This document shows positions 1 to 53,012 of a DNA stretch of 53,012 nucleotides, in pieces. The position numbers were made by a program, and so were the translations under genes. The stretch spans positions 1 to 53,012 of the forward strand of contig JAQTXC010000016.1 of NCBI GenBank assembly GCA_028689015.1. Direction: 5' to 3'. Every line of letters starts with the position of its first letter. Position 1 is the first letter of the stretch. Source of the stretch: Dechloromonas sp. GTDB lineage: Bacteria; Pseudomonadota; Gammaproteobacteria; Burkholderiales; Rhodocyclaceae. The notes below the pieces were generated by a model. The model saw only the letters and a list, made by a program, of their open reading frames with translations. It was not told the DNA's origin and did no database searches.

Positions 1-594
1 ACTGCCCAAGAGCGTGTTTACGTCATCGACCAGCGCGACGTCGTCACCAAGAGCGGTTTCGGCCTGTGCTGGCGCACCGGTTACTGGACCCCGGCCGCTG
101 CCGCAGCTGACAAGGCCGGTTGCGAGTGCGACAAGGACTTGCTGCCGAAGGAAACCTGCGAGCCGAAGGCCGCTGCTGCCGCGGCCAAGCCGGCTGCTGC
201 TGCGCCGAAGCCGACCGGTGAAAAGATTACCGTTGCTGCCGATGCGCTGTTCGACTTCAACAAGGCTGTGCTGCGTCCGGAAGGCAAGGCCAAGCTCGAC
301 GAGCTGGTCGCCAAGGCAGCCGCCATCAAGCTCGAAGTGATCCTCGCTGTCGGTCATACCGACCGTATCGGCGGCAATGCCTACAACCAGAAGCTGTCCG
401 AGAAGCGCGCTGCCGCGGTCAAGGAATATCTGGTGGCCAAGGGCGTCGAAGCCAACCGCGTTTACACCGAAGGCAAGGGTGAAACCCAGCCGGTGACCGG
501 CGGCAAGTGCAAGGGCAATGCCAAGACCAAGGCCCTGATCGAATGCCTGCAAGCCGACCGTCGCGTCGACATCGAAGTCATCGGCACCAAGTAA
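1..594 (+). CDS. ompA: OmpA-family outer membrane protein, 3' part
   Basis: The reading frame is open from base 1 and ends at TAA 592-594, so the N-terminus lies outside the window. The visible 197 residues hold a Cys-containing segment (GCEC, then ETCEP), an Ala/Pro/Lys linker (AAAAAAKPAAAAPKP) and a C-terminal OmpA-like peptidoglycan-binding domain with the motif GHTDRIGGNAYNQKLSEKRA, in which the conserved Asp and Arg bind diaminopimelate in this family. By family knowledge it ties the outer membrane to the cell wall. Whether a beta-barrel precedes it cannot be seen. A terminator follows 25 bases after the stop. Confidence 0.9.
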   Translation, partial: TAQERVYVIDQRDVVTKSGFGLCWRTGYWTPAAAAADKAGCECDKDLLPKETCEPKAAAAAAKPAAAAPKPTGEKITVAADALFDFNKAVLRPEGKAKLDELVAKAAAIKLEVILAVGHTDRIGGNAYNQKLSEKRAAAVKEYLVAKGVEANRVYTEGKGETQPVTGGKCKGNAKTKALIECLQADRRVDIEVIGTK

Positions 595-618
595 TACGCC
601 GCTGCGCTAGAATGGGAA

Positions 619-645
619 GCCCTGCCTCGGCAGGGCTTTTTCTTT
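619..645 (+). terminator. Rho-independent terminator of ompA
   Basis: An inverted repeat, GCCCTG(CC) facing (GG)CAGGGC, at 619-636 is followed directly by TTTTTCTTT. It sits just after the ompA stop and before ubiG, so ubiG probably has its own promoter or relies on read-through. Confidence 0.8.
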
Positions 646-673
646 GTCCACTTTTCCATTTTGCGGAACAACC

Positions 674-1372
674 ATGCTGAACGCTGACCCGGCAGAACTC
701 GATAAATTTGGCGAACTCGCGCATCGCTGGTGGGATCCGAATAGTGAATTCAAGCCCTTACACGATATCAACCCCTTGCGCATCGACTGGATCGACCAAT
801 CGCTGTCGCTACGCGGCAAGCGCATTCTGGATGTCGGTTGTGGTGGCGGGCTGCTCTCCGAGGGCATGGCCGCACGCGGCGCCCATGTCACGGGAATCGA
901 TCTGTCGGAAAAGCCGCTGGGCGTTGCCAAACTGCACTTGCTCGAAAGCGGCCAGCAAGTCGATTACCGCCTGATCGCTGTCGAACAATTGGCCGACGAC
1001 ATGCCTGCCAGTTTCGATGCCGTGACCTGCCTGGAAATGCTGGAACATGTTCCCAATCCAGCCAGCGTGGTCAGCGCCTGTGCGCGCCTGGTCAAACCAG
1101 GTGGTCAGGTCTTTTTTTCGACCCTGAACCGCAACCCCAAGGCTTACCTGTTCGCCGTCATCGGTGCTGAATACCTGCTCAATCTGCTCCCCAAGGGGAC
1201 TCACGATTACGCCAAATTCATCAAACCCTCTGAACTGGCGCGCTGGGCAAAACACGCCGGGCTAGAGCCCGATGAACTGATCGGCATGCAATACAACCCG
1301 CTATTCAAGGAATATTCACTGGGCAAGGACAGCAGCGTCAATTATTTGATGCGGACCCGGCGGCAAAACTGA
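674..1372 (+). CDS. ubiG: Ubiquinone biosynthesis O-methyltransferase UbiG
   Basis: A 232-residue SAM-dependent methyltransferase that carries out the two O-methylations of the ubiquinone ring. Motif I, LDVGCGGG, is at about residues 52-59 and EMLEHVPNP at 121-129. The N-terminus [18 protein letters not shown] is characteristic of UbiG. The ATG at 674 is preferred over an in-frame TTG at 644 because the TTG lies inside the ompA terminator and UbiG proteins normally begin a few residues before the FxxLAxxWWDP motif. Length is normal for the family. Confidence 0.93.
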
Positions 1373-1431
1373 CAGTCACGGTCGACTGCCCTTTTCCCGG
1401 TTTTTCAACGGGGTCACGAGCACGGGCTGCG

Positions 1432-2604
1432 TCAGGACAGGTGCGCCGAGAGCAGTAAATTACGTGGTGTTAATTGGCGTGGGCAAAAGCTGCCCAAATC
1501 CACGGCATAGCCGGCATTGCCCAGGTAGACCGCCAAGTCAAGCGCCAGCCAGACTTCGATGGCCCGACGAAAGGCATGACGAACAATCGAATAGCGCATG
1601 ACGGCATGCCGACGCTGCCAGCCCGCCGCCTCGAACTCGACGCAAACCCGGGCCGATGCCGGCGGCAGGTTTTCGCGGCAGGTCATCGCCTGCATGAATT
1701 CAGCAAACGAAGCGCGTAGCCAGCGATCCGGCACTGATTTGAAATTGCGGTAATCACCATCGCCCGATTGCCGCCGATAGGCATCGAAACCCAGCTTCCA
1801 GGCCAGCGCCTGATCACGCAAGCGGGTTTCGCGGCCATTCGCAGTCACCGTTTCAGTCACCGCCAATCGCGTATCGTCGCGCGTCAGGGTAAGCTCCAGC
1901 GGGCCGCTGAGCGGCTGGTAATTAGTCTCAACCCCACGGTGATAACAACAGGGAGCCAGATCTAGGGCAGCCACCCCGCGCGCCACCCCCTGGCGAACCA
2001 GATGACGATGCAATTCACCGCAGGCATGCAGTGCCACCACCTGCTGACCGAACTGCGGCCAACCCTCAACCCGCAGCGCATCGGCGTGAATGAACTGCTG
2101 ATCGACCACCGCCCGCCGGGCCAAGACCGCCCCAGCGGCGCACAGCCCGGCATCGACATCAAGACTATGTACCGGCACCTGCCAGTCCAATGCCAGCAAG
2201 CGACCGAGATGGCCTTTGCCGCCACACCAATCGAGCACTGGATAGGCACCACCGCGCGCCACTGCGGCAAAAGCTTCGATCTGCTCACGTTTACGGCCGG
2301 GAATTTCCCAATCCCAAAAACTGCGCCGCCGGGCCAGCGGTTGGCTTGCCCGTTGTGGCAAACGGGCCATGCAAGCGATATCGGCCAGTGACGGCAGGAA
2401 GTCGCTCAGCAAACCGAGTGCCGCTTCGCTGTTGTCGTTAAACCAACTCGATTCGTCCTCAGACAAGCTGAGCAGATGCCGGTCCAACGCCGGCCAGCGT
2501 TTGCACCAGGCCGGCTGCAGTTCACGGAAGGGCTGTGGATGCCACAATTCACGAACAGCCAGCAAGCCTTGATCGAGTTGCTGCTGACGCGCCGGCCAAT
2601 TCAC
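1432..2604 (-). CDS. Putative SAM-dependent methyltransferase
   Basis: A 390-residue protein with a Rossmann-type methyltransferase core. VLDWCGGKGHLGRLLA resembles motif I; further on are LHACGELH and LAPCCYHR. The last two, with their paired Cys and His, resemble the Methyltransf_32 type of fold. The substrate is unknown. The frame is open further upstream to 2655, but a GTG at 2604 overlaps the TGA of the upstream gene as GTGA, so translational coupling to that gene is likely and I prefer it. It converges on ubiG with 59 bases between the stops. Confidence 0.65.
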   Translation of the reverse strand: MNWPARQQQLDQGLLAVRELWHPQPFRELQPAWCKRWPALDRHLLSLSEDESSWFNDNSEAALGLLSDFLPSLADIACMARLPQRASQPLARRRSFWDWEIPGRKREQIEAFAAVARGGAYPVLDWCGGKGHLGRLLALDWQVPVHSLDVDAGLCAAGAVLARRAVVDQQFIHADALRVEGWPQFGQQVVALHACGELHRHLVRQGVARGVAALDLAPCCYHRGVETNYQPLSGPLELTLTRDDTRLAVTETVTANGRETRLRDQALAWKLGFDAYRRQSGDGDYRNFKSVPDRWLRASFAEFMQAMTCRENLPPASARVCVEFEAAGWQRRHAVMRYSIVRHAFRRAIEVWLALDLAVYLGNAGYAVDLGSFCPRQLTPRNLLLSAHLS

Positions 2605-4745
2605 CGCAATCCCCGCCGCCGCTCGCGTCGACGGTAGGCGATCAGCGCCGGCCACAAGGCCACCAGCACCAGTAGAAGGCCCGCCACTAGCGGCCAGATC
2701 ACCGGCTGATTCCAGGTTTTTCGTGCAATTTCGCGGTCGACCGCGTCAATACGCTGATATTTGAGCGTGTTGTTCCCGACATCATTGGGCTTGCGGTTTT
2801 TCAACCAGCGATGTCCGAGGGTGTAACTCTTGGGATGCAGGCCGAACACCCAGGGGGCATCCTGCTGCAAACGGTGATTCATTTGCCGGATGATGCCCAG
2901 GCGCTCCGGTGTGTTTTCCATGTACTTCATGCGAGCGAACAGGCGATCGAATTCTGTACGGGCATAATTTGAGGCATTTTCACCGCCGCGCCCTACTTTG
3001 CTTTCCTTGCCATCCAGCAAGAAAAAGAAATTCTCCGGGTCAGGATAATCGGCATTCCAGCCCAGGTAGTACAACTGCACAGCCCCCTTGCGAATTTTGT
3101 CCTGAAAACGATTGAAATCGGTCGAGCGCACCACCAGTTGAATGTCGATCTTGGCAAACTGACGGGTCAGCCAGTCCAGGCGTGATTTTTCGCCCATACC
3201 GCCGCTGGTCGTATCGAGATTGAGAACCAGCGGTTCGCCGGTCTTTTCATCACGCCCATTCGGGTAGCCCGCTTCAAGCATTAATTGCCTGGCCACCGTC
3301 ACCGGCTTGCGACGTGGCTTGCCATCCACCCAGTCGTAGACTGTGTGATTGAGGCCCGCCTCGCCACTTTCGTGACCAAAGATTCCCGGTGGCAAAGGCC
3401 CTTGCGCCGCAATACCTCGCCCATTTTGGAAAATCGAGATGAACTCTTCCTGATCAACGGCAATGGAAATGGCCTGTCGCAACTTGGTCGACCGCGGATC
3501 CAGCCCCCCCACCACGGGATCGAGCAAATTGAAACCCATGTAAAAAGTCGAGGTCTTGACCGAGGTCAGCAAGCGAATGCCTTTGTCACGCATCTCATCG
3601 GTCAGTCCGACATCGCCGCCCACATTGACGCGAACCGCTTGATCGAAGCTATCTGAAGAAATTCCCGAGGCATCGTAATAGCCCTGCAAAAACTTGTTCC
3701 AGTAGGGAATCGCTTCTTTTTCTCGGGAAAAAATGGCCCGATCGAGCAAGGGCAACGGCTTGCCACAATCGTCCAACAAGCCGGCTGCCTCATCCTCCAC
3801 CTCCCCCATACAGGGATAGGTTTCGCCGTAAAAATGGGGGTTGCGCGTCAACACCATGCGACGATTGGGATCGTTCTCGGTCAACATGAACGGCCCTGTC
3901 CCGACCGGCCACCAGTCGAGCGTCAGATTCTTTTCCGCCATGCCCGGCTGGGCATAAAAACGATCAACTTCACGCGGTACCGGCGCAAAAAAAGGCATGG
4001 CCAGCCAATACAGAAACTGAGGGTACTTGCCCTTGATGCGGATACGCCAGGTCAGCCCATCCACCTTCTGGACACCGGTGAGTGCATAGGCATCAAGATC
4101 CAGCCAAGCGGATGCGGGCATGCCGCGTGCCGACTGACTCAAGGTGTCACCCAGCCCCCCCAGACCCACAATCTTGTCGGCCATCATGCCAAAAATGGGG
4201 GAATGCAGACGCGGATGCGCCAGTCGCTTGATCTGGTAAATGTAGTCGTCGGCCCGCAATTCGCGGCTGCCATGCTCTGGAAAATCGGCGAGCGTTTGGC
4301 GGCTGGCAGCAACATTTTCTCCCAAATATCGCGGTCGACCGTGTTCGTCGACCGCAAAAGCCGGGTGCGGCTGAAAACGTATCCCCGGGCGCAGCTTGAG
4401 TTCGTAGACGCTTTCGGCAATCTGCTCGGCCGGCGCCGTCGCGGGCAAGGCACGGCCCTGAGCGTCGTAATAACGCAGTTCCGGCATCGACTGCAGGGTT
4501 GCCGGAATCAGTTCATAGGGTCGCTTCAGGTAGTGATACTGCAGGGGCGGCTCGTAAATCTGTGCCGTGAACGTGATTTCGTCCTCGGTATATGACTGGG
4601 CCGGATCAAGATGCTTGGGCCGGTCGGTGAAAGCCGTGTAGAGGATATTCTGACCACTATTGTGGGGCGGATAAGGATCATTCCAGGCCTCGCCACAGGC
4701 GGCCAGCAGCAGGATGAAAAAGAGGCTGATACAGAGCTTTTGCAT
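2601..4745 (-). CDS. Family 5 extracellular solute-binding lipoprotein with C-terminal membrane anchor
   Basis: A 714-residue protein resembling the peptide/oligopeptide (DppA/OppA, SBP family 5) binding proteins: LDPAQSYTEDEITFTAQIYEPL-type start, GTGPFMLTENDPN-like core, and NADYPDPENFFFLLDG near the C-terminus. A lipoprotein signal ends in the lipobox LLAAC with Cys17. Unusually, the C-terminus carries a hydrophobic helix (about residues 685-705, VAGLLLVLVALWPALIAY) followed by a basic tail. No permease or ATPase gene is nearby. The length exceeds the roughly 530 residues of ordinary DppA/OppA. It overlaps the downstream methyltransferase gene by 4 bases. Confidence 0.8.
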   Translation of the reverse strand: MQKLCISLFFILLLAACGEAWNDPYPPHNSGQNILYTAFTDRPKHLDPAQSYTEDEITFTAQIYEPPLQYHYLKRPYELIPATLQSMPELRYYDAQGRALPATAPAEQIAESVYELKLRPGIRFQPHPAFAVDEHGRPRYLGENVAASRQTLADFPEHGSRELRADDYIYQIKRLAHPRLHSPIFGMMADKIVGLGGLGDTLSQSARGMPASAWLDLDAYALTGVQKVDGLTWRIRIKGKYPQFLYWLAMPFFAPVPREVDRFYAQPGMAEKNLTLDWWPVGTGPFMLTENDPNRRMVLTRNPHFYGETYPCMGEVEDEAAGLLDDCGKPLPLLDRAIFSREKEAIPYWNKFLQGYYDASGISSDSFDQAVRVNVGGDVGLTDEMRDKGIRLLTSVKTSTFYMGFNLLDPVVGGLDPRSTKLRQAISIAVDQEEFISIFQNGRGIAAQGPLPPGIFGHESGEAGLNHTVYDWVDGKPRRKPVTVARQLMLEAGYPNGRDEKTGEPLVLNLDTTSGGMGEKSRLDWLTRQFAKIDIQLVVRSTDFNRFQDKIRKGAVQLYYLGWNADYPDPENFFFLLDGKESKVGRGGENASNYARTEFDRLFARMKYMENTPERLGIIRQMNHRLQQDAPWVFGLHPKSYTLGHRWLKNRKPNDVGNNTLKYQRIDAVDREIARKTWNQPVIWPLVAGLLLVLVALWPALIAYRRRERRRGLR
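2733..2744. repeat. 12-bp palindrome GCGGTCGACCGC, copy 1
   Basis: Perfect 12-base palindrome inside the 3' part of the solute-binding lipoprotein gene. Two further exact copies lie at 32669 and 33957, and many shorter versions are spread through the window. Confidence 0.9.
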
Positions 4746-4768
4746 GCCACGAAGTTTAACAAGATCTC

Positions 4769-4798
4769 TTGACCCACCGCCTGTGGATTGACCACAAT
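4769..4798 (+). promoter_or_regulatory. Candidate sigma-70 promoter for the peroxiredoxin gene
   Basis: TTGACC at 4769-4774 and CACAAT at 4793-4798 are separated by 18 bases, 33 bases before the ATG at 4832, in the divergent gap between the lipoprotein and peroxiredoxin genes. Base matches are moderate, so this is only a candidate. Confidence 0.4.
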
Positions 4799-4831
4799 GG
4801 GCTCGTCAGCAGCCACTTCAGCAGAGTCAAC

Positions 4832-5287
4832 ATGATCGATCAGCAATGTCCCGACTTTTCCCTCCCCACCACCAGCGGCCAGACATTCACGCTCAGCGAG
4901 CAGGCCGGCAAACTGGTGGTGATTTATTTTTACCCCAAGGACAGCACGCCGGGTTGTACCACCGAAGGTCAAAATTTCCGTGACCTGTTTGCGCAGTTTC
5001 TTGCGGTCGACGCGGTGATTCTCGGCATTTCCCGCGACAGCCTCAAGGCACACGAAAACTTCAAGGCCAAACAGGCCTTTCCGTTCGAACTGGGGTCGGA
5101 TGCCGACGAAACAGTTTGCCACCTGTTCGGCGTCATCAAGATGAAAAACATGTACGGCAAGCAGGTGCGCGGCATCGAACGCAGCACCTTCGTCATTGAC
5201 CGCAACCGCATCCTGCGTCGCGAATGGCGCGGCCTGAAAGTACCTGGCCACGCCCAGCAAGTCCTCGACTTTGTCCAGACGCTCTGA
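4832..5287 (+). CDS. Peroxiredoxin, BCP/PrxQ type
   Basis: A 151-residue AhpC/TSA-fold peroxiredoxin that would reduce hydrogen peroxide and organic hydroperoxides. The active-site segment is YPKDSTPGCTTEGQNF, with the peroxidatic Cys at residue 42. The second Cys that lies five residues later in E. coli BCP is replaced by Gln47; the other cysteines are Cys6 and Cys96. It would therefore act as a 1-Cys enzyme or use a different partner. The ATG at 4832 gives the normal length; the frame is open upstream to 4769, but that stretch overlaps the likely promoter. Confidence 0.88.
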   Translation: MIDQQCPDFSLPTTSGQTFTLSEQAGKLVVIYFYPKDSTPGCTTEGQNFRDLFAQFLAVDAVILGISRDSLKAHENFKAKQAFPFELGSDADETVCHLFGVIKMKNMYGKQVRGIERSTFVIDRNRILRREWRGLKVPGHAQQVLDFVQTL

Positions 5288-5317
5288 TTTCCACCTCCCG
5301 ACCCAAGGTCTCAGCCC

Positions 5318-6742
5318 ATGCCACGTAAACCTGCCGCTCCAAAAAAGCCCGCCATCACCAAGATTTTCGTGCTCGACACCAATGTCCTGATGCATGACCC
5401 GAGTTGCCTGTACCGCTTCGAGGAACATGATATTTTTATCCCGATCATGACCCTGGAGGAGCTGGACAACCACAAGAAGGGCATGACCGAAATTGCCCGT
5501 AATGCCCGTCAAGCATCGCGCATGCTCGACGAAATGCTGGTCGGTGATGATGTTGATATCGACGAAGGCATCGACCTGAACGGCCCCTCCAGCAAACTGG
5601 CCAGCGGCCGTCTGTTCCTGCAGACCGAAGCCATCAGCGCCGAATTGCCACAAGGCCTGCCAACCTCCAAGGTCGACAACCAGATCCTGTCGGTGGTCAT
5701 CCATCTGCAGAAAAAATTCCCCAAACGGCCGGTCATCCTGGTGTCAAAAGACATCAACATGCGCATCAAGTCGCGCGCACTCAACCTGCTGGCAGAAGAC
5801 TATTTCAACGACAAGGTGCTCGAAGACAGCGATCTGCTGTACACCGGTACCCGCGCCCTGCCTGAAAATTTCTGGGACAAGCACGCCAAGGGCATGGAGT
5901 CCTGGAAAAAGGAAAGCAAGACCTACTACAAGGTCAGCGGCCCCCTTTGCCCGGACATGTTGATCAACGAGTTTGTCTGGCTGGAAAAAGATGGTTTTTC
6001 AGCCATCGTCAAAGAAGCCGTCGGCAAGACCGCGACACTAGAGACGCTGATCGACTACACCCATCCGAAAAATGCCGTCTGGGGTATCACTGCCCGTAAT
6101 CGGGAACAGAATTTCGCCCTCAATCTGCTAATGAATCCGGACATCGATTTCGTCACCCTGCTCGGCCAGGCTGGCACCGGCAAGACCTTGCTCACCCTGG
6201 CCGCCGGCTTGAACCAAGTCCTGGAAAGCAAACAATTTGCTGAAATCATCATGACCCGGGTCACCGTCCCGGTCGGTGAGGACATCGGTTTTTTGCCCGG
6301 GACCGAGGAGGAAAAAATGGCGCCTTGGATGGGTGCCCTGGAGGACAACCTCGAGGTACTGACCCATACCGACGAGGCCGGTGGAGCCTATAGCGGCGAC
6401 TGGGGCAAGGCAGCGACGCATGACATCATCCGCTCACGCATCAAGGTTAAATCGCTGAACTTCATGCGTGGCCGCACTTTCATGAAAAAATACCTGATCA
6501 TCGACGAAGCGCAGAATCTGACGCCCAAGCAGATGAAAACGCTGATCACTCGAGCCGGGCCTGGCACCAAGGTAGTCTGTCTGGGCAATATTTCACAGAT
6601 CGACACCCCTTACCTAACCGAAGGCAGTTCTGGCCTGACTTATGTGGTCGACCGCTTCAAGGGTTGGCCACATTCGGGCCACATCACCTTGCAGCGCGGT
6701 GAGCGCTCGCGCCTCGCGGACCACGCAGCCGACGTGCTATAG
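5318..6742 (+). CDS. PIN domain-PhoH ATPase fusion
   Basis: A 474-residue protein of the PhoH2/YlaK type. The N-terminal PIN nuclease domain (about 15-150) shows VLDTNVLMHD with Asp20, an acidic TLEELD segment, KVDN (Asp120) and SKDINMR (Asp145). The C-terminal PhoH domain has Walker A GQAGTGKT at 283-290 and Walker B LIIDEAQN around Asp396. By family knowledge such proteins couple an RNA-unwinding ATPase to a ribonuclease. No antitoxin-like small gene precedes it. A 15-bp hairpin follows the stop. Confidence 0.9.
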   Translation: MPRKPAAPKKPAITKIFVLDTNVLMHDPSCLYRFEEHDIFIPIMTLEELDNHKKGMTEIARNARQASRMLDEMLVGDDVDIDEGIDLNGPSSKLASGRLFLQTEAISAELPQGLPTSKVDNQILSVVIHLQKKFPKRPVILVSKDINMRIKSRALNLLAEDYFNDKVLEDSDLLYTGTRALPENFWDKHAKGMESWKKESKTYYKVSGPLCPDMLINEFVWLEKDGFSAIVKEAVGKTATLETLIDYTHPKNAVWGITARNREQNFALNLLMNPDIDFVTLLGQAGTGKTLLTLAAGLNQVLESKQFAEIIMTRVTVPVGEDIGFLPGTEEEKMAPWMGALEDNLEVLTHTDEAGGAYSGDWGKAATHDIIRSRIKVKSLNFMRGRTFMKKYLIIDEAQNLTPKQMKTLITRAGPGTKVVCLGNISQIDTPYLTEGSSGLTYVVDRFKGWPHSGHITLQRGERSRLADHAADVL

Positions 6743-6755
6743 TAGAGGGCATCAA

Positions 6756-6788
6756 CAAGAGGGCCGTGTCATGGACACGGCCCTCTTG
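6756..6788 (+). terminator. Perfect 15-bp hairpin after the PhoH gene
   Basis: CAAGAGGGCCGTGTC (6756-6770) and its exact reverse complement (6774-6788) enclose a loop of only ATG. Three T residues follow, so it may act as a terminator for the upstream gene with a weak U-tract. The loop ATG is in frame with the next gene. Confidence 0.6.
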
Positions 6789-6818
6789 TTTCCGTCACGG
6801 TCAGCCCGGAGAACCCCC

Positions 6819-8054
6819 TTGAAACGTCGCGCTTTTCTGACGTCTGCTGCAGCCCTCTCGCTCTTCGTTACCGAAGTCTTTGCCGCCAAAAAAACATCCA
6901 CTGCCAGTAGCAGTAAAAAAGCCAAGGCCGCGACCAGCAAGAAAAAAACCACAACCCGCAACAAAAAGCCAGCGGTCAGCGCCGCACCAGCCAGCCAAGT
7001 CCGCTCAGCCGACATGCCCGTCACCGAGCGACCACCCGAAGGCACCTCAGCGTCGCGCCTGCCACCGGTCAAACCCCCAGAGTTACCCAATGAGTGGCGC
7101 ACCTACGAGGTCGTCACCCGCCTGGCCATTCCAGCCAGCGACCAGCCGCGACGCCTATGGACACCACTGCCATTCAGCCAGGACACGCTCTATCAGCGCA
7201 CCCTGGGTCATCGCTGGGAAGGCAATAGCCAACGTGCTGGCATGCACCGTCTGCCCGATGCCGAACTGGAAGTTTTTCAGGCCGAATGGGTGGCAGGAAT
7301 GGCTGCTGAACTCACCCTGACGACCTACATCACCACCGCTGACCGGCATTTTGACGTCACCAAACGCACCGTTGCCCCGGAACGTGAAGATATCCTGCGC
7401 CGCAACCTGCAATCGTCGCAACTCATTCCCAATGATGGACTGGCCCATCAGCTCGGCCAGCGTATTGTCGGCCGAGTGAAAGATCCGGTCGCCCAAGCCA
7501 AGGAGGTTTACGACTGGGTGACTGAAACCGCAATTTATGACCCCAGCCTGCCCGGTTGCGGCACTGGCGATGTTCATCACCAATTAATTACTGGCCAATA
7601 CGGCGGCAAATCGGCCGACATCAACGGTCTGTTCGTCGCCATCTGCCGGGCCATCGGCATTCCGGCCCGCTGTGTCTATGGCCTGCGAGTCGGGCCATCG
7701 CGCCTGTTCCGCAGCCTGGGGCTGAGCAGCGATGATGCGACAAGCGCACAACATGTCCGCGCCGAGTTCTACATACCTGGCTACGGCTGGATTCCGGTCG
7801 ACCCCAGCGACGTACGGCGCGCCATCGGACGAGAAGGACTGTCGGACCAGGACAGCCGTCTCAACGCCTTGAAGCGTGTTTTGTTTGGCGTCTGGGAAAT
7901 GAACTGGATTGCTTTCAATGTCGGTAGCGATATCAGCCTGCCGGAGCAGAACAAGCGCCAGCCTTTTTTCCTCTTTCCGCAATTCGATGGCCAGCCGACG
8001 ATCAGCAACGGCACGCCCCCGTATCGAATTACTGCCCGCCCGGTCCTGGGTTAA
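6819..8054 (+). CDS. Tat-exported transglutaminase-fold protein, catalytic Cys replaced
   Basis: About 411 residues from a TTG at 6819, preceded by a good ribosome binding site (CGGAGAA, six bases upstream). The N-terminus KRRAFLTSAAALSLF fits a twin-arginine signal, followed by a Lys/Ser/Ala-rich linker (about 25-60). The C-terminal half has the transglutaminase-core layout: the strand-helix GGKSADINGLFVAICRAIGI, then SAQHVRAEFY (His) and WIPVDPSD (Asp). Where the family has the catalytic Cys (GGKC), this protein has Ser265. An in-frame ATG at 6771 lies in the loop of a strong hairpin and is less likely as start. Confidence 0.8.
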   Translation: MKRRAFLTSAAALSLFVTEVFAAKKTSTASSSKKAKAATSKKKTTTRNKKPAVSAAPASQVRSADMPVTERPPEGTSASRLPPVKPPELPNEWRTYEVVTRLAIPASDQPRRLWTPLPFSQDTLYQRTLGHRWEGNSQRAGMHRLPDAELEVFQAEWVAGMAAELTLTTYITTADRHFDVTKRTVAPEREDILRRNLQSSQLIPNDGLAHQLGQRIVGRVKDPVAQAKEVYDWVTETAIYDPSLPGCGTGDVHHQLITGQYGGKSADINGLFVAICRAIGIPARCVYGLRVGPSRLFRSLGLSSDDATSAQHVRAEFYIPGYGWIPVDPSDVRRAIGREGLSDQDSRLNALKRVLFGVWEMNWIAFNVGSDISLPEQNKRQPFFLFPQFDGQPTISNGTPPYRITARPVLG

Positions 8055-8075
8055 GTCAGCGGCAGTCGGCCCGGC

Positions 8076-9482
8076 TTAGTTTTCTGAATTGACAAAGCCG
8101 CCGCTGGCCAGATTTTCAAAGCGCGTGTACTCCCCGATGAAGGCCATGCGTACCGTACCGGTCGGGCCGTTACGCTGCTTGCCGATAATGACCTCGGCAA
8201 TGCCCTTGTCGGGCGTATCCGGCTTGTAATACTCCTCACGGTACATCATCAAGATCACGTCAGCATCCTGCTCGATGGCGCCTGATTCACGCAAGTCGGA
8301 CATCATCGGCCGCTTGTCGGTCCGCTCCTCAACCTTACGCGAAAGTTGCGACAAGGCGACGATGGGGACTTGCAATTCCTTGGCCAGCGATTTGATCGAA
8401 CGCGAGATTTCGGACACTTCGGTCGCCCGGTTTTCGCCTTGACGGTTACCACTCATCAACTGAATGTAGTCGATGACCAGCAAACCGAGCTTGCCCCCAT
8501 ATTGCCGCGCCAAGCGACGTGCCCGGGCACGCAGATTAGCTGGACTCAAACCGCCAGTTTCATCAATATAAATCGGGGCTTCGTGGAGTTTTCCCAAGGC
8601 AAACGACAAGCGTGACCATTCGTCATCGGACATCCGGCCAGTCCGCAGACTTTGTGAATTCAGACGACCGATCGAGGCCAGCATCCGCATCGCCAATTGC
8701 GCGCCGCCCATTTCCATTGAAAAGACACCGACCGGCAAACCCGTGTCGACCGCAACATTCTCGGCAATATTGAGAGCAAAAGCCGTCTTACCCATCGACG
8801 GTCGACCGGCCACAATGATCAAATCACCCGGCTGGAAACCGGATGTTTTCTGGTCGAGATCGACAAAACCCGTCGGCACCCCGGTGATATCAGACGGATT
8901 ATCCCGGTCATGCAATTCCTGGATACGCTCGACTACCTGGGTCAACAAGGGATTGATATGAATGAAACCTTCGGCATGTCCAGCCCCTGCCTCGGCAATC
9001 TTGAAGATTTTCGACTCGGCCTCATCCAGCAAGCTGGCGGCATCACGACCCAGCGGATTCAGTGCATCTGAGGCGATCTCATCTGCCGTTGCCACCAGTT
9101 GGCGCAAGACTGCCCGCTCGCGGACAATTTCCGCATAGCGTCGAATATTGGCCGCGGATGGCGTATTAGCCGCCAGCTCACCCAAGTAGGCCAGACCACC
9201 GGTCTGTTCCCCCTCCCCGGCAGCATCCAGCGCTTCGGCAACAGTCACGACATCGGCAGGTTTTGCTTTGTCGAGCAGGTTGCGGATCTGGCGAAAAATG
9301 CGTCGGTGCTCATCACGATAAAAATCGGTTTCGGCAACCTGATCACCAATTCGGTCCCAGGCCTGGTTGTCGAGCAACAAACCGCCCAAGACGGACTGTT
9401 CAGCCTCTATCGAATGCGGCGGAACCCGCAACTGATCGAGACTGGGATCGAAGGATTTTGACTTTTGCGGACGCGTATTCAT
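8076..9482 (-). CDS. dnaB: Replicative DNA helicase DnaB
   Basis: A 468-residue hexameric helicase. The N-terminal DnaB domain (HSIEAEQSVLGGLLLD) is followed by the RecA-like domain with Walker A GRPSMGKTAFALN near residue 226 and Walker B LLVIDYIQLM. ATG 9482 begins MNTRPQ; the frame extends to a TTG at 9515 inside the rplI terminator, so the shorter form is chosen. It lies downstream of the S6-PriB-S18-L9 operon on the same strand, a common order in bacteria, with a terminator between. It converges on the transglutaminase-fold gene with a 21-base gap. Confidence 0.97.
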   Translation of the reverse strand: MNTRPQKSKSFDPSLDQLRVPPHSIEAEQSVLGGLLLDNQAWDRIGDQVAETDFYRDEHRRIFRQIRNLLDKAKPADVVTVAEALDAAGEGEQTGGLAYLGELAANTPSAANIRRYAEIVRERAVLRQLVATADEIASDALNPLGRDAASLLDEAESKIFKIAEAGAGHAEGFIHINPLLTQVVERIQELHDRDNPSDITGVPTGFVDLDQKTSGFQPGDLIIVAGRPSMGKTAFALNIAENVAVDTGLPVGVFSMEMGGAQLAMRMLASIGRLNSQSLRTGRMSDDEWSRLSFALGKLHEAPIYIDETGGLSPANLRARARRLARQYGGKLGLLVIDYIQLMSGNRQGENRATEVSEISRSIKSLAKELQVPIVALSQLSRKVEERTDKRPMMSDLRESGAIEQDADVILMMYREEYYKPDTPDKGIAEVIIGKQRNGPTGTVRMAFIGEYTRFENLASGGFVNSEN

Positions 9483-9495
9483 GGAGCGGGAGTTT

Positions 9496-9526
9496 AAATT
9501 AAAAAGGCCTCGCAAATTGCGAGGCC
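9496..9526 (-). terminator. Rho-independent terminator of the rpsF-rplI operon
   Basis: On the minus strand GGCCTCGC, a 5-base loop and GCGAGGCC (9506-9526) are followed by TTTTTAATTT. It ends the ribosomal protein operon just before dnaB. Confidence 0.88.
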
Positions 9527-9549
9527 CTCTGGGTTAGCGCGTTGTCCGC

Positions 9550-9996
9550 TTATTCAGCGACCACATTCACCGTGATATTGGCCAGCACATCGGTGTGCAG
9601 GGCGACATCCAGCTGGAATTCGCCAATCGCCTTGAGCAAGCCGTCCGGCATACGGATGGAGGACTTGTCCACATCAAAGCCAACAGCCTTCAGTGCATCG
9701 GCAATGTCGACATTGCCGACCGAACCGAACAGACGACCGTCCATACCGGCCTTGCGAGCGACGGTGACGGCCACGCCGTTCATCTTTTCGGCAACGCCCT
9801 GAGCGGCAGCCAGCTTTTCAGCAGCCAGTTGTTCCAGTTCGGCACGACGCGCTTCGAATTCAGCCATGGCAGCCGGCGTTGCACGCTTGGCCATTTTTTG
9901 CGGAATCAGGAAGTTACGGGCATAGCCGTCCTTGACCTTGACCACATCACCGAGGTTACCGAGGTTAACCACCTTTTCGAGCAGAATAATTTGCAT
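9550..9996 (-). CDS. rplI: 50S ribosomal protein L9
   Basis: A 148-residue protein with the full L9 signature at the N-terminus ([28 protein letters not shown]), a long central helix and the C-terminal domain with [17 protein letters not shown] strong AGGAG lies nine bases before the ATG. Last gene of the four-gene operon. Confidence 0.98.
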
Positions 9997-10014
9997 GTTT
10001 CGTCTCCTCGGAAA

Positions 10015-10290
10015 TTATTGATGGTTGTCGGTGTAAGGCAGCAGAGCCATGAAGCGGGCACGCTTGATGGCGGTGCCCAACTGGCGCTGATAGCCGGCCT
10101 TGGTGCCGGTCAGACGAGCCGGCATGATCTTGGCGTTTTCCTGGATGTATTCCTTGAGGACATCTACATCCTTGTAATCGATTTGTTCAATCTTTTCTGC
10201 CGTGAAGCGGCAGAATTTGCGGCGCTTGAACAGATTGCTGCCGCGACGCTTTTTCTTGTCGTCAGTCTTCTTTTTGAAGAATCGAGCCAT
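10015..10290 (-). CDS. rpsR: 30S ribosomal protein S18
   Basis: A 91-residue basic protein with [15 protein letters not shown] and the C-terminal [19 protein letters not shown] typical of S18. AGGAAACGAAA precedes the ATG. Its start lies inside the 3' end of priB (29-base overlap), so the two are probably translationally coupled. Confidence 0.98.
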
Positions 10291-10591
10291 TTTCGTTTCC
10301 TTCCAGATATTCGATCGTATTGATGTGAATCACGGGACTTTTGCTGCGTTGGCTGCGGGCGGCGAGAAAGCCGCTGACCTGAATGAATGTACCGACGCCA
10401 GCTGCTTCAAGCCAGCGGGCCGCATCACCCAGTGCCACTACCGCAACTTCGACTTCAACCTGTCGCACACTGCCATTTTCGGTTAGTGCAGAACGATGCT
10501 GTAGCCTTGCTTCGCTGACCGGGATGCCTGCCGGGGTATAGCGCAACATTTTGCGCTCGACGAGGCAACCAGAAAGCGAAATGCAGTTCAG
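10262..10591 (-). CDS. priB: Primosomal replication protein N (PriB), probable CTG start
   Basis: A single-stranded-DNA-binding OB-fold protein of the replication restart primosome; the stretch [19 protein letters not shown] is diagnostic. The first ATG (10549) would cut off the first beta strand. In the same frame upstream, a CTG at 10591 is followed by [14 protein letters not shown], which matches the usual PriB N-terminus (MNxxxLSGxxxE). An in-frame TGA lies two codons before the CTG. GGAG sits eight bases before the CTG, so CTG is the best-supported start and gives 109 residues. Confidence 0.87.
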
Positions 10592-10615
10592 TCGTCAGTC
10601 TCCGTGAAACAAGAA

Positions 10616-10990
10616 TCAGGCAGCCTGTTCGGCCGTCTCGGTTTCGCCGCCGCCCAGCAGGGACTTGGACTTCTCTTCCTTCATCATCGGGGAAGGAGCA
10701 GTCACGGCAGACTTCATCTTGACGGTCAGGTGGCGCAGGACGGCATCGTTGAACTTGAAGGAATGTTCGAGTTCATTGAGCGTTTCACCGTCGCACTCGA
10801 TATTCATCAGCACGTAGTGAGCCTTGTGAATCTTCTGGATCGGGTAGGCCAGCTGGCGGCGGCCCCAGTCTTCCAGACGATGGATCGAGCCACCCTTGGT
10901 GGTCACGATGGAACGGTAGCGCTCGACCATGCCGGGCACTTGTTCGCTTTGGTCCGGATGGACGATAAAGCAGATTTCGTAATGGCGCAT
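10616..10990 (-). CDS. rpsF: 30S ribosomal protein S6
   Basis: A 124-residue protein starting [19 protein letters not shown] with [19 protein letters not shown], the core of S6. The tail after about residue 95 is Lys/Glu/Ala-rich and poorly conserved in the family. An AAAAGGAG lies eight bases before the ATG. First gene of the operon rpsF-priB-rpsR-rplI. Confidence 0.98.
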
Positions 10991-11056
10991 GCATACTCCT
11001 TTTGGGATAAACCCTCCGTCATGCGTTCGCGGTAGGGCAAGGTGGAAAAGCCGACG

Positions 11057-11062
11057 ATTATA
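11057..11062 (-). promoter_or_regulatory. Candidate -10 element of the rpsF operon
   Basis: Perfect TATAAT on the minus strand, about 66 bases before the rpsF start. I find no convincing -35 at the usual spacing, so confidence is low. It lies in the 111-base gap after the acyl-CoA dehydrogenase gene. Confidence 0.35.
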
Positions 11063-11101
11063 ACCTGAATCGCCGGCCGGTGGTGAAACTTCGGGACATG
11101 A

Positions 11102-12883
11102 TCAGAAACTCTCGTCGGCCATTGCCTCGACCGCCGAAGCACCGGCAATCACCGACTCGGCCAGACCCCTCGCCTGGGTCAGGAAATGGTCAGCATAAAA
11201 ACGGGCGGTGGTCAACTTGGCCGGCCAGAACGGATCCTGATCGCCCGCTGCCATCTTGTCGTGGGCAATGGCTGCCGACTTGCCAAGCAGCCAACCACCC
11301 GCCACGATGCCGAACAGATGCAAAAAAGGAACCGAGCCAGCATGCACGGCCTTGGTCTGCGCCGAAAAGTGATCGACGATCCAGGAAACTGCCACATCCA
11401 GGGCGTCGACCGCGAGCAACTGGCGCTGACCGAGCGCCGCCAAGTCACCCTCTAAAGCGGCGGCGGCATCCCGCATGTCGGCAATCAGCGCTTTGATGGT
11501 CAGCCCTTGTTCACGGGCAATCTTGCGACCAATCAGGTCATTGGCCTGAATGGCGGTCGTTCCTTCGTAGATGGTCGTAATCCGGGCATCGCGCAGATGC
11601 TGTGCAGCACCAGTTTCTTCGATATAGCCCATGCCGCCATGGACCTGCACCCCCAGCGAGGCAATATCGATGGCACTTTCGGTACTCCAACCCTTGACGA
11701 CCGGAATCATCAAATCCACAAAAGCCTGCGCCTTGCTCCGGGCGTTCTCATCCGGATTGCAATGGGCGTTATCCTGCGCAGCCGCCGTTACGTAGGCGAT
11801 GGCCCGCATGGCCTCGGTCCGCGAGCGCATCGATAACAACATGCGGCGCACATCCGGATGTTTGAGGATTGGCACCTTCGGCCCGCCACGGACACCGACC
11901 TCCGTCCCCTGAACACGGTCGCGGGCATAGGCCACCGCCCGCTGATAGGCGCGCTCGGCATCACCCAGCCCCTCCAGTCCGACATTGAAACGGGCCGCAT
12001 TCATCATAATGAACATGTACTCAAGGCCACGATTTTCTTCGCCAACCAGCGTACCGATCGCCCCACCATGGTCACCAAAGGCCAGCACCGCTGTCGGACT
12101 ACCATGAATGCCCAGCTTGTGTTCAATCGACACACAATAAACGTCGTTACGCTCGCCCGGCGTGCCATCGGCCTGCAACAAGAACTTCGGCACCACAAAC
12201 AGGGAAATCCCCTTGACTCCCGCCGGGGCATTGGGCGTACGGGCCAACACCAGATGGACAATATTGTCCGTCATGTCGTGTTCACCGTAAGTAATGAATA
12301 TTTTCTGACCGAACAACTTGTAGCTGCCGTCACCGACAGGCTCAGCGCGGCTACGCACGGCCGCCAGATCGGAACCGGCTGACGGTTCGGTCAGGTTCAT
12401 CGTCCCCGTCCACTCGCCAGATACCAGCTTGGGCAGATAAGCGGCCTGCTGTTCAGCGGTGCCCGCAATCATCAAGGCTTCGATCGCACCCTGAGTCAAC
12501 ATCGGGCAGAGCGAAAAAGCATGATTGGCCGATTTCCACATTTCGCTGACCGCGGTCGATAACAATTTCGGCAAGCCCTGCCCACCAAATTCGGGATCAC
12601 CCCCCAGACCATTCCAGCCATTATCGACAAATTGCCGATATGCGTCCTTGAAGCCCGGCGCCGTCGTTACCTGACGGTCAGCCCAGCGGGCGCCCTCGCG
12701 GTCACCCACCCGGTTGAGCGGCGACAAGACTTCATGGGCAAATTTCCCTGCCTCGTCGAGCACAGCGTCGACCAGATCCTCGCTGGCTTCTTCGCAGCCG
12801 GGCAAGGACGCCACCTGGGCCAGGCCCGCCAATTCCTTCATGACAAAGCGCATTTCCTTCAGGGGCGCCAGATATTCGCTCAT
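11102..12883 (-). CDS. Acyl-CoA dehydrogenase, large (DmdC-like) type
   Basis: A 593-residue flavoprotein oxidising acyl-CoA thioesters and passing electrons to ETF. The N-terminal and middle domains contain MTLQGAIEALMIAGTAEQQ-like sequence, LTEPSAGSDLAAVRS and GQKIFITYGEHD; the C-terminal region has VQVHGGMGYIEETGAAQHLRD and TTIYEGTTAIQANDL, plus the extra C-terminal domain of the roughly 590-600-residue subgroup that includes 3-methylmercaptopropionyl-CoA dehydrogenase DmdC. The substrate cannot be told from sequence. Its ATG overlaps the FimV-like gene stop (ATGA). Last gene of the probable etf operon. Confidence 0.92.
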   Translation of the reverse strand: MSEYLAPLKEMRFVMKELAGLAQVASLPGCEEASEDLVDAVLDEAGKFAHEVLSPLNRVGDREGARWADRQVTTAPGFKDAYRQFVDNGWNGLGGDPEFGGQGLPKLLSTAVSEMWKSANHAFSLCPMLTQGAIEALMIAGTAEQQAAYLPKLVSGEWTGTMNLTEPSAGSDLAAVRSRAEPVGDGSYKLFGQKIFITYGEHDMTDNIVHLVLARTPNAPAGVKGISLFVVPKFLLQADGTPGERNDVYCVSIEHKLGIHGSPTAVLAFGDHGGAIGTLVGEENRGLEYMFIMMNAARFNVGLEGLGDAERAYQRAVAYARDRVQGTEVGVRGGPKVPILKHPDVRRMLLSMRSRTEAMRAIAYVTAAAQDNAHCNPDENARSKAQAFVDLMIPVVKGWSTESAIDIASLGVQVHGGMGYIEETGAAQHLRDARITTIYEGTTAIQANDLIGRKIAREQGLTIKALIADMRDAAAALEGDLAALGQRQLLAVDALDVAVSWIVDHFSAQTKAVHAGSVPFLHLFGIVAGGWLLGKSAAIAHDKMAAGDQDPFWPAKLTTARFYADHFLTQARGLAESVIAGASAVEAMADESF

Positions 12884-14679
12884 ACCTTTTCCTCCTCCTC
12901 GCTACCCAGCCGATTGGCTGTTTCTTTGAGTTCGACCAAAAACAGAATTTCTTCAACCACCGGCAAGGTAAATCCAGCCCGCTGCCCGCCCCGGTTGTCA
13001 CGCAACAATTCGTAGAGATAGCCCACCACGTCGTCATGCGGCCACATCTCGACAACGACATTCATAATGCGTGGCATTTCTTCAAGCGATTGTGGCAGAG
13101 CAATACGACCAAACGTGCCACTTTCCGCCTCCGGCGCCAGTGGCAACGACAAATCTGGCGTGGTCGGCGGCGCATCGTCCCAAGCCTGAATGGCGACATT
13201 GAAATGCTGGTTCAAATTGCGCGCCACCGCCTCAAACTCTTCCCGCATCCCTGCCATCCGATAAACGTCCATCAGGCGAATCCAAGGCTGCAAGGCTTCC
13301 TGCGGATTATTGTCGATGTACTCCTGCAAGGCCTGCGCCGCCCCCTTGACCCGCCCGAACGAAAGCATGATGTCAGCCAATTCCATCACCGGATTGGCCT
13401 CGGGACGGTCAGGCAGGACGTTGTCAGGCGCCTGAAACTCGATAGCCACCGCGGGCGATTCAGACAGCGTCCCAACAGGCGACAGCAAGTCCGAGGACAA
13501 CTCCCCGCCATCCAGTGGGAAATCGACCTCAAGCGACACATTGTGTTCTGCTGCCTCAAAATGCAGATCCAGAGCGCCGGTTGACAAATCTTGCGACAGG
13601 TCTTGATCAGATTTGGCGCGTGCAGCAGAAACAGGCGTGGATGGGACGTTGACCGCAACATCCGGCTCATCGTCAAAATGCACTTCAGTCATCCACCCGG
13701 CATGGCGACGACGCCAGAACAACCAGCCAAGGACGCCCAGCAGCGCCCCTGCCAAGCCGCCATACAACCCCCACTCACCCAGCATTGGGGCCGATTCAAG
13801 TTCGACCCGTGGCCCAGCCTTGGTCGGTGACGGCACGGCGGTCACAGGTGTCACCGCAGCCGGTGCAACCGGCGTACCAGCCAAGGTTTGCGTCGCCCGA
13901 TCGGAGCGCTGCTGCAAGGCCGCCAGCGTGCTTTCCATCTCGCGCAATTTCTCGGCCACGGCGAGTTGGCTGGTCGCCTGCTCGTGCAAGGCCATCAACA
14001 TCCGGAATTCAAGACGCAGGATTTCGCGTTGCGCTTCTGCCACATCTGGCGCCCCCCCCAGGACCGGGCTTAACTGCCCGGAAAAATGTAGGGGGAGTCC
14101 GTCGTCATCGGGCATCGACAGACTCAGGCGGTCCGGCAAGCCCTTGGCTGCCGGAAGCGGGCGCGATTTTTTAGAGCGCGGTGGCGGGGGCTTGGTCGCC
14201 ATTGACACGGTCGACTCTGTACGCTCTGGCTTGGCCGGCGAAGGTGCGGGTTTGGCCGCCGCGGCAGGCGCCGATTTAACGACAGGCGCCTCGACGACAA
14301 TCGATGAACGAACCGGTGGCGAAGCCAACACCAGATAACTGCGCGTCACTTCGTGACCACAAACCACCTGGATAGCCAGTTGCATCACCGGCTCATGGAC
14401 ATACTGCGCCGCAGTAATCTCCAGCCAGGCCGGCTTACCCGGACGAACACGAAAACTGCCCTGGCGTAGCCACGGCAAGTCGTCGGCATTGGCCGGCCGA
14501 ACCAGACGAAAACAGCGCTCATCCGGCAAAGTCTTGTCGTCTCCCAACAATTCGAGCTGCAGCCGCAACGGCTCGCCGAGCACGGCTTGCGTGCGCAACT
14601 CACCCAGCCCAAGCGCCAGCGAATGGCCACTTAGAACAAGGCCGAAGGCCATGGGTAATAGTCGAAAAATGGGACCCAA
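12880..14679 (-). CDS. FimV-like membrane protein
   Basis: A 599-residue protein. After a signal-like N-terminus comes the FimV N-terminal domain (GLGELRTQAVLGEPLRLQLEL), a Pro/Ala/Lys-rich linker (about 125-190), a likely coiled coil (about 215-265), one membrane helix (about 303-325, followed by WRRRH) and an acidic cytoplasmic part with TPR-like and FimV C-terminal-like segments (VMELADIMLSFGRVKGAAQAL). FimV proteins organise polar assembly of type IV pili or secretion machinery in Pseudomonas. Start chosen as TTG 14679, preceded by GAGGG eight bases upstream and giving a better signal sequence than ATG 14652. Confidence 0.75.
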   Translation of the reverse strand: MGPIFRLLPMAFGLVLSGHSLALGLGELRTQAVLGEPLRLQLELLGDDKTLPDERCFRLVRPANADDLPWLRQGSFRVRPGKPAWLEITAAQYVHEPVMQLAIQVVCGHEVTRSYLVLASPPVRSSIVVEAPVVKSAPAAAAKPAPSPAKPERTESTVSMATKPPPPRSKKSRPLPAAKGLPDRLSLSMPDDDGLPLHFSGQLSPVLGGAPDVAEAQREILRLEFRMLMALHEQATSQLAVAEKLREMESTLAALQQRSDRATQTLAGTPVAPAAVTPVTAVPSPTKAGPRVELESAPMLGEWGLYGGLAGALLGVLGWLFWRRRHAGWMTEVHFDDEPDVAVNVPSTPVSAARAKSDQDLSQDLSTGALDLHFEAAEHNVSLEVDFPLDGGELSSDLLSPVGTLSESPAVAIEFQAPDNVLPDRPEANPVMELADIMLSFGRVKGAAQALQEYIDNNPQEALQPWIRLMDVYRMAGMREEFEAVARNLNQHFNVAIQAWDDAPPTTPDLSLPLAPEAESGTFGRIALPQSLEEMPRIMNVVVEMWPHDDVVGYLYELLRDNRGGQRAGFTLPVVEEILFLVELKETANRLGSEEEEKV

Positions 14680-14723
14680 CGGTCAACCCTCGGCAAATAA
14701 GGAAAACGAGCGGATTGTAGTCT

Positions 14724-15389
14724 TCATTTGCCCGAGAGATAGCGGGCGTCATCGAAAGATCCCATCCATTGCGGACGGTAGATGACAAACAAGGTGACCA
14801 ACATGCCCGACAACCAGGCCTCTGAAAACGCCAAGAGCAGGAAGTAGGGGAAATACTCAGCAAACAGGTAATCCCAAGCATAAGCGCCGCTCCATGCCAG
14901 AAAAAAGCAGGAGACACCACCGACAGCCAAAATGCTGAGCGCCGACACCAAAAAACCGTTGATGAAGATGAAGATGAAAAAATGTCGTGGCAATAACCGC
15001 ATGACCCACTGACCCATCCGATCACTGGCGACCACCCCGACACCACCCAGCAACAGCGCATTGAGTGCATAGGCCAGCGGCCCCGCCGCACCATTCAAGG
15101 TGATCCCCAAGGTGACCAGCGACAAACCGATGAAAGCCAGGTGTGGCCCAAAAGCCAGCACAAAAAGATTGACGCCCAGCAGATGCATGGCCAGCCCCGG
15201 CTTGACACCGGCCTTTAGACTCCAGACCAGCGTCAGCAAGACCACCATACCCAGCCAGACATTCAACTGCTCACTATCACGCAAACGCCGCCAAGGCGCC
15301 CGCCACAAACTGCGGGCGAAAAATGGCAACCAGATCAGCCACGCCGCCCAGTACCACGTTTCGCCCAGCAAGGTATCGGTGAGATTCAC
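14724..15389 (-). CDS. Polytopic membrane protein, possibly CbiM-like ECF permease
   Basis: A 221-residue hydrophobic protein with about six membrane segments (for example WAAWLIWLPFFARSLW, NVWLGMVVLLTLVWSLKAG and LLLAFSEAWLSGMLVTLFVIY). The pattern MHLLGVN...GPHLAFIGLSLV and a late FSEAW...GM resembles small energy-coupling-factor permeases of the CbiM/COG3235 type, but no ECF ATPase or transmembrane partner is nearby, so transport of a metal is only a guess. GTG start, nine bases after the etfA stop, so it is cotranscribed with etfBA. Confidence 0.6.
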   Translation of the reverse strand: MNLTDTLLGETWYWAAWLIWLPFFARSLWRAPWRRLRDSEQLNVWLGMVVLLTLVWSLKAGVKPGLAMHLLGVNLFVLAFGPHLAFIGLSLVTLGITLNGAAGPLAYALNALLLGGVGVVASDRMGQWVMRLLPRHFFIFIFINGFLVSALSILAVGGVSCFFLAWSGAYAWDYLFAEYFPYFLLLAFSEAWLSGMLVTLFVIYRPQWMGSFDDARYLSGK

Positions 15390-15398
15390 CCAGACATT

Positions 15399-16331
15399 TT
15401 AGCCGAGCGCATCACATAGTTGCGGCACCGCCTCAAACAAATCGGCCACCAAACCGTAATCAGCCACCTGGAAAATCGGCGCATCCGGGTCCTTGTTGAT
15501 CGCCACGATCAGCTTGGAATCCTTCATCCCCGCCAGATGCTGAATGGCTCCGGAGATACCAATCGCAAAATAAACCTGCGGCGCAACAATCTTGCCCGTC
15601 TGACCCACTTGATAGTCATTCGGCACGAAGCCAGCATCTACAGCCGCCCGCGAGGCTCCCAGCGCAGCCCCCAGTTTGTCGGCCAGCGGTTCGAGTTGCA
15701 GGTGATAGTTCTCACCACTTCCCAGACCGCGACCACCGGAAACGATGATCTTGGCAGCCCCCAGTTCCGGACGCGCTGAACGGGTCAATTCGCGACCAAG
15801 CAGCGCGGATTGCGCCAGATCAGACGGCACCACTACCGTTGCGATTTCTGCCTGATTTCCGCTGTCGACCGCGTCGAAAGCCGTCGTCCGTACAGTAATG
15901 ACCTTCACGGCATCGGTACTTTGCACCGTCGCCAGTGCATTGCCAGCATAGATTGGACGGACAAAGGTATCGGGCGCCTCGACAGCGACGATATCGGAAA
16001 TCTGCGCCACATCGAGCAAGGCCGCCAGGCGCGGCAAAACGTTCTTGCCAAAAGTCGTTGCCGGGGCCAGCACATGGCTATAAGGCGCCACCACCGACTG
16101 CAACAAGGCGGTCAGATTTTCAGCAGTCTGCGCCGCCAGGTGTGACGCCTCGGCCAGCAAAACCTGGGCGACACCCTGTAAGCTCGCCGCCTGCTGTGCA
16201 GCAGCAGCGCAATCGCTGCCAGCCACCAGCACATGAATATCACCGCCGATGCGACGGGCCGCTGCCACCGTGTTGAGGGTCGCTGCTTTCAGCGATGCAT
16301 GGTCGTGTTCAGCAATCACCAGTACCGTCAT
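15399..16331 (-). CDS. etfA: Electron transfer flavoprotein alpha subunit
   Basis: A 310-residue protein with an N-terminal nucleotide-binding-like domain and the C-terminal FAD domain containing SGGRGLGSGENY and the ETF-alpha signature GQTGKIVAPQVYFAIGISGA. With EtfB it carries electrons from acyl-CoA dehydrogenases to ETF-quinone oxidoreductase. The ATG follows the etfB stop without a gap, and AAGGTGA inside the etfB end serves as its ribosome binding site. Confidence 0.96.
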   Translation of the reverse strand: MTVLVIAEHDHASLKAATLNTVAAARRIGGDIHVLVAGSDCAAAAQQAASLQGVAQVLLAEASHLAAQTAENLTALLQSVVAPYSHVLAPATTFGKNVLPRLAALLDVAQISDIVAVEAPDTFVRPIYAGNALATVQSTDAVKVITVRTTAFDAVDSGNQAEIATVVVPSDLAQSALLGRELTRSARPELGAAKIIVSGGRGLGSGENYHLQLEPLADKLGAALGASRAAVDAGFVPNDYQVGQTGKIVAPQVYFAIGISGAIQHLAGMKDSKLIVAINKDPDAPIFQVADYGLVADLFEAVPQLCDALG

Positions 16332-17081
16332 TTAGATCACCTTGGCTTCGTTTTTCAATTTATTGACCAATTCGGCCACATCGGCCACCTTGATGCCCGC
16401 CGAACGCTTGGCCGGCTCGGCGACTTTCAGCATTTTCAGGCGGGGCGCCACGTCGACCGCGAGATCAGCCGGTTTGACCGTTTCGAGCGGCTTCTTCTTG
16501 GCTTTCATAATGTTGGGCAAGGTCGCATAACGCGGCTCGTTCAAACGCAGGTCAGTACTAACCACGGCCGGCAAGGGCATCTGCAAGGTTTCCAGGCCAC
16601 CATCAATTTCGCGCGTTACCGTCGCTTGCCCATTGGCCACCAGCACTTTGGAAGCAAAGGTGGCCTGCGGCCAATTAGCCAGCGCGGCCAGCATCTGGCC
16701 CGTCTGATTGGCATCATCGTCAATCGCCTGCTTGCCACAAATAACCAGCTGCGGCTGCTCACGATCGCACAGCGCCTTGAGCAGCTTGGCAACTGCCAGC
16801 GGCTGCAATTCGACATCGGTCTCAACCAGGATGCCCCGATCCGCGCCGATGGCCATAGCCGTGCGCAGGGTTTCCTGGCAAGCGGTCACGCCGCACGACA
16901 CAGCGATAACTTCGCTAGCCACGCCGGCTTCCTTCAGACGAACCGCTTCTTCAATTGCGATTTCATCGAAGGGGTTCATGCTCATCTTGACGTTGGCCAG
17001 GTCAACACCACTACCATCCGCCTTGACCCGAATCTTGACGTTGTAATCCACTACCCGCTTGACGGGAACCAGAATCTTCAC
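16332..17081 (-). CDS. etfB: Electron transfer flavoprotein beta subunit
   Basis: A 249-residue protein beginning [19 protein letters not shown], with the ETF-beta signature region [20 protein letters not shown]. Start is GTG 17081, preceded by a strong AAAAGGAGAAGCTT. First gene of the run etfB-etfA-membrane protein-fimV-like-acyl-CoA dehydrogenase. It diverges from a TetR-family gene; the 116-base gap carries two matched operators. Confidence 0.96.
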
Positions 17082-17130
17082 AAGCTTCTCCTTTTATTCG
17101 CTCTGTCTTTCTTGTCCTGACGCCGCCTGT

Positions 17131-17159
17131 TTGACAGACGACCGCGCAGTCCGCACAAT
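17131..17159 (+). promoter_or_regulatory. Promoter of the TetR-family regulator gene
   Basis: TTGACA (17131-17136, perfect) and CACAAT (17154-17159, four of six) are 17 bases apart. Transcription would start inside the first operator, which fits autorepression. Confidence 0.65.
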
Positions 17160-17161
17160 GT

Positions 17162-17179
17162 CCATACTGTGTCGTATGG
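17162..17179. promoter_or_regulatory. Palindromic operator 1 (CCATAC-N6-GTATGG)
   Basis: Perfect 6+6 inverted repeat with a 6-base spacer in the etfB/TetR intergenic region, just after the TetR promoter -10. Likely bound by the adjacent TetR-family protein. Confidence 0.65.
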
Positions 17180-17183
17180 AAAA

Positions 17184-17201
17184 GCATACGGTAGCGTATG
17201 G
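17184..17201. promoter_or_regulatory. Palindromic operator 2 (GCATAC-N6-GTATGG)
   Basis: Same half-sites and spacer as operator 1, with centres 22 bases apart, about two helical turns. It covers the start codon of the TetR gene (ATG 17198), so a bound protein would also block that gene. Confidence 0.65.
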
Positions 17202-17821
17202 AAAACAACTCTGTCAACTCCCCCGCTTTGAGCAATAAACCAAGCCGCCCCAGAAAACCGCTGGTGGCGCGGACCCAACTCGCCCCAGATAGCTGGGTGG
17301 ACGCAGCCATCGACGTTCTGGCCAAGGAAGGGATTGCTGGCTTGCGGGTCGAAGTCTTGGCCAAACGCTGCGGGGTCACCAAAGGGAGTTTTTACTGGCA
17401 CTTCAAGGACCGGCGTGCCTTGCTCGACGCCGTTCTTGAGCGCTGGCGGCAAGGGCGCATTCGCGACATCGAGAAAACTACCGCGGTCAGCCCGGGCCAG
17501 GAACGCGAACAATTGCACTACGCAATTGAGGTTTATGGCGCCAGTCGCAATCGCAAAGGGATGTCGATCGAACTGGCCATTCGGGACTGGGCGCGCCACG
17601 ACAACCAAGCTGCAGCCGTCGTCGAAGCCGTGGATATCTATCGCCTGGAATGCACCCGCCGCCTGTTCGTCGCTGCGGGCATGTCGGACGCCGAAGCCAA
17701 GAGTCGCAGCCTGCTGCTCTACGCCTGCGTCTTCGGCTTGTCACTGATGCATTACAACACCTTCGACAGCAACCTGCCTGATCTCAAGCAGCGCATCGCC
17801 GAACACATCGTAGCCGGCTAA
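17198..17821 (+). CDS. TetR-family transcriptional regulator
   Basis: A 207-residue protein with an N-terminal helix-turn-helix domain (AAIDVLAKEGIAGLRVEVLAKRCGV then TKGSFYWHFKDRRALLDAVL, the hallmark of TetR proteins) and a C-terminal ligand domain of unknown specificity. Divergent from the etf operon with two shared palindromes, so it probably represses itself and etfBA and responds to an acyl-CoA or related metabolite. The ligand is inference. It converges on the exopolyphosphatase gene with 14 bases between stops. Confidence 0.92.
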   Translation: MENNSVNSPALSNKPSRPRKPLVARTQLAPDSWVDAAIDVLAKEGIAGLRVEVLAKRCGVTKGSFYWHFKDRRALLDAVLERWRQGRIRDIEKTTAVSPGQEREQLHYAIEVYGASRNRKGMSIELAIRDWARHDNQAAAVVEAVDIYRLECTRRLFVAAGMSDAEAKSRSLLLYACVFGLSLMHYNTFDSNLPDLKQRIAEHIVAG

Positions 17822-17835
17822 AGCCAGCGATCGAC

Positions 17836-19332
17836 TTATTTGCGCAGGGCCTTGGCGCGCAAAACAAAAGTGCGCCCACCAAGGCGCCAAATAGCACTCT
17901 CCTCGCCCAGTGCGGCCGCCGTCCACGGATTATCAGCCAGCCACTCGCTCGGCAATTCGAGCTGAAAACCAGTGTCCTGCGACCTGACCCGCCACAGCGG
18001 CAAAGCACGGTCATCCCGTGTCCGATGCAGCAAGACCGCCAGCCGTAAACAGAAAACCAGCCGCCAGACACTGTCGACCGCGGGAATCGGCCCCAGCTTT
18101 TCGAGTTTGCCGCGGTGTCCGAGGACCAGCGTGGCCAAGCGTGACTGATCCTTTTTGGAGAAACCCGGCATGTCCGCATAAGTCAGAATATAGGCACCAT
18201 GCTTGTGATACGCGTTATGCGCCACTGAAATACCGATTTCGTGCAAGCGACAGGCCCAAGAGAGGAACTGCACATCCACTTCACTCGGCGCACCTTCCGT
18301 CAGTTGGGCCAGCGCCGACAGGGCCGTCGACTCAACCCGCTCCACTTGATCCGCTTCAACCTGATAACGCCGGCGGAACTGCGCCACCGTCGCATCCCGC
18401 AAATCGTGGTGATGAAAACGCCCGAGCAGGTCATAGAGCACCCCGAGACGCAAGGCGCCATCGGCATAAATCATTTTCTCGATGTTAAGCTCTTCAAAAA
18501 TGGCCGACATGATCGCCACCCCTCCCGGCAAGACCGGCAGACGATCGCCCTTGACGCCAGGCAGGTCAAGCGCCTCAGCCGATCCCGCCTTGACCAGCAA
18601 GGTGCACAAGCGTTCCAGTCCAACCCGAGTGATACCGCTCTCCCCCCCAGGATTCAGCTTGTTCAGTTCGAGTACATCGGCAATCGCCCGTGCTGTCCCG
18701 GAAGAGCCCACAGCCTCTTTCCAGCCCAACTGCTGATAATCATGGGCGATCAGTTCAATTTCCTTGGCTGCAGCCACTTGCGCATCACGCAGACGCTTGC
18801 GATCGATTTTCCGGTCGTGGAAAAAACGCAAGGTATAACTGACACAGCCCATATAGAGGGATTCCATCAACTGTGGCTCATGCCGCTTGCCGATGATGAA
18901 TTCCGTCGATCCGCCGCCGATATCGATCACCAAACGTTTGTGATTGGCCGTCGGCAACGAGTGGGAAGCACCGAGATAAATCAGCCGAGCCTCTTCGCGA
19001 CCGGCAATGATTTCGATCGGAAAACCCAAGGCTTCTTCGGCCAGCGGCAGGAAATCAACCGCATTCTTGGCCACCCGCAGAGTATTGGTCGCCACTGCAC
19101 GCACTGCCCCGGTATCGAGGCCGCGCAGTCGTTCGCCAAATCGGCGCAAGGCGTTGATTGCCCGCAGTTGCCCGGCTTCATCGATTCGTTTGTCCGGTGT
19201 CAGGCTGGAAGCCAAGCGTACCGGCTCCTTCATCGAGTCGAGCGGGTATATCTGGTCATCAACGACACGACCGACCTGCAGACGAAAACTGTTTGAGCCG
19301 AGGTCGACCGCAGCTACGGTTTCATAAATCAT
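17836..19332 (-). CDS. ppx: Exopolyphosphatase (Ppx/GppA family)
   Basis: A 498-residue protein with the actin-like ATPase-fold motifs AAVDLGSNSFRL near the N-terminus and LVIDIGGGSTEFIIG around 136-149, GSSGTARAIADVL, and a C-terminal HD-like helical domain (CRLHEIGISVAHNAYHKHGAYIL). Members hydrolyse polyphosphate end groups or pppGpp; length matches the roughly 500-residue Ppx form. No polyphosphate kinase gene is nearby. Confidence 0.93.
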   Translation of the reverse strand: MIYETVAAVDLGSNSFRLQVGRVVDDQIYPLDSMKEPVRLASSLTPDKRIDEAGQLRAINALRRFGERLRGLDTGAVRAVATNTLRVAKNAVDFLPLAEEALGFPIEIIAGREEARLIYLGASHSLPTANHKRLVIDIGGGSTEFIIGKRHEPQLMESLYMGCVSYTLRFFHDRKIDRKRLRDAQVAAAKEIELIAHDYQQLGWKEAVGSSGTARAIADVLELNKLNPGGESGITRVGLERLCTLLVKAGSAEALDLPGVKGDRLPVLPGGVAIMSAIFEELNIEKMIYADGALRLGVLYDLLGRFHHHDLRDATVAQFRRRYQVEADQVERVESTALSALAQLTEGAPSEVDVQFLSWACRLHEIGISVAHNAYHKHGAYILTYADMPGFSKKDQSRLATLVLGHRGKLEKLGPIPAVDSVWRLVFCLRLAVLLHRTRDDRALPLWRVRSQDTGFQLELPSEWLADNPWTAAALGEESAIWRLGGRTFVLRAKALRK

Positions 19333-19477
19333 TGCTTGGCATCATCGCTAAGATCAGGCAGCTGGCGATTTTAACACCCCGCCCCCCGGCAAATTCTTAC
19401 AAAACCGGATCGAGTGTAGGACGTCGCCCTTGCCATCCTCTCAGAGCAGCGGACCAATGGTTCCGTATACGACGACT

Positions 19478-19510
19478 CATAAAAAACCCGCCAGCTTGCG
19501 CGGCGGGTTT
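19478..19510 (-). terminator. Rho-independent terminator of prpE
   Basis: On the minus strand AACCCGCC, a 9-base loop, GGCGGGTT and then TTTTAT. It lies 20 bases after the prpE stop. The rest of the gap to ppx (19333-19477) shows nothing I can name. Confidence 0.88.
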
Positions 19511-19529
19511 CGGTCACAAACAGAAAAAC

Positions 19530-21422
19530 TTAGTTGGCCAGCGCGTTCCGGATCTGTTCCAGCGTGGAGGGATCTTCGATGGTGGTCAGATCGCCCGGAT
19601 CACGCCCCTCGGCCAGAGCCTGCAGAGAGCGACGGAGCATCTTGCCAGAGCGGGTTTTTGGCAAACCGGTCACAAAATGGACACGGGCTGGCCGGCCAAT
19701 CGCACCAAGAATGCCGTCGACCGCAGAAAACACCTCTTTTTCCAGCGCCTTGACCAACTCGGGCGTTGCCACCCTGGCGGCATCCTTGACCACGGCAAAA
19801 GCCATCGGTACCTGCCCCTTGAGCTTATCCTCAACACCGACCACCGCGACTTCAGCAATCGCCGAGTGGTTCTGGATCGCCTCTTCGATTTCACGCGTCC
19901 CCAGGCGATGGCCAGCCACGTTAATCACGTCGTCGGTCCGACCGAGGATGGTGAAGTAACCTTCGTCATCCTTGATCGCCCAGTCGTAGGAGGAATAAAC
20001 CAGCGGCTCCTTGAACAGCGTGAAGTAGGTGGAGACGAAGCGATCATCCTGGCCCCAGACGGTGGACAGGCAGCCAGGCGGCAGCGGTGGCACGACGGCG
20101 GCGATACCCTTTTCATTGGCCTCGCACTCGGAACCGTCTTCACGATAAATCTTGAGGTTGTAGCCGTAGACCGGGAAGGATGGCGAACCGAATTTGATCG
20201 GCGTTTTTTCGACGCCGTGCAAAGCCGCCAACATCGGCCAGCCAGTTTCCGTCTGCCAGTAGTTGTCAATAACCGGCCGACCAAGCTCGCTCTGGAACCA
20301 CTCGTGCGTCGGTTGATCAAGCGGCTCACCCGCCATGAAAATGTGCTTGAGCGTCGACAAGTCGTACTTGTGCATGTACGCCGGGTCCTGCTTCTTCAGA
20401 ACGCGGGCAGCCGTCGGTGCCGAGAACATGACCGTGACCTTGTACTTTTCGACGATCTGCCACCAGATGCCCGGATCGGGACGCAGCGGCGTGCCTTCGT
20501 ACATGATCGTCGCCATGCCGGCAATCAGCGGGCCGTAGATGATGTAGGAGTGCCCCACCACCCAGCCGATATCGGAGGTCGAGAAGAAAGTCTCACCTTC
20601 ACCGCCGCAATAAATGTGCTGCATCGACGAGGCCAGCGCCACCGCATAGCCGCCGGTATCACGCTGGACACCTTTCGGCTTGCCCGTGGTACCCGAGGTA
20701 TACAGAATGTAGGATGGCTCGGATGACTCCAGCCACTCGCAGGCCACGCGGGCATTCAAGTGCGTTTCGCGCAATGTAGCGTAGTCGACATCACGCCCGT
20801 CGACCTTGTTGAATGCCTTGTCCAGACCCCGGTCGATCATCAACACTTTGGCGGGCTTGTTTTCAGCCAGATTGATCGCCTCGTCGAGCAGGTGCTTGTA
20901 CGGCACCGCCTTGCCACCGCGCATGCCGGCGTCAGAGGAAACAATCAGCACCGGCTTGGCATCGTCGATGCGGGTTGCCAGCGAACCGGAAGCAAAACCA
21001 CCGAAAACGACCGAGTGAATCGCCCCGATACGGGTTGCCGCCAGCATGGCAAAGGCCGCTTGCGGGATCATCGGCATGTAAATCAACACCCGGTCGCCGC
21101 GTTTGACACCGAGACTCTGGTAAATCGCAGCCATGCGCTCGACTTCAGCCTGCAACTCGGCGAAGCTGTAAATCTTCTCCTCGTTGGTTTCGGTCGACAC
21201 GAAAATCAGCGCCGCATCATCTGGCCGCTTGGCGGCGTGACGGTCAACCGCGTTGTGGCACAGATTTGTCTTGCCGCCGACAAACCACTTGGCAAACGGC
21301 GGCCGCGAAAAATCGCAAACCTGGGTGAACGGTGCTTGCCAGTCAACGAGTTGGGCCTGTTCGGTCCAGAACGCGTCCGGTTGCTCGATCGAATACTGGT
21401 GAAACTCCTTGTAAGTCGCCAT
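19530..21422 (-). CDS. prpE: Propionate-CoA ligase PrpE
   Basis: A 630-residue AMP-forming acyl-CoA synthetase that activates propionate (possibly also acetate or acrylate). The N-terminal segment FAKWFVGGKTNLCHNAVDRH, the A3 loop YTSGTTGKPKGVQRD, IDNYWQTETGWP and PKTRSGKMLRR with catalytic Lys594 match PrpE of enteric bacteria more closely than Acs. ATG is preceded by GAGGGAG. No prpBCD genes are in the window. Confidence 0.9.
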   Translation of the reverse strand: MATYKEFHQYSIEQPDAFWTEQAQLVDWQAPFTQVCDFSRPPFAKWFVGGKTNLCHNAVDRHAAKRPDDAALIFVSTETNEEKIYSFAELQAEVERMAAIYQSLGVKRGDRVLIYMPMIPQAAFAMLAATRIGAIHSVVFGGFASGSLATRIDDAKPVLIVSSDAGMRGGKAVPYKHLLDEAINLAENKPAKVLMIDRGLDKAFNKVDGRDVDYATLRETHLNARVACEWLESSEPSYILYTSGTTGKPKGVQRDTGGYAVALASSMQHIYCGGEGETFFSTSDIGWVVGHSYIIYGPLIAGMATIMYEGTPLRPDPGIWWQIVEKYKVTVMFSAPTAARVLKKQDPAYMHKYDLSTLKHIFMAGEPLDQPTHEWFQSELGRPVIDNYWQTETGWPMLAALHGVEKTPIKFGSPSFPVYGYNLKIYREDGSECEANEKGIAAVVPPLPPGCLSTVWGQDDRFVSTYFTLFKEPLVYSSYDWAIKDDEGYFTILGRTDDVINVAGHRLGTREIEEAIQNHSAIAEVAVVGVEDKLKGQVPMAFAVVKDAARVATPELVKALEKEVFSAVDGILGAIGRPARVHFVTGLPKTRSGKMLRRSLQALAEGRDPGDLTTIEDPSTLEQIRNALAN

Positions 21423-21480
21423 AAGACTCCCTCTAGCTAATAGTGTTCCTGCACTTCCTACAAAAGAACGGACTAATTAT

Positions 21481-22590
21481 TTATTTGCTGTTCCGTTCGC
21501 CAAAATCGTTTTCCAGGCATGCCGACGGCAAAGCCAGGTTGAGTTCCTGATCAAGTAGCGCCAACAAAGGCAGCAACTGACCAAGCAAAGCCTGAGCATG
21601 CGGCCGCACTGCAGCCTCCTGCCCTGCCACCAACAAAGCCAGCGCCTGCTCCGGACGCAAGGCCCGCGCCACAGCCTCAACACCGGCCGTATTGACCCGA
21701 TTACCCCCAGCCTGCATGGCCTGTTGCATGCGCTGCTCAGCCAATTGCAACAAAGCCCCCGCCGACGTAACGTGGTCATTGGCAACGCTGGCTAGACCAA
21801 TACTGACCGTCAGCGCAACGGCCTGTCCCTGGTGGCTCAGGCGTGCCGTTTCCACAGCCTGCCGCACCCGCTCAGCAAAACGCGCCCCCAGGCCAGCGGC
21901 GGTCCCCGAAGAGACAATGGCGTACTGGCCAGCCGTAAATTGCCCCAGGCTGTCTTCGTGCCGCATCCGACCAGCCAGCATGCGGGCAAAACGTTGCGTC
22001 ACCGCATCGGCCGCCCCCTGGCCGAGACGCTCAACCAAACTGGAAAAATGGTCAAAACCGATCAGCAATACGCTCAATTCACCGCCATGGCGTGCCGCAT
22101 GTGACAAGGCTTGTGCCGCCTGTAATTCCAGATAGCGCCGGCTGTAAAGACCGGTTTCCGGGTCTTGCACCCGTTCCTGCTGGGCCTGCGCCAAGCCGTC
22201 GCGCGCCGACACCAGGGCTAGCATGCGTCCCAGGCGCACCCGAACCTCGGCCGCACCGGCCGACTTGCTGATGAAATCTGCATCACCCCGCGTCAGCAAG
22301 CGGGCTCGTTCGTCGTCGCTTTCTTCGCCAGAAATCATCAGGAAGGGCATTTGTTGCAAACGCCGCAACTTGGAGGCACGCAAGCGCTCCAACAAGGCAT
22401 CACCATTCATTTTCGGCATCTGCAGGTCGGAAATCACCGCCTGCAAAGCGGGGTCAAGCACCAGCGCCTGCCAGGCCGCCTCGCCGTCACTGGCTTCGCG
22501 AATTTCGTATTGCCCCTGCAAATGCTGAACCAGTGACGCCCGCACCACGCGGGAATCATCAACGATCAAAATGCGCGGCAAAACGGGCAT
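21481..22590 (-). CDS. Response regulator with degenerate GGDEF domain
   Basis: A 369-residue protein. The receiver domain (about 1-125) has the acidic pair VDDSR at 11-12, phospho-acceptor Asp55 in VISDLQMPKMNG, and the conserved Lys in FISKSAG. The GGDEF-fold domain that follows has FTAGQYAIV in place of the GGDEF motif, so diguanylate cyclase activity is unlikely. The C-terminal tail (about 300-369) has no domain I recognise. Start ATG 22590 is one base after the upstream stop, with GGAGG in the preceding gene's end, so translation is coupled to the reductase gene. Confidence 0.85.
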   Translation of the reverse strand: MPVLPRILIVDDSRVVRASLVQHLQGQYEIREASDGEAAWQALVLDPALQAVISDLQMPKMNGDALLERLRASKLRRLQQMPFLMISGEESDDERARLLTRGDADFISKSAGAAEVRVRLGRMLALVSARDGLAQAQQERVQDPETGLYSRRYLELQAAQALSHAARHGGELSVLLIGFDHFSSLVERLGQGAADAVTQRFARMLAGRMRHEDSLGQFTAGQYAIVSSGTAAGLGARFAERVRQAVETARLSHQGQAVALTVSIGLASVANDHVTSAGALLQLAEQRMQQAMQAGGNRVNTAGVEAVARALRPEQALALLVAGQEAAVRPHAQALLGQLLPLLALLDQELNLALPSACLENDFGERNSK

Positions 22591-22591
22591 G

Positions 22592-23587
22592 TCAGCCTCC
22601 GGCCAGGCGCACGACGACACGCCCCTTGGCACGACCCGCAATGAACTCATCGAAAGTCGCCGACAAATCGTCAAACTCGATACAACGCCCCATCTCAGCC
22701 AGATGGGGTGGCTTGAGATCGGTTGCCAGACGCTGCCAGACCCCCATCCGGTACGGCTCGCGGATATAGCCGGAATCAATGCCGAGCAGCGAGACACCCC
22801 GCAGGATGAAAGGCGCCACCGAGGTGTGCAAAGTCATGCTTGCCGCCAGGCCAATGCTGGCAATGGTGCCGCCCTGCTCCATCGTGCTGGCAATCCAGGC
22901 CAGAATGTCGCCACCCAGGTTGTCGACCGCGCCAGCCCAGCGGGCCCGGTCAAGCGGCCGGATTTTGCTCAAATCAAGGCTTTGCCGCAGCAGCACTTCT
23001 GCCGCGCCCAAGTGACGGAGAAACTCAACCTCACTCTCCTTGCCGGTCAAAGCGACCACGTGGTAACCCCGCTGAGCCAGCATGTCGATGGCCAGCGAGC
23101 CAACGCCCCCCGTCGCCCCAGTGACGATCACCGCCCCCTTATCAGGGCTGAGACGATTTTCTTCCATCCGGACAATGCCGAGCGCCGCCGTAAATCCGGC
23201 CGTGCCGAGCACCATCGCGTCGTACAGGGACAGGCCAGCCGGCAGTGGTACGACCCAGTCAGCCGGCACGCGAGCATAGTCGGCATAACCGCCATGGTGC
23301 GCCACGCCAATATCGAAACTGGTGGCAATGACCTGATCACCGGGCTGAAAACGCGGATCACTGCTTTCCTGCACCACGCCGGACAAGTCAATGCCGCCAA
23401 CGCAAGGAAAACGGCGAATGATCCTGCCTTTCCCTGTCGCTGCCAGCGCGTCCTTGTAATTGATGCTCGAATAAGCCACCCGGATCAGCACCTCACCCGG
23501 ATCCAGCGCATCGACCGTCATATCGACGGTCCGATGACTGACCTGGCCGTCTGTTTCCTCAATCAACAATGCCTTGAAGCAATTCAT
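22592..23587 (-). CDS. acuI: Acryloyl-CoA reductase (AcuI/YhdH type)
   Basis: A 331-residue zinc-free MDR-family oxidoreductase. VAYSSINYKDALAATGKG near residues 38-55, GIDLSGVV and the NADPH-binding IVTGATGGVGSLAIDML around 152-168 match YhdH/AcuI, which reduces acryloyl-CoA to propionyl-CoA and detoxifies acrylate. It shares a transcript with the degenerate-GGDEF response regulator and follows prpE at about 1.2 kb, both relevant to C3 acyl-CoA metabolism. Confidence 0.88.
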   Translation of the reverse strand: MNCFKALLIEETDGQVSHRTVDMTVDALDPGEVLIRVAYSSINYKDALAATGKGRIIRRFPCVGGIDLSGVVQESSDPRFQPGDQVIATSFDIGVAHHGGYADYARVPADWVVPLPAGLSLYDAMVLGTAGFTAALGIVRMEENRLSPDKGAVIVTGATGGVGSLAIDMLAQRGYHVVALTGKESEVEFLRHLGAAEVLLRQSLDLSKIRPLDRARWAGAVDNLGGDILAWIASTMEQGGTIASIGLAASMTLHTSVAPFILRGVSLLGIDSGYIREPYRMGVWQRLATDLKPPHLAEMGRCIEFDDLSATFDEFIAGRAKGRVVVRLAGG

Positions 23588-23721
23588 TTCAAATCGGTTC
23601 CCTGCGGGTCAGATTTCAAATTGTATTCATAATTACGGATTATGAACATAGGCCCGTCTGGATCATTCCGCAAGGCGAACACGCTTTACAGAAAGTTGAA
23701 ATTGCAATAAATTCCAGCGCT

Positions 23722-24240
23722 ATGCTTTTAGACGCTAAATCATTTTTGCTGGCTTTCGGCTTGTTGACCGCGAGCTTCAGCCCGCTGACCCAAGCCACCG
23801 AGTTGTTCGGCCGGGCCGACGAACGCCAGCCGCTGTCTTTTATCGAGCGTTACACCAATGCCGCCCAGGATGTCATCCTCGAAGGTCTGAAACTGGTCGG
23901 CGTGCGCTACAAGATGGGAGGCGTTGACGCTGACCGGGGCCTCGATTGCAGCGGTTTCGTACAAGTCGTTTTTAAGGACAGCATTGGCGCCTTACTGCCT
24001 CGCACCGCACGCGAAATGAGTCAGGTCGGCGAACAGATCGATCCCAGCCAGTTGAAACCCGGTGACCTCGTCTTCTTCAATACCATGCGCCGCACGTTCT
24101 CGCATGTCGGCATCTATTTGGGTGACAACCACTTCCTGCACGCCCCGCGCGCCGGCGCCGAAGTTCGCGTCGAAAACATGGCCAACAGTTATTGGACCAG
24201 CCGGTTCAATGGTGCCCGGCGCATCATCGACAACAACTAA
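23722..24240 (+). CDS. NlpC/P60-family peptidoglycan hydrolase
   Basis: A 172-residue secreted protein. A signal peptide (about residues 1-25) precedes a single NlpC/P60 domain with catalytic Cys76 (GLDCSGFV), His128 (SHVGIYLGD) and His140 (FLHAPR), the Cys-His-His triad. It would cleave stem peptides in the periplasm. There is no lipobox. It diverges from acuI across a 134-base gap in which I see no clear element. A terminator follows. Confidence 0.9.
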   Translation: MLLDAKSFLLAFGLLTASFSPLTQATELFGRADERQPLSFIERYTNAAQDVILEGLKLVGVRYKMGGVDADRGLDCSGFVQVVFKDSIGALLPRTAREMSQVGEQIDPSQLKPGDLVFFNTMRRTFSHVGIYLGDNHFLHAPRAGAEVRVENMANSYWTSRFNGARRIIDNN

Positions 24241-24259
24241 GCCCCCGAACGTTCAGAAC

Positions 24260-24285
24260 AATGCAGCCTGCGGGCTGCATTTTTT
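24260..24285 (+). terminator. Rho-independent terminator of the NlpC/P60 gene
   Basis: AATGCAGC, 6-base loop, GCTGCATT followed by a run of T (24280-24285). It separates this gene from the iron-transport promoter. Confidence 0.88.
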
Positions 24286-24297
24286 GCGCCACAAATC

Positions 24298-24316
24298 AAG
24301 AACGTTTCTCATTTAC
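24298..24316. promoter_or_regulatory. Fur-box-like site 1
   Basis: Matches 13 of 19 positions of the classical Fur box, including the central TTCTCATT. It covers the -35 region of the promoter before the ferric-iron-binding protein gene. Confidence 0.5.
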
Positions 24317-24340
24317 AAGGCAAATTTTAATCGCTAGACT
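24312..24340 (+). promoter_or_regulatory. Promoter of the iron-binding protein gene
   Basis: TTTACA (24312-24317) and TAGACT (24335-24340) separated by 17 bases, with one Fur-like site over the -35 and another immediately after the -10. Arrangement suggests repression by Fe-Fur. Confidence 0.55.
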
Positions 24341-24358
24341 AGAACCATTCTCAATAAC
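24340..24358. promoter_or_regulatory. Fur-box-like site 2
   Basis: Matches 13 of 19 Fur-box positions, including ATTCTCA, and lies at the expected transcription start, 18 bases before the ATG. Confidence 0.5.
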
Positions 24359-24376
24359 ACTGCGATGGAGCTTGCG

Positions 24377-25393
24377 ATGAATTTGAAACCCGCTCTTCTC
24401 GGCCTGGCATTGCTGGCCGCTTCTCCGGCCTTTTCTGTCGAAGAGAAGGTACTGAATCTTTACTCGGCCCGCCATTACCAGACGGACGAACAGCTTTACA
24501 GCGATTTCACACGGCAGACGGGTATTGTGATCAATCGCATTGAAGGCAAGGAAGATGAATTGCTGGAGCGGATCAAGAACGAAGGCAGCAACAGCCCGGC
24601 CGACGTCTTTCTCACGGTCGACGCCGCTCGACTGGCCAAAGCGCACGAACTGGGAATTTTTGCGCCATGGAAATCAGCCCTGCTCGAAAAACGCATTCCC
24701 GCCCATCTGCGCAGCGAAGATTGGGTAGCCTTCTCGACGCGCGCCCGAGTGATCGTTTATAACAAGACTAGCATTGATGCCAGCTCACTAAAAAACTACG
24801 CTGATCTGGCTGCCCCGCAATTCAAGGGCAGACTCTGCTCACGCTCAGGATCCCACCCTTACAACCTCTCCCTGATGGCCTCGGTCATCGCTCATCAGGG
24901 CGAAGCCGCCGCTGAAACACTGGCCAAAGGGATGGTGGCCAACTTTGCCCGCAGCCCCAAGGGGGGCGATACCGACCAGATTCGCGCCGTAGCCGCGGGC
25001 GAGTGCGGGGTGGCTATTTCCAACACCTATTATCTCGCCCGCCTGCTGCGTTCCGATAAACCTGCCGACCAGAAAGCCATGGCCAATATTGGCATCGTCT
25101 GGCCCAACCAGAGCAGTACGGGCACACACATCAACATCTCCGGCGGCGGCATTTTGAAAACAGCACCGCACAAGAACAATGCACAACTGTTCCTGGACTA
25201 CCTAGCATCCGACCAGGCACAGCGTTATTTTGCTGATGGCAATAACGAATGGCCCGCGGTCGACTCGGTACAGGTCGACAACCCGGCACTCAGCGCCATG
25301 GGCAAATTCAAAGCCGATCAATTACCGGTCAAGCAGCTCGCCATGTACCAGACCAAAGCACAGATGATTTTTGACCGCGCCGGCTTCAAATAA
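24377..25393 (+). CDS. Ferric-iron ABC transporter substrate-binding protein
   Basis: A 338-residue periplasmic binding protein of the FbpA/FutA type. Signal peptide at about 1-20; then VLNLYSARHYQTDEQLYSDF, VFLTVDAARLAKAHE and the conserved tyrosines in ISNTYYLARLL that bind Fe(III) in this family. ATG 24377 has GGAG six bases upstream. The matching permease and ATPase genes lie 0.7 to 3.5 kb downstream but are divergently arranged; an ankyrin gene intervenes. Confidence 0.9.
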   Translation: MNLKPALLGLALLAASPAFSVEEKVLNLYSARHYQTDEQLYSDFTRQTGIVINRIEGKEDELLERIKNEGSNSPADVFLTVDAARLAKAHELGIFAPWKSALLEKRIPAHLRSEDWVAFSTRARVIVYNKTSIDASSLKNYADLAAPQFKGRLCSRSGSHPYNLSLMASVIAHQGEAAAETLAKGMVANFARSPKGGDTDQIRAVAAGECGVAISNTYYLARLLRSDKPADQKAMANIGIVWPNQSSTGTHINISGGGILKTAPHKNNAQLFLDYLASDQAQRYFADGNNEWPAVDSVQVDNPALSAMGKFKADQLPVKQLAMYQTKAQMIFDRAGFK

Positions 25394-25399
25394 CCCACA

Positions 25400-25448
25400 C
25401 CTCGCCAAGTGCCCTGCTGCAGGGCTAAAATCCGGGCACTTGGCGAGG
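25400..25448 (+). promoter_or_regulatory. Long hairpin hiding the ankyrin gene ribosome binding site
   Basis: CCTCGCCAAGTGCCC (25400-25414) is perfectly complementary to 25434-25448, enclosing 19 bases. The 3' arm contains GAGG (25445-25448), the ribosome binding site eight bases before ATG 25457. A competing smaller hairpin, GCCCTG-CTG-CAGGGC (25411-25425), overlaps the 5' arm. The element begins seven bases after the binding-protein stop. Confidence 0.65.
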
Positions 25449-25456
25449 ATCCATAC

Positions 25457-26056
25457 ATGTCCAGAACACCCCGAAGCAGTCCCCTTATCGCGGCCATCCG
25501 CGAGCATGACGAGTCACAGGTCCGCCAGTGTCTGGCGGCTGGTGCCGACATCGAAGAAGCCGATGTTCACGGCTTCAAGGGGCTGCCATTACGCACCGCC
25601 TGCTTTGCCGGTGAGCAGGCGATCGTCAAGGCCTTGCTTGAACATGGTGCCAACCTCAACGCTCAAGCCAGCGACGGCCCGGCGGCGCCGCTACGTGCCG
25701 CCATCCGTGCCGGCCACACAGGCATCATCCGCTTGCTGATCGAACGTGGCATTGATGTGCCGCTCGGCCTCTCCCTGCCACTGGGCATTGATCTGCCGCC
25801 GGACCAGATGCTGCCACCCGACGACGCTTTCGTGCCGACGGTCAATGTCCGCAACACGTCCGAGAAGTCCAGCCAATCCGACGACAATGCGCTGGACTTC
25901 GCCCCCAATTTCGCGCCGGCAACGATAGAAGAAGTCGACATCCTGGCCTGCCGTGGCGTCGATACCAATATCCTGACCATCGAATTCGAGCGCTCGTCTG
26001 CCCCTGTTGCCGCGGATAGCGAGCCGCGCGCAAAAGACAACAAGTCAAACCGGTAA
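25457..26056 (+). CDS. Small ankyrin-repeat protein
   Basis: A 199-residue protein. Residues 8-105 form about three ankyrin repeats (SPLIAAIREHDESQVRQCLA, LPLRTACFAGEQAIVKALLEHGANLN, APLRAAIRAGHTGIIRLLIERG). The C-terminal half is acidic and Pro-rich with no recognised domain. No signal peptide, so probably cytoplasmic and protein-binding. The frame is open upstream to 25409, but ATG 25457 carries the ribosome binding site. It may be read through from the iron-binding protein transcript. Confidence 0.8.
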   Translation: MSRTPRSSPLIAAIREHDESQVRQCLAAGADIEEADVHGFKGLPLRTACFAGEQAIVKALLEHGANLNAQASDGPAAPLRAAIRAGHTGIIRLLIERGIDVPLGLSLPLGIDLPPDQMLPPDDAFVPTVNVRNTSEKSSQSDDNALDFAPNFAPATIEEVDILACRGVDTNILTIEFERSSAPVAADSEPRAKDNKSNR

Positions 26057-26069
26057 AAAGCCGTCTGGC

Positions 26070-27707
26070 TCAGCCACGGCGGGCGGCGGAAATCTGCCGC
26101 GACAGCGCAATCAAAGGCAGCAAGCCAACAGCCACAATCGCCAGCGAAGCGGTCGAAGCTTCGGCCAGGCGCTCATCGGAGGCTAGCGTATAGGCCTGAG
26201 TCGCCAGGGTGTCAAAATTGAACGGACGCATGACCAGCGTGGCCGGTAATTCCTTCATCACATCAACGAAAACCAGCAAGCCAGCGGTCAGCAAACTACC
26301 CCGCAAAATCGGTACGTGGACCCGGCGCAGGGTTTCACCCTGCCCCAGCCCCAGACTGCGCGCCGCATCATCCATGCTTGGCGTAATTTTGGCTAGGCTG
26401 GATTCAACCGTGTGCAAGGCCACGGCCAGAAAGCGCACCAGATAGGCATACACCAGGGCAGCGATACCGCCGGTCAGCAGCAGACCCGGATTCTCGCCAA
26501 ACCACACGGTCCACTGCCCAGCCAACCAATTATCGAGCCGGGTGACCGGTATCAGGACACCCACTGCGATCACCGCCCCCGGCACCGCATAGCCCAGACC
26601 AACCAGCCGATTGAGCGCAGGCGCCAAGGCACCGCGCGACAAGCGGGCACCGTACGCCAGCAGGACCGCCAGCAGGACCGCCAGAAGCGCCGTGGCCCCA
26701 GCCAGCACAAAACTGTTACGGGACAAAATCAGAAAGCGACTACCAAACTGAGCGTCGCCATCGGCCAGGGCCATGCGCACCAGCAGAAACGCTGGCAACA
26801 AGAAGCCAAGGACGAGTGGCAGCAGACAGGCCAGACTAGCCAGCCAGGCTGCCAAACCGTGCAAGCACATACCGGGCAGCGGCCGATTGCGGCCGGTCGT
26901 GTTGTGATAACGGGCACGACCACGCGACAGGCGCTCGGCCAGTAACAAACACAGTACAAAGGTCAGTAACATGGCAGCCAGTTGCGCGGCGGCCACCCGG
27001 TCACCCAGCGAGAACCACGCGCGATAAATACCGGTGGTAAAGGTGTTGACCGCAAAATAAGCTACGGTGCCGTAATCGGCCAGGGTTTCCATCAGGGCCA
27101 GCGCCACCCCGGCCACCAGGGCCGGCCGCGCCAGCGGCAAGGAAACGGTAAAAAAGGCCCGCCACGGCCCCAGGCCCAAGGTCCGCGCTGCCTCCAGCAT
27201 GCCGCCCGCCCGCTCGAGAAAGGCCGCCCGCGCCAGCAAATAGACATAAGGATAAAGGACGCAAACGAACATCAGCATGGCGCCCGGCAAAGTACGAATA
27301 TCGGGAAACCAGTAATCGCCATACGCCCAGCCAAAAGACTCACGCAGCATCGACTGCACCGGACCGACAAATTGTAGAAAATCGGTATAAACATAGGCCA
27401 GCACATAAGCCGGCATGGCCAGCGGCAAGACCAGTGCCCACTCAAAGATGCGCCGCCCGGGGAAATCGTGCATCGCTGTTAACCAGGCAGTAGCAACCCC
27501 AACCAGCGCAACGCCCAGCGCCACGCCCAGGCACAGGTAGAACGAATTAGCGATATATTCCGGCAACACCGTGCTGACCAGATGCGTCCAGGTGGCACTG
27601 GTTCCGCCGGCAAACAAATTGAGCCCAACACTGGCAACCGGCAAGGCCGCCAGCGCCGCCACGAACAAACCGATCAGCAAGAGGGGGGAGCGATGGATTA
27701 CATGCAT
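26070..27707 (-). CDS. Ferric-iron ABC transporter permease (FbpB type)
   Basis: A 545-residue membrane protein made of two fused permease halves, each with an EAA-type loop for the ATPase: EAARTLGLGPWRAFFTVSLP (first half) and DDAARSLGLGQGETLRRVHVP (second half). About twelve membrane helices. This layout is that of FbpB/SfuB/FutB iron permeases. The start ATG has no visible ribosome binding site and lies only 30 bases from the divergent ATPase gene. It converges on the ankyrin gene. Confidence 0.9.
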   Translation of the reverse strand: MHVIHRSPLLLIGLFVAALAALPVASVGLNLFAGGTSATWTHLVSTVLPEYIANSFYLCLGVALGVALVGVATAWLTAMHDFPGRRIFEWALVLPLAMPAYVLAYVYTDFLQFVGPVQSMLRESFGWAYGDYWFPDIRTLPGAMLMFVCVLYPYVYLLARAAFLERAGGMLEAARTLGLGPWRAFFTVSLPLARPALVAGVALALMETLADYGTVAYFAVNTFTTGIYRAWFSLGDRVAAAQLAAMLLTFVLCLLLAERLSRGRARYHNTTGRNRPLPGMCLHGLAAWLASLACLLPLVLGFLLPAFLLVRMALADGDAQFGSRFLILSRNSFVLAGATALLAVLLAVLLAYGARLSRGALAPALNRLVGLGYAVPGAVIAVGVLIPVTRLDNWLAGQWTVWFGENPGLLLTGGIAALVYAYLVRFLAVALHTVESSLAKITPSMDDAARSLGLGQGETLRRVHVPILRGSLLTAGLLVFVDVMKELPATLVMRPFNFDTLATQAYTLASDERLAEASTASLAIVAVGLLPLIALSRQISAARRG

Positions 27708-27711
27708 AATT

Positions 27712-27730
27712 TTGAATGCGAATTATAATC
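27712..27730. promoter_or_regulatory. Fur-box-like site in the permease/ATPase divergent gap
   Basis: On the minus strand 13 of 19 Fur-box positions match (GATTATAATTCGCATT core). It contains TATAAT at 27724-27729, which reads as a -10 on both strands because ATTATAAT is palindromic. One protein bound here could silence both genes. Confidence 0.5.
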
Positions 27731-27737
27731 GACGACC

Positions 27738-28889
27738 ATGGCACAACTTGAACTCACTGACATCGTCCAGCGTTATGGCCGACAAACCGTGGTCGACGGC
27801 GTCAGCTTCTCGCTGGCGGCGGGACGCATTGCCTGCCTGCTCGGCCCGTCTGGTTGCGGCAAAACCACCCTGCTGCGCTGTATTGCCGGTTTTGAAGAAA
27901 TCACCGGCGGTGAAATTCGTCTGCGTGGCAGCCCGGTCAGCCGCCCCGGGAACCGCCTGGCACCGGAAAAACGACGGATCGGCATGGTGTTTCAGGATTA
28001 CGCCCTCTTTCCACACCTGACGGTCGGCAGCAACGTCGCCTTCGGTCTCGACCGGCGCGCCGGACAGGCCGCCGAACAGCGGGTCAACGAACTGCTGGCC
28101 ACCGTGGGCCTGGCTGGTCTGGGCGATAAATATCCGCACGAACTCTCCGGCGGGCAGCAGCAGCGGGTCGCCCTGGCTCGGGCCCTGGCCCCGCGACCGG
28201 AATTGATTCTGCTCGATGAGCCCTTTTCCAATCTTGATGTCGGCCTGCGGGAACGACTGTCGATCGAAGTCCGGGAAATCCTCAAACGCGAGGGGTCGAC
28301 CGCAATCATGGTCACCCATGATCAACACGAAGCCTTTGCCATGGCCGACGAGATTGGGGTCATGTACGACGGCCGGATTCAACAATGGGATATTCCATAC
28401 AACCTCTATCACCGTCCTGCCAACCGCTTTGTCGCCGACTTCATCGGCCAGGGCGTGCTACTGGCCGGCACGGTGGGTGACCACAACAGCGTTCGCATGG
28501 AGTTGGGCACGCTAATTTCCGACACGCCGGTCGAATGCAACGAAAGCTGTACCAGTTGCGACCAAGGCTGCCGGGTCGACATCCTGCTGCGTCCGGACGA
28601 CATCGTGCACGACGACAGCAGCCCGGTGCAGGCTGAAGTGCTGCACAAGGCCTTTCGCGGTGCCGAAATCCTCTACACCTTGCGTCTGGCCAGCGGCAGC
28701 GAAGTGCTGTCGCTGGTCCCCTCACACCACAACCACGCGCTGGGCGAAAAAATCGGCATCCGACTCGATGCCGACCATGTCATTGCCTTCAAAAAGCACG
28801 ACGAATGCACCGACCCGGCCTGCGAAATCCGCCTCGAACAACAGGCGACCAAGCCGGTGACCTGGCACAACCACGGCGCACTGCGCTAA
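27738..28889 (+). CDS. Ferric-iron ABC transporter ATP-binding protein with Cys cluster
   Basis: A 383-residue ATPase of the FbpC type: Walker A GPSGCGKTT at 36-44, Q-loop VFQDYALFPH, signature LSGGQQQRVALARAL, Walker B LILLDEPFSNLD, H-loop VTHDQHEA. In the C-terminal regulatory (TOBE-like) region is CX3CX2CX3C (Cys267, 271, 274, 278), a His cluster (SHHNH) near 331-335 and another Cys pair (357, 362). These could bind metal. The start ATG lies eight bases after a TATAAT and has no ribosome binding site, suggesting a leaderless message. Confidence 0.92.
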   Translation: MAQLELTDIVQRYGRQTVVDGVSFSLAAGRIACLLGPSGCGKTTLLRCIAGFEEITGGEIRLRGSPVSRPGNRLAPEKRRIGMVFQDYALFPHLTVGSNVAFGLDRRAGQAAEQRVNELLATVGLAGLGDKYPHELSGGQQQRVALARALAPRPELILLDEPFSNLDVGLRERLSIEVREILKREGSTAIMVTHDQHEAFAMADEIGVMYDGRIQQWDIPYNLYHRPANRFVADFIGQGVLLAGTVGDHNSVRMELGTLISDTPVECNESCTSCDQGCRVDILLRPDDIVHDDSSPVQAEVLHKAFRGAEILYTLRLASGSEVLSLVPSHHNHALGEKIGIRLDADHVIAFKKHDECTDPACEIRLEQQATKPVTWHNHGALR

Positions 28890-28899
28890 ACCACCAGCG

Positions 28900-29604
28900 A
28901 TGGTGCCCCTGCTCGGCCCCCACGACCCCTTCCCGCCACTCAACGCGGCCCGCGACGATCTGGGTGGTTTGCTGGCCGTCGGCGGCGGACTGGAACCGGA
29001 CCGTCTGCTGCACGCCTATCAGCAAGGCATTTTCCCCTGGGGAACGCTCGACCGTCTGCCGCTGTGGTACAGCCCCGACCCCCGCATGGTGCTTTTCCCG
29101 AACGAATTCCGACTGACTCGCAGCCTGCGCAAAACATTGCGCCACGGCCAGTTGACCGTAAAAATGGACAGCCATTTCGCCGACGTCATCGCCGGCTGTG
29201 CCGCCACCCCTCGACCTGGACAGGACGGCACCTGGATCACCGACGACATGATGACCGCCTACTGCCGATTGCATGAACTTGGCTGGGCGCATTCGGTCGA
29301 AACCTACCAAGAAGGCGAACTGGTCGGCGGACTGTACGGCTTGGCCATCGGTCGCATGTTTTACGGCGAATCGATGTTTGCCCGGCAGCGGGATGCCTCC
29401 AAGGTCGCCTTCGCCCACCTGATCCGTTATCTGCTGCAAGCGCAAATCGCCATGATCGACTGTCAGATGTACACCGAACACCTGGCCTCACTCGGCGGAC
29501 GGCAAATTCCCCGCGCCGACTTTTTGGCACATTTACAGACGTTGACCGCATGCGACACGTCGCGCCAACCGTGGTCGGTCGACGCCAATCCCGGCAGGTG
29601 GTGA
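28900..29604 (+). CDS. aat: Leucyl/phenylalanyl-tRNA-protein transferase
   Basis: A 234-residue protein that adds Leu or Phe to proteins with N-terminal Lys or Arg, marking them for ClpS/ClpAP. Motifs [23 protein letters not shown]-like [18 protein letters not shown] and [16 protein letters not shown] are diagnostic. Ten bases after the ABC ATPase stop, four bases before bpt. Confidence 0.97.
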
Positions 29605-29608
29605 CCAC

Positions 29609-30352
29609 ATGGCCCAACCAGATGACGCTGACCTCCCCTTCTCGCTGCTGCAGTTTTATGCCACCTCGCAATATCCCTGCAGCTACCTGCCTGACCGCCA
29701 GGCCCGCTCGCAAGTCGCCACGCCGACCCACCTGATCGACAACGAAATCTACAGCCGCCTGATCCGGCAAGGCTTCCGGCGCAGTGGCGTGTTCACCTAC
29801 CGGCCGCACTGCGACAGCTGCCAGGCGTGCATCCCGGTTCGCATCCCGGTCAATGCGCTGCAACCCAACCGCAGCCAGCGGCGGGCACTGAAACGCCACG
29901 GCACGCTCGCCGTCCGTGAACGACCGCTGGCGTTTGTGGATGAGCACTACGCCCTCTACGTCCGCTATCAAGAAAGCCGCCATCCCGGTGGTGGCATGGA
30001 CGAGGACAACCATGAGCAATACGCCCAGTTCTTATTACAAAGCCGGGTCGATACGCGACTAATCGAATTTCGTGACGGGCCGAACCTGCGCATGGTCAGC
30101 CTGATTGATGTCCTGGACGACGGTCTGTCCTCGGTCTACACCTTTTTTGATCCCGATGTCCCCGGCGCCAGCTTTGGCGCCTACAACATCCTGTGGCAAG
30201 CCGCGCAGTGCATCGCGCTCGACCGCCCCTATCTGTATCTTGGCTACTGGATTGCCGACAGCCGGAAAATGGCCTACAAAGCCCGCTTTCAGCCGCTCGA
30301 AGGACGTATCGACGGGCAATGGCAACGCCTCCCGCCGCCCGGCGAACACTGA
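29609..30352 (+). CDS. bpt: Aspartate/glutamate leucyltransferase Bpt
   Basis: A 247-residue ATE1-related transferase that adds Leu to N-terminal Asp or Glu. N-terminal Cys24 ([12 protein letters not shown]) and the Cys set CDSCQAC (68, 71, 74) match the family, as do [11 protein letters not shown] and [18 protein letters not shown]. Next to aat, so both N-degron transferases are cotranscribed, as is common in proteobacteria. It converges on the next gene with seven bases between the stops, within a short palindrome. Confidence 0.95.
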
Positions 30353-30359
30353 CCCCGGG

Positions 30360-32621
30360 TCAGTCGATCGCTCGCTGCGCCAGCAAAGGGACGATAGCCA
30401 GCCGCAAGGCACGCAAACCGCTCAGCAAATCCTGACCACGAACCGCCAGTTGCGGCAACAAAATCGCCAGCTTGGCCTGATCGCCTCGTGCCCACCGCAC
30501 GCCAATTTCTGCCCCCAGACGATGCAATGCCCGATGGAGATCTGGAATCGCCTGCCAGGCCGGTAAATGACCATAACGATTGGCCGCCGGGCCTTTCAGC
30601 CAGTCGCCAAAACGGCTACCACTCAGGCGATTTGGCGCCTCGGCGGGAAAGGGAACGTTTTCATCCTGCACCGCTGCCTGCACCGCCGCCAACCAGTTGC
30701 GCTGCTCGACCTCGGCTGCCAGCAAGGCAAAATCGCTGTTGCGCCAAGGAATATGCAGGCTGTCCTGCCAGGCCGCATCAGGAACGAAGGATTGCGCCCA
30801 GGGCATGAATGCAGATGCCGCCATCGGCCGCGACAAACCGTAACCCTGAGCCAGATCACAGCCACAGCGCAACAGAACAATGCCCTGCTCGACCTGCTCG
30901 ACCCCCTCAGCCAGCGCCCGCCGCTTAAATGCGGTAACCAGGTGCATGATGGCGGTGATGGCATCGGTCCCCTCCGGCGTGTCCAGCATGTCACGGACAA
31001 AGGATTGGTCGATTTTCAACGTTCGGGCCGGCAGTCGTTTCAAATAGAGCAGGGACGAATAGCCCGTACCAAAATCATCGAGTGCGAACTCGACCCCGAG
31101 GGCACGACATTCGCCCATGACCTGGATCACCCGCTCGATATCATCAAGCGCCACAGTTTCGAGAATCTCCAGTTCCAGCTTGTGCGGATCAACCTCGGGA
31201 TAGCGCGCCAAGTGCGCAGCCAGACGACTGACGAACTCCGGATGCAGCAAATGGTTGCCGGAAATATTGACACTGACCGACATCGCCTGCCCGGCCTTCT
31301 GCCAATAGGCAATCTGGCGCAAGGCACAACCGATGGCCCAATCGCCAATTTCGAGCAGGGGCGCATCGTCGCCCAGCGGCGCCAAAAAACTGGCCGGCGT
31401 CAGCAAGCCGCGCTGCGGATGTTGCCAGCGCATCAGCGCTTCGGCACCGACCACTCGGCCAGCCCGCAAATCGACCTTGGGCTGGTAATACAGTTCAAAC
31501 TCATCCCGCGCCAAGCCCTGGCGGATGCGCGATACGTTCTCGAACTGCGAGCGGATGCGCAAAGCCTGTTCAGTATCAAAGCGCTGGAAGCGATTGCGTC
31601 CCTCCTGCTTGGCCTGATACATCGCCTGATCGGCATGCCGGAACAGGCTGTCGGTATCCCCGTTATCGTCCGGAAACAAGGTGTAACCGATGCTGGCGGA
31701 TATTTGCGACAACACGTCATTGATGCGGTAAGGCTGAGCAACCCTTTCCAGCACTTCGCCAAGCAACTCCTCAACCTGAGATTCGTTGTCCAGGTCAACC
31801 AGCAGCAGCGCAAATTCATCACCCCCAAAGCGGGCCACGGTATCGCCCCGCCGCAGGCAACTTTTCAGGCGACTGGCCACTTCCACCAGCAGGCGGTCGC
31901 CTTGCTGGTGTCCATGCAGGTCGTTGACCGGCTTGAAGTTGTCGAGATCGAGAAAACAGATGGCCAGCGCCTGGCCACCACGCAAGGCCTGCGCCTTGGC
32001 TTCTTCGATCCGCTGGCCGAGCATGACGCGATTGGGCAAACCCGTCAGGTCGTCGTGATAGGCCAAGTGCTCCAGGCGTTGCTGACTTTCCTTAAGGGGT
32101 GTGATGTCGCTATAAATGGCGACATAGTGGGTCAGACTGCCAAAAGCGTCGTAGACCGCGCTGATCGACATCAACACGACAAAATGATGGCCATCTTTGT
32201 GGCAATTCCAGATTTCGCCACGCCAGAAGCCGCGCTGGCGCAAGCTGTCCCAGAAGGCGGCATAAAACTCTGCCCCCTGCCGGCCGGAGCGTAGGCGACG
32301 CGGCGTCTTGCCGATCATTTCATCCGGCGTAAAGCCAGTGGCCCGGGTAAATGCCCGGTTGATATCAAGCACGACGCCGCTGGCATCGGTAATCATGATG
32401 CCGTCGTGGGCATTGGCAAAGACGCTGGCCGCCAGTCGCAACTGACTTTCATCCATGCGAGCAGCCGCCATGTTCAGGCTGGGCATGTCACCCAAGCCAC
32501 CGTCGTAAAGCGTACCGATGCCAAAAATGGCCGACTCGGTCCACATACTGTCCGGTGCATCCTCGCCGTCGTCGTCTTGCACCTCAGCGGCTATCGCCCT
32601 TGAATGAAGCTGCCTCACCAC
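30360..32621 (-). CDS. PAS-GGDEF-EAL cyclic-di-GMP signalling protein
   Basis: A 753-residue cytoplasmic protein with no membrane helix. One PAS domain (about 60-175; FANAHDGIMITDASGVVLDIN), a GGDEF domain with intact RFGGDEF, an EAL domain with EALMRWQHP, ELEILETVAL and DDFGTGYSSLLYLKRLP, all retained, so both synthesis and degradation of c-di-GMP are possible. The last 140 residues resemble the CZB zinc-binding domain (SRFGDWLKGPAANRYGHLPA, then DLHRALHRLG), but the usual Cys is Ser. Start GTG 32621 is uncertain; ATG 32546 is an alternative. Confidence 0.88.
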   Translation of the reverse strand: MVRQLHSRAIAAEVQDDDGEDAPDSMWTESAIFGIGTLYDGGLGDMPSLNMAAARMDESQLRLAASVFANAHDGIMITDASGVVLDINRAFTRATGFTPDEMIGKTPRRLRSGRQGAEFYAAFWDSLRQRGFWRGEIWNCHKDGHHFVVLMSISAVYDAFGSLTHYVAIYSDITPLKESQQRLEHLAYHDDLTGLPNRVMLGQRIEEAKAQALRGGQALAICFLDLDNFKPVNDLHGHQQGDRLLVEVASRLKSCLRRGDTVARFGGDEFALLLVDLDNESQVEELLGEVLERVAQPYRINDVLSQISASIGYTLFPDDNGDTDSLFRHADQAMYQAKQEGRNRFQRFDTEQALRIRSQFENVSRIRQGLARDEFELYYQPKVDLRAGRVVGAEALMRWQHPQRGLLTPASFLAPLGDDAPLLEIGDWAIGCALRQIAYWQKAGQAMSVSVNISGNHLLHPEFVSRLAAHLARYPEVDPHKLELEILETVALDDIERVIQVMGECRALGVEFALDDFGTGYSSLLYLKRLPARTLKIDQSFVRDMLDTPEGTDAITAIMHLVTAFKRRALAEGVEQVEQGIVLLRCGCDLAQGYGLSRPMAASAFMPWAQSFVPDAAWQDSLHIPWRNSDFALLAAEVEQRNWLAAVQAAVQDENVPFPAEAPNRLSGSRFGDWLKGPAANRYGHLPAWQAIPDLHRALHRLGAEIGVRWARGDQAKLAILLPQLAVRGQDLLSGLRALRLAIVPLLAQRAID

Positions 32622-32668
32622 GTCTACCGATTAAATAGGGAAGCTGAACATTCTAACCAAGAGCGCCT

Positions 32669-32680
32669 GCGGTCGACCGC
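32669..32680. repeat. 12-bp palindrome GCGGTCGACCGC, copy 2
   Basis: Exact copy in the 83-base gap between the PAS-GGDEF-EAL gene and the end of the MacB-like permease gene. Confidence 0.92.
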
Positions 32681-32704
32681 CTGCCCGGCAAAAAAATGAC
32701 AAAT

Positions 32705-33925
32705 TTACTGGTAGCGCAAAGCCTCGATCGGATCCAGGCGTGCCGCCTTGCGGGCCGGATACCAGCCAAAAAAGATACCCACCGTCGCTGCCACACCAAA
32801 GGCAATCAAGGCCGCACTGCCGGAAATGACAATCACCATGCCCGTGATGGCATTGATCCCCAAGGCCACGGCCAGGCCAATCAGCAGCCCCAGCAGGCAA
32901 CCGGCAAAGGAAATCATCACCGATTCGAGCAGAAACTGGCTGAGGATGTCCTTCTGGCGGGCGCCGATGGCCATCCGGATACCGATTTCACGGGTCCGTT
33001 CGGTCACCGAAACCAGCATGATGTTCATGATACCGATGCCACCGACCAGCAAGGAAATCGAGGCAATGGCGCCAAGCAGAATGGACATGGTGCGGGTGGT
33101 CGCCGCTTCCGACTCGGCAGCGGCCGACAGGTTGCGCATAAAGAAATCATTGGGCTGTCCTTCGCGCAGCCGATGACGCTGGCGCAGCAAGGATTCGACA
33201 CGATCAGCCACCCGCGGCATGGCCTCGGCTGAATCAGCCTGCACCATGATCATGCGCACCGAGCCGACAAAGGGCGTGCCGAAAACCTGACGCTGGGCCG
33301 TCGACAAGGGGACGATCACCGTGTCGTCCTGATCGCGGCCATCGAGATTCTGCCCCTTGGGGGCCAGCACGCCGACCACGATGAAGGGGCTTTGCTGGAT
33401 GCGCAAGGTCTTGCCGACTGGGTCCTCTTCACCGAACAGATTCTGCGCAGTGGTCTGACCGAGCAAGGCCACGCGCGTTGCCGAACGCACATCGGAATCA
33501 CCGAAAGCCCCCCCACGCGCCACGGTCCAGGCTCGGGCATCGAGATAGGCCGGCGTTGTACCGATCACCGAGGCATTCCAGTTTTGCGCGCCATAAACCA
33601 GTTGCCGCGTACCGAAATGCACGGGTGCCGTGTGGGCCACCCCATCGAGTTCAGCCATCGCCTCGGCATCAGCGACACTCAGCGTTGGCCCACCGGCCGC
33701 GCCGCTGCGCACGCCGGAGGTGGTAAAGGAACCCGAGAGCACGATGTAGAGGTTGGAGCCCATGGTGGCGATAGTCTGCTGCACCGCATACTGCGCCCCT
33801 TGGCCGATGGCCAGCATGATGACCACCGCCGCCACACCGATCACCATGCCAAGCATGGTCAGCGCCGTACGCAGCCGGTTGGCCCCCATGGCCAGCCAGG
33901 CTTCACCGAGCATGGGACGGATCAT
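32705..33925 (-). CDS. ABC transporter permease, MacB/FtsX type
   Basis: A 406-residue inner-membrane protein: one N-terminal helix (RTALTMLGMVIGVAAVVIML), a long periplasmic MacB-type domain (about 45-275) and three C-terminal helices with the FtsX signature ERTREIGIRMAIGAR. Works with the adjacent ATPase and adaptor in mechanotransmission-type export. ATG 33925 is chosen because AGGTG precedes it; upstream codons run into the palindrome at 33957. The gene ends ...DPIEALRYQ as is usual for the family. Confidence 0.92.
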   Translation of the reverse strand: MIRPMLGEAWLAMGANRLRTALTMLGMVIGVAAVVIMLAIGQGAQYAVQQTIATMGSNLYIVLSGSFTTSGVRSGAAGGPTLSVADAEAMAELDGVAHTAPVHFGTRQLVYGAQNWNASVIGTTPAYLDARAWTVARGGAFGDSDVRSATRVALLGQTTAQNLFGEEDPVGKTLRIQQSPFIVVGVLAPKGQNLDGRDQDDTVIVPLSTAQRQVFGTPFVGSVRMIMVQADSAEAMPRVADRVESLLRQRHRLREGQPNDFFMRNLSAAAESEAATTRTMSILLGAIASISLLVGGIGIMNIMLVSVTERTREIGIRMAIGARQKDILSQFLLESVMISFAGCLLGLLIGLAVALGINAITGMVIVISGSAALIAFGVAATVGIFFGWYPARKAARLDPIEALRYQ

Positions 33926-33956
33926 CGCCCCACCTGCTGATTTTTCTGGCCGCCCC

Positions 33957-33968
33957 GCGGTCGACCGC
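33957..33968. repeat. 12-bp palindrome GCGGTCGACCGC, copy 3
   Basis: Exact copy in the 67-base gap between the ATPase stop and the permease start. With copy 2 it flanks the permease gene on both sides. Confidence 0.92.
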
Positions 33969-33992
33969 CACATCTGGATAAAAAATGTCGCG

Positions 33993-34691
33993 TCATGCCC
34001 GCGCCGCCGTCAATTGATCACTGATCAGATGACCATCGAGAAAACGCACCTGGCGTCGGGCATGGGCAGCAATATCCGCTTCATGCGTGACCAGAACAAT
34101 GGTGATGCCCTCGGCGTTCAACTCGCCAAAGAGGCGCATGATCTCCTCGCTGGTCTGGCTATCCAGATTACCGGTCGGCTCGTCGGCGAGGATCAGTTGC
34201 GGTCGGTTGATCAGCGCCCGGGCAATCGCCACCCGTTGTTGCTGACCGCCGGAAATGCGGCTGGGTAGCGAATCGGCAAAGCGCGCCAAGCCAACCTTGT
34301 CGAGCAATTGCAGCGCCCGCTGCCGCCGTTCGTCCTGATCGACACCGGCATACACCAGCGGCAGCGCGACGTTGTCGCGCAAACTCATCCGCGGCAACAG
34401 GTTGAAACCCTGAAAAACGAAACCAAGCACCCGGTTGCGCAGTCTGGCCAGCGCATCCGGATCAAGATGCGCCACGTTGTCACCGACCAGAATGTAGTCG
34501 CCGACCGTCGGGGTATCCAGACAACCGAGCAGGTTCATGAAGGTCGATTTTCCAGAACCGGAAGGCCCCATGATGGCCAGGTAATCGCCAGCCTCAACCC
34601 GCAGATTGACCTCACGCAGCGCCGCGAACGGCCCGGCTGCCGTGACATAGGATTTGCCCAGGCCACAGACCCGGATGACCTCGCTCGCCAT
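33993..34691 (-). CDS. ABC transporter ATP-binding protein, MacB/LolD type
   Basis: A 232-residue ATPase with Walker A GPSGSGKST at about 42-50, FQGFNLLPRMSLRDNV, signature ISGGQQQRVAIARAL and Walker B LILADEPTGNLD. In E. coli MacB this domain is fused to the permease; here they are separate genes. Its ATG shares one base with the stop of the adaptor gene (TGATG), so the operon order is outer membrane protein, adaptor, ATPase, permease. Confidence 0.95.
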   Translation of the reverse strand: MASEVIRVCGLGKSYVTAAGPFAALREVNLRVEAGDYLAIMGPSGSGKSTFMNLLGCLDTPTVGDYILVGDNVAHLDPDALARLRNRVLGFVFQGFNLLPRMSLRDNVALPLVYAGVDQDERRQRALQLLDKVGLARFADSLPSRISGGQQQRVAIARALINRPQLILADEPTGNLDSQTSEEIMRLFGELNAEGITIVLVTHEADIAAHARRQVRFLDGHLISDQLTAARA

Positions 34692-35884
34692 CAGAACATC
34701 CGCATGCCGACACTGGACGGCTTGCCCGTGCTGGCCGTGTTTTCGCCCGTCACCACCTGATCGCCAGCGTTCAACTCACCACCCAGCACCTCGCTGCTGC
34801 GGTTGTCGGTGATCCCCAATTGAATGCTGACCGGACGGATTTTTTCGCCATCCAGCACGTAGACCGTGCCATTTTGTCCGTCGCGCTTCTTGCCCTTGCT
34901 GCCCCCGGCAGTTGACTCGCCAGCTTTCCGGTCAGCGCCCGCCGCTGGCTTATCGCCCGCCTCGCTCGGCTTAAAGCGCAAGGCGGCGTTAGGCACCAGT
35001 AAAACCTGGTCGCGCTGCTGCACACCAATCGTCACATACGCCGTCATGCCAGGCAGCAGGACCTGCTCGGGATTGGCCACTGAAATACGGACGTTATAGG
35101 TCACCACATTCTGCTGGTTGGTCGGATTCAGGCGAATCTGCTGCACCTGACCAGTGAAATTGCGGTTCGGAAAGGCGTCGACCGTAAATTTGGCCGTCTG
35201 CCCCTCGCGGATATGGGCAATATCGGCCTCGGCAAAACTGGTGTCGATGCGCATTTCAGACAAATCCTGGGCAATCTTGATCAGCACTGGCGTCTGAAAA
35301 CTGGCCGCCACCGTCTGCCCGAGATCGACCACACGATCGATGACTACGCCATCAACCGGCGAACGAATGACGGTAAACGCCAAGTTGGCGCGGTCACGTT
35401 CATTCTGTGCCTGGGCCAGCGCCAACTGCGCCCGCGCTGATTTCAAGGCCTGCCGGCTTTGCTCGTATTCCTGGCGCGACACGTACTCTTTGGCCCACAG
35501 GGCCTGCATCCGGCCTTCGTTGGCTTCCGCCAGTTCCAGCCCGGCCCGCGCATTCTGCACATTGGCCGCACTTTGCCGCTCGCTGGCAGCAACCAGGGCA
35601 TCGTCCAGTTCGAGCAGCGGCTGGCCACGTTTGACCTTGTCGTTGAAGTCAACGTAGAGCTTTTTCACCGTACCCGACACCTGGGTTCCCACATTAACCA
35701 GCACCACCGGATTGAGCGTGCCATTGGCCGAAACTGTCTGCGTCAAACTGGCCTTCTCCAGGGTATTGAGCTTGTAACGCACCGCCGGCGATTGCGCCGT
35801 GCGCTGCTGATAAACCCAGTACCCTCCCCCGACGGCCAGCGCCAGGAACAAGGCTCCTAGGGTCATTTTGCTTGCTCGTTTCAT
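34691..35884 (-). CDS. Periplasmic adaptor (membrane fusion) protein, MacA-like
   Basis: A 397-residue protein with one N-terminal membrane helix (about 6-27), a lipoyl/barrel-sandwich half starting VNVGTQVSGTVKKLYVDFND, a helical hairpin (about 95-150, Ala/Gln/Glu-rich), the second lipoyl half (VIRSPVDGVVIDRVVDLGQTV) and beta-barrel domains. A Lys/Gly-rich insertion (about 310-335) is unusual. Start ATG 35884 overlaps the upstream stop as ATGA. Confidence 0.92.
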   Translation of the reverse strand: MKRASKMTLGALFLALAVGGGYWVYQQRTAQSPAVRYKLNTLEKASLTQTVSANGTLNPVVLVNVGTQVSGTVKKLYVDFNDKVKRGQPLLELDDALVAASERQSAANVQNARAGLELAEANEGRMQALWAKEYVSRQEYEQSRQALKSARAQLALAQAQNERDRANLAFTVIRSPVDGVVIDRVVDLGQTVAASFQTPVLIKIAQDLSEMRIDTSFAEADIAHIREGQTAKFTVDAFPNRNFTGQVQQIRLNPTNQQNVVTYNVRISVANPEQVLLPGMTAYVTIGVQQRDQVLLVPNAALRFKPSEAGDKPAAGADRKAGESTAGGSKGKKRDGQNGTVYVLDGEKIRPVSIQLGITDNRSSEVLGGELNAGDQVVTGENTASTGKPSSVGMRMF

Positions 35885-37230
35885 TTTTTCTCTTCCAAAG
35901 CGGCTGGCCACTGCGCGCCATCCAGAATACCCATCGCCTGGGCCAGCGTCGCCCGCGACACCTGCCAGTCCAGCTCGGCTTGAATACGCTGCAGGCGTGC
36001 ACTGGCCAAAGCACTTTGCGCCGACAACAGTTCAAGGACAGAGCCAACACCAGCCTGGTAACGACCCAGCGCCACCAGGGCCGACTGCTCGGCGCTCGCC
36101 ATCAGATCAGCCGTCATCCGCAAGCTATGGCCGGCGGTCTGCCAGTTCTGATAGGCCCGCCAGACCTCCAGCGCCACCTGATGGTGCAAGCGATCACGCT
36201 GGGCCCCCCGGACATCGACCTGTGCCACCGCCTGCTGGACCCGATAAGTGGTGTCGTAGGCAGTAAATAGGGGAACATTCAAGGTCAGCCCCAACGTGCT
36301 GCTCTGGCTCTCCTGCCCCGCCAAGCGCTGCCAGGAAGGGCCCGCCGCCAGCGTCACCGTGGGTCGCCCCGCCGCCTGGGCGACGGCCACGCTGGCTTGA
36401 GCGGCCCGTAACTGCGCCTCGGCAGCCCGCAAGTCTGGTCGCTGAACCAGGGCACGCTCGATCAGACGATCAACATTCTGGTGCATGGCCGGCACATCGG
36501 CCAGTACAGGCCGGTCGGCCAGCACGAGGGGGGTTGATGCCGGAAAACCGAGCGCGTAGGCCAGTGCACCCCGCGCATTGGATGCCTCGCCGATACTGCG
36601 CTGGCGGTTGAGGATGGCCTGCGACCAGGCCGTCTTCGCCTGCAGACGATCAGCTGGCGTCCCCGCACCGATTTGGTAACGTGCTTCAGCCGCTGCATAA
36701 CTGGCCTGCGCCGCCCGTTCAGCTTCACCTGCTGCCTGCACCGCCGCCTGGGCGGCTTGCGCAGCATGAAAGCTCTGCACTGCGGCCAGAAAAACTGTCT
36801 GCACAGTCGCATCGCGACTGCCCAGCGCCGCTTCGAGCAAGGCGCCGGCATAATCACGGCCCGCCGTCCGTTGGCCACCATCGAGCAGCAGCCAGGACAA
36901 ACTAAGCGCTGCCGTTTGCGAATTGACGCTTTGCGTCTGGCCTTCACTGCGCGTCGCCTGCACCTTGCCGTCGAGCCGAGGCAGCCAGGCGGCCTCGGCC
37001 AGCGCCCATTGCGCTGCCTGACTACGCGCCAGAGCCCAGACCTCCCGGGTCTGCGGCTGCCGGCACAAAGCCAAATCAACCGCCGCCACCGCGGTCAGGG
37101 GTTCGGCTGGCAAGGTGCTAACACAGGGCGCCTGGACCGCCAGTTGCGAGTCGAGCGGCCAGGGATCGCTCAGATTGATGGCTTGCGCCAGCAGCGGCCA
37201 CAGACTGAGAAGGGCAATAAGAATACGCAT
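35881..37230 (-). CDS. TolC-family outer membrane channel
   Basis: A 449-residue protein with a signal peptide ([17 protein letters not shown]) and two repeats of the TolC coiled-coil/beta-barrel architecture: Ala-rich helices with [21 protein letters not shown] and a late [21 protein letters not shown]. It would complete the tripartite exporter encoded downstream. Start ATG 37230; the frame continues upstream towards pyrD but that part lacks a signal sequence. Confidence 0.92.
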
Positions 37231-37327
37231 GGCGCGCAGTGTAGCCTGCCGGATTAGCAAAAATCTGTTACCAATTGTTGGTCGGCACGCAGCCTGCATG
37301 CTGCATTGCGGTAAAATCGCGCCCACT

Positions 37328-38374
37328 ATGCTCTATCCGCTCATTCGTAAATTCTTTTTTTCGCTGGATGCCGAAACAGCCCACGGTCTGGGCCTGAACG
37401 GCATGTCCTTCCTGCACTCCGCCGGTTTTCTCGGTTTGCTCGCCAAACCGGTCCCGGCTTGCCCAGTCGACCTGATGGGCATCCGCTTTCCCAACCCGGT
37501 CGGTCTGGCCGCCGGACTGGACAAGAACGGCGCGCATATCGACGCCCTGGCCCGCCTGGGTTTCGGTTTCATCGAAATCGGCACCATCACCCCGCGCCCG
37601 CAGGACGGCAACCCGAAACCGCGCATTTTCCGCATTCCAGAAGCGCAAGGCATCATTAACCGCATGGGCTTCAACAATGCCGGCGTCGATGCCCTGCTGG
37701 CCAATGTCCGGGCCGCCGAATTCCCGAAAAAAGGCGGCATCCTCGGCATCAACATCGGCAAGAATGCAATGACGCCGATCGAGAAGGCCGCTGACGATTA
37801 CCTGATCTGCCTCGACAAGGTGTACAACGAAGCGACCTATATCACGGTCAACATTTCGTCGCCGAACACCAAAAACCTGCGCGAACTGCAGAAGGACGAG
37901 GCACTCGACGACCTGCTCTGCCAATTGAAGGCCAGACACGCCCAGTTGACAGAAAAATTCGGCAAGTACGTGCCGATGACGCTGAAAATCGCCCCTGATC
38001 TCGATGATGCGCAAATCACCGCCATCGCCGATGCGCTGCGCCGCCACCGTTTTGATGGCGTCATCGCGACCAATACCACGCTGGCGCGCGATGGCGTCGA
38101 GCACCTACCCAATGGCAGCGAAACGGGTGGGCTGTCCGGCGCCCCCGTGTTCGCGCGGTCAACGGCCGTTCTGGGCAAATTATCGACCGCGCTGGCCGGC
38201 GAGGTGCCGATCATTGGGGTCGGCGGGATTCTGTCCGGTGCCGACGGGGCCGCCAAGATCGCTGCCGGTGCCGATCTCGTCCAGCTTTACAGCGGCTTCA
38301 TCTACCGTGGCCCGGAACTGATCGGCGAAGTGGCTGATGCGGTCAACCAGGCCCGCCGGGAGAAAACCGTATAA
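37328..38374 (+). CDS. pyrD: Dihydroorotate dehydrogenase (quinone), class 2
   Basis: A 348-residue FMN enzyme that oxidises dihydroorotate with quinone as acceptor. N-terminal membrane-associating helices ([19 protein letters not shown]) mark class 2. Core motifs: [49 protein letters not shown] with the catalytic Ser, and the FMN phosphate loop [14 protein letters not shown]. Divergent from the TolC-like gene across 97 bases. Confidence 0.97.
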
Positions 38375-38393
38375 GGCCATAAGGGGCGCGCGG

Positions 38394-38422
38394 TTGTTTG
38401 CCCCGCCCCAAAGCCCGATAAT
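38394..38422 (+). promoter_or_regulatory. Candidate promoter of the rsx operon
   Basis: TTGTTT and GATAAT separated by 17 bases, ending 27 bases before the rsxA ATG, in the short gap after pyrD. Confidence 0.4.
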
Positions 38423-38448
38423 ACGGCCCTCTGCCTCTCCCCCCAGCC

Positions 38449-39033
38449 ATGAGCCATTACCTTTTCATTCTTGTCGGCGCGGTGCTCGTCAACAACGTCG
38501 TGCTGGTCAAGATGCTCGGCCTGTGCCCGTTCATGGGCGTTTCCAAAAAGCTGGAAACAGCCTACGGCATGGGTGCCGCCACCACCTTCGTGCTGACCAT
38601 GGCGACCGGGGCCAGTTACATCATCGACCACTACCTGTTGATGCCCTTTGGCCTGGAATACCTGCGCGCCCTGTCCTTCATCGTCACCATCGCCGCCATC
38701 GTGCAGATGACCGAAATGGTCATCGCCAAGACCTCACCGACGCTGCAACAAACGCTGGGCATCTACCTGCCGCTGATCACCACCAACTGCGCCGTGCTCG
38801 GCGTGCCGCTACTGAACATTTCCAACGGCCACAACTTCATTGAGTCGCTGCTCTTTGGCGCCGGCAGCGCCGTGGGCTTCTCGCTGGTCCTGATCCTGTT
38901 CGCCGGCATCCGCGAGCGGGTTGAAGGGGCCGACGTGCCGGTTCATTTTCGCGGTGCTGCCATCGCCATGGTCACCGCCGGCCTGATGGCCCTGGCCTTC
39001 ATGGGCTTTGCCGGCCTGGACAAATACCAGTAA
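38449..39033 (+). CDS. rsxA: Rnf complex subunit RsxA
   Basis: A 194-residue membrane protein with six helices, including [18 protein letters not shown] and [17 protein letters not shown], whose Cys residues bind the intramembrane iron-sulfur site in the RnfA/RnfE pair. First gene of a complete rsxABCDGE set; the Rnf complex couples ferredoxin and NAD redox chemistry to ion transport. Confidence 0.97.
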
Positions 39034-39611
39034 TGGACATCCTGCTCGCCATCGCCATCATGGCCCTCGGTGCCGTCGTGCTCGGTGCGGCGCTCGGTTA
39101 CGCCTCGATCAAATTTAAGGTCGAGGGTGATCCGCTGGTCGAGAAGATCGAGGCCATCCTGCCGCAGACACAGTGCGGACAGTGCGGCTACCCCGGCTGC
39201 AAACCCTATGCCGAAGCGATCGCCAAGGGCGAATGCGACATCAACCTGTGCCCGCCGGGCGGCATGGAGGGCGTGCAGCGCCTGGCCGACCTGCTCGGCC
39301 GCGAGGTCAAGCCGCTGGAAGCCGAGGAAAAGCCCAAGCAGGTCGCCATCATCGACGAAAACACCTGTATCGGCTGCACCCTATGCATCCAGGCCTGCCC
39401 GGTCGATGCCATCGTCGGTGCGGCCAAGCAGATGCACACCATCATCGCCCAGCAGTGCACCGGTTGCGAACTGTGCCTGCCCCCCTGCCCGGTCGAGTGC
39501 ATCCGCATGGACACGCTTACCGAGAACATCGATAACTGGAAATGGAAATTCCCGGTCATCAAGATCAAGCCAGAAGCGCGCCAGGCCGCCCCGCTGGAGG
39601 ATGCCGCCTGA
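39033..39611 (+). CDS. rsxB: Rnf complex iron-sulfur subunit RsxB
   Basis: A 192-residue protein: an N-terminal membrane anchor, the Cys set CGQCGYPGC followed by CDINLC (one cluster), then two ferredoxin-type motifs [12 protein letters not shown] and [12 protein letters not shown]. Its ATG shares one base with the rsxA stop (TAATG). Confidence 0.97.
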
Positions 39612-41371
39612 TGCTCAAGCAACTGTTCAAATTCAAAGGTGGGGTCAAGCCGCCCACCAACAAGACGCAATCGACCACCCTGCCGATTGCCGGCGCACCC
39701 ATCCCCTCACGCCTGGTCGTACCCCTGCACCAGAGCATCGGCGGCACGCCGCGCCCGGTCGTGCAGGCCGGCGACACCGTGTTGAAGGGCCAGTTGATCG
39801 GCGAAGCCGACGGCTGGATCTCGGCCGCCGTCCACGCCCCGACCTCGGGCACGGTGGTCGATGTCGGCATGTACGTTCAGCCGCACCCCTCCGGCCTGGA
39901 CGCGCAGTGCGTGGTCATCGAACCAGATGGCCGCGACCAGTGGATCGCACACGCGCCCTTCGACTACGCCCATGCCACGCCCGACGCAGTTCGCCATTAC
40001 CTGCAGCAATCCGGCGTCGTTGGCCTGGGCGGTGCGGTTTTCCCGACCCACGGCAAGTTGACCGCATCAAAGACGGTGCCGATGGATGAACTGATCATCA
40101 ACGGTGCCGAATGCGAACCTTTCATCACCTGCGACGACCTCCTGATGCGCGAGCGGGCCGAGGACGTCGTGCGTGGCATCGGCGTGTTCCGCGACCTGCT
40201 GAAGCCGAAGAAAGTGCTGATCGGCATCGAGGACAACAAACCGGAAGCCGCGGCCGCCATGCGGGCTGCGGTCAACGCGCTGGGCGAGCAATTTCTGGTC
40301 GTCCAGGTACCGACGCTGTATCCGGCTGGTGGCGCCAAGCAGCTGATCCGCGTCCTGACCGGCAAGGAAGTGCCGGCCAGTAAACGCTCGACCGATCTCG
40401 GCGTTCAGTGCTTCAACGTCGCCACGGCCTATACCGCCTGGTGCGCCATCGCCACCGGCCAACCCGTCATCTCGCGCCTGGTGACGGTCAGCGGCAACGT
40501 CCAGGCACCCCGCAATTACGAGGTGCTGATCGGCACCCCGATGGGCGAACTGCTGCAACTTGGCCAACCCCACCCGGACACCGACGGCATCGTCATGGGG
40601 GGGCCGATGATGGGCTTCCTGGTGCCGAATGACACGGTACCCGTCGTCAAGGCGACCAACTGCCTGATTGCCCATTCGGAACGCCTGTTTCCGCCCAAGG
40701 CCCCGGAAATGCCGTGCATTCGCTGCGGCGCCTGTGGCGAAGCCTGCCCGCACGAACTGCAACCGTTCGAACTGTACTGGAACGCCCGCGCCAGGAATTT
40801 CGGCAAGACCCAGGAATTCCATATCTTCGACTGTATCGAATGCGGCTGCTGTTCCTTCGTCTGTCCGTCACGCATCCCGCTGGTCCAGTACTTCCGCTTT
40901 GCCAAGAGCGAGATCTGGGCGCGCGAACGCGAAAAGAATGCCGCGGACGAAGCGAAGGTCCGTTTCGAATTCAAGCAATACCGGGAAGAACGCGAAAAGG
41001 CCGAGAAAGCCGAGAAACTGGCCAAGGCCGCCGCCGCCCAGGCTGCCAAGAAAGCCGCCGAGGCGGCCGCCATCGCCGCAGTTGAAAGCCCATCCGAGAC
41101 GCCCGCCCCGGCACCTACCGAGGCAACTGGCAACACCCCGCTGCCTGCGGTCGACCCGGCCCAGGACGCCAAAAAGGCGGCCATTGCCGCCGCCATGGCC
41201 CGCGCCAAGGCGCAGCGCGAAGCTGCCCAGCCGAAAAACACCGAAACCCTGAATGCCGACCAGGCCCGTGAACTGGCTGACATTGAAGCCCGTCGCCAAC
41301 AGGCGGGTATCGTCGAAGCCCGCACAGCCGTTCCCCCGCCCTCCGACGCGGCGACACAGAAAGCCGAATGA
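39611..41371 (+). CDS. rsxC: Rnf complex subunit RsxC
   Basis: A 586-residue protein with a barrel-sandwich N-terminus, a Complex I 51-kDa-like FMN/NADH domain (LGGAVFPTHGKL, INGAECEPFITCDD) and two 4Fe-4S motifs, CIRCGACGEACP and CIECGCCSFVCP. The C-terminal 150 residues are Ala/Lys/Glu-rich, probably coiled-coil, as in many RnfC. Start overlaps the rsxB stop as TGATG. Confidence 0.97.
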   Translation: MLKQLFKFKGGVKPPTNKTQSTTLPIAGAPIPSRLVVPLHQSIGGTPRPVVQAGDTVLKGQLIGEADGWISAAVHAPTSGTVVDVGMYVQPHPSGLDAQCVVIEPDGRDQWIAHAPFDYAHATPDAVRHYLQQSGVVGLGGAVFPTHGKLTASKTVPMDELIINGAECEPFITCDDLLMRERAEDVVRGIGVFRDLLKPKKVLIGIEDNKPEAAAAMRAAVNALGEQFLVVQVPTLYPAGGAKQLIRVLTGKEVPASKRSTDLGVQCFNVATAYTAWCAIATGQPVISRLVTVSGNVQAPRNYEVLIGTPMGELLQLGQPHPDTDGIVMGGPMMGFLVPNDTVPVVKATNCLIAHSERLFPPKAPEMPCIRCGACGEACPHELQPFELYWNARARNFGKTQEFHIFDCIECGCCSFVCPSRIPLVQYFRFAKSEIWAREREKNAADEAKVRFEFKQYREEREKAEKAEKLAKAAAAQAAKKAAEAAAIAAVESPSETPAPAPTEATGNTPLPAVDPAQDAKKAAIAAAMARAKAQREAAQPKNTETLNADQARELADIEARRQQAGIVEARTAVPPPSDAATQKAE

Positions 41372-42402
41372 TGTTTGCTCCCGCGCCTTTCCTGCTCAAG
41401 GATGCCAGCGTCAGCCAAGTGATGACGCAAGTCTGTATGGCCCTCATCCCGGGCATCGCCGCCTATAGCTGGCTGGTTGGTCCGGCCATCCTGATCCAGC
41501 TGACCATCGCCTCGCTCACCGCCCTGCTGGCCGAAGCGCTGATGCTTTACCTACGCGACAAACCATTGGCCCTGTTCCTGTCCGATGGTTCGGCTGTCGT
41601 CACCGCCTGGCTGATCGCCCTGACTTTTCCGCCACTCGCCCCGTGGTGGCTGGTCACCACCGGCACCGTCTTTGCCATTGTCTTCGCCAAGCACATTTAC
41701 GGCGGGCTGGGTCAGAACCCATTCAATCCCGCCATGGTCGCCTTTGCGGTCTGCATCGTCGCCTTCCCGGCACAAATGTCGCAATGGCCGAACATTGGCC
41801 TGGAACAAAGCCTGGTCGACCAATTAAACATCATTCTTGGCCTGGCACCGCGGGTTGACGCCCTCTCCGGCGCCACGCCACTCGATGCCATGAAGACGGC
41901 GCTCAAACTCGGCGATGGCCAGGTCGACATCGCCCACCTGCTGGCCAATCAGGACATTTACGGTAATTTTGCCGGTCGTGGCTGGGAGTGGGTCGCCACC
42001 GGCTACCTGCTTGGCGGCCTGTGGCTGTGGCAACGCAAGCTGATTACCTGGCACGCCCCATTTGCCTTTCTCGCCGCCCTGATCAGCCTTTCCGGCGCGC
42101 TCTGGCTTTATCAACCGGCCACCTTTGCCAGCCCACTCTTCCACCTGCTATCCGGTGGCGCCATGCTGGGGGCCTTCTTCATCGTCACCGACCCGGTGTC
42201 CGGCTGCACCACGCCGCGCGGCAAGCTGATCTTCGGCGCCGGCGTCGGCCTGCTCGCCTACATCATCCGGGTGTTCGGCGGCTACCCCGATGGCGTGGCC
42301 TTTGCCATCTTGTTGATGAACCTGTCGGCACCGGTCATTGACCTGCTGACCCAGCCGAAAATCTTCGGCCTCAAGGCTGCCGGCAAGGGAGAACGGCGAT
42401 GA
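41368..42402 (+). CDS. rsxD: Rnf complex subunit RsxD
   Basis: A 344-residue integral membrane protein with about nine helices and the flavinylation motif SGATPLDAMKT, where the Thr carries FMN by a phosphoester bond in characterised RnfD. Two adjacent ATG codons (41368 and 41371) overlap the rsxC stop; either may be used. Confidence 0.97.
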   Translation: MMFAPAPFLLKDASVSQVMTQVCMALIPGIAAYSWLVGPAILIQLTIASLTALLAEALMLYLRDKPLALFLSDGSAVVTAWLIALTFPPLAPWWLVTTGTVFAIVFAKHIYGGLGQNPFNPAMVAFAVCIVAFPAQMSQWPNIGLEQSLVDQLNIILGLAPRVDALSGATPLDAMKTALKLGDGQVDIAHLLANQDIYGNFAGRGWEWVATGYLLGGLWLWQRKLITWHAPFAFLAALISLSGALWLYQPATFASPLFHLLSGGAMLGAFFIVTDPVSGCTTPRGKLIFGAGVGLLAYIIRVFGGYPDGVAFAILLMNLSAPVIDLLTQPKIFGLKAAGKGERR

Positions 42403-43067
42403 GTACGTCGCGCGAATTTTCTGCGCCGGGCATGGCCCTCCGCACGGCGGCCATCCTGTTCATCTTCGTCATCATCTTCACTGCTCTGCTTTCTGCGGCC
42501 TATCAGTGGACCAAGCCGGCCATCGATGCCTCAGCCCTTGAAGAAAAGATGAAGCTGCTCAATGAGGTTCTGCCCGCAGGAAGTTACGACAACGTTCTGC
42601 TCGATGACGTAATCATCCTGCCGCCCACCGCCGAACTCGGCCTCAAGGAACCCAGCACCTTGTACCGGGCGCGCCGTGCCGGGCAGCCGGGCGCACTGAT
42701 TTTCGAAGCCGCCGCCACCGATGGTTACGCCGGTCGCATCAAGCTGTTGATCGCCCTGGGCGCCGACGGCACGGTGGCCGGGGTGCGCGTCACCCAGCAC
42801 AAGGAAACACCGGGCCTGGGCGATTACATCGAGCCCAAAAAAGACCGCAACAAAACGCGGCCATGGATCCACCAGTTTTCCGGCCTGTCGCTACAGAACA
42901 CAGTCGACAAGGACTGGAAGGTCAAAAAGGATGGTGGCCACCTCGATTATTACGCTGGTGCCACCATTAGCCCGCGCGCCATTGCCAAAGCCGTGCGCAA
43001 GGCCGTGCTGTGGGCGACTGAACACAATGATCGCCTGTTTGCCAACAAGGAGGCCAAGCAGCCATGA
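42399..43067 (+). CDS. rsxG: Rnf complex subunit RsxG
   Basis: A 222-residue protein with one N-terminal helix and a periplasmic FMN-binding domain (VRVTQHKETPGLGDYIEPKK). The FMN-attachment motif reads YYAGATIS instead of the usual [S/T]GATx[S/T]; the acceptor Thr is kept but the residue before Gly is Ala. ATGA overlap with rsxD. Confidence 0.96.
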   Translation: MSTSREFSAPGMALRTAAILFIFVIIFTALLSAAYQWTKPAIDASALEEKMKLLNEVLPAGSYDNVLLDDVIILPPTAELGLKEPSTLYRARRAGQPGALIFEAAATDGYAGRIKLLIALGADGTVAGVRVTQHKETPGLGDYIEPKKDRNKTRPWIHQFSGLSLQNTVDKDWKVKKDGGHLDYYAGATISPRAIAKAVRKAVLWATEHNDRLFANKEAKQP

Positions 43068-43750
43068 CGCGTGACGAATTGCTGACCATTGCCCGCAATG
43101 GCCTGTGGAAACAGAATACCTCGCTGGTGCAGGTGCTCGGCCTCTGCCCGCTGCTGGCCGTCACAACCAATGCGGTCAATGGCATCATGCTGTCCCTGGC
43201 CACCATCCTGGTCATGGCCCTGGCCAACGTCGCCGTCGCCTCGCTGCGCAATCTGATTCCACACGAAATCCGCATCCCGGTCTTCATCCTCATCGTTGCC
43301 GCCCTGGTCACCGTGGTCGACCTGCTGTTCAACGCCAATTTGCACGAACTCTATCTGGTACTCGGCATTTTCATCCCGCTGATCGTCACCAACTGCATCG
43401 TACTGGCCCGCGTCGAAGCCTTCGCCGCCAAGAACCCCCCTTTGCAATCCACCGTCGATGGCTTGTTCATGGGGCTGGGCATGCTGTGGACGCTGGGTTT
43501 GCTTGGCGGGCTGCGCGAACTGCTCGGCAGCGGTACCTTGCTCGGCGGTATCGACATGGTTTTCCCCGCCTTGTCACCCATTCAACTGCTGCCGGAAAGT
43601 TACCCCGGCTTCCTGCTGGCCCTGCTGCCACCCGGTGCCTTCATCCTGCTCGGCTGCATGATTGCCTGGAAAAACTGGCTGGATGCCCGCGCCGCTGCCC
43701 GGGCCCGCCAGCAACCGCCAGCACCGGTCGAGGCCATCGGCTGCCATTGA
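43064..43750 (+). CDS. rsxE: Rnf complex subunit RsxE
   Basis: A 228-residue membrane protein paralogous to RsxA, with LGLCPLLAVTTNAVNG and FIPLIVTNCIVLARVEAFA, and an Ala/Arg/Gln-rich C-terminal tail. ATGA overlap with rsxG. Completes the operon. Confidence 0.97.
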   Translation: MTRDELLTIARNGLWKQNTSLVQVLGLCPLLAVTTNAVNGIMLSLATILVMALANVAVASLRNLIPHEIRIPVFILIVAALVTVVDLLFNANLHELYLVLGIFIPLIVTNCIVLARVEAFAAKNPPLQSTVDGLFMGLGMLWTLGLLGGLRELLGSGTLLGGIDMVFPALSPIQLLPESYPGFLLALLPPGAFILLGCMIAWKNWLDARAAARARQQPPAPVEAIGCH

Positions 43751-44862
43751 CCCGACCATTCGCCTCGCCCAGCGTGCGTGTCGCCCAAATTCGCGACCAC
43801 CTCCAGGCCCAGGGGGCCAAGGCGCCGCACATCGACCGCATCCTGCGAGCCTGGCTTAATGCGCGCCCGCTCGATGCCGGGCCGCGCCACCAGCCCGCCG
43901 AGAGCTTTCTCCCTCTGGCCGTCCGCCAGGCCTTACCGGCCCTGGCCGGAGAACTCGACCAATTGGCCGTGGTCGTTTCCGAACATCCAGATGGCGAGGG
44001 TGCAGCCCGCCTGCTGGTCAAGCTAAGCGACCAGCAACTGGTAGAAAGCGTCTTGCTGCCGCGCCAAGGCTTGTGCGTTTCGACGCAGATCGGCTGCGCG
44101 GTGGGATGCACTTTCTGCATGACCGGTCGCGAAGGTCTGATCCGTCAGGTTAGCAGTGTCGAAATGCTCGCCCAGTTCGTCCTGGCCCGCCGCCAGCGTC
44201 CCATTCGTCGTGTCGTTTTCATGGGCATGGGTGAGCCGTCACACAATCTGGACAACGTCCTGGAAACCATCGAATTACTGGGCACGGCTGGCGGTATCGG
44301 TCACAAGAACCTGGTGTTTTCGACTGTTGGCGATCATCGTGTATTCGAGCGCCTGCCGCAGGGCCCGGTCGTACCGGCTTTGGCCTTGTCGCTACACAGC
44401 ACGCGGGCTGAACTCCGCGCCCAACTCCTGCCGAAGGCCGCCGCGATTTCGCCTGAAGAGCTGGTCGACCGTGCCGAAACCTATGCCCGTCGCACCGGCT
44501 ATCCCATCCAGTATCAATGGACCCTACTCGCCGGCCTCAATGACAGCCTGGATGAAATGGACGGCATCGTCCGCCTGCTGCATGGGAAGTACGCGATCAT
44601 GAACCTGATTCCGTACAACAGCACCGCCGCCCTCGACTTCCAGCGCCCGGCGCTGGCGCACATCACCACCCTGGCCCGCTACCTACACAGTCAGGGTATC
44701 CGGACCACGGTACGTAATTCAGCGGGACAGGACGTGGAGGGTGGTTGCGGTCAACTACGGGCACGGGCCGAAAATGCCCGACGACCAGGGGGGGCTCAAT
44801 CTGCCAAATCGCTCTCGCCAGCCACGGCCACGCAATTACGACCCCGCCGCTTGGCGACGTAA
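43747..44862 (+). CDS. RlmN/Cfr-family radical SAM methyltransferase, divergent
   Basis: About 371 residues from a TTG that overlaps the rsxE stop (TTGA). The radical SAM cluster motif CX3CX2C is at Cys117, 121 and 124, preceded by Cys110 (LCVSTQ), and the conserved C-terminal Cys334 (GGCGQL) corresponds to the methyl-carrying Cys355 of E. coli RlmN. FMGMGEPSHNLDNVLE and LSLHSTRAELRAQLLP replace the usual RlmN wording, so it is probably a paralogue rather than the housekeeping A2503 enzyme. GTG 43774 is an alternative start. The 3' end overlaps the opposing GGDEF gene by 67 bases. Confidence 0.82.
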   Translation: MTRPFASPSVRVAQIRDHLQAQGAKAPHIDRILRAWLNARPLDAGPRHQPAESFLPLAVRQALPALAGELDQLAVVVSEHPDGEGAARLLVKLSDQQLVESVLLPRQGLCVSTQIGCAVGCTFCMTGREGLIRQVSSVEMLAQFVLARRQRPIRRVVFMGMGEPSHNLDNVLETIELLGTAGGIGHKNLVFSTVGDHRVFERLPQGPVVPALALSLHSTRAELRAQLLPKAAAISPEELVDRAETYARRTGYPIQYQWTLLAGLNDSLDEMDGIVRLLHGKYAIMNLIPYNSTAALDFQRPALAHITTLARYLHSQGIRTTVRNSAGQDVEGGCGQLRARAENARRPGGAQSAKSLSPATATQLRPRRLAT

Positions 44863-46214
44863 CAAGCTTCATCAGCCTGGCGCAGCAGGCTGCTTTCATT
44901 GTCGTCCACCTTAAGTTCGGCGACGCCGATGCTAACCGTGCAACGGATCGGATCGCCTTGTTCGGTACGCACTGACTGCTCGGCAAAACGTAAGCGCAAA
45001 CGCTCAGCCATGCGCCGCCCCGCCGGCAGACCGATTTCCGGCAATAACACAACGAACTCCTCGCCCCCATAACGAAATGCACTGTCGGCACTCCGCAGAC
45101 ACAAACCGATCACCTCGGCCAGGGCTTGCAACACTTTGTCACCCTCTGGGTGACCATAACGATCATTGATCTGCTTGAAATGGTCGCAATCGAGGACCAG
45201 CAGGCTAAGCGGCCGGCGATAGCGGACAGCACGCTCCAGCTCCTGCTGCAATCGCTGCTGCAAGGCACGCGAATTCAGCAAGCCAGTCAGGGCATCGGTA
45301 TGACTCAGGCGCCGGTAGCGTTCCTCGCTCTCGCGCAAGGCCTCCTCAGCCCGTCGCCGCTCGGTCACATCCTGCAGGGTTTCAATCGCCCCGATAACCC
45401 TTCCCTGTAAATCGCGAATGGGCGCTGCCGTGAAATACAGCCAACGGCCGTTATCACCGAAATGCGGAAAGAAGTCTTCCGCCTCATACGCCCCGCCCAC
45501 CAGACGCGACAACTGAAAACGACCGTGGTACAAGCGATCCACGTCGTTCTCCTGAGCCCCATTAAGAACCAGGTCGGCCAGTATCGGCCGTGCAGCAGGA
45601 TAAAACGCCTGCCACTGGCGCTGCGTACGCAACATGTCGCTCGCTGCATAACCGGTCAACACCTCGCAAGCCCGGTTCCAGTGGGTGACCTGATGATCCT
45701 GGTCAATGACCAGCATGGCCACCGACGAACCATCGACAATCTGGGCCAGATACGCCTCCTTGTCGCGCAGCGCTTCTTCGGCCTGGCGCCGCTGGGTGAC
45801 GTCTTGCAGGGTTTCGATGGCGCCGATCAGGCACCCTGCCTCATCACGCAACGGCGCTGCAGTGAAATACAACCAGCGCCCATCATCACCAAAGGCAGGG
45901 AAAAAATCTTCGGCCTCAACCGCTCCTTCAATCAGCACGGAGGCTTTGAACTTGTCCGGGTAATACTCGGCAATGGCTGCCGGCTGAGCCTCATCAATAA
46001 TCAGGTCAGCCAGAATGGGGCGCGGCTCATCATAGAAAGCGCGCCACTGCGCGCTTGTCCCAATCATGCTGCTCGCCGACTGGCCGGTCAGTACGGCACA
46101 GGCATGGTTCCAGTACAAGACGCGATGCGCGGTATCGATCACAATGGTCGCCACCGGGCTACAGTCGATCACACGACCGAACAAGCCGGCACTTGACAGC
46201 AAATCACTGGTCAT
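44796..46214 (-). CDS. Tandem-PAS diguanylate cyclase
   Basis: A 472-residue cytoplasmic protein with two PAS-PAC modules (about 10-145 and 150-285) and a C-terminal GGDEF domain. The active site reads RYGGEEF, and an RxxD inhibitory site (RSAD) lies five residues before it, so it should make c-di-GMP with product inhibition. The two PAS modules share long near-identical blocks (for example EDFFP-F-GD-GRWLYFTAAP and GAIETLQDVT-RR-AEEALR). ATG 46214 follows GGGGGTG; a GTG at 46220 is also in frame. Confidence 0.92.
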   Translation of the reverse strand: MTSDLLSSAGLFGRVIDCSPVATIVIDTAHRVLYWNHACAVLTGQSASSMIGTSAQWRAFYDEPRPILADLIIDEAQPAAIAEYYPDKFKASVLIEGAVEAEDFFPAFGDDGRWLYFTAAPLRDEAGCLIGAIETLQDVTQRRQAEEALRDKEAYLAQIVDGSSVAMLVIDQDHQVTHWNRACEVLTGYAASDMLRTQRQWQAFYPAARPILADLVLNGAQENDVDRLYHGRFQLSRLVGGAYEAEDFFPHFGDNGRWLYFTAAPIRDLQGRVIGAIETLQDVTERRRAEEALRESEERYRRLSHTDALTGLLNSRALQQRLQQELERAVRYRRPLSLLVLDCDHFKQINDRYGHPEGDKVLQALAEVIGLCLRSADSAFRYGGEEFVVLLPEIGLPAGRRMAERLRLRFAEQSVRTEQGDPIRCTVSIGVAELKVDDNESSLLRQADEACYVAKRRGRNCVAVAGESDLAD

Positions 46215-46306
46215 AATCACCCCCGCTGTTCGCTCGGTAGACTTTTAATCGCTCCAATATCGCGTATTCTGCGCCCCAAGACAATCACTCATTACTCAAA
46301 CTTCCC

Positions 46307-46939
46307 GTGAATAAGGCCGACGTCGAACAATTTTTCAGCCGCTTGCGCGATGCCAACCCTGCACCGACCACCGAGCTGAATTACCAGACTCCTTTTCAAC
46401 TGCTGATCGCCGTTATTCTGTCCGCCCAGGCCACCGATGTCGGAGTCAACAAAGCCACCGCGCGCCTTTTCCCGGTGGCTGGCACGCCGCAGGCCATTCT
46501 GGCCCTGGGTGAAGAAGGCCTGAGCGAGTACATCAAAACCATCGGCCTTTACCGCACCAAGGCCCGCAATGTCATCGCCACCTGCCAGCAATTGATCGAA
46601 CTGCACGACGGCAAGGTACCCGCCGAGCGCGCCGCTTTGGAAGCGCTACCGGGCGTCGGTCGGAAGACCGCCAATGTGGTGCTCAATACCGCCTTTGGCC
46701 AGCCGACCATTGCCGTCGATACGCATATTTTCCGGCTTGGCAACCGCACCGGACTAGCGCCGGGAAAAACCGTCCTGGCCGTCGAAGAAAAACTGCTGCG
46801 CGTCGTCCCCGCCGCCTTCAAGCAGGATGCCCATCACTGGCTGATCCTGCATGGCCGATACGTCTGCAAAGCCCGCAAACCAGATTGCCCGGCCTGCGTG
46901 ATACGCGATCTCTGCCGCTTTCGCGGCAAAACCCTTTGA
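46307..46939 (+). CDS. nth: Endonuclease III
   Basis: A 210-residue DNA glycosylase/AP lyase for oxidised pyrimidines. Helix-hairpin-helix LPGVGRKTANVV with catalytic Lys120, Asp138 in VDTHIFRLGNRTGL, and the iron-sulfur motif CX6CX2CX5C at the C-terminus. GTG start. In many proteobacteria nth directly follows rnfE; here two genes lie between. Confidence 0.97.
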   Translation: MNKADVEQFFSRLRDANPAPTTELNYQTPFQLLIAVILSAQATDVGVNKATARLFPVAGTPQAILALGEEGLSEYIKTIGLYRTKARNVIATCQQLIELHDGKVPAERAALEALPGVGRKTANVVLNTAFGQPTIAVDTHIFRLGNRTGLAPGKTVLAVEEKLLRVVPAAFKQDAHHWLILHGRYVCKARKPDCPACVIRDLCRFRGKTL

Positions 46940-46959
46940 CCTTCAATCAGACACCAAGC

Positions 46960-47391
46960 ATGTTCAACCCTACCCGAGAGCAGGTTCGCCACTTTTTTTG
47001 CGATGCCTGGAAAAAACACCAAGAGCGCCTGCCCCTGGTCGGCGCTGAAGTAACGGCCGCCGATATCGTGGCCCGCCATCCGGAATATCACGGGCTACTT
47101 AATGAGCCCGATACCGCGGTCGACCACGACTGGACACCAGAAAAGGGACAGATGAATCCATTTTTGCATCTATCACTCCACCTGGCCATCCACGAACAAT
47201 TGAGCATCGACCAGCCGGTGGGCGTTCGTGCTGCCTACCAGCGCCTGCTGGCCCGGATGCCGGCACACGATGCCGAACACGTACTGCTCGAATGCCTCGG
47301 CGAGACTGTCTGGCACGCCCAGCGGCACGGCCAAGCTATGGACGCGCAAGCCTATATCGAGCGCATACAGCGTCAATCCACACCTTGCTGA
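46960..47391 (+). CDS. DUF1841 family protein
   Basis: A 143-residue protein of unknown function starting MFNPTREQVRHFFCDAWKKH with NPFLHLSLHLAIHEQLSIDQP and the C-terminal ECLGETVWHAQR, which define DUF1841. The several conserved His residues could bind metal but nothing is established. 20 bases after nth, probably cotranscribed. Confidence 0.9.
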   Translation: MFNPTREQVRHFFCDAWKKHQERLPLVGAEVTAADIVARHPEYHGLLNEPDTAVDHDWTPEKGQMNPFLHLSLHLAIHEQLSIDQPVGVRAAYQRLLARMPAHDAEHVLLECLGETVWHAQRHGQAMDAQAYIERIQRQSTPC

Positions 47392-47403
47392 GACACAAAG
47401 AAA

Positions 47404-48066
47404 ATGACCATGCAGCGTCGCCAATTCCTGCGAGCGGGTAGTGGCCTGCTACTGCTTGATCCCTGGGCCCGATTGCACGCCGCCTGGGCCGCCGGTCGCA
47501 CCCTGGCCGCCCCGGGAATACAAACACTCCAAGGAGAGGTCAGCATTGATGGACAACCCGCACGCATCGGGCAATTGGTTCAGACCGGCAGCACGATCAG
47601 AACGGGGGCCAATAGTTCGGCCATTTACGTCATCGGCGACGATGCTTACCTGCAGCGCGACCACTCGGTGGTATCCATCCTCGGCGAAGCCACGCGTCGC
47701 GGTCTACGCATTCTGAATGGCAAATTGCTGTCAGTTTTCGGCAAGGGTGACAAGCAGATCCTCACCTCAACCGCCACCATCGGCATTCGGGGCACGGGCT
47801 GCTATATCGAATCCGACAGCAACCGGGTCTATTTTTGCCTCTGTTACGGGGCCGCCACGATCCAAATGCACCGAGACCCAACGCATATCGAGGAGATCAA
47901 GAGCCTACATCATGACCATCCGCTTTACCTGGATCCGGATGGCCAGCTCATGATGGTGCCGGCCACGGTCTACAACCATACGGACGACGAACTCTACCTG
48001 CTGGAAAACCTGGTCGGCCGATTGCCAGCCTTCGCTGGCAAGATCAGCGGCAAGCGACGCTACTGA
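47404..48066 (+). CDS. Tat-exported FecR-domain protein
   Basis: A 220-residue protein. N-terminus QRRQFLRAGSGLLLL is a twin-arginine signal; the next part (about 38-140) is a FecR-type beta-domain (GEVSIDGQPARIGQLVQTGST, TSTATIGIRGTGCYIE). It lacks the anti-sigma helix of true FecR, and no sigma factor or TonB receptor is nearby. The C-terminal half has FCLCYG, LHHDHPLY and NHTDDELYLLE, repeated features I recognise from similar betaproteobacterial proteins. Starts 12 bases after the DUF1841 stop. Confidence 0.8.
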   Translation: MTMQRRQFLRAGSGLLLLDPWARLHAAWAAGRTLAAPGIQTLQGEVSIDGQPARIGQLVQTGSTIRTGANSSAIYVIGDDAYLQRDHSVVSILGEATRRGLRILNGKLLSVFGKGDKQILTSTATIGIRGTGCYIESDSNRVYFCLCYGAATIQMHRDPTHIEEIKSLHHDHPLYLDPDGQLMMVPATVYNHTDDELYLLENLVGRLPAFAGKISGKRRY

Positions 48067-48102
48067 AAATCGACCGCCCGCCCTGAAGCGGGACCGCCGA
48101 AG

Positions 48103-48876
48103 CTAGGTGGGAATCTGGTAACTGCTTTGTGTCATCAGGTCGACACCGCAATCCATGCTCTCAACCCAGTCGATGAAATGCGCCACCGCCTGCCGACCGA
48201 CGAAGCGTGCGCCATGCTGCGGCACGATCTGCTCGATATCGAGTTGGCGGACCATATTGGCCCAGAAACGGCAGATCTTGCGGGTCACGATATAGCGCTT
48301 GTGGAAACCGTCCATATAGCGCACATGGCTATGGAAATCGGTGACCGGCACAGCCGCTTGTTCGTGCGGCACCAGTGACGTGCCAAGGTCGCCCGAAAAG
48401 AGGATTTTGGCAATCGGGTCATAAAATTGGAAATTGCCTTCGGCATGCATGAAGTGCGCCGGCAAGGCCAACAGACGACACTCGCCCAAGCGAATCACCG
48501 TCCCTTGATCGGGAATACCCAGAATGCGGTGCGAAACATCCTTGCCCGTCGTGAAATGCGGGACGAAACGCGTCCATAGACTGGAGATCATGACCTTGCA
48601 CTGCGAGGCAACAAACCATTTATTGACCGAGGCAATGATGTCCGGGTCAGGATGCGAAGCCAGGATGTAGTCGAGATCCTTGGACGAAAAATATTTCTGC
48701 ATGTCCATCAACAAGCCGGTGTAGGTCATGTTGCCACCTGGATCGATCAAGGCGCCATGGCCATGATCGACGACCAGAAACTGGTTGCACTGGACAGCAC
48801 CGCCGGGCGAGTCATCGACCAGATCATAAAACGCGTGGACGATGTGCTTACCGTCATTGAACAATTCAACGGCCAT
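48103..48876 (-). CDS. ODP-type metallo-beta-lactamase-fold protein
   Basis: A 257-residue protein with the flavodiiron-type metal-binding layout: H75-P-D77-P-D79, His141/His144 (LPAHFMHAEGN), Asp163 (FSGDLG) and His221 (VPQHGARF). The fused flavodoxin of true flavodiiron proteins is absent, as in the ODP oxygen-binding domain of chemotaxis receptors. The second His of HxExDH is Ile80. It may sense O2 or redox state rather than reduce it. ATG 48876 follows AAGGGGG. Confidence 0.8.
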   Translation of the reverse strand: MAVELFNDGKHIVHAFYDLVDDSPGGAVQCNQFLVVDHGHGALIDPGGNMTYTGLLMDMQKYFSSKDLDYILASHPDPDIIASVNKWFVASQCKVMISSLWTRFVPHFTTGKDVSHRILGIPDQGTVIRLGECRLLALPAHFMHAEGNFQFYDPIAKILFSGDLGTSLVPHEQAAVPVTDFHSHVRYMDGFHKRYIVTRKICRFWANMVRQLDIEQIVPQHGARFVGRQAVAHFIDWVESMDCGVDLMTQSSYQIPT

Positions 48877-48959
48877 AAAACCCCCTTTGGACAAGGGGTC
48901 CAATTATCTACAACCAGCCCAGCTTTGCCTAGTCGATTCCGCCGGAATTCGCAGTTTGA

Positions 48960-50744
48960 TTACAAATCATCGGCGGGCGGCGCCACCTTGATCACCTCTT
49001 CCAGGGAAGTCAAACCCTGTGCGACCTTGAGTGCGCCGGAAATTCGCAAGGGTCGCATCCCCTCCCGGAACGCCTGCTCACGCAAGCGAGGAATGTCGGC
49101 GTTGATTTTCACTTGCTTGCGGATCTCCGGGGAGTTAACCAGAATTTCGTAAATACCGACCCGGCCGACATAACCGGTCATCCGGCATTCCAGGCAACCG
49201 ACTGCATGGTGTAGTTGCGCCGGCTCATTGGCCTTCCAGGGCGAGACCAGCGCCCGCCAAGTTTGCCGCTCGTCGTCGGTCATCGGCGATGCCTTCTTGC
49301 AATGCGGACAGAGTGTCCGCACCAAACGCTGCGCCATGATTCCTAGCAAGGTGGAGTGAATCAGATAGGCCGGCACCCCAAGATCGAGTAAGCGCAGCAC
49401 CGCAGCGGGTGCATCATTGGTATGTAGGGAGGAGAGCACCAAATGTCCGGTCAACGCCGCCTGAATGGCCATTTCTGCGGTTTCGAGATCGCGAATCTCG
49501 CCAATCATCACGATATCGGGATCCTGCCGCATCAAAGCCCGCACACCATCGGCGAAACCCAGGTCGATACTGGGCTGGACCTGCATCTGATTGAAGGCCG
49601 ACTCGACCATTTCAATCGGATCTTCAATGGTGCACACATTCACTTCCGGCGTCGCCAACTGCTTGAGCGTGGTGTAAAGCGTGGTCGTCTTGCCAGAACC
49701 GGTCGGCCCGGTCACCAGGATGATGCCGTTGGGCAGCGCGGTCATTTGCTTCCAGCGCGTTTGATCATCATCGGCAAAACCCAGCGAGCGGAAATCACGC
49801 ACCAGGACTTCCGGATCAAAAATACGCATGACCAATTTTTCACCAAAGGCCGTGGGCAAGGTCGATAACCGCAGTTCGACTTCCTGACCAGCCGGTGTGC
49901 GCGTCTTGACCCGGCCATCCTGCGGCCGCCGCTTTTCAATCACGTCCATTCGGCCGAGCAACTTGATGCGACTGGTCATCGCATTCATAACCGCCATCGG
50001 GATCTGATACACCTGATGCAAGACCCCATCTATCCGGAAGCGGACGATACCCAGATCGCGACGCGGTTCGATATGAATGTCGGAAGCGCGCTGATCAAAG
50101 GCGTATTGCCACAACCAGTCGACAATATGGACGATGTGTTGATCGTTGGCGTCGTATTGCTTGTTCCCCTTGCCGAGCTCGACCAGTTGCTCGAAGCTCG
50201 ACAAGCCACTACTGATCTCGCCCTTGGCCGCAGCTTTCTTGACCGACTTGGCGAGATTGAAAAACTCGACCAGATAACGACTAATATCGTCCGGGTTAGC
50301 CAGGACGCGTCGAATATCCTTGCGCAAGATATGGCGCAATTCGCCAGCCCATTCGCGAATGAAGGGTTCCGCCGTGGCAATGACCACTTCCCGAGTCGTC
50401 ACCTGCACCGGCAAGATGCCAAAGCGCGCCGCATAGGCACTCGACATCACTTCGGCCACGCCTGTAAAGTCTATTTTCAGCGGATCGATGTGCAGGTAGT
50501 CCAAACCGCAGGCGCCGGCCAGCCATTCAGTCAGGATTTCCAGGGTCAATAGACGCTGCGGTGGCTTGGCTGAACGCCATTTTTGATCAGCGATAACAAT
50601 CAACGGATGGATTTTTCCTCCGTGTAGCCGTCGCTCCAATTTCAAGGCATCGGCGGTCGCTTTATCGACCAGATGATCTGCCACCATCAGATCCAACACT
50701 TCGGTCAGGCGCAGTCGGTGTTCGGTTACCGTCATATCATTCAT
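48960..50744 (-). CDS. PulE/GspE-family secretion or pilus ATPase
   Basis: A 594-residue hexameric ATPase. An N-terminal GspE/PilB-like domain (about 85-160) precedes the motor: Walker A GPTGSGKTTTLYTTL near 344-358, Asp box IEDPIEMVE, Walker B MIGEIRDLETAEMA, His box SSLHTNDA, and the zinc site CPHC with GCLEC. No other type II secretion or pilus genes are in the window. ATG 50744 is chosen, with a TTG three codons upstream and another ATG three codons downstream as alternatives. Confidence 0.9.
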   Translation of the reverse strand: MNDMTVTEHRLRLTEVLDLMVADHLVDKATADALKLERRLHGGKIHPLIVIADQKWRSAKPPQRLLTLEILTEWLAGACGLDYLHIDPLKIDFTGVAEVMSSAYAARFGILPVQVTTREVVIATAEPFIREWAGELRHILRKDIRRVLANPDDISRYLVEFFNLAKSVKKAAAKGEISSGLSSFEQLVELGKGNKQYDANDQHIVHIVDWLWQYAFDQRASDIHIEPRRDLGIVRFRIDGVLHQVYQIPMAVMNAMTSRIKLLGRMDVIEKRRPQDGRVKTRTPAGQEVELRLSTLPTAFGEKLVMRIFDPEVLVRDFRSLGFADDDQTRWKQMTALPNGIILVTGPTGSGKTTTLYTTLKQLATPEVNVCTIEDPIEMVESAFNQMQVQPSIDLGFADGVRALMRQDPDIVMIGEIRDLETAEMAIQAALTGHLVLSSLHTNDAPAAVLRLLDLGVPAYLIHSTLLGIMAQRLVRTLCPHCKKASPMTDDERQTWRALVSPWKANEPAQLHHAVGCLECRMTGYVGRVGIYEILVNSPEIRKQVKINADIPRLREQAFREGMRPLRISGALKVAQGLTSLEEVIKVAPPADDL

Positions 50745-50777
50745 GACCGGCAATATAGCATTCGCCAGAACGAGCCG

Positions 50778-50990
50778 TCAGCGCCGGCGCAAGGGTTTAA
50801 GCAATTCGCTCAGACCGTTGTGATCAATTTCGTGCATCAAGGCCAACAGATGGCCCAACTCTCCATCAGGAAAGCCTTCCCGAGCAAACCAGGCCAGATA
50901 ATACCCCGGCAGATCGGCCAGGAAACGTCCCTGATATTTGCCAAACGGCATACGCCATTCGGTCAATTTGAGCAAATCTTCAGCAGTCAT
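50778..50990 (-). CDS. DUF3820 family small protein
   Basis: A 70-residue protein with MPFGKYQGRFLADLPGYYLAWF, the core of DUF3820, found in small cytoplasmic proteins of unknown function. It begins 12 bases after the htpG terminator and has no visible ribosome binding site. 33 bases upstream of the PulE-type ATPase gene on the same strand, so the two may share a transcript. Confidence 0.82.
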   Translation of the reverse strand: MTAEDLLKLTEWRMPFGKYQGRFLADLPGYYLAWFAREGFPDGELGHLLALMHEIDHNGLSELLKPLRRR

Positions 50991-51002
50991 GCGGTGAGCA
51001 CA

Positions 51003-51029
51003 AAAAACGGAGCCCGGGGCTCCGTTTTT
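51003..51029 (-). terminator. Bidirectional-looking terminator of htpG
   Basis: AAAAACGGAGCC and GGCTCCGTTTTT form a strong hairpin with T-runs on both strands. It lies 29 bases after the htpG stop. Confidence 0.9.
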
Positions 51030-51057
51030 CTAAATTAACAAGGGTTGACCGCAAAAC

Positions 51058-52974
51058 TTACTTCCCGGACAAAACCATCATCAAGTCATTGATCCGCTTG
51101 ACGAAGCCCGCTGGGTCATCGAGTTGCCCCCCTTCGGCCAGCAGGGCCTGCTCGAACAACAAGGCCGACCAATCGTCAAAACGGTTTTCCTCGTACTTCA
51201 ACCGCATCACAGCCGGGTGCTGCGGATTGATTTCCAGGATCGGCTTGGCATTCGGTGCCTGCTGACCAGCCGCCTTGAGCAGGCGAGCCAGATTGCCGGA
51301 AGGATCATGCTCATCGGAAACCAAGCAGGAAGGCGAGTCCGTCAGGCGATAAGTGACGCGAACATCCTTGACCTTGTCACCCAGTGCCGCCTTAACCTTT
51401 TCCAGCAGCGCCTTGTATTCGTCAGCAGCCTTTTCAGCCTCTTGCTTCTCGGCCTCATCTTCCAACTTGCCCAGATCCAGTCCCCCCTTGGCGACCGATT
51501 GCAAGGACTTGCCTTCAAATTCGGTCAGGTGGCCCACCACCCATTCGTCAACGCGATCTGACAAAAGCAGGACTTCAATCCCCTTTTTCTTGAAAATCTC
51601 GAGATGCGGACTGTTCTTAGCCGCATTGAAAGTATCGGCGGTGACGTAGTAAATCTTCTCCTGCCCCTCCTTCATGCGCGTCAGGTAATCCGCTAGTGAA
51701 ACAACCTGCTTTTCACCATCACCAAGCGTCGACGCAAAGCGCAGCAAGCTGGCAATCTTGTCCTTGTTAGCATGGTCTTCACCCACACCTTCCTTGAGTA
51801 CAGAGCCGAAGGCCTCCCAGAATTTTGTGTATTTTTCCTTGTCGACCGCGTCGTCGCTATTTGCCAGACTCTCCAGCAGGGACAACACCTTGCGCGTACA
51901 ACCACTGCGAATATTGTCGATATCCTTGCTTTCCTGCAGGATCTCGCGCGATACATTGAGCGGTAAATCAGCCGAATCAACGACACCGCGGACAAAACGC
52001 AAGTAGAGCGGCATTAGCTTTTCGGCGTCATCCATGATGAAAACGCGGCGGACATAAAGCTTGACACCGTGCCGGGCATTACGGTCCCACAAATCAAAAG
52101 GCGCCCGCGCCGGAATATAAAGCAGTTGTGTGTATTCCTGTTTACCCTCGACACGCGCATGGGTCCAGCACAAAGGGGCTTCGAAATCGTGACCGACGTG
52201 CTTGTAAAACTCTGTGTACTGCTCTTCGGTAATCTCCGACTTGCTACGGGCCCACAACGCATTGGCTTGGTTGACCGTCTCATCTTCGTCGGTCACCACC
52301 TGTTCGCCATCCTTCCAATCTTCCTTCTTCATCAGGATCGGCAAAGTGATGTGATCCGAGTATTTACGAATGATCGATTTCAGCTTCCAGCCGGACAAAA
52401 AGTCATCCTCCCCCTCGCGCAAATGAAGAATGACCTCGGTGCCACGACTGGCCTTGTCGACCATTTCGATGGTGTAGTCGCCCTCACCACCCGACTCCCA
52501 GCGCACAGCCTGGCTGGCATCCACACCGGCTCGACGAGAGATGACAGTGACCTTGTCGGCCACGATGAATGATGAATAAAAACCAACCCCGAATTGACCG
52601 ATCAGATGGGCATCCTTAGCCTGATCCCCCGTCAGGGCTGAGAAAAACTCCTTCGTGCCGGATTTCGCAATCGTCCCCAGGTGGGCGATCGCCTCATCGC
52701 GTGTCAGGCCAATGCCATTGTCGGTGACCGTAATCGTGCGAGCGGCCTTGTTGAAGGCAATACTAATCTTCAACTCACCGTCATCACCATACAGTGCACT
52801 GTTGTTCAGTGCCTCAAAACGCAACTTGTCGCAGGCATCAGAGGCATTCGATACCAGTTCGCGCAAGAAAATTTCCTTGTTGCTGTACAAGGAGTGAATC
52901 ATCAAATGCAACAGCTGCTTGACTTCCGTCTGGAAGCCGAGGGTCTCGCGGTTGATGGTGGCGGACTCGGACAT
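51058..52974 (-). CDS. htpG: Molecular chaperone HtpG (Hsp90)
   Basis: A 638-residue Hsp90. N-terminal ATPase motifs [30 protein letters not shown] and [15 protein letters not shown]; middle domain with [20 protein letters not shown] and NVSREILQ; C-terminal dimerisation domain ending in the [10 protein letters not shown] region. Length is typical. GGGAG lies seven bases before the ATG. The 38 bases upstream to the window edge show no promoter I can defend. Confidence 0.98.
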
Positions 52975-53012
52975 ACTTGAACTCCCTATCGAAATAACGA
53001 CAAAACGTATAT

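What the first reader, a model, noticed from the sequence alone, without database searches (positions are those of the whole stretch)
2733..47125. A recurrent GTCGAC-centred palindrome scattered through the window
GCGGTCGACCGC, a perfect 12-base palindrome, occurs exactly at 2733, 32669 and 33957. Its 8-base core GGTCGACC occurs at least 14 times by hand count: 2735, 3486, 4333, 6646, 8800, 19302, 28295, 32671, 33959, 41149, 41814, 43315, 44463 and 47118. At about 60% G+C I would expect one or two. One-arm versions (GTCGACCGC) are more common still, and they fall in several reading frames and between genes, which argues against simple codon preference. This resembles the highly iterated palindromes known from cyanobacteria (HIP1), with a different sequence. 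It could be a methylase target, a nucleoid-protein site or a repair/recombination signal.
Basis: partly seen in the sequence, partly recalled or inferred. Interest (0 to 1): 0.72.

Follow-up and report, generated by a model that had tools for sequence, protein, structure and literature searches.

The report
Uptake-signal-like DNA word in Dechloromonas/Azonexus
The repeated palindrome is the visible tip of a directional DNA word, a short core plus A/T-rich patches at fixed distance, scattered about once per kilobase through this genome and many relatives, and it looks like the 'self' label that some bacteria use when importing DNA.

Summary
But the palindrome is not the unit. The over-represented word is asymmetric, CGGTCRAC (reverse complement GTYGACCG), 4-5 times above synonymous-codon shuffles and 8-12 times above expectation between genes. 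In 554 of 861 cores from eleven high genomes at least four of positions +23 to +27 are A/T (background 8-10%), with a weaker A/T patch one helical turn nearer. Substitutions at five core positions abolish this. The palindrome is two cores in inverted overlap.

The composite has 802 matches here against 9 for its mirror control, and at most 20 in each of 368 other genomes of the class. In the genus 41 of 76 genomes are high and 35 low, some low ones with apparent relics. Window cores are kept in 39 of 108 comparisons with high relatives and 8 of 101 with low ones.

Architecture, strictness, spacing and lack of strand bias resemble the uptake signal sequences of Pasteurellaceae, which share GCGGTCAA. 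Best explanation: an uptake signal in a third lineage. Uptake was not tested, and no gene was found that separates high from low genomes.

The parts
2733..2761 (+). complete composite: core RCGGTCNAC plus A/T tract ATATT; forms the 2735 palindrome with an inverted core at 2736-2743 (-), tract AAAAC
4314..4342 (-). complete composite (tract AAAAT); inverted overlap with core 4332-4339 (+), tract CAAAA = palindrome at 4333
8799..8808 (.). palindrome of two inverted cores: 8799-8806 (+) with A/T tract AATCA, 8801-8808 (-) without a tract
16432..16460 (-). complete composite, core GCGGTCGAC, tract AAAAT
23743..23771 (-). complete composite, non-palindromic core GCGGTCAAC, tract AAAAA
27025..27053 (-). 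complete composite, core GCGGTCAAC, tract ATTTA
29521..29549 (-). complete composite, core GCGGTCAAC, tract AAAAA
32669..32697 (+). complete composite between predicted genes (tract AAAAT); inverted overlap with core 32672-32679 (-), tract TTAGA = palindrome at 32671
33940..33985 (.). two complete composites in inverted overlap (palindrome at 33959): + strand 33957-33985, tract AAAAA; - strand 33940-33968, tract AAAAT
34839..34867 (-). complete composite with the tolerated T at core position 5 (ACGGTCTAC), tract AAAAT
   Evidence: tolerance of position 5
35157..35185 (-). complete composite, core ACGGTCGAC, tract AATTT
38155..38183 (+). complete composite, core GCGGTCAAC, tract ATTAT
44747..44775 (+). 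complete composite between predicted genes, core GCGGTCAAC, tract AAAAT
51821..51849 (-). complete composite, core GCGGTCGAC, tract AAATT
1379..52277 (.). extent of the 54 CGGTCRAC cores of the window (both strands); 34 of the 54 have at least 4 of 5 A/T at +23..+27, 20 do not
   Evidence: number of cores; listing with tracts, from which the 34 were counted

Best explanation
The palindrome is a by-product of an oriented, composite DNA word: core R-CGGTC-N-AC, a weak A/T patch about +12 to +15 and a strong A/T tract at +23 to +27, so that core and patches lie roughly one helical turn apart. About half of the genomes of the genus (Azonexus/Dechloromonas) carry it in tens to hundreds of complete copies. 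It most likely works like the uptake signal sequences (USS) of Pasteurellaceae. A minor pilin or other surface receptor of a competent cell would bind the core and bend or open the DNA at the A/T tracts; fragments bearing the word would be imported through the competence system (ComEC) and recombined; biased uptake of word-bearing alleles would drive the word up, in either orientation, to about one core per kilobase. Shown here: the composite, its excess, its limits in the genus, its conservation, its likeness to USS, and competence and pilin genes in the genus. Inferred: receptor binding, biased uptake, molecular drive.
For: Core: GTCGACCG 3.4x and GTTGACCG 3.8x over order 3; other single substitutions 0.41-1.52x except GTAGACCG 2.1x. 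4.7x and 4.0x over synonymous shuffles. Top 8-mer between predicted genes: CGGTCGAC 55 against 4.6, CGGTCAAC 27 against 3.5. Tract: at least 4 of 5 A/T at +23..+27 in 554 of 861 cores of eleven high genomes, with a weaker peak for windows starting +11..+14; seen between genes and in all six coding registers of this genome. Substitutions at core positions 1, 2, 3, 6, 7 bring the tract to 0.06-0.13. Composite 802 against 9 mirror matches here and at most 20 in 368 other genomes of the class. Window cores kept in 39 of 108 comparisons with ten high and 8 of 101 with ten low relatives; control 8-mers 0.206 and 0.208. Spacing more even than random, CV 0.847 against 0.973 +- 0.057, 0.6% of simulations as low. 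No strand bias: 210 leading, 231 lagging; 167 sense, 190 antisense. Extended USS AAAGTGCGGTCAATTTT and AACAAGCGGTCAAATTT (PMC12616744, passages) contain GCGGTCAA. USS are described with A/T segments 3' of the core at roughly single helical turns, strict consensus, more regular spacing, some inverted pairs and non-coding preference (PMC1626085, passages). ComEC in 71 of 76 genomes, ComP_DUS-family pilins in 70 of 76.
Against: No uptake or transformation data for these organisms were found. ComEC and ComP_DUS-family pilins occur in high and low genomes alike, so no gene was found that follows the word, and loss of the word is not explained. In Pasteurellaceae the first A/T segment lies directly 3' of the core; here it is weak and further away. 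The base before CGGTC is A in 28% of non-palindromic cores, so the core is not strictly GCGGT. The shared GCGGTCAA may be coincidence. In G042 only 3 of 10 palindromic cores have the tract.
Confidence: 0.72

Rival explanations
1. Binding sites of an unknown chromosome-organising or global regulatory protein that needs a GC core plus A/T tracts for bending (as IHF does with its own, different site; recalled), spread through the genome by selection.
For: Composite with A/T tracts at helical spacing, even spacing, conservation among high genomes and enrichment between genes would all fit. No tested gene ties the word to uptake.
Against: Substitutions at five core positions leave no excess of the tract, stricter than is usual for such sites (so argued for USS in PMC1626085, passage). 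357 of 441 cores lie inside predicted genes. The word comes and goes between related species. The core matches USS.
Confidence: 0.16
2. A HIP1-type iterated palindrome made and kept by an orphan DNA methyltransferase and methylation-directed repair (the model of Elhai 2015).
For: Palindromic sub-form; sporadic distribution among relatives; core density about 926 per Mb (2658 in 2.87 Mb), within the 500-2500 per Mb given for HIPs (PMC4390886, section 2.3). HIP genomes have a putative matching methylase (same paper, section 2.5.3).
Against: The unit is asymmetric; GTTGACCG, never palindromic, is equally enriched. A/T tracts two helical turns away are not predicted by a methylase. PF01555 methylases are absent in 18 of 41 high genomes, this one included (tally). 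Other methylase families were not searched.
Confidence: 0.05
3. A Chi-like recombination octamer or a KOPS-like strand-orienting sequence.
For: Asymmetric 8-mer, several-fold over-represented, about one per kilobase.
Against: No strand bias: 210 leading against 231 lagging in this genome, 42 against 54 in G042, 66 against 76 in G038, strand judged from the GC skew of each stretch. Neighbouring cores share orientation in 200 and differ in 220 cases, 41 of the latter being palindromes. Fixed A/T tracts are not known for either kind (recalled).
Confidence: 0.03
4. Codon-pair preference or a context-dependent mutation or repair bias.
For: Registers are not equally used: 143 of 357 genic cores fall in one of six, and two-base context explains part of the excess.
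Against: An excess of 2.6-2.7x remains after context-keeping synonymous shuffles, the excess is strongest between genes, and the A/T tract occurs in every register. One-base differences at aligned sites are of many kinds.
Confidence: 0.02

Closest known systems
Uptake signal sequence (USS) of Pasteurellaceae (Hin and Apl dialects)
   Same: Asymmetric core followed 3' by two A/T-rich segments at about helical spacing; both extended dialects contain GCGGTCAA; about one core per kb; strict consensus; both strands; more even spacing; inverted pairs; enrichment between genes.
   Different: Found in Azonexus/Dechloromonas; the word continues with AC, tolerates any base at position 5 and takes A as well as G before CGGTC; the strong tract is the distal one; inverted pairs mostly overlap without a loop; no uptake data.
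DNA uptake sequence (DUS) of Neisseriaceae
   Same: Oriented word in thousands of copies, present in some and absent from other related genera (PMC3630211, abstract and section on dialects). ComP-type minor pilin as receptor (from the Pfam family name, and recall).
   Different: DUS is a continuous word with a CTG core; [quoted passage not shown]
HIP1 and alternate HIPs of cyanobacteria
   Same: Highly iterated, lineage-limited, can appear as a GC-rich palindrome; similar density.
   Different: HIP1 is itself palindromic and goes with methylases for its core (abstract); here the unit is oriented and composite.

Membership tests
USS (Pasteurellaceae type) | Short core in several hundred to thousands of copies, far above expectation | tested here: met
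   2658 GTYGACCG cores genome-wide; composite 802 against 9 mirror matches
USS (Pasteurellaceae type) | Two A/T-rich segments 3' of the core at roughly single helical turns | tested here: met
   peaks for 5-base windows starting +11..+14 (21-30%) and +22/+23 (61-64%) against about 8%; the nearer patch is weak and further from the core than in Haemophilus
USS (Pasteurellaceae type) | Inner core GCGGT | tested here: inconclusive
   CGGT fixed, but the base before it is G 0.55, A 0.28, C 0.12, T 0.06 in 701 non-palindromic cores, and A goes with the tract as often as G (0.75 and 0.68)
USS (Pasteurellaceae type) | Perfect copies outnumber one-off copies | tested here: inconclusive
   With tract: 554 perfect cores against 396 summed over 23 one-off variants, about 310 of these expected at 8.5% background. 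Without regard to the tract, one-off words outnumber perfect ones (3665 against 861). Sums
USS (Pasteurellaceae type) | Competence machinery and type IV pilins present | tested here: met
   ComEC 71 of 76; ComP_DUS-family pilins 70 of 76; two loci with such pilins in this genome. ComEC is split in some genomes, high ones included; this genome's copy spans a contig break. Not exclusive to high genomes
USS (Pasteurellaceae type) | Preferential uptake of DNA that carries the word | not testable with these tools
   needs an uptake experiment
HIP1 / alternate HIP | Unit is a palindrome | tested here: not met
   GTTGACCG, not palindromic, equally enriched; commoner than GTCGACCG in G042
HIP1 / alternate HIP | Methyltransferase for the word in genomes that carry it | tested here: inconclusive
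   PF01555 absent in this genome and in 17 other high genomes (tally); other methylase families not searched
Chi / KOPS | Bias to one replication strand | tested here: not met
   210 against 231; 42 against 54; 66 against 76 (strand judged by GC skew of each 20-kb stretch or window)
DUS (Neisseriaceae type) | Continuous word with CTG core, no conserved flanking segments | tested here: not met
   core RCGGTCNAC has no CTG; A/T segments present

The most novel reading that the evidence does not exclude
A third, independent lineage with a DNA uptake signal: environmental Dechloromonas/Azonexus species have a USS of the same multipart design and nearly the same core as Pasteurellaceae, either by convergence on one pilin-DNA binding mode or by transfer of the receptor. 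It spread by molecular drive and has been lost several times, leaving decaying relics in sister species.
Probability: 0.62. Interest if true: 0.85.

Novelty: new variant of a known kind. Interest (0 to 1): 0.76.

Why it matters
Strong sequence preference in DNA uptake is described for species of two families, Pasteurellaceae and Neisseriaceae (PMC7811141, passage). A third case, in bacteria recalled as free-living denitrifiers and perchlorate reducers, with high and low sister species side by side, would let one test how uptake signals arise, spread and decay, and would point to the receptor by comparison of sister species. A near-identical core with similar tract geometry in a distant lineage would suggest that the receptor's binding mode, not history, dictates the signal.

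Tried and rejected
Codon preference: rejected by two kinds of synonymous shuffle. HIP1-like palindrome: rejected because the non-palindromic form is as enriched. HincII-type symmetric target GTYRAC: GTCAACCG is not enriched (30 against 32). PF01555 methylases: do not follow the word (23 of 41 high, 14 of 35 low, my tally). Chi/KOPS: no strand bias. Terminator hairpins as in Haemophilus USS pairs: of 17 core pairs within 80 bp with both cores between predicted genes, 16 are loopless palindromes and one is a looped pair. Other iterated words ('dialects') in low genomes: nothing comparable stood out in 200-kb samples of four low genomes; AGGAAATC leads in G047 (14 against 1.9 between genes, 41 against 10.7 overall) and was not pursued, and samples of that size could miss a weak word. 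ComEC as the switch: missing from 1 high and 4 low genomes, the five with a completeness below 90%. ComP_DUS-family pilins as the switch: missing from 1 high and 5 low genomes, some of them fragmentary; individual pilin types were not compared. Rfam on the window: no match at gathering thresholds.

Literature: the word itself (one and two papers, unrelated by title); uptake sequences or transformation together with Dechloromonas, Azonexus, Rhodocyclales or Betaproteobacteria (1 paper, 2 papers, 15 listed of 918, 12 listed of 92); uptake signal sequence with over-representation (12 papers). In the rows listed I saw no report of an uptake signal in this genus. Only listings were read for these, apart from the papers cited, and only open-licence PMC papers are covered.

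Limits of the counts: genes were predicted by my own scripts; in relatives sampled at 200 kb, missed genes inflate the 'intergenic' share. The RnfC tree is one gene with 36 genus rows of 76 (22 high, 14 low), chosen by match score and contig length. High and low were split at 100 GTTGACCG per Mb on both strands, in a gap from 89 to 113; G106 and G089 are weakest among the high. The control 8-mers have 5 of 8 G+C, while GTCGACCG has 6. Genome sizes of relatives are rounded by the tool. The maxima for searches were read by eye from the tables.
Full report
GGTCGACC is in the window 15 times and the 12-mer three times; one site was missed (7796) and one is off by a base (28294). The genome (2.87 Mb, 86 contigs) holds 683 and 80 copies. 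The excess survives an order-3 Markov model (113 against 41.6 in 453 kb) and synonymous shuffling (88 against 20.1).

THE PALINDROME IS NOT THE UNIT. The sample is 20 stretches of 20 kb plus the window. Ranked by excess over order 3, CGGTCGAC (283 against 83) and CGGTCAAC (158 against 41) lead all 8-mers; GGTCGACC comes sixth. Single-base neighbours of GTCGACCG and GTTGACCG lie at 0.41-1.52 times expectation, apart from GTAGACCG (19 against 9). The word is asymmetric, and CGGTCAAC cannot be part of the palindrome. In coding sequence the two forms are 4.7 and 4.0 times above within-gene synonymous shuffles, and 2.6 and 2.7 times above shuffles that also keep two bases on each side. Between predicted genes (61.5 kb) CGGTCGAC is the top 8-mer, 55 against 4.6, with CGGTCAAC at 27 against 3.5. 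Of 441 cores, 167 lie sense, 190 antisense, 82 between genes and 2 across gene ends.

A COMPOSITE WITH A/T TRACTS. Cores were aligned as CGGTCRAC (C = position 0) in 1.05 Mb from eleven high genomes. At least 4 of positions +23 to +27 are A/T in 554 of 861 cores (64%), against about 10% of random 5-mers and 7-10% in most flanking windows. A weaker patch appears for windows starting +11 to +14 (21-30%). From -50 to +80 the only other rises are 0.12-0.19 near -19 to -15, the mirror expected from palindromes, and 0.16 next to the core at -7/-6. In this genome the tract is found in 78% of cores between genes and in 53-86% in the six coding registers; overall 65% here, 62% in G042 and 68% in G038, against 32, 19, 30 and 20% in four low genomes with 22-46 cores each. 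The tract reports which cores are real: substitutions at positions 1, 2, 3, 6 and 7 leave 0.06-0.13; positions 0 and 4 leave 0.10-0.26; position 5 accepts other bases (T 0.53, C 0.38, few sites); before the core A (0.75) and G (0.68) are preferred to C (0.40) and T (0.21). In 1.0 Mb from ten low genomes there are 197 cores, 20% with the tract.

THE PALINDROME EXPLAINED. GTCGAC is self-complementary, so two inverted cores can share it: CGGTCGACCG. The 453-kb sample has 41 such pairs. In the window, of 15 GGTCGACC sites five hold two cores (2735, 4333, 8800, 32671, 33959), four of these with a tract on both sides; eight hold one core; two (41814, 43315) hold none. Of 80 palindromic cores in the sample 71% have the tract, of 20 in G038 60%, but of 10 in G042 only 30%. 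Of the window's 54 cores 34 carry the tract (counted).

WHERE IT OCCURS. The composite RCGGTCNAC-N15-WWWWW has 802 matches in this genome against 9 for the pattern read backwards; in 368 other genomes of the class, drawn evenly, the largest number I read is 20. In the family, GTTGACCGYR has 702 matches here (245 per Mb); in 285 genomes of 67 other genera the highest I read is about 27 per Mb. In the genus 41 of 76 genomes have 33-279 composites per Mb and 35 have 1-20 per Mb. Some low genomes exceed their mirror control, for example G005 86 against 2 and G045 63 against 1, which may be relics of a lost system; others (G016 5 against 6, G103 3 against 4) show nothing. On the RnfC tree the high/low label needs 6 changes (shuffled mean 11.3, 1 of 500 as low; at least 4 forced by well-supported branches): clustered, but gained or lost repeatedly. 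Named relatives place the genus at Azonexus/Dechloromonas (inferred).

IT IS MAINTAINED. In a region alignable to ten high and ten low genomes, window cores are kept in 39 of 108 comparisons with high and 8 of 101 with low genomes; control 8-mers are kept equally, 0.206 and 0.208. One-base losses are of many kinds, though T to C at the second base is the commonest in low genomes (9). Composite sites are spaced more evenly than random (CV 0.847 against 0.973 +- 0.057; 6 of 1000 simulations as low), and so are cores (0.868 against 0.990 +- 0.047). No replication-strand bias was seen in three high genomes.

WHAT IT WORKS LIKE. The paper on USS evolution (PMC1626085, passages) gives for USS an anomalously strong consensus, A/T segments 3' of the core spaced at roughly single helical turns, somewhat regular spacing, some inverted pairs and preference for non-coding DNA. 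Similar features are seen here, with the differences listed above. The extended dialects AAAGTGCGGTCAATTTT and AACAAGCGGTCAAATTT (PMC12616744, passages) share GCGGTCAA with the word. In Haemophilus the average spacing is about 1,000 bp, the inner core is indispensable and A/T segments contribute less (PMC7811141, passages). By my own rough estimate an 8-base match of a degenerate 11-mer to known uptake words could arise by chance at the per-cent level, so geometry and strictness weigh more than the letters. The genus has ComEC (71 of 76) and ComP_DUS-family pilins (70 of 76). This genome has two loci with such pilins, one of them with GspH-, PilV- (just under its cut-off) and PilW-like proteins. 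Neither gene separates high from low.

WHAT IS SHOWN AND WHAT IS INFERRED. Shown: a strict, oriented, multipart word; its excess beyond codons and Markov context; its limitation, in the genomes searched, to part of one genus; its maintenance; its likeness to USS. Inferred: that it is read by a surface receptor in DNA uptake and spread by molecular drive. Rivals, chiefly a nucleoid protein, remain possible. Membership of USS is not claimed, because its functional definition, preferential uptake, could not be tested.

Noticed in passing
G043, loci L229 (from about 2694) to L230 (to about 15156): comEC is split by an insert of about 32 kb that encodes a serine recombinase next to the break, a tyrosine integrase, an IS66 transposase and a viral-type DNA polymerase B. 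In G002 the two parts of comEC lie about 34 kb apart; that insert was fetched but not opened.
   Followed up: partly
window's genome, end of L228 and start of L227: In this genome comEC lies across two contig ends that overlap by exactly 127 bases, so it is broken at least by the assembly, near the place where G043 has its insert.
   Followed up: partly
G038 sample (L135-L144): About 90 copies of words such as CTATCCCC and CGGGGATA within 200 kb, between predicted genes; probably a long CRISPR array.
   Followed up: no
453-kb sample of the window's genome: CTCGAG, CAGCTG, GGGCCC and CGATCG are depleted (0.38-0.52 of order-3 expectation), perhaps restriction avoidance.
   Followed up: no
sampled genomes of the genus: CCTGCTCG is in the top list of over-represented 8-mers in 6 of 7 samples and CTGGCCGA in 5 of 7, high and low alike. 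In this genome they exceed within-gene synonymous shuffles 2.4 and 1.9 times, but only 1.5 and 1.2 times when local context is kept.
   Followed up: partly
G047 sample (L105-L114): AGGAAATC is over-represented (41 against 10.7 overall, 14 against 1.9 between predicted genes) in a genome that lacks the word; could be another iterated word.
   Followed up: no
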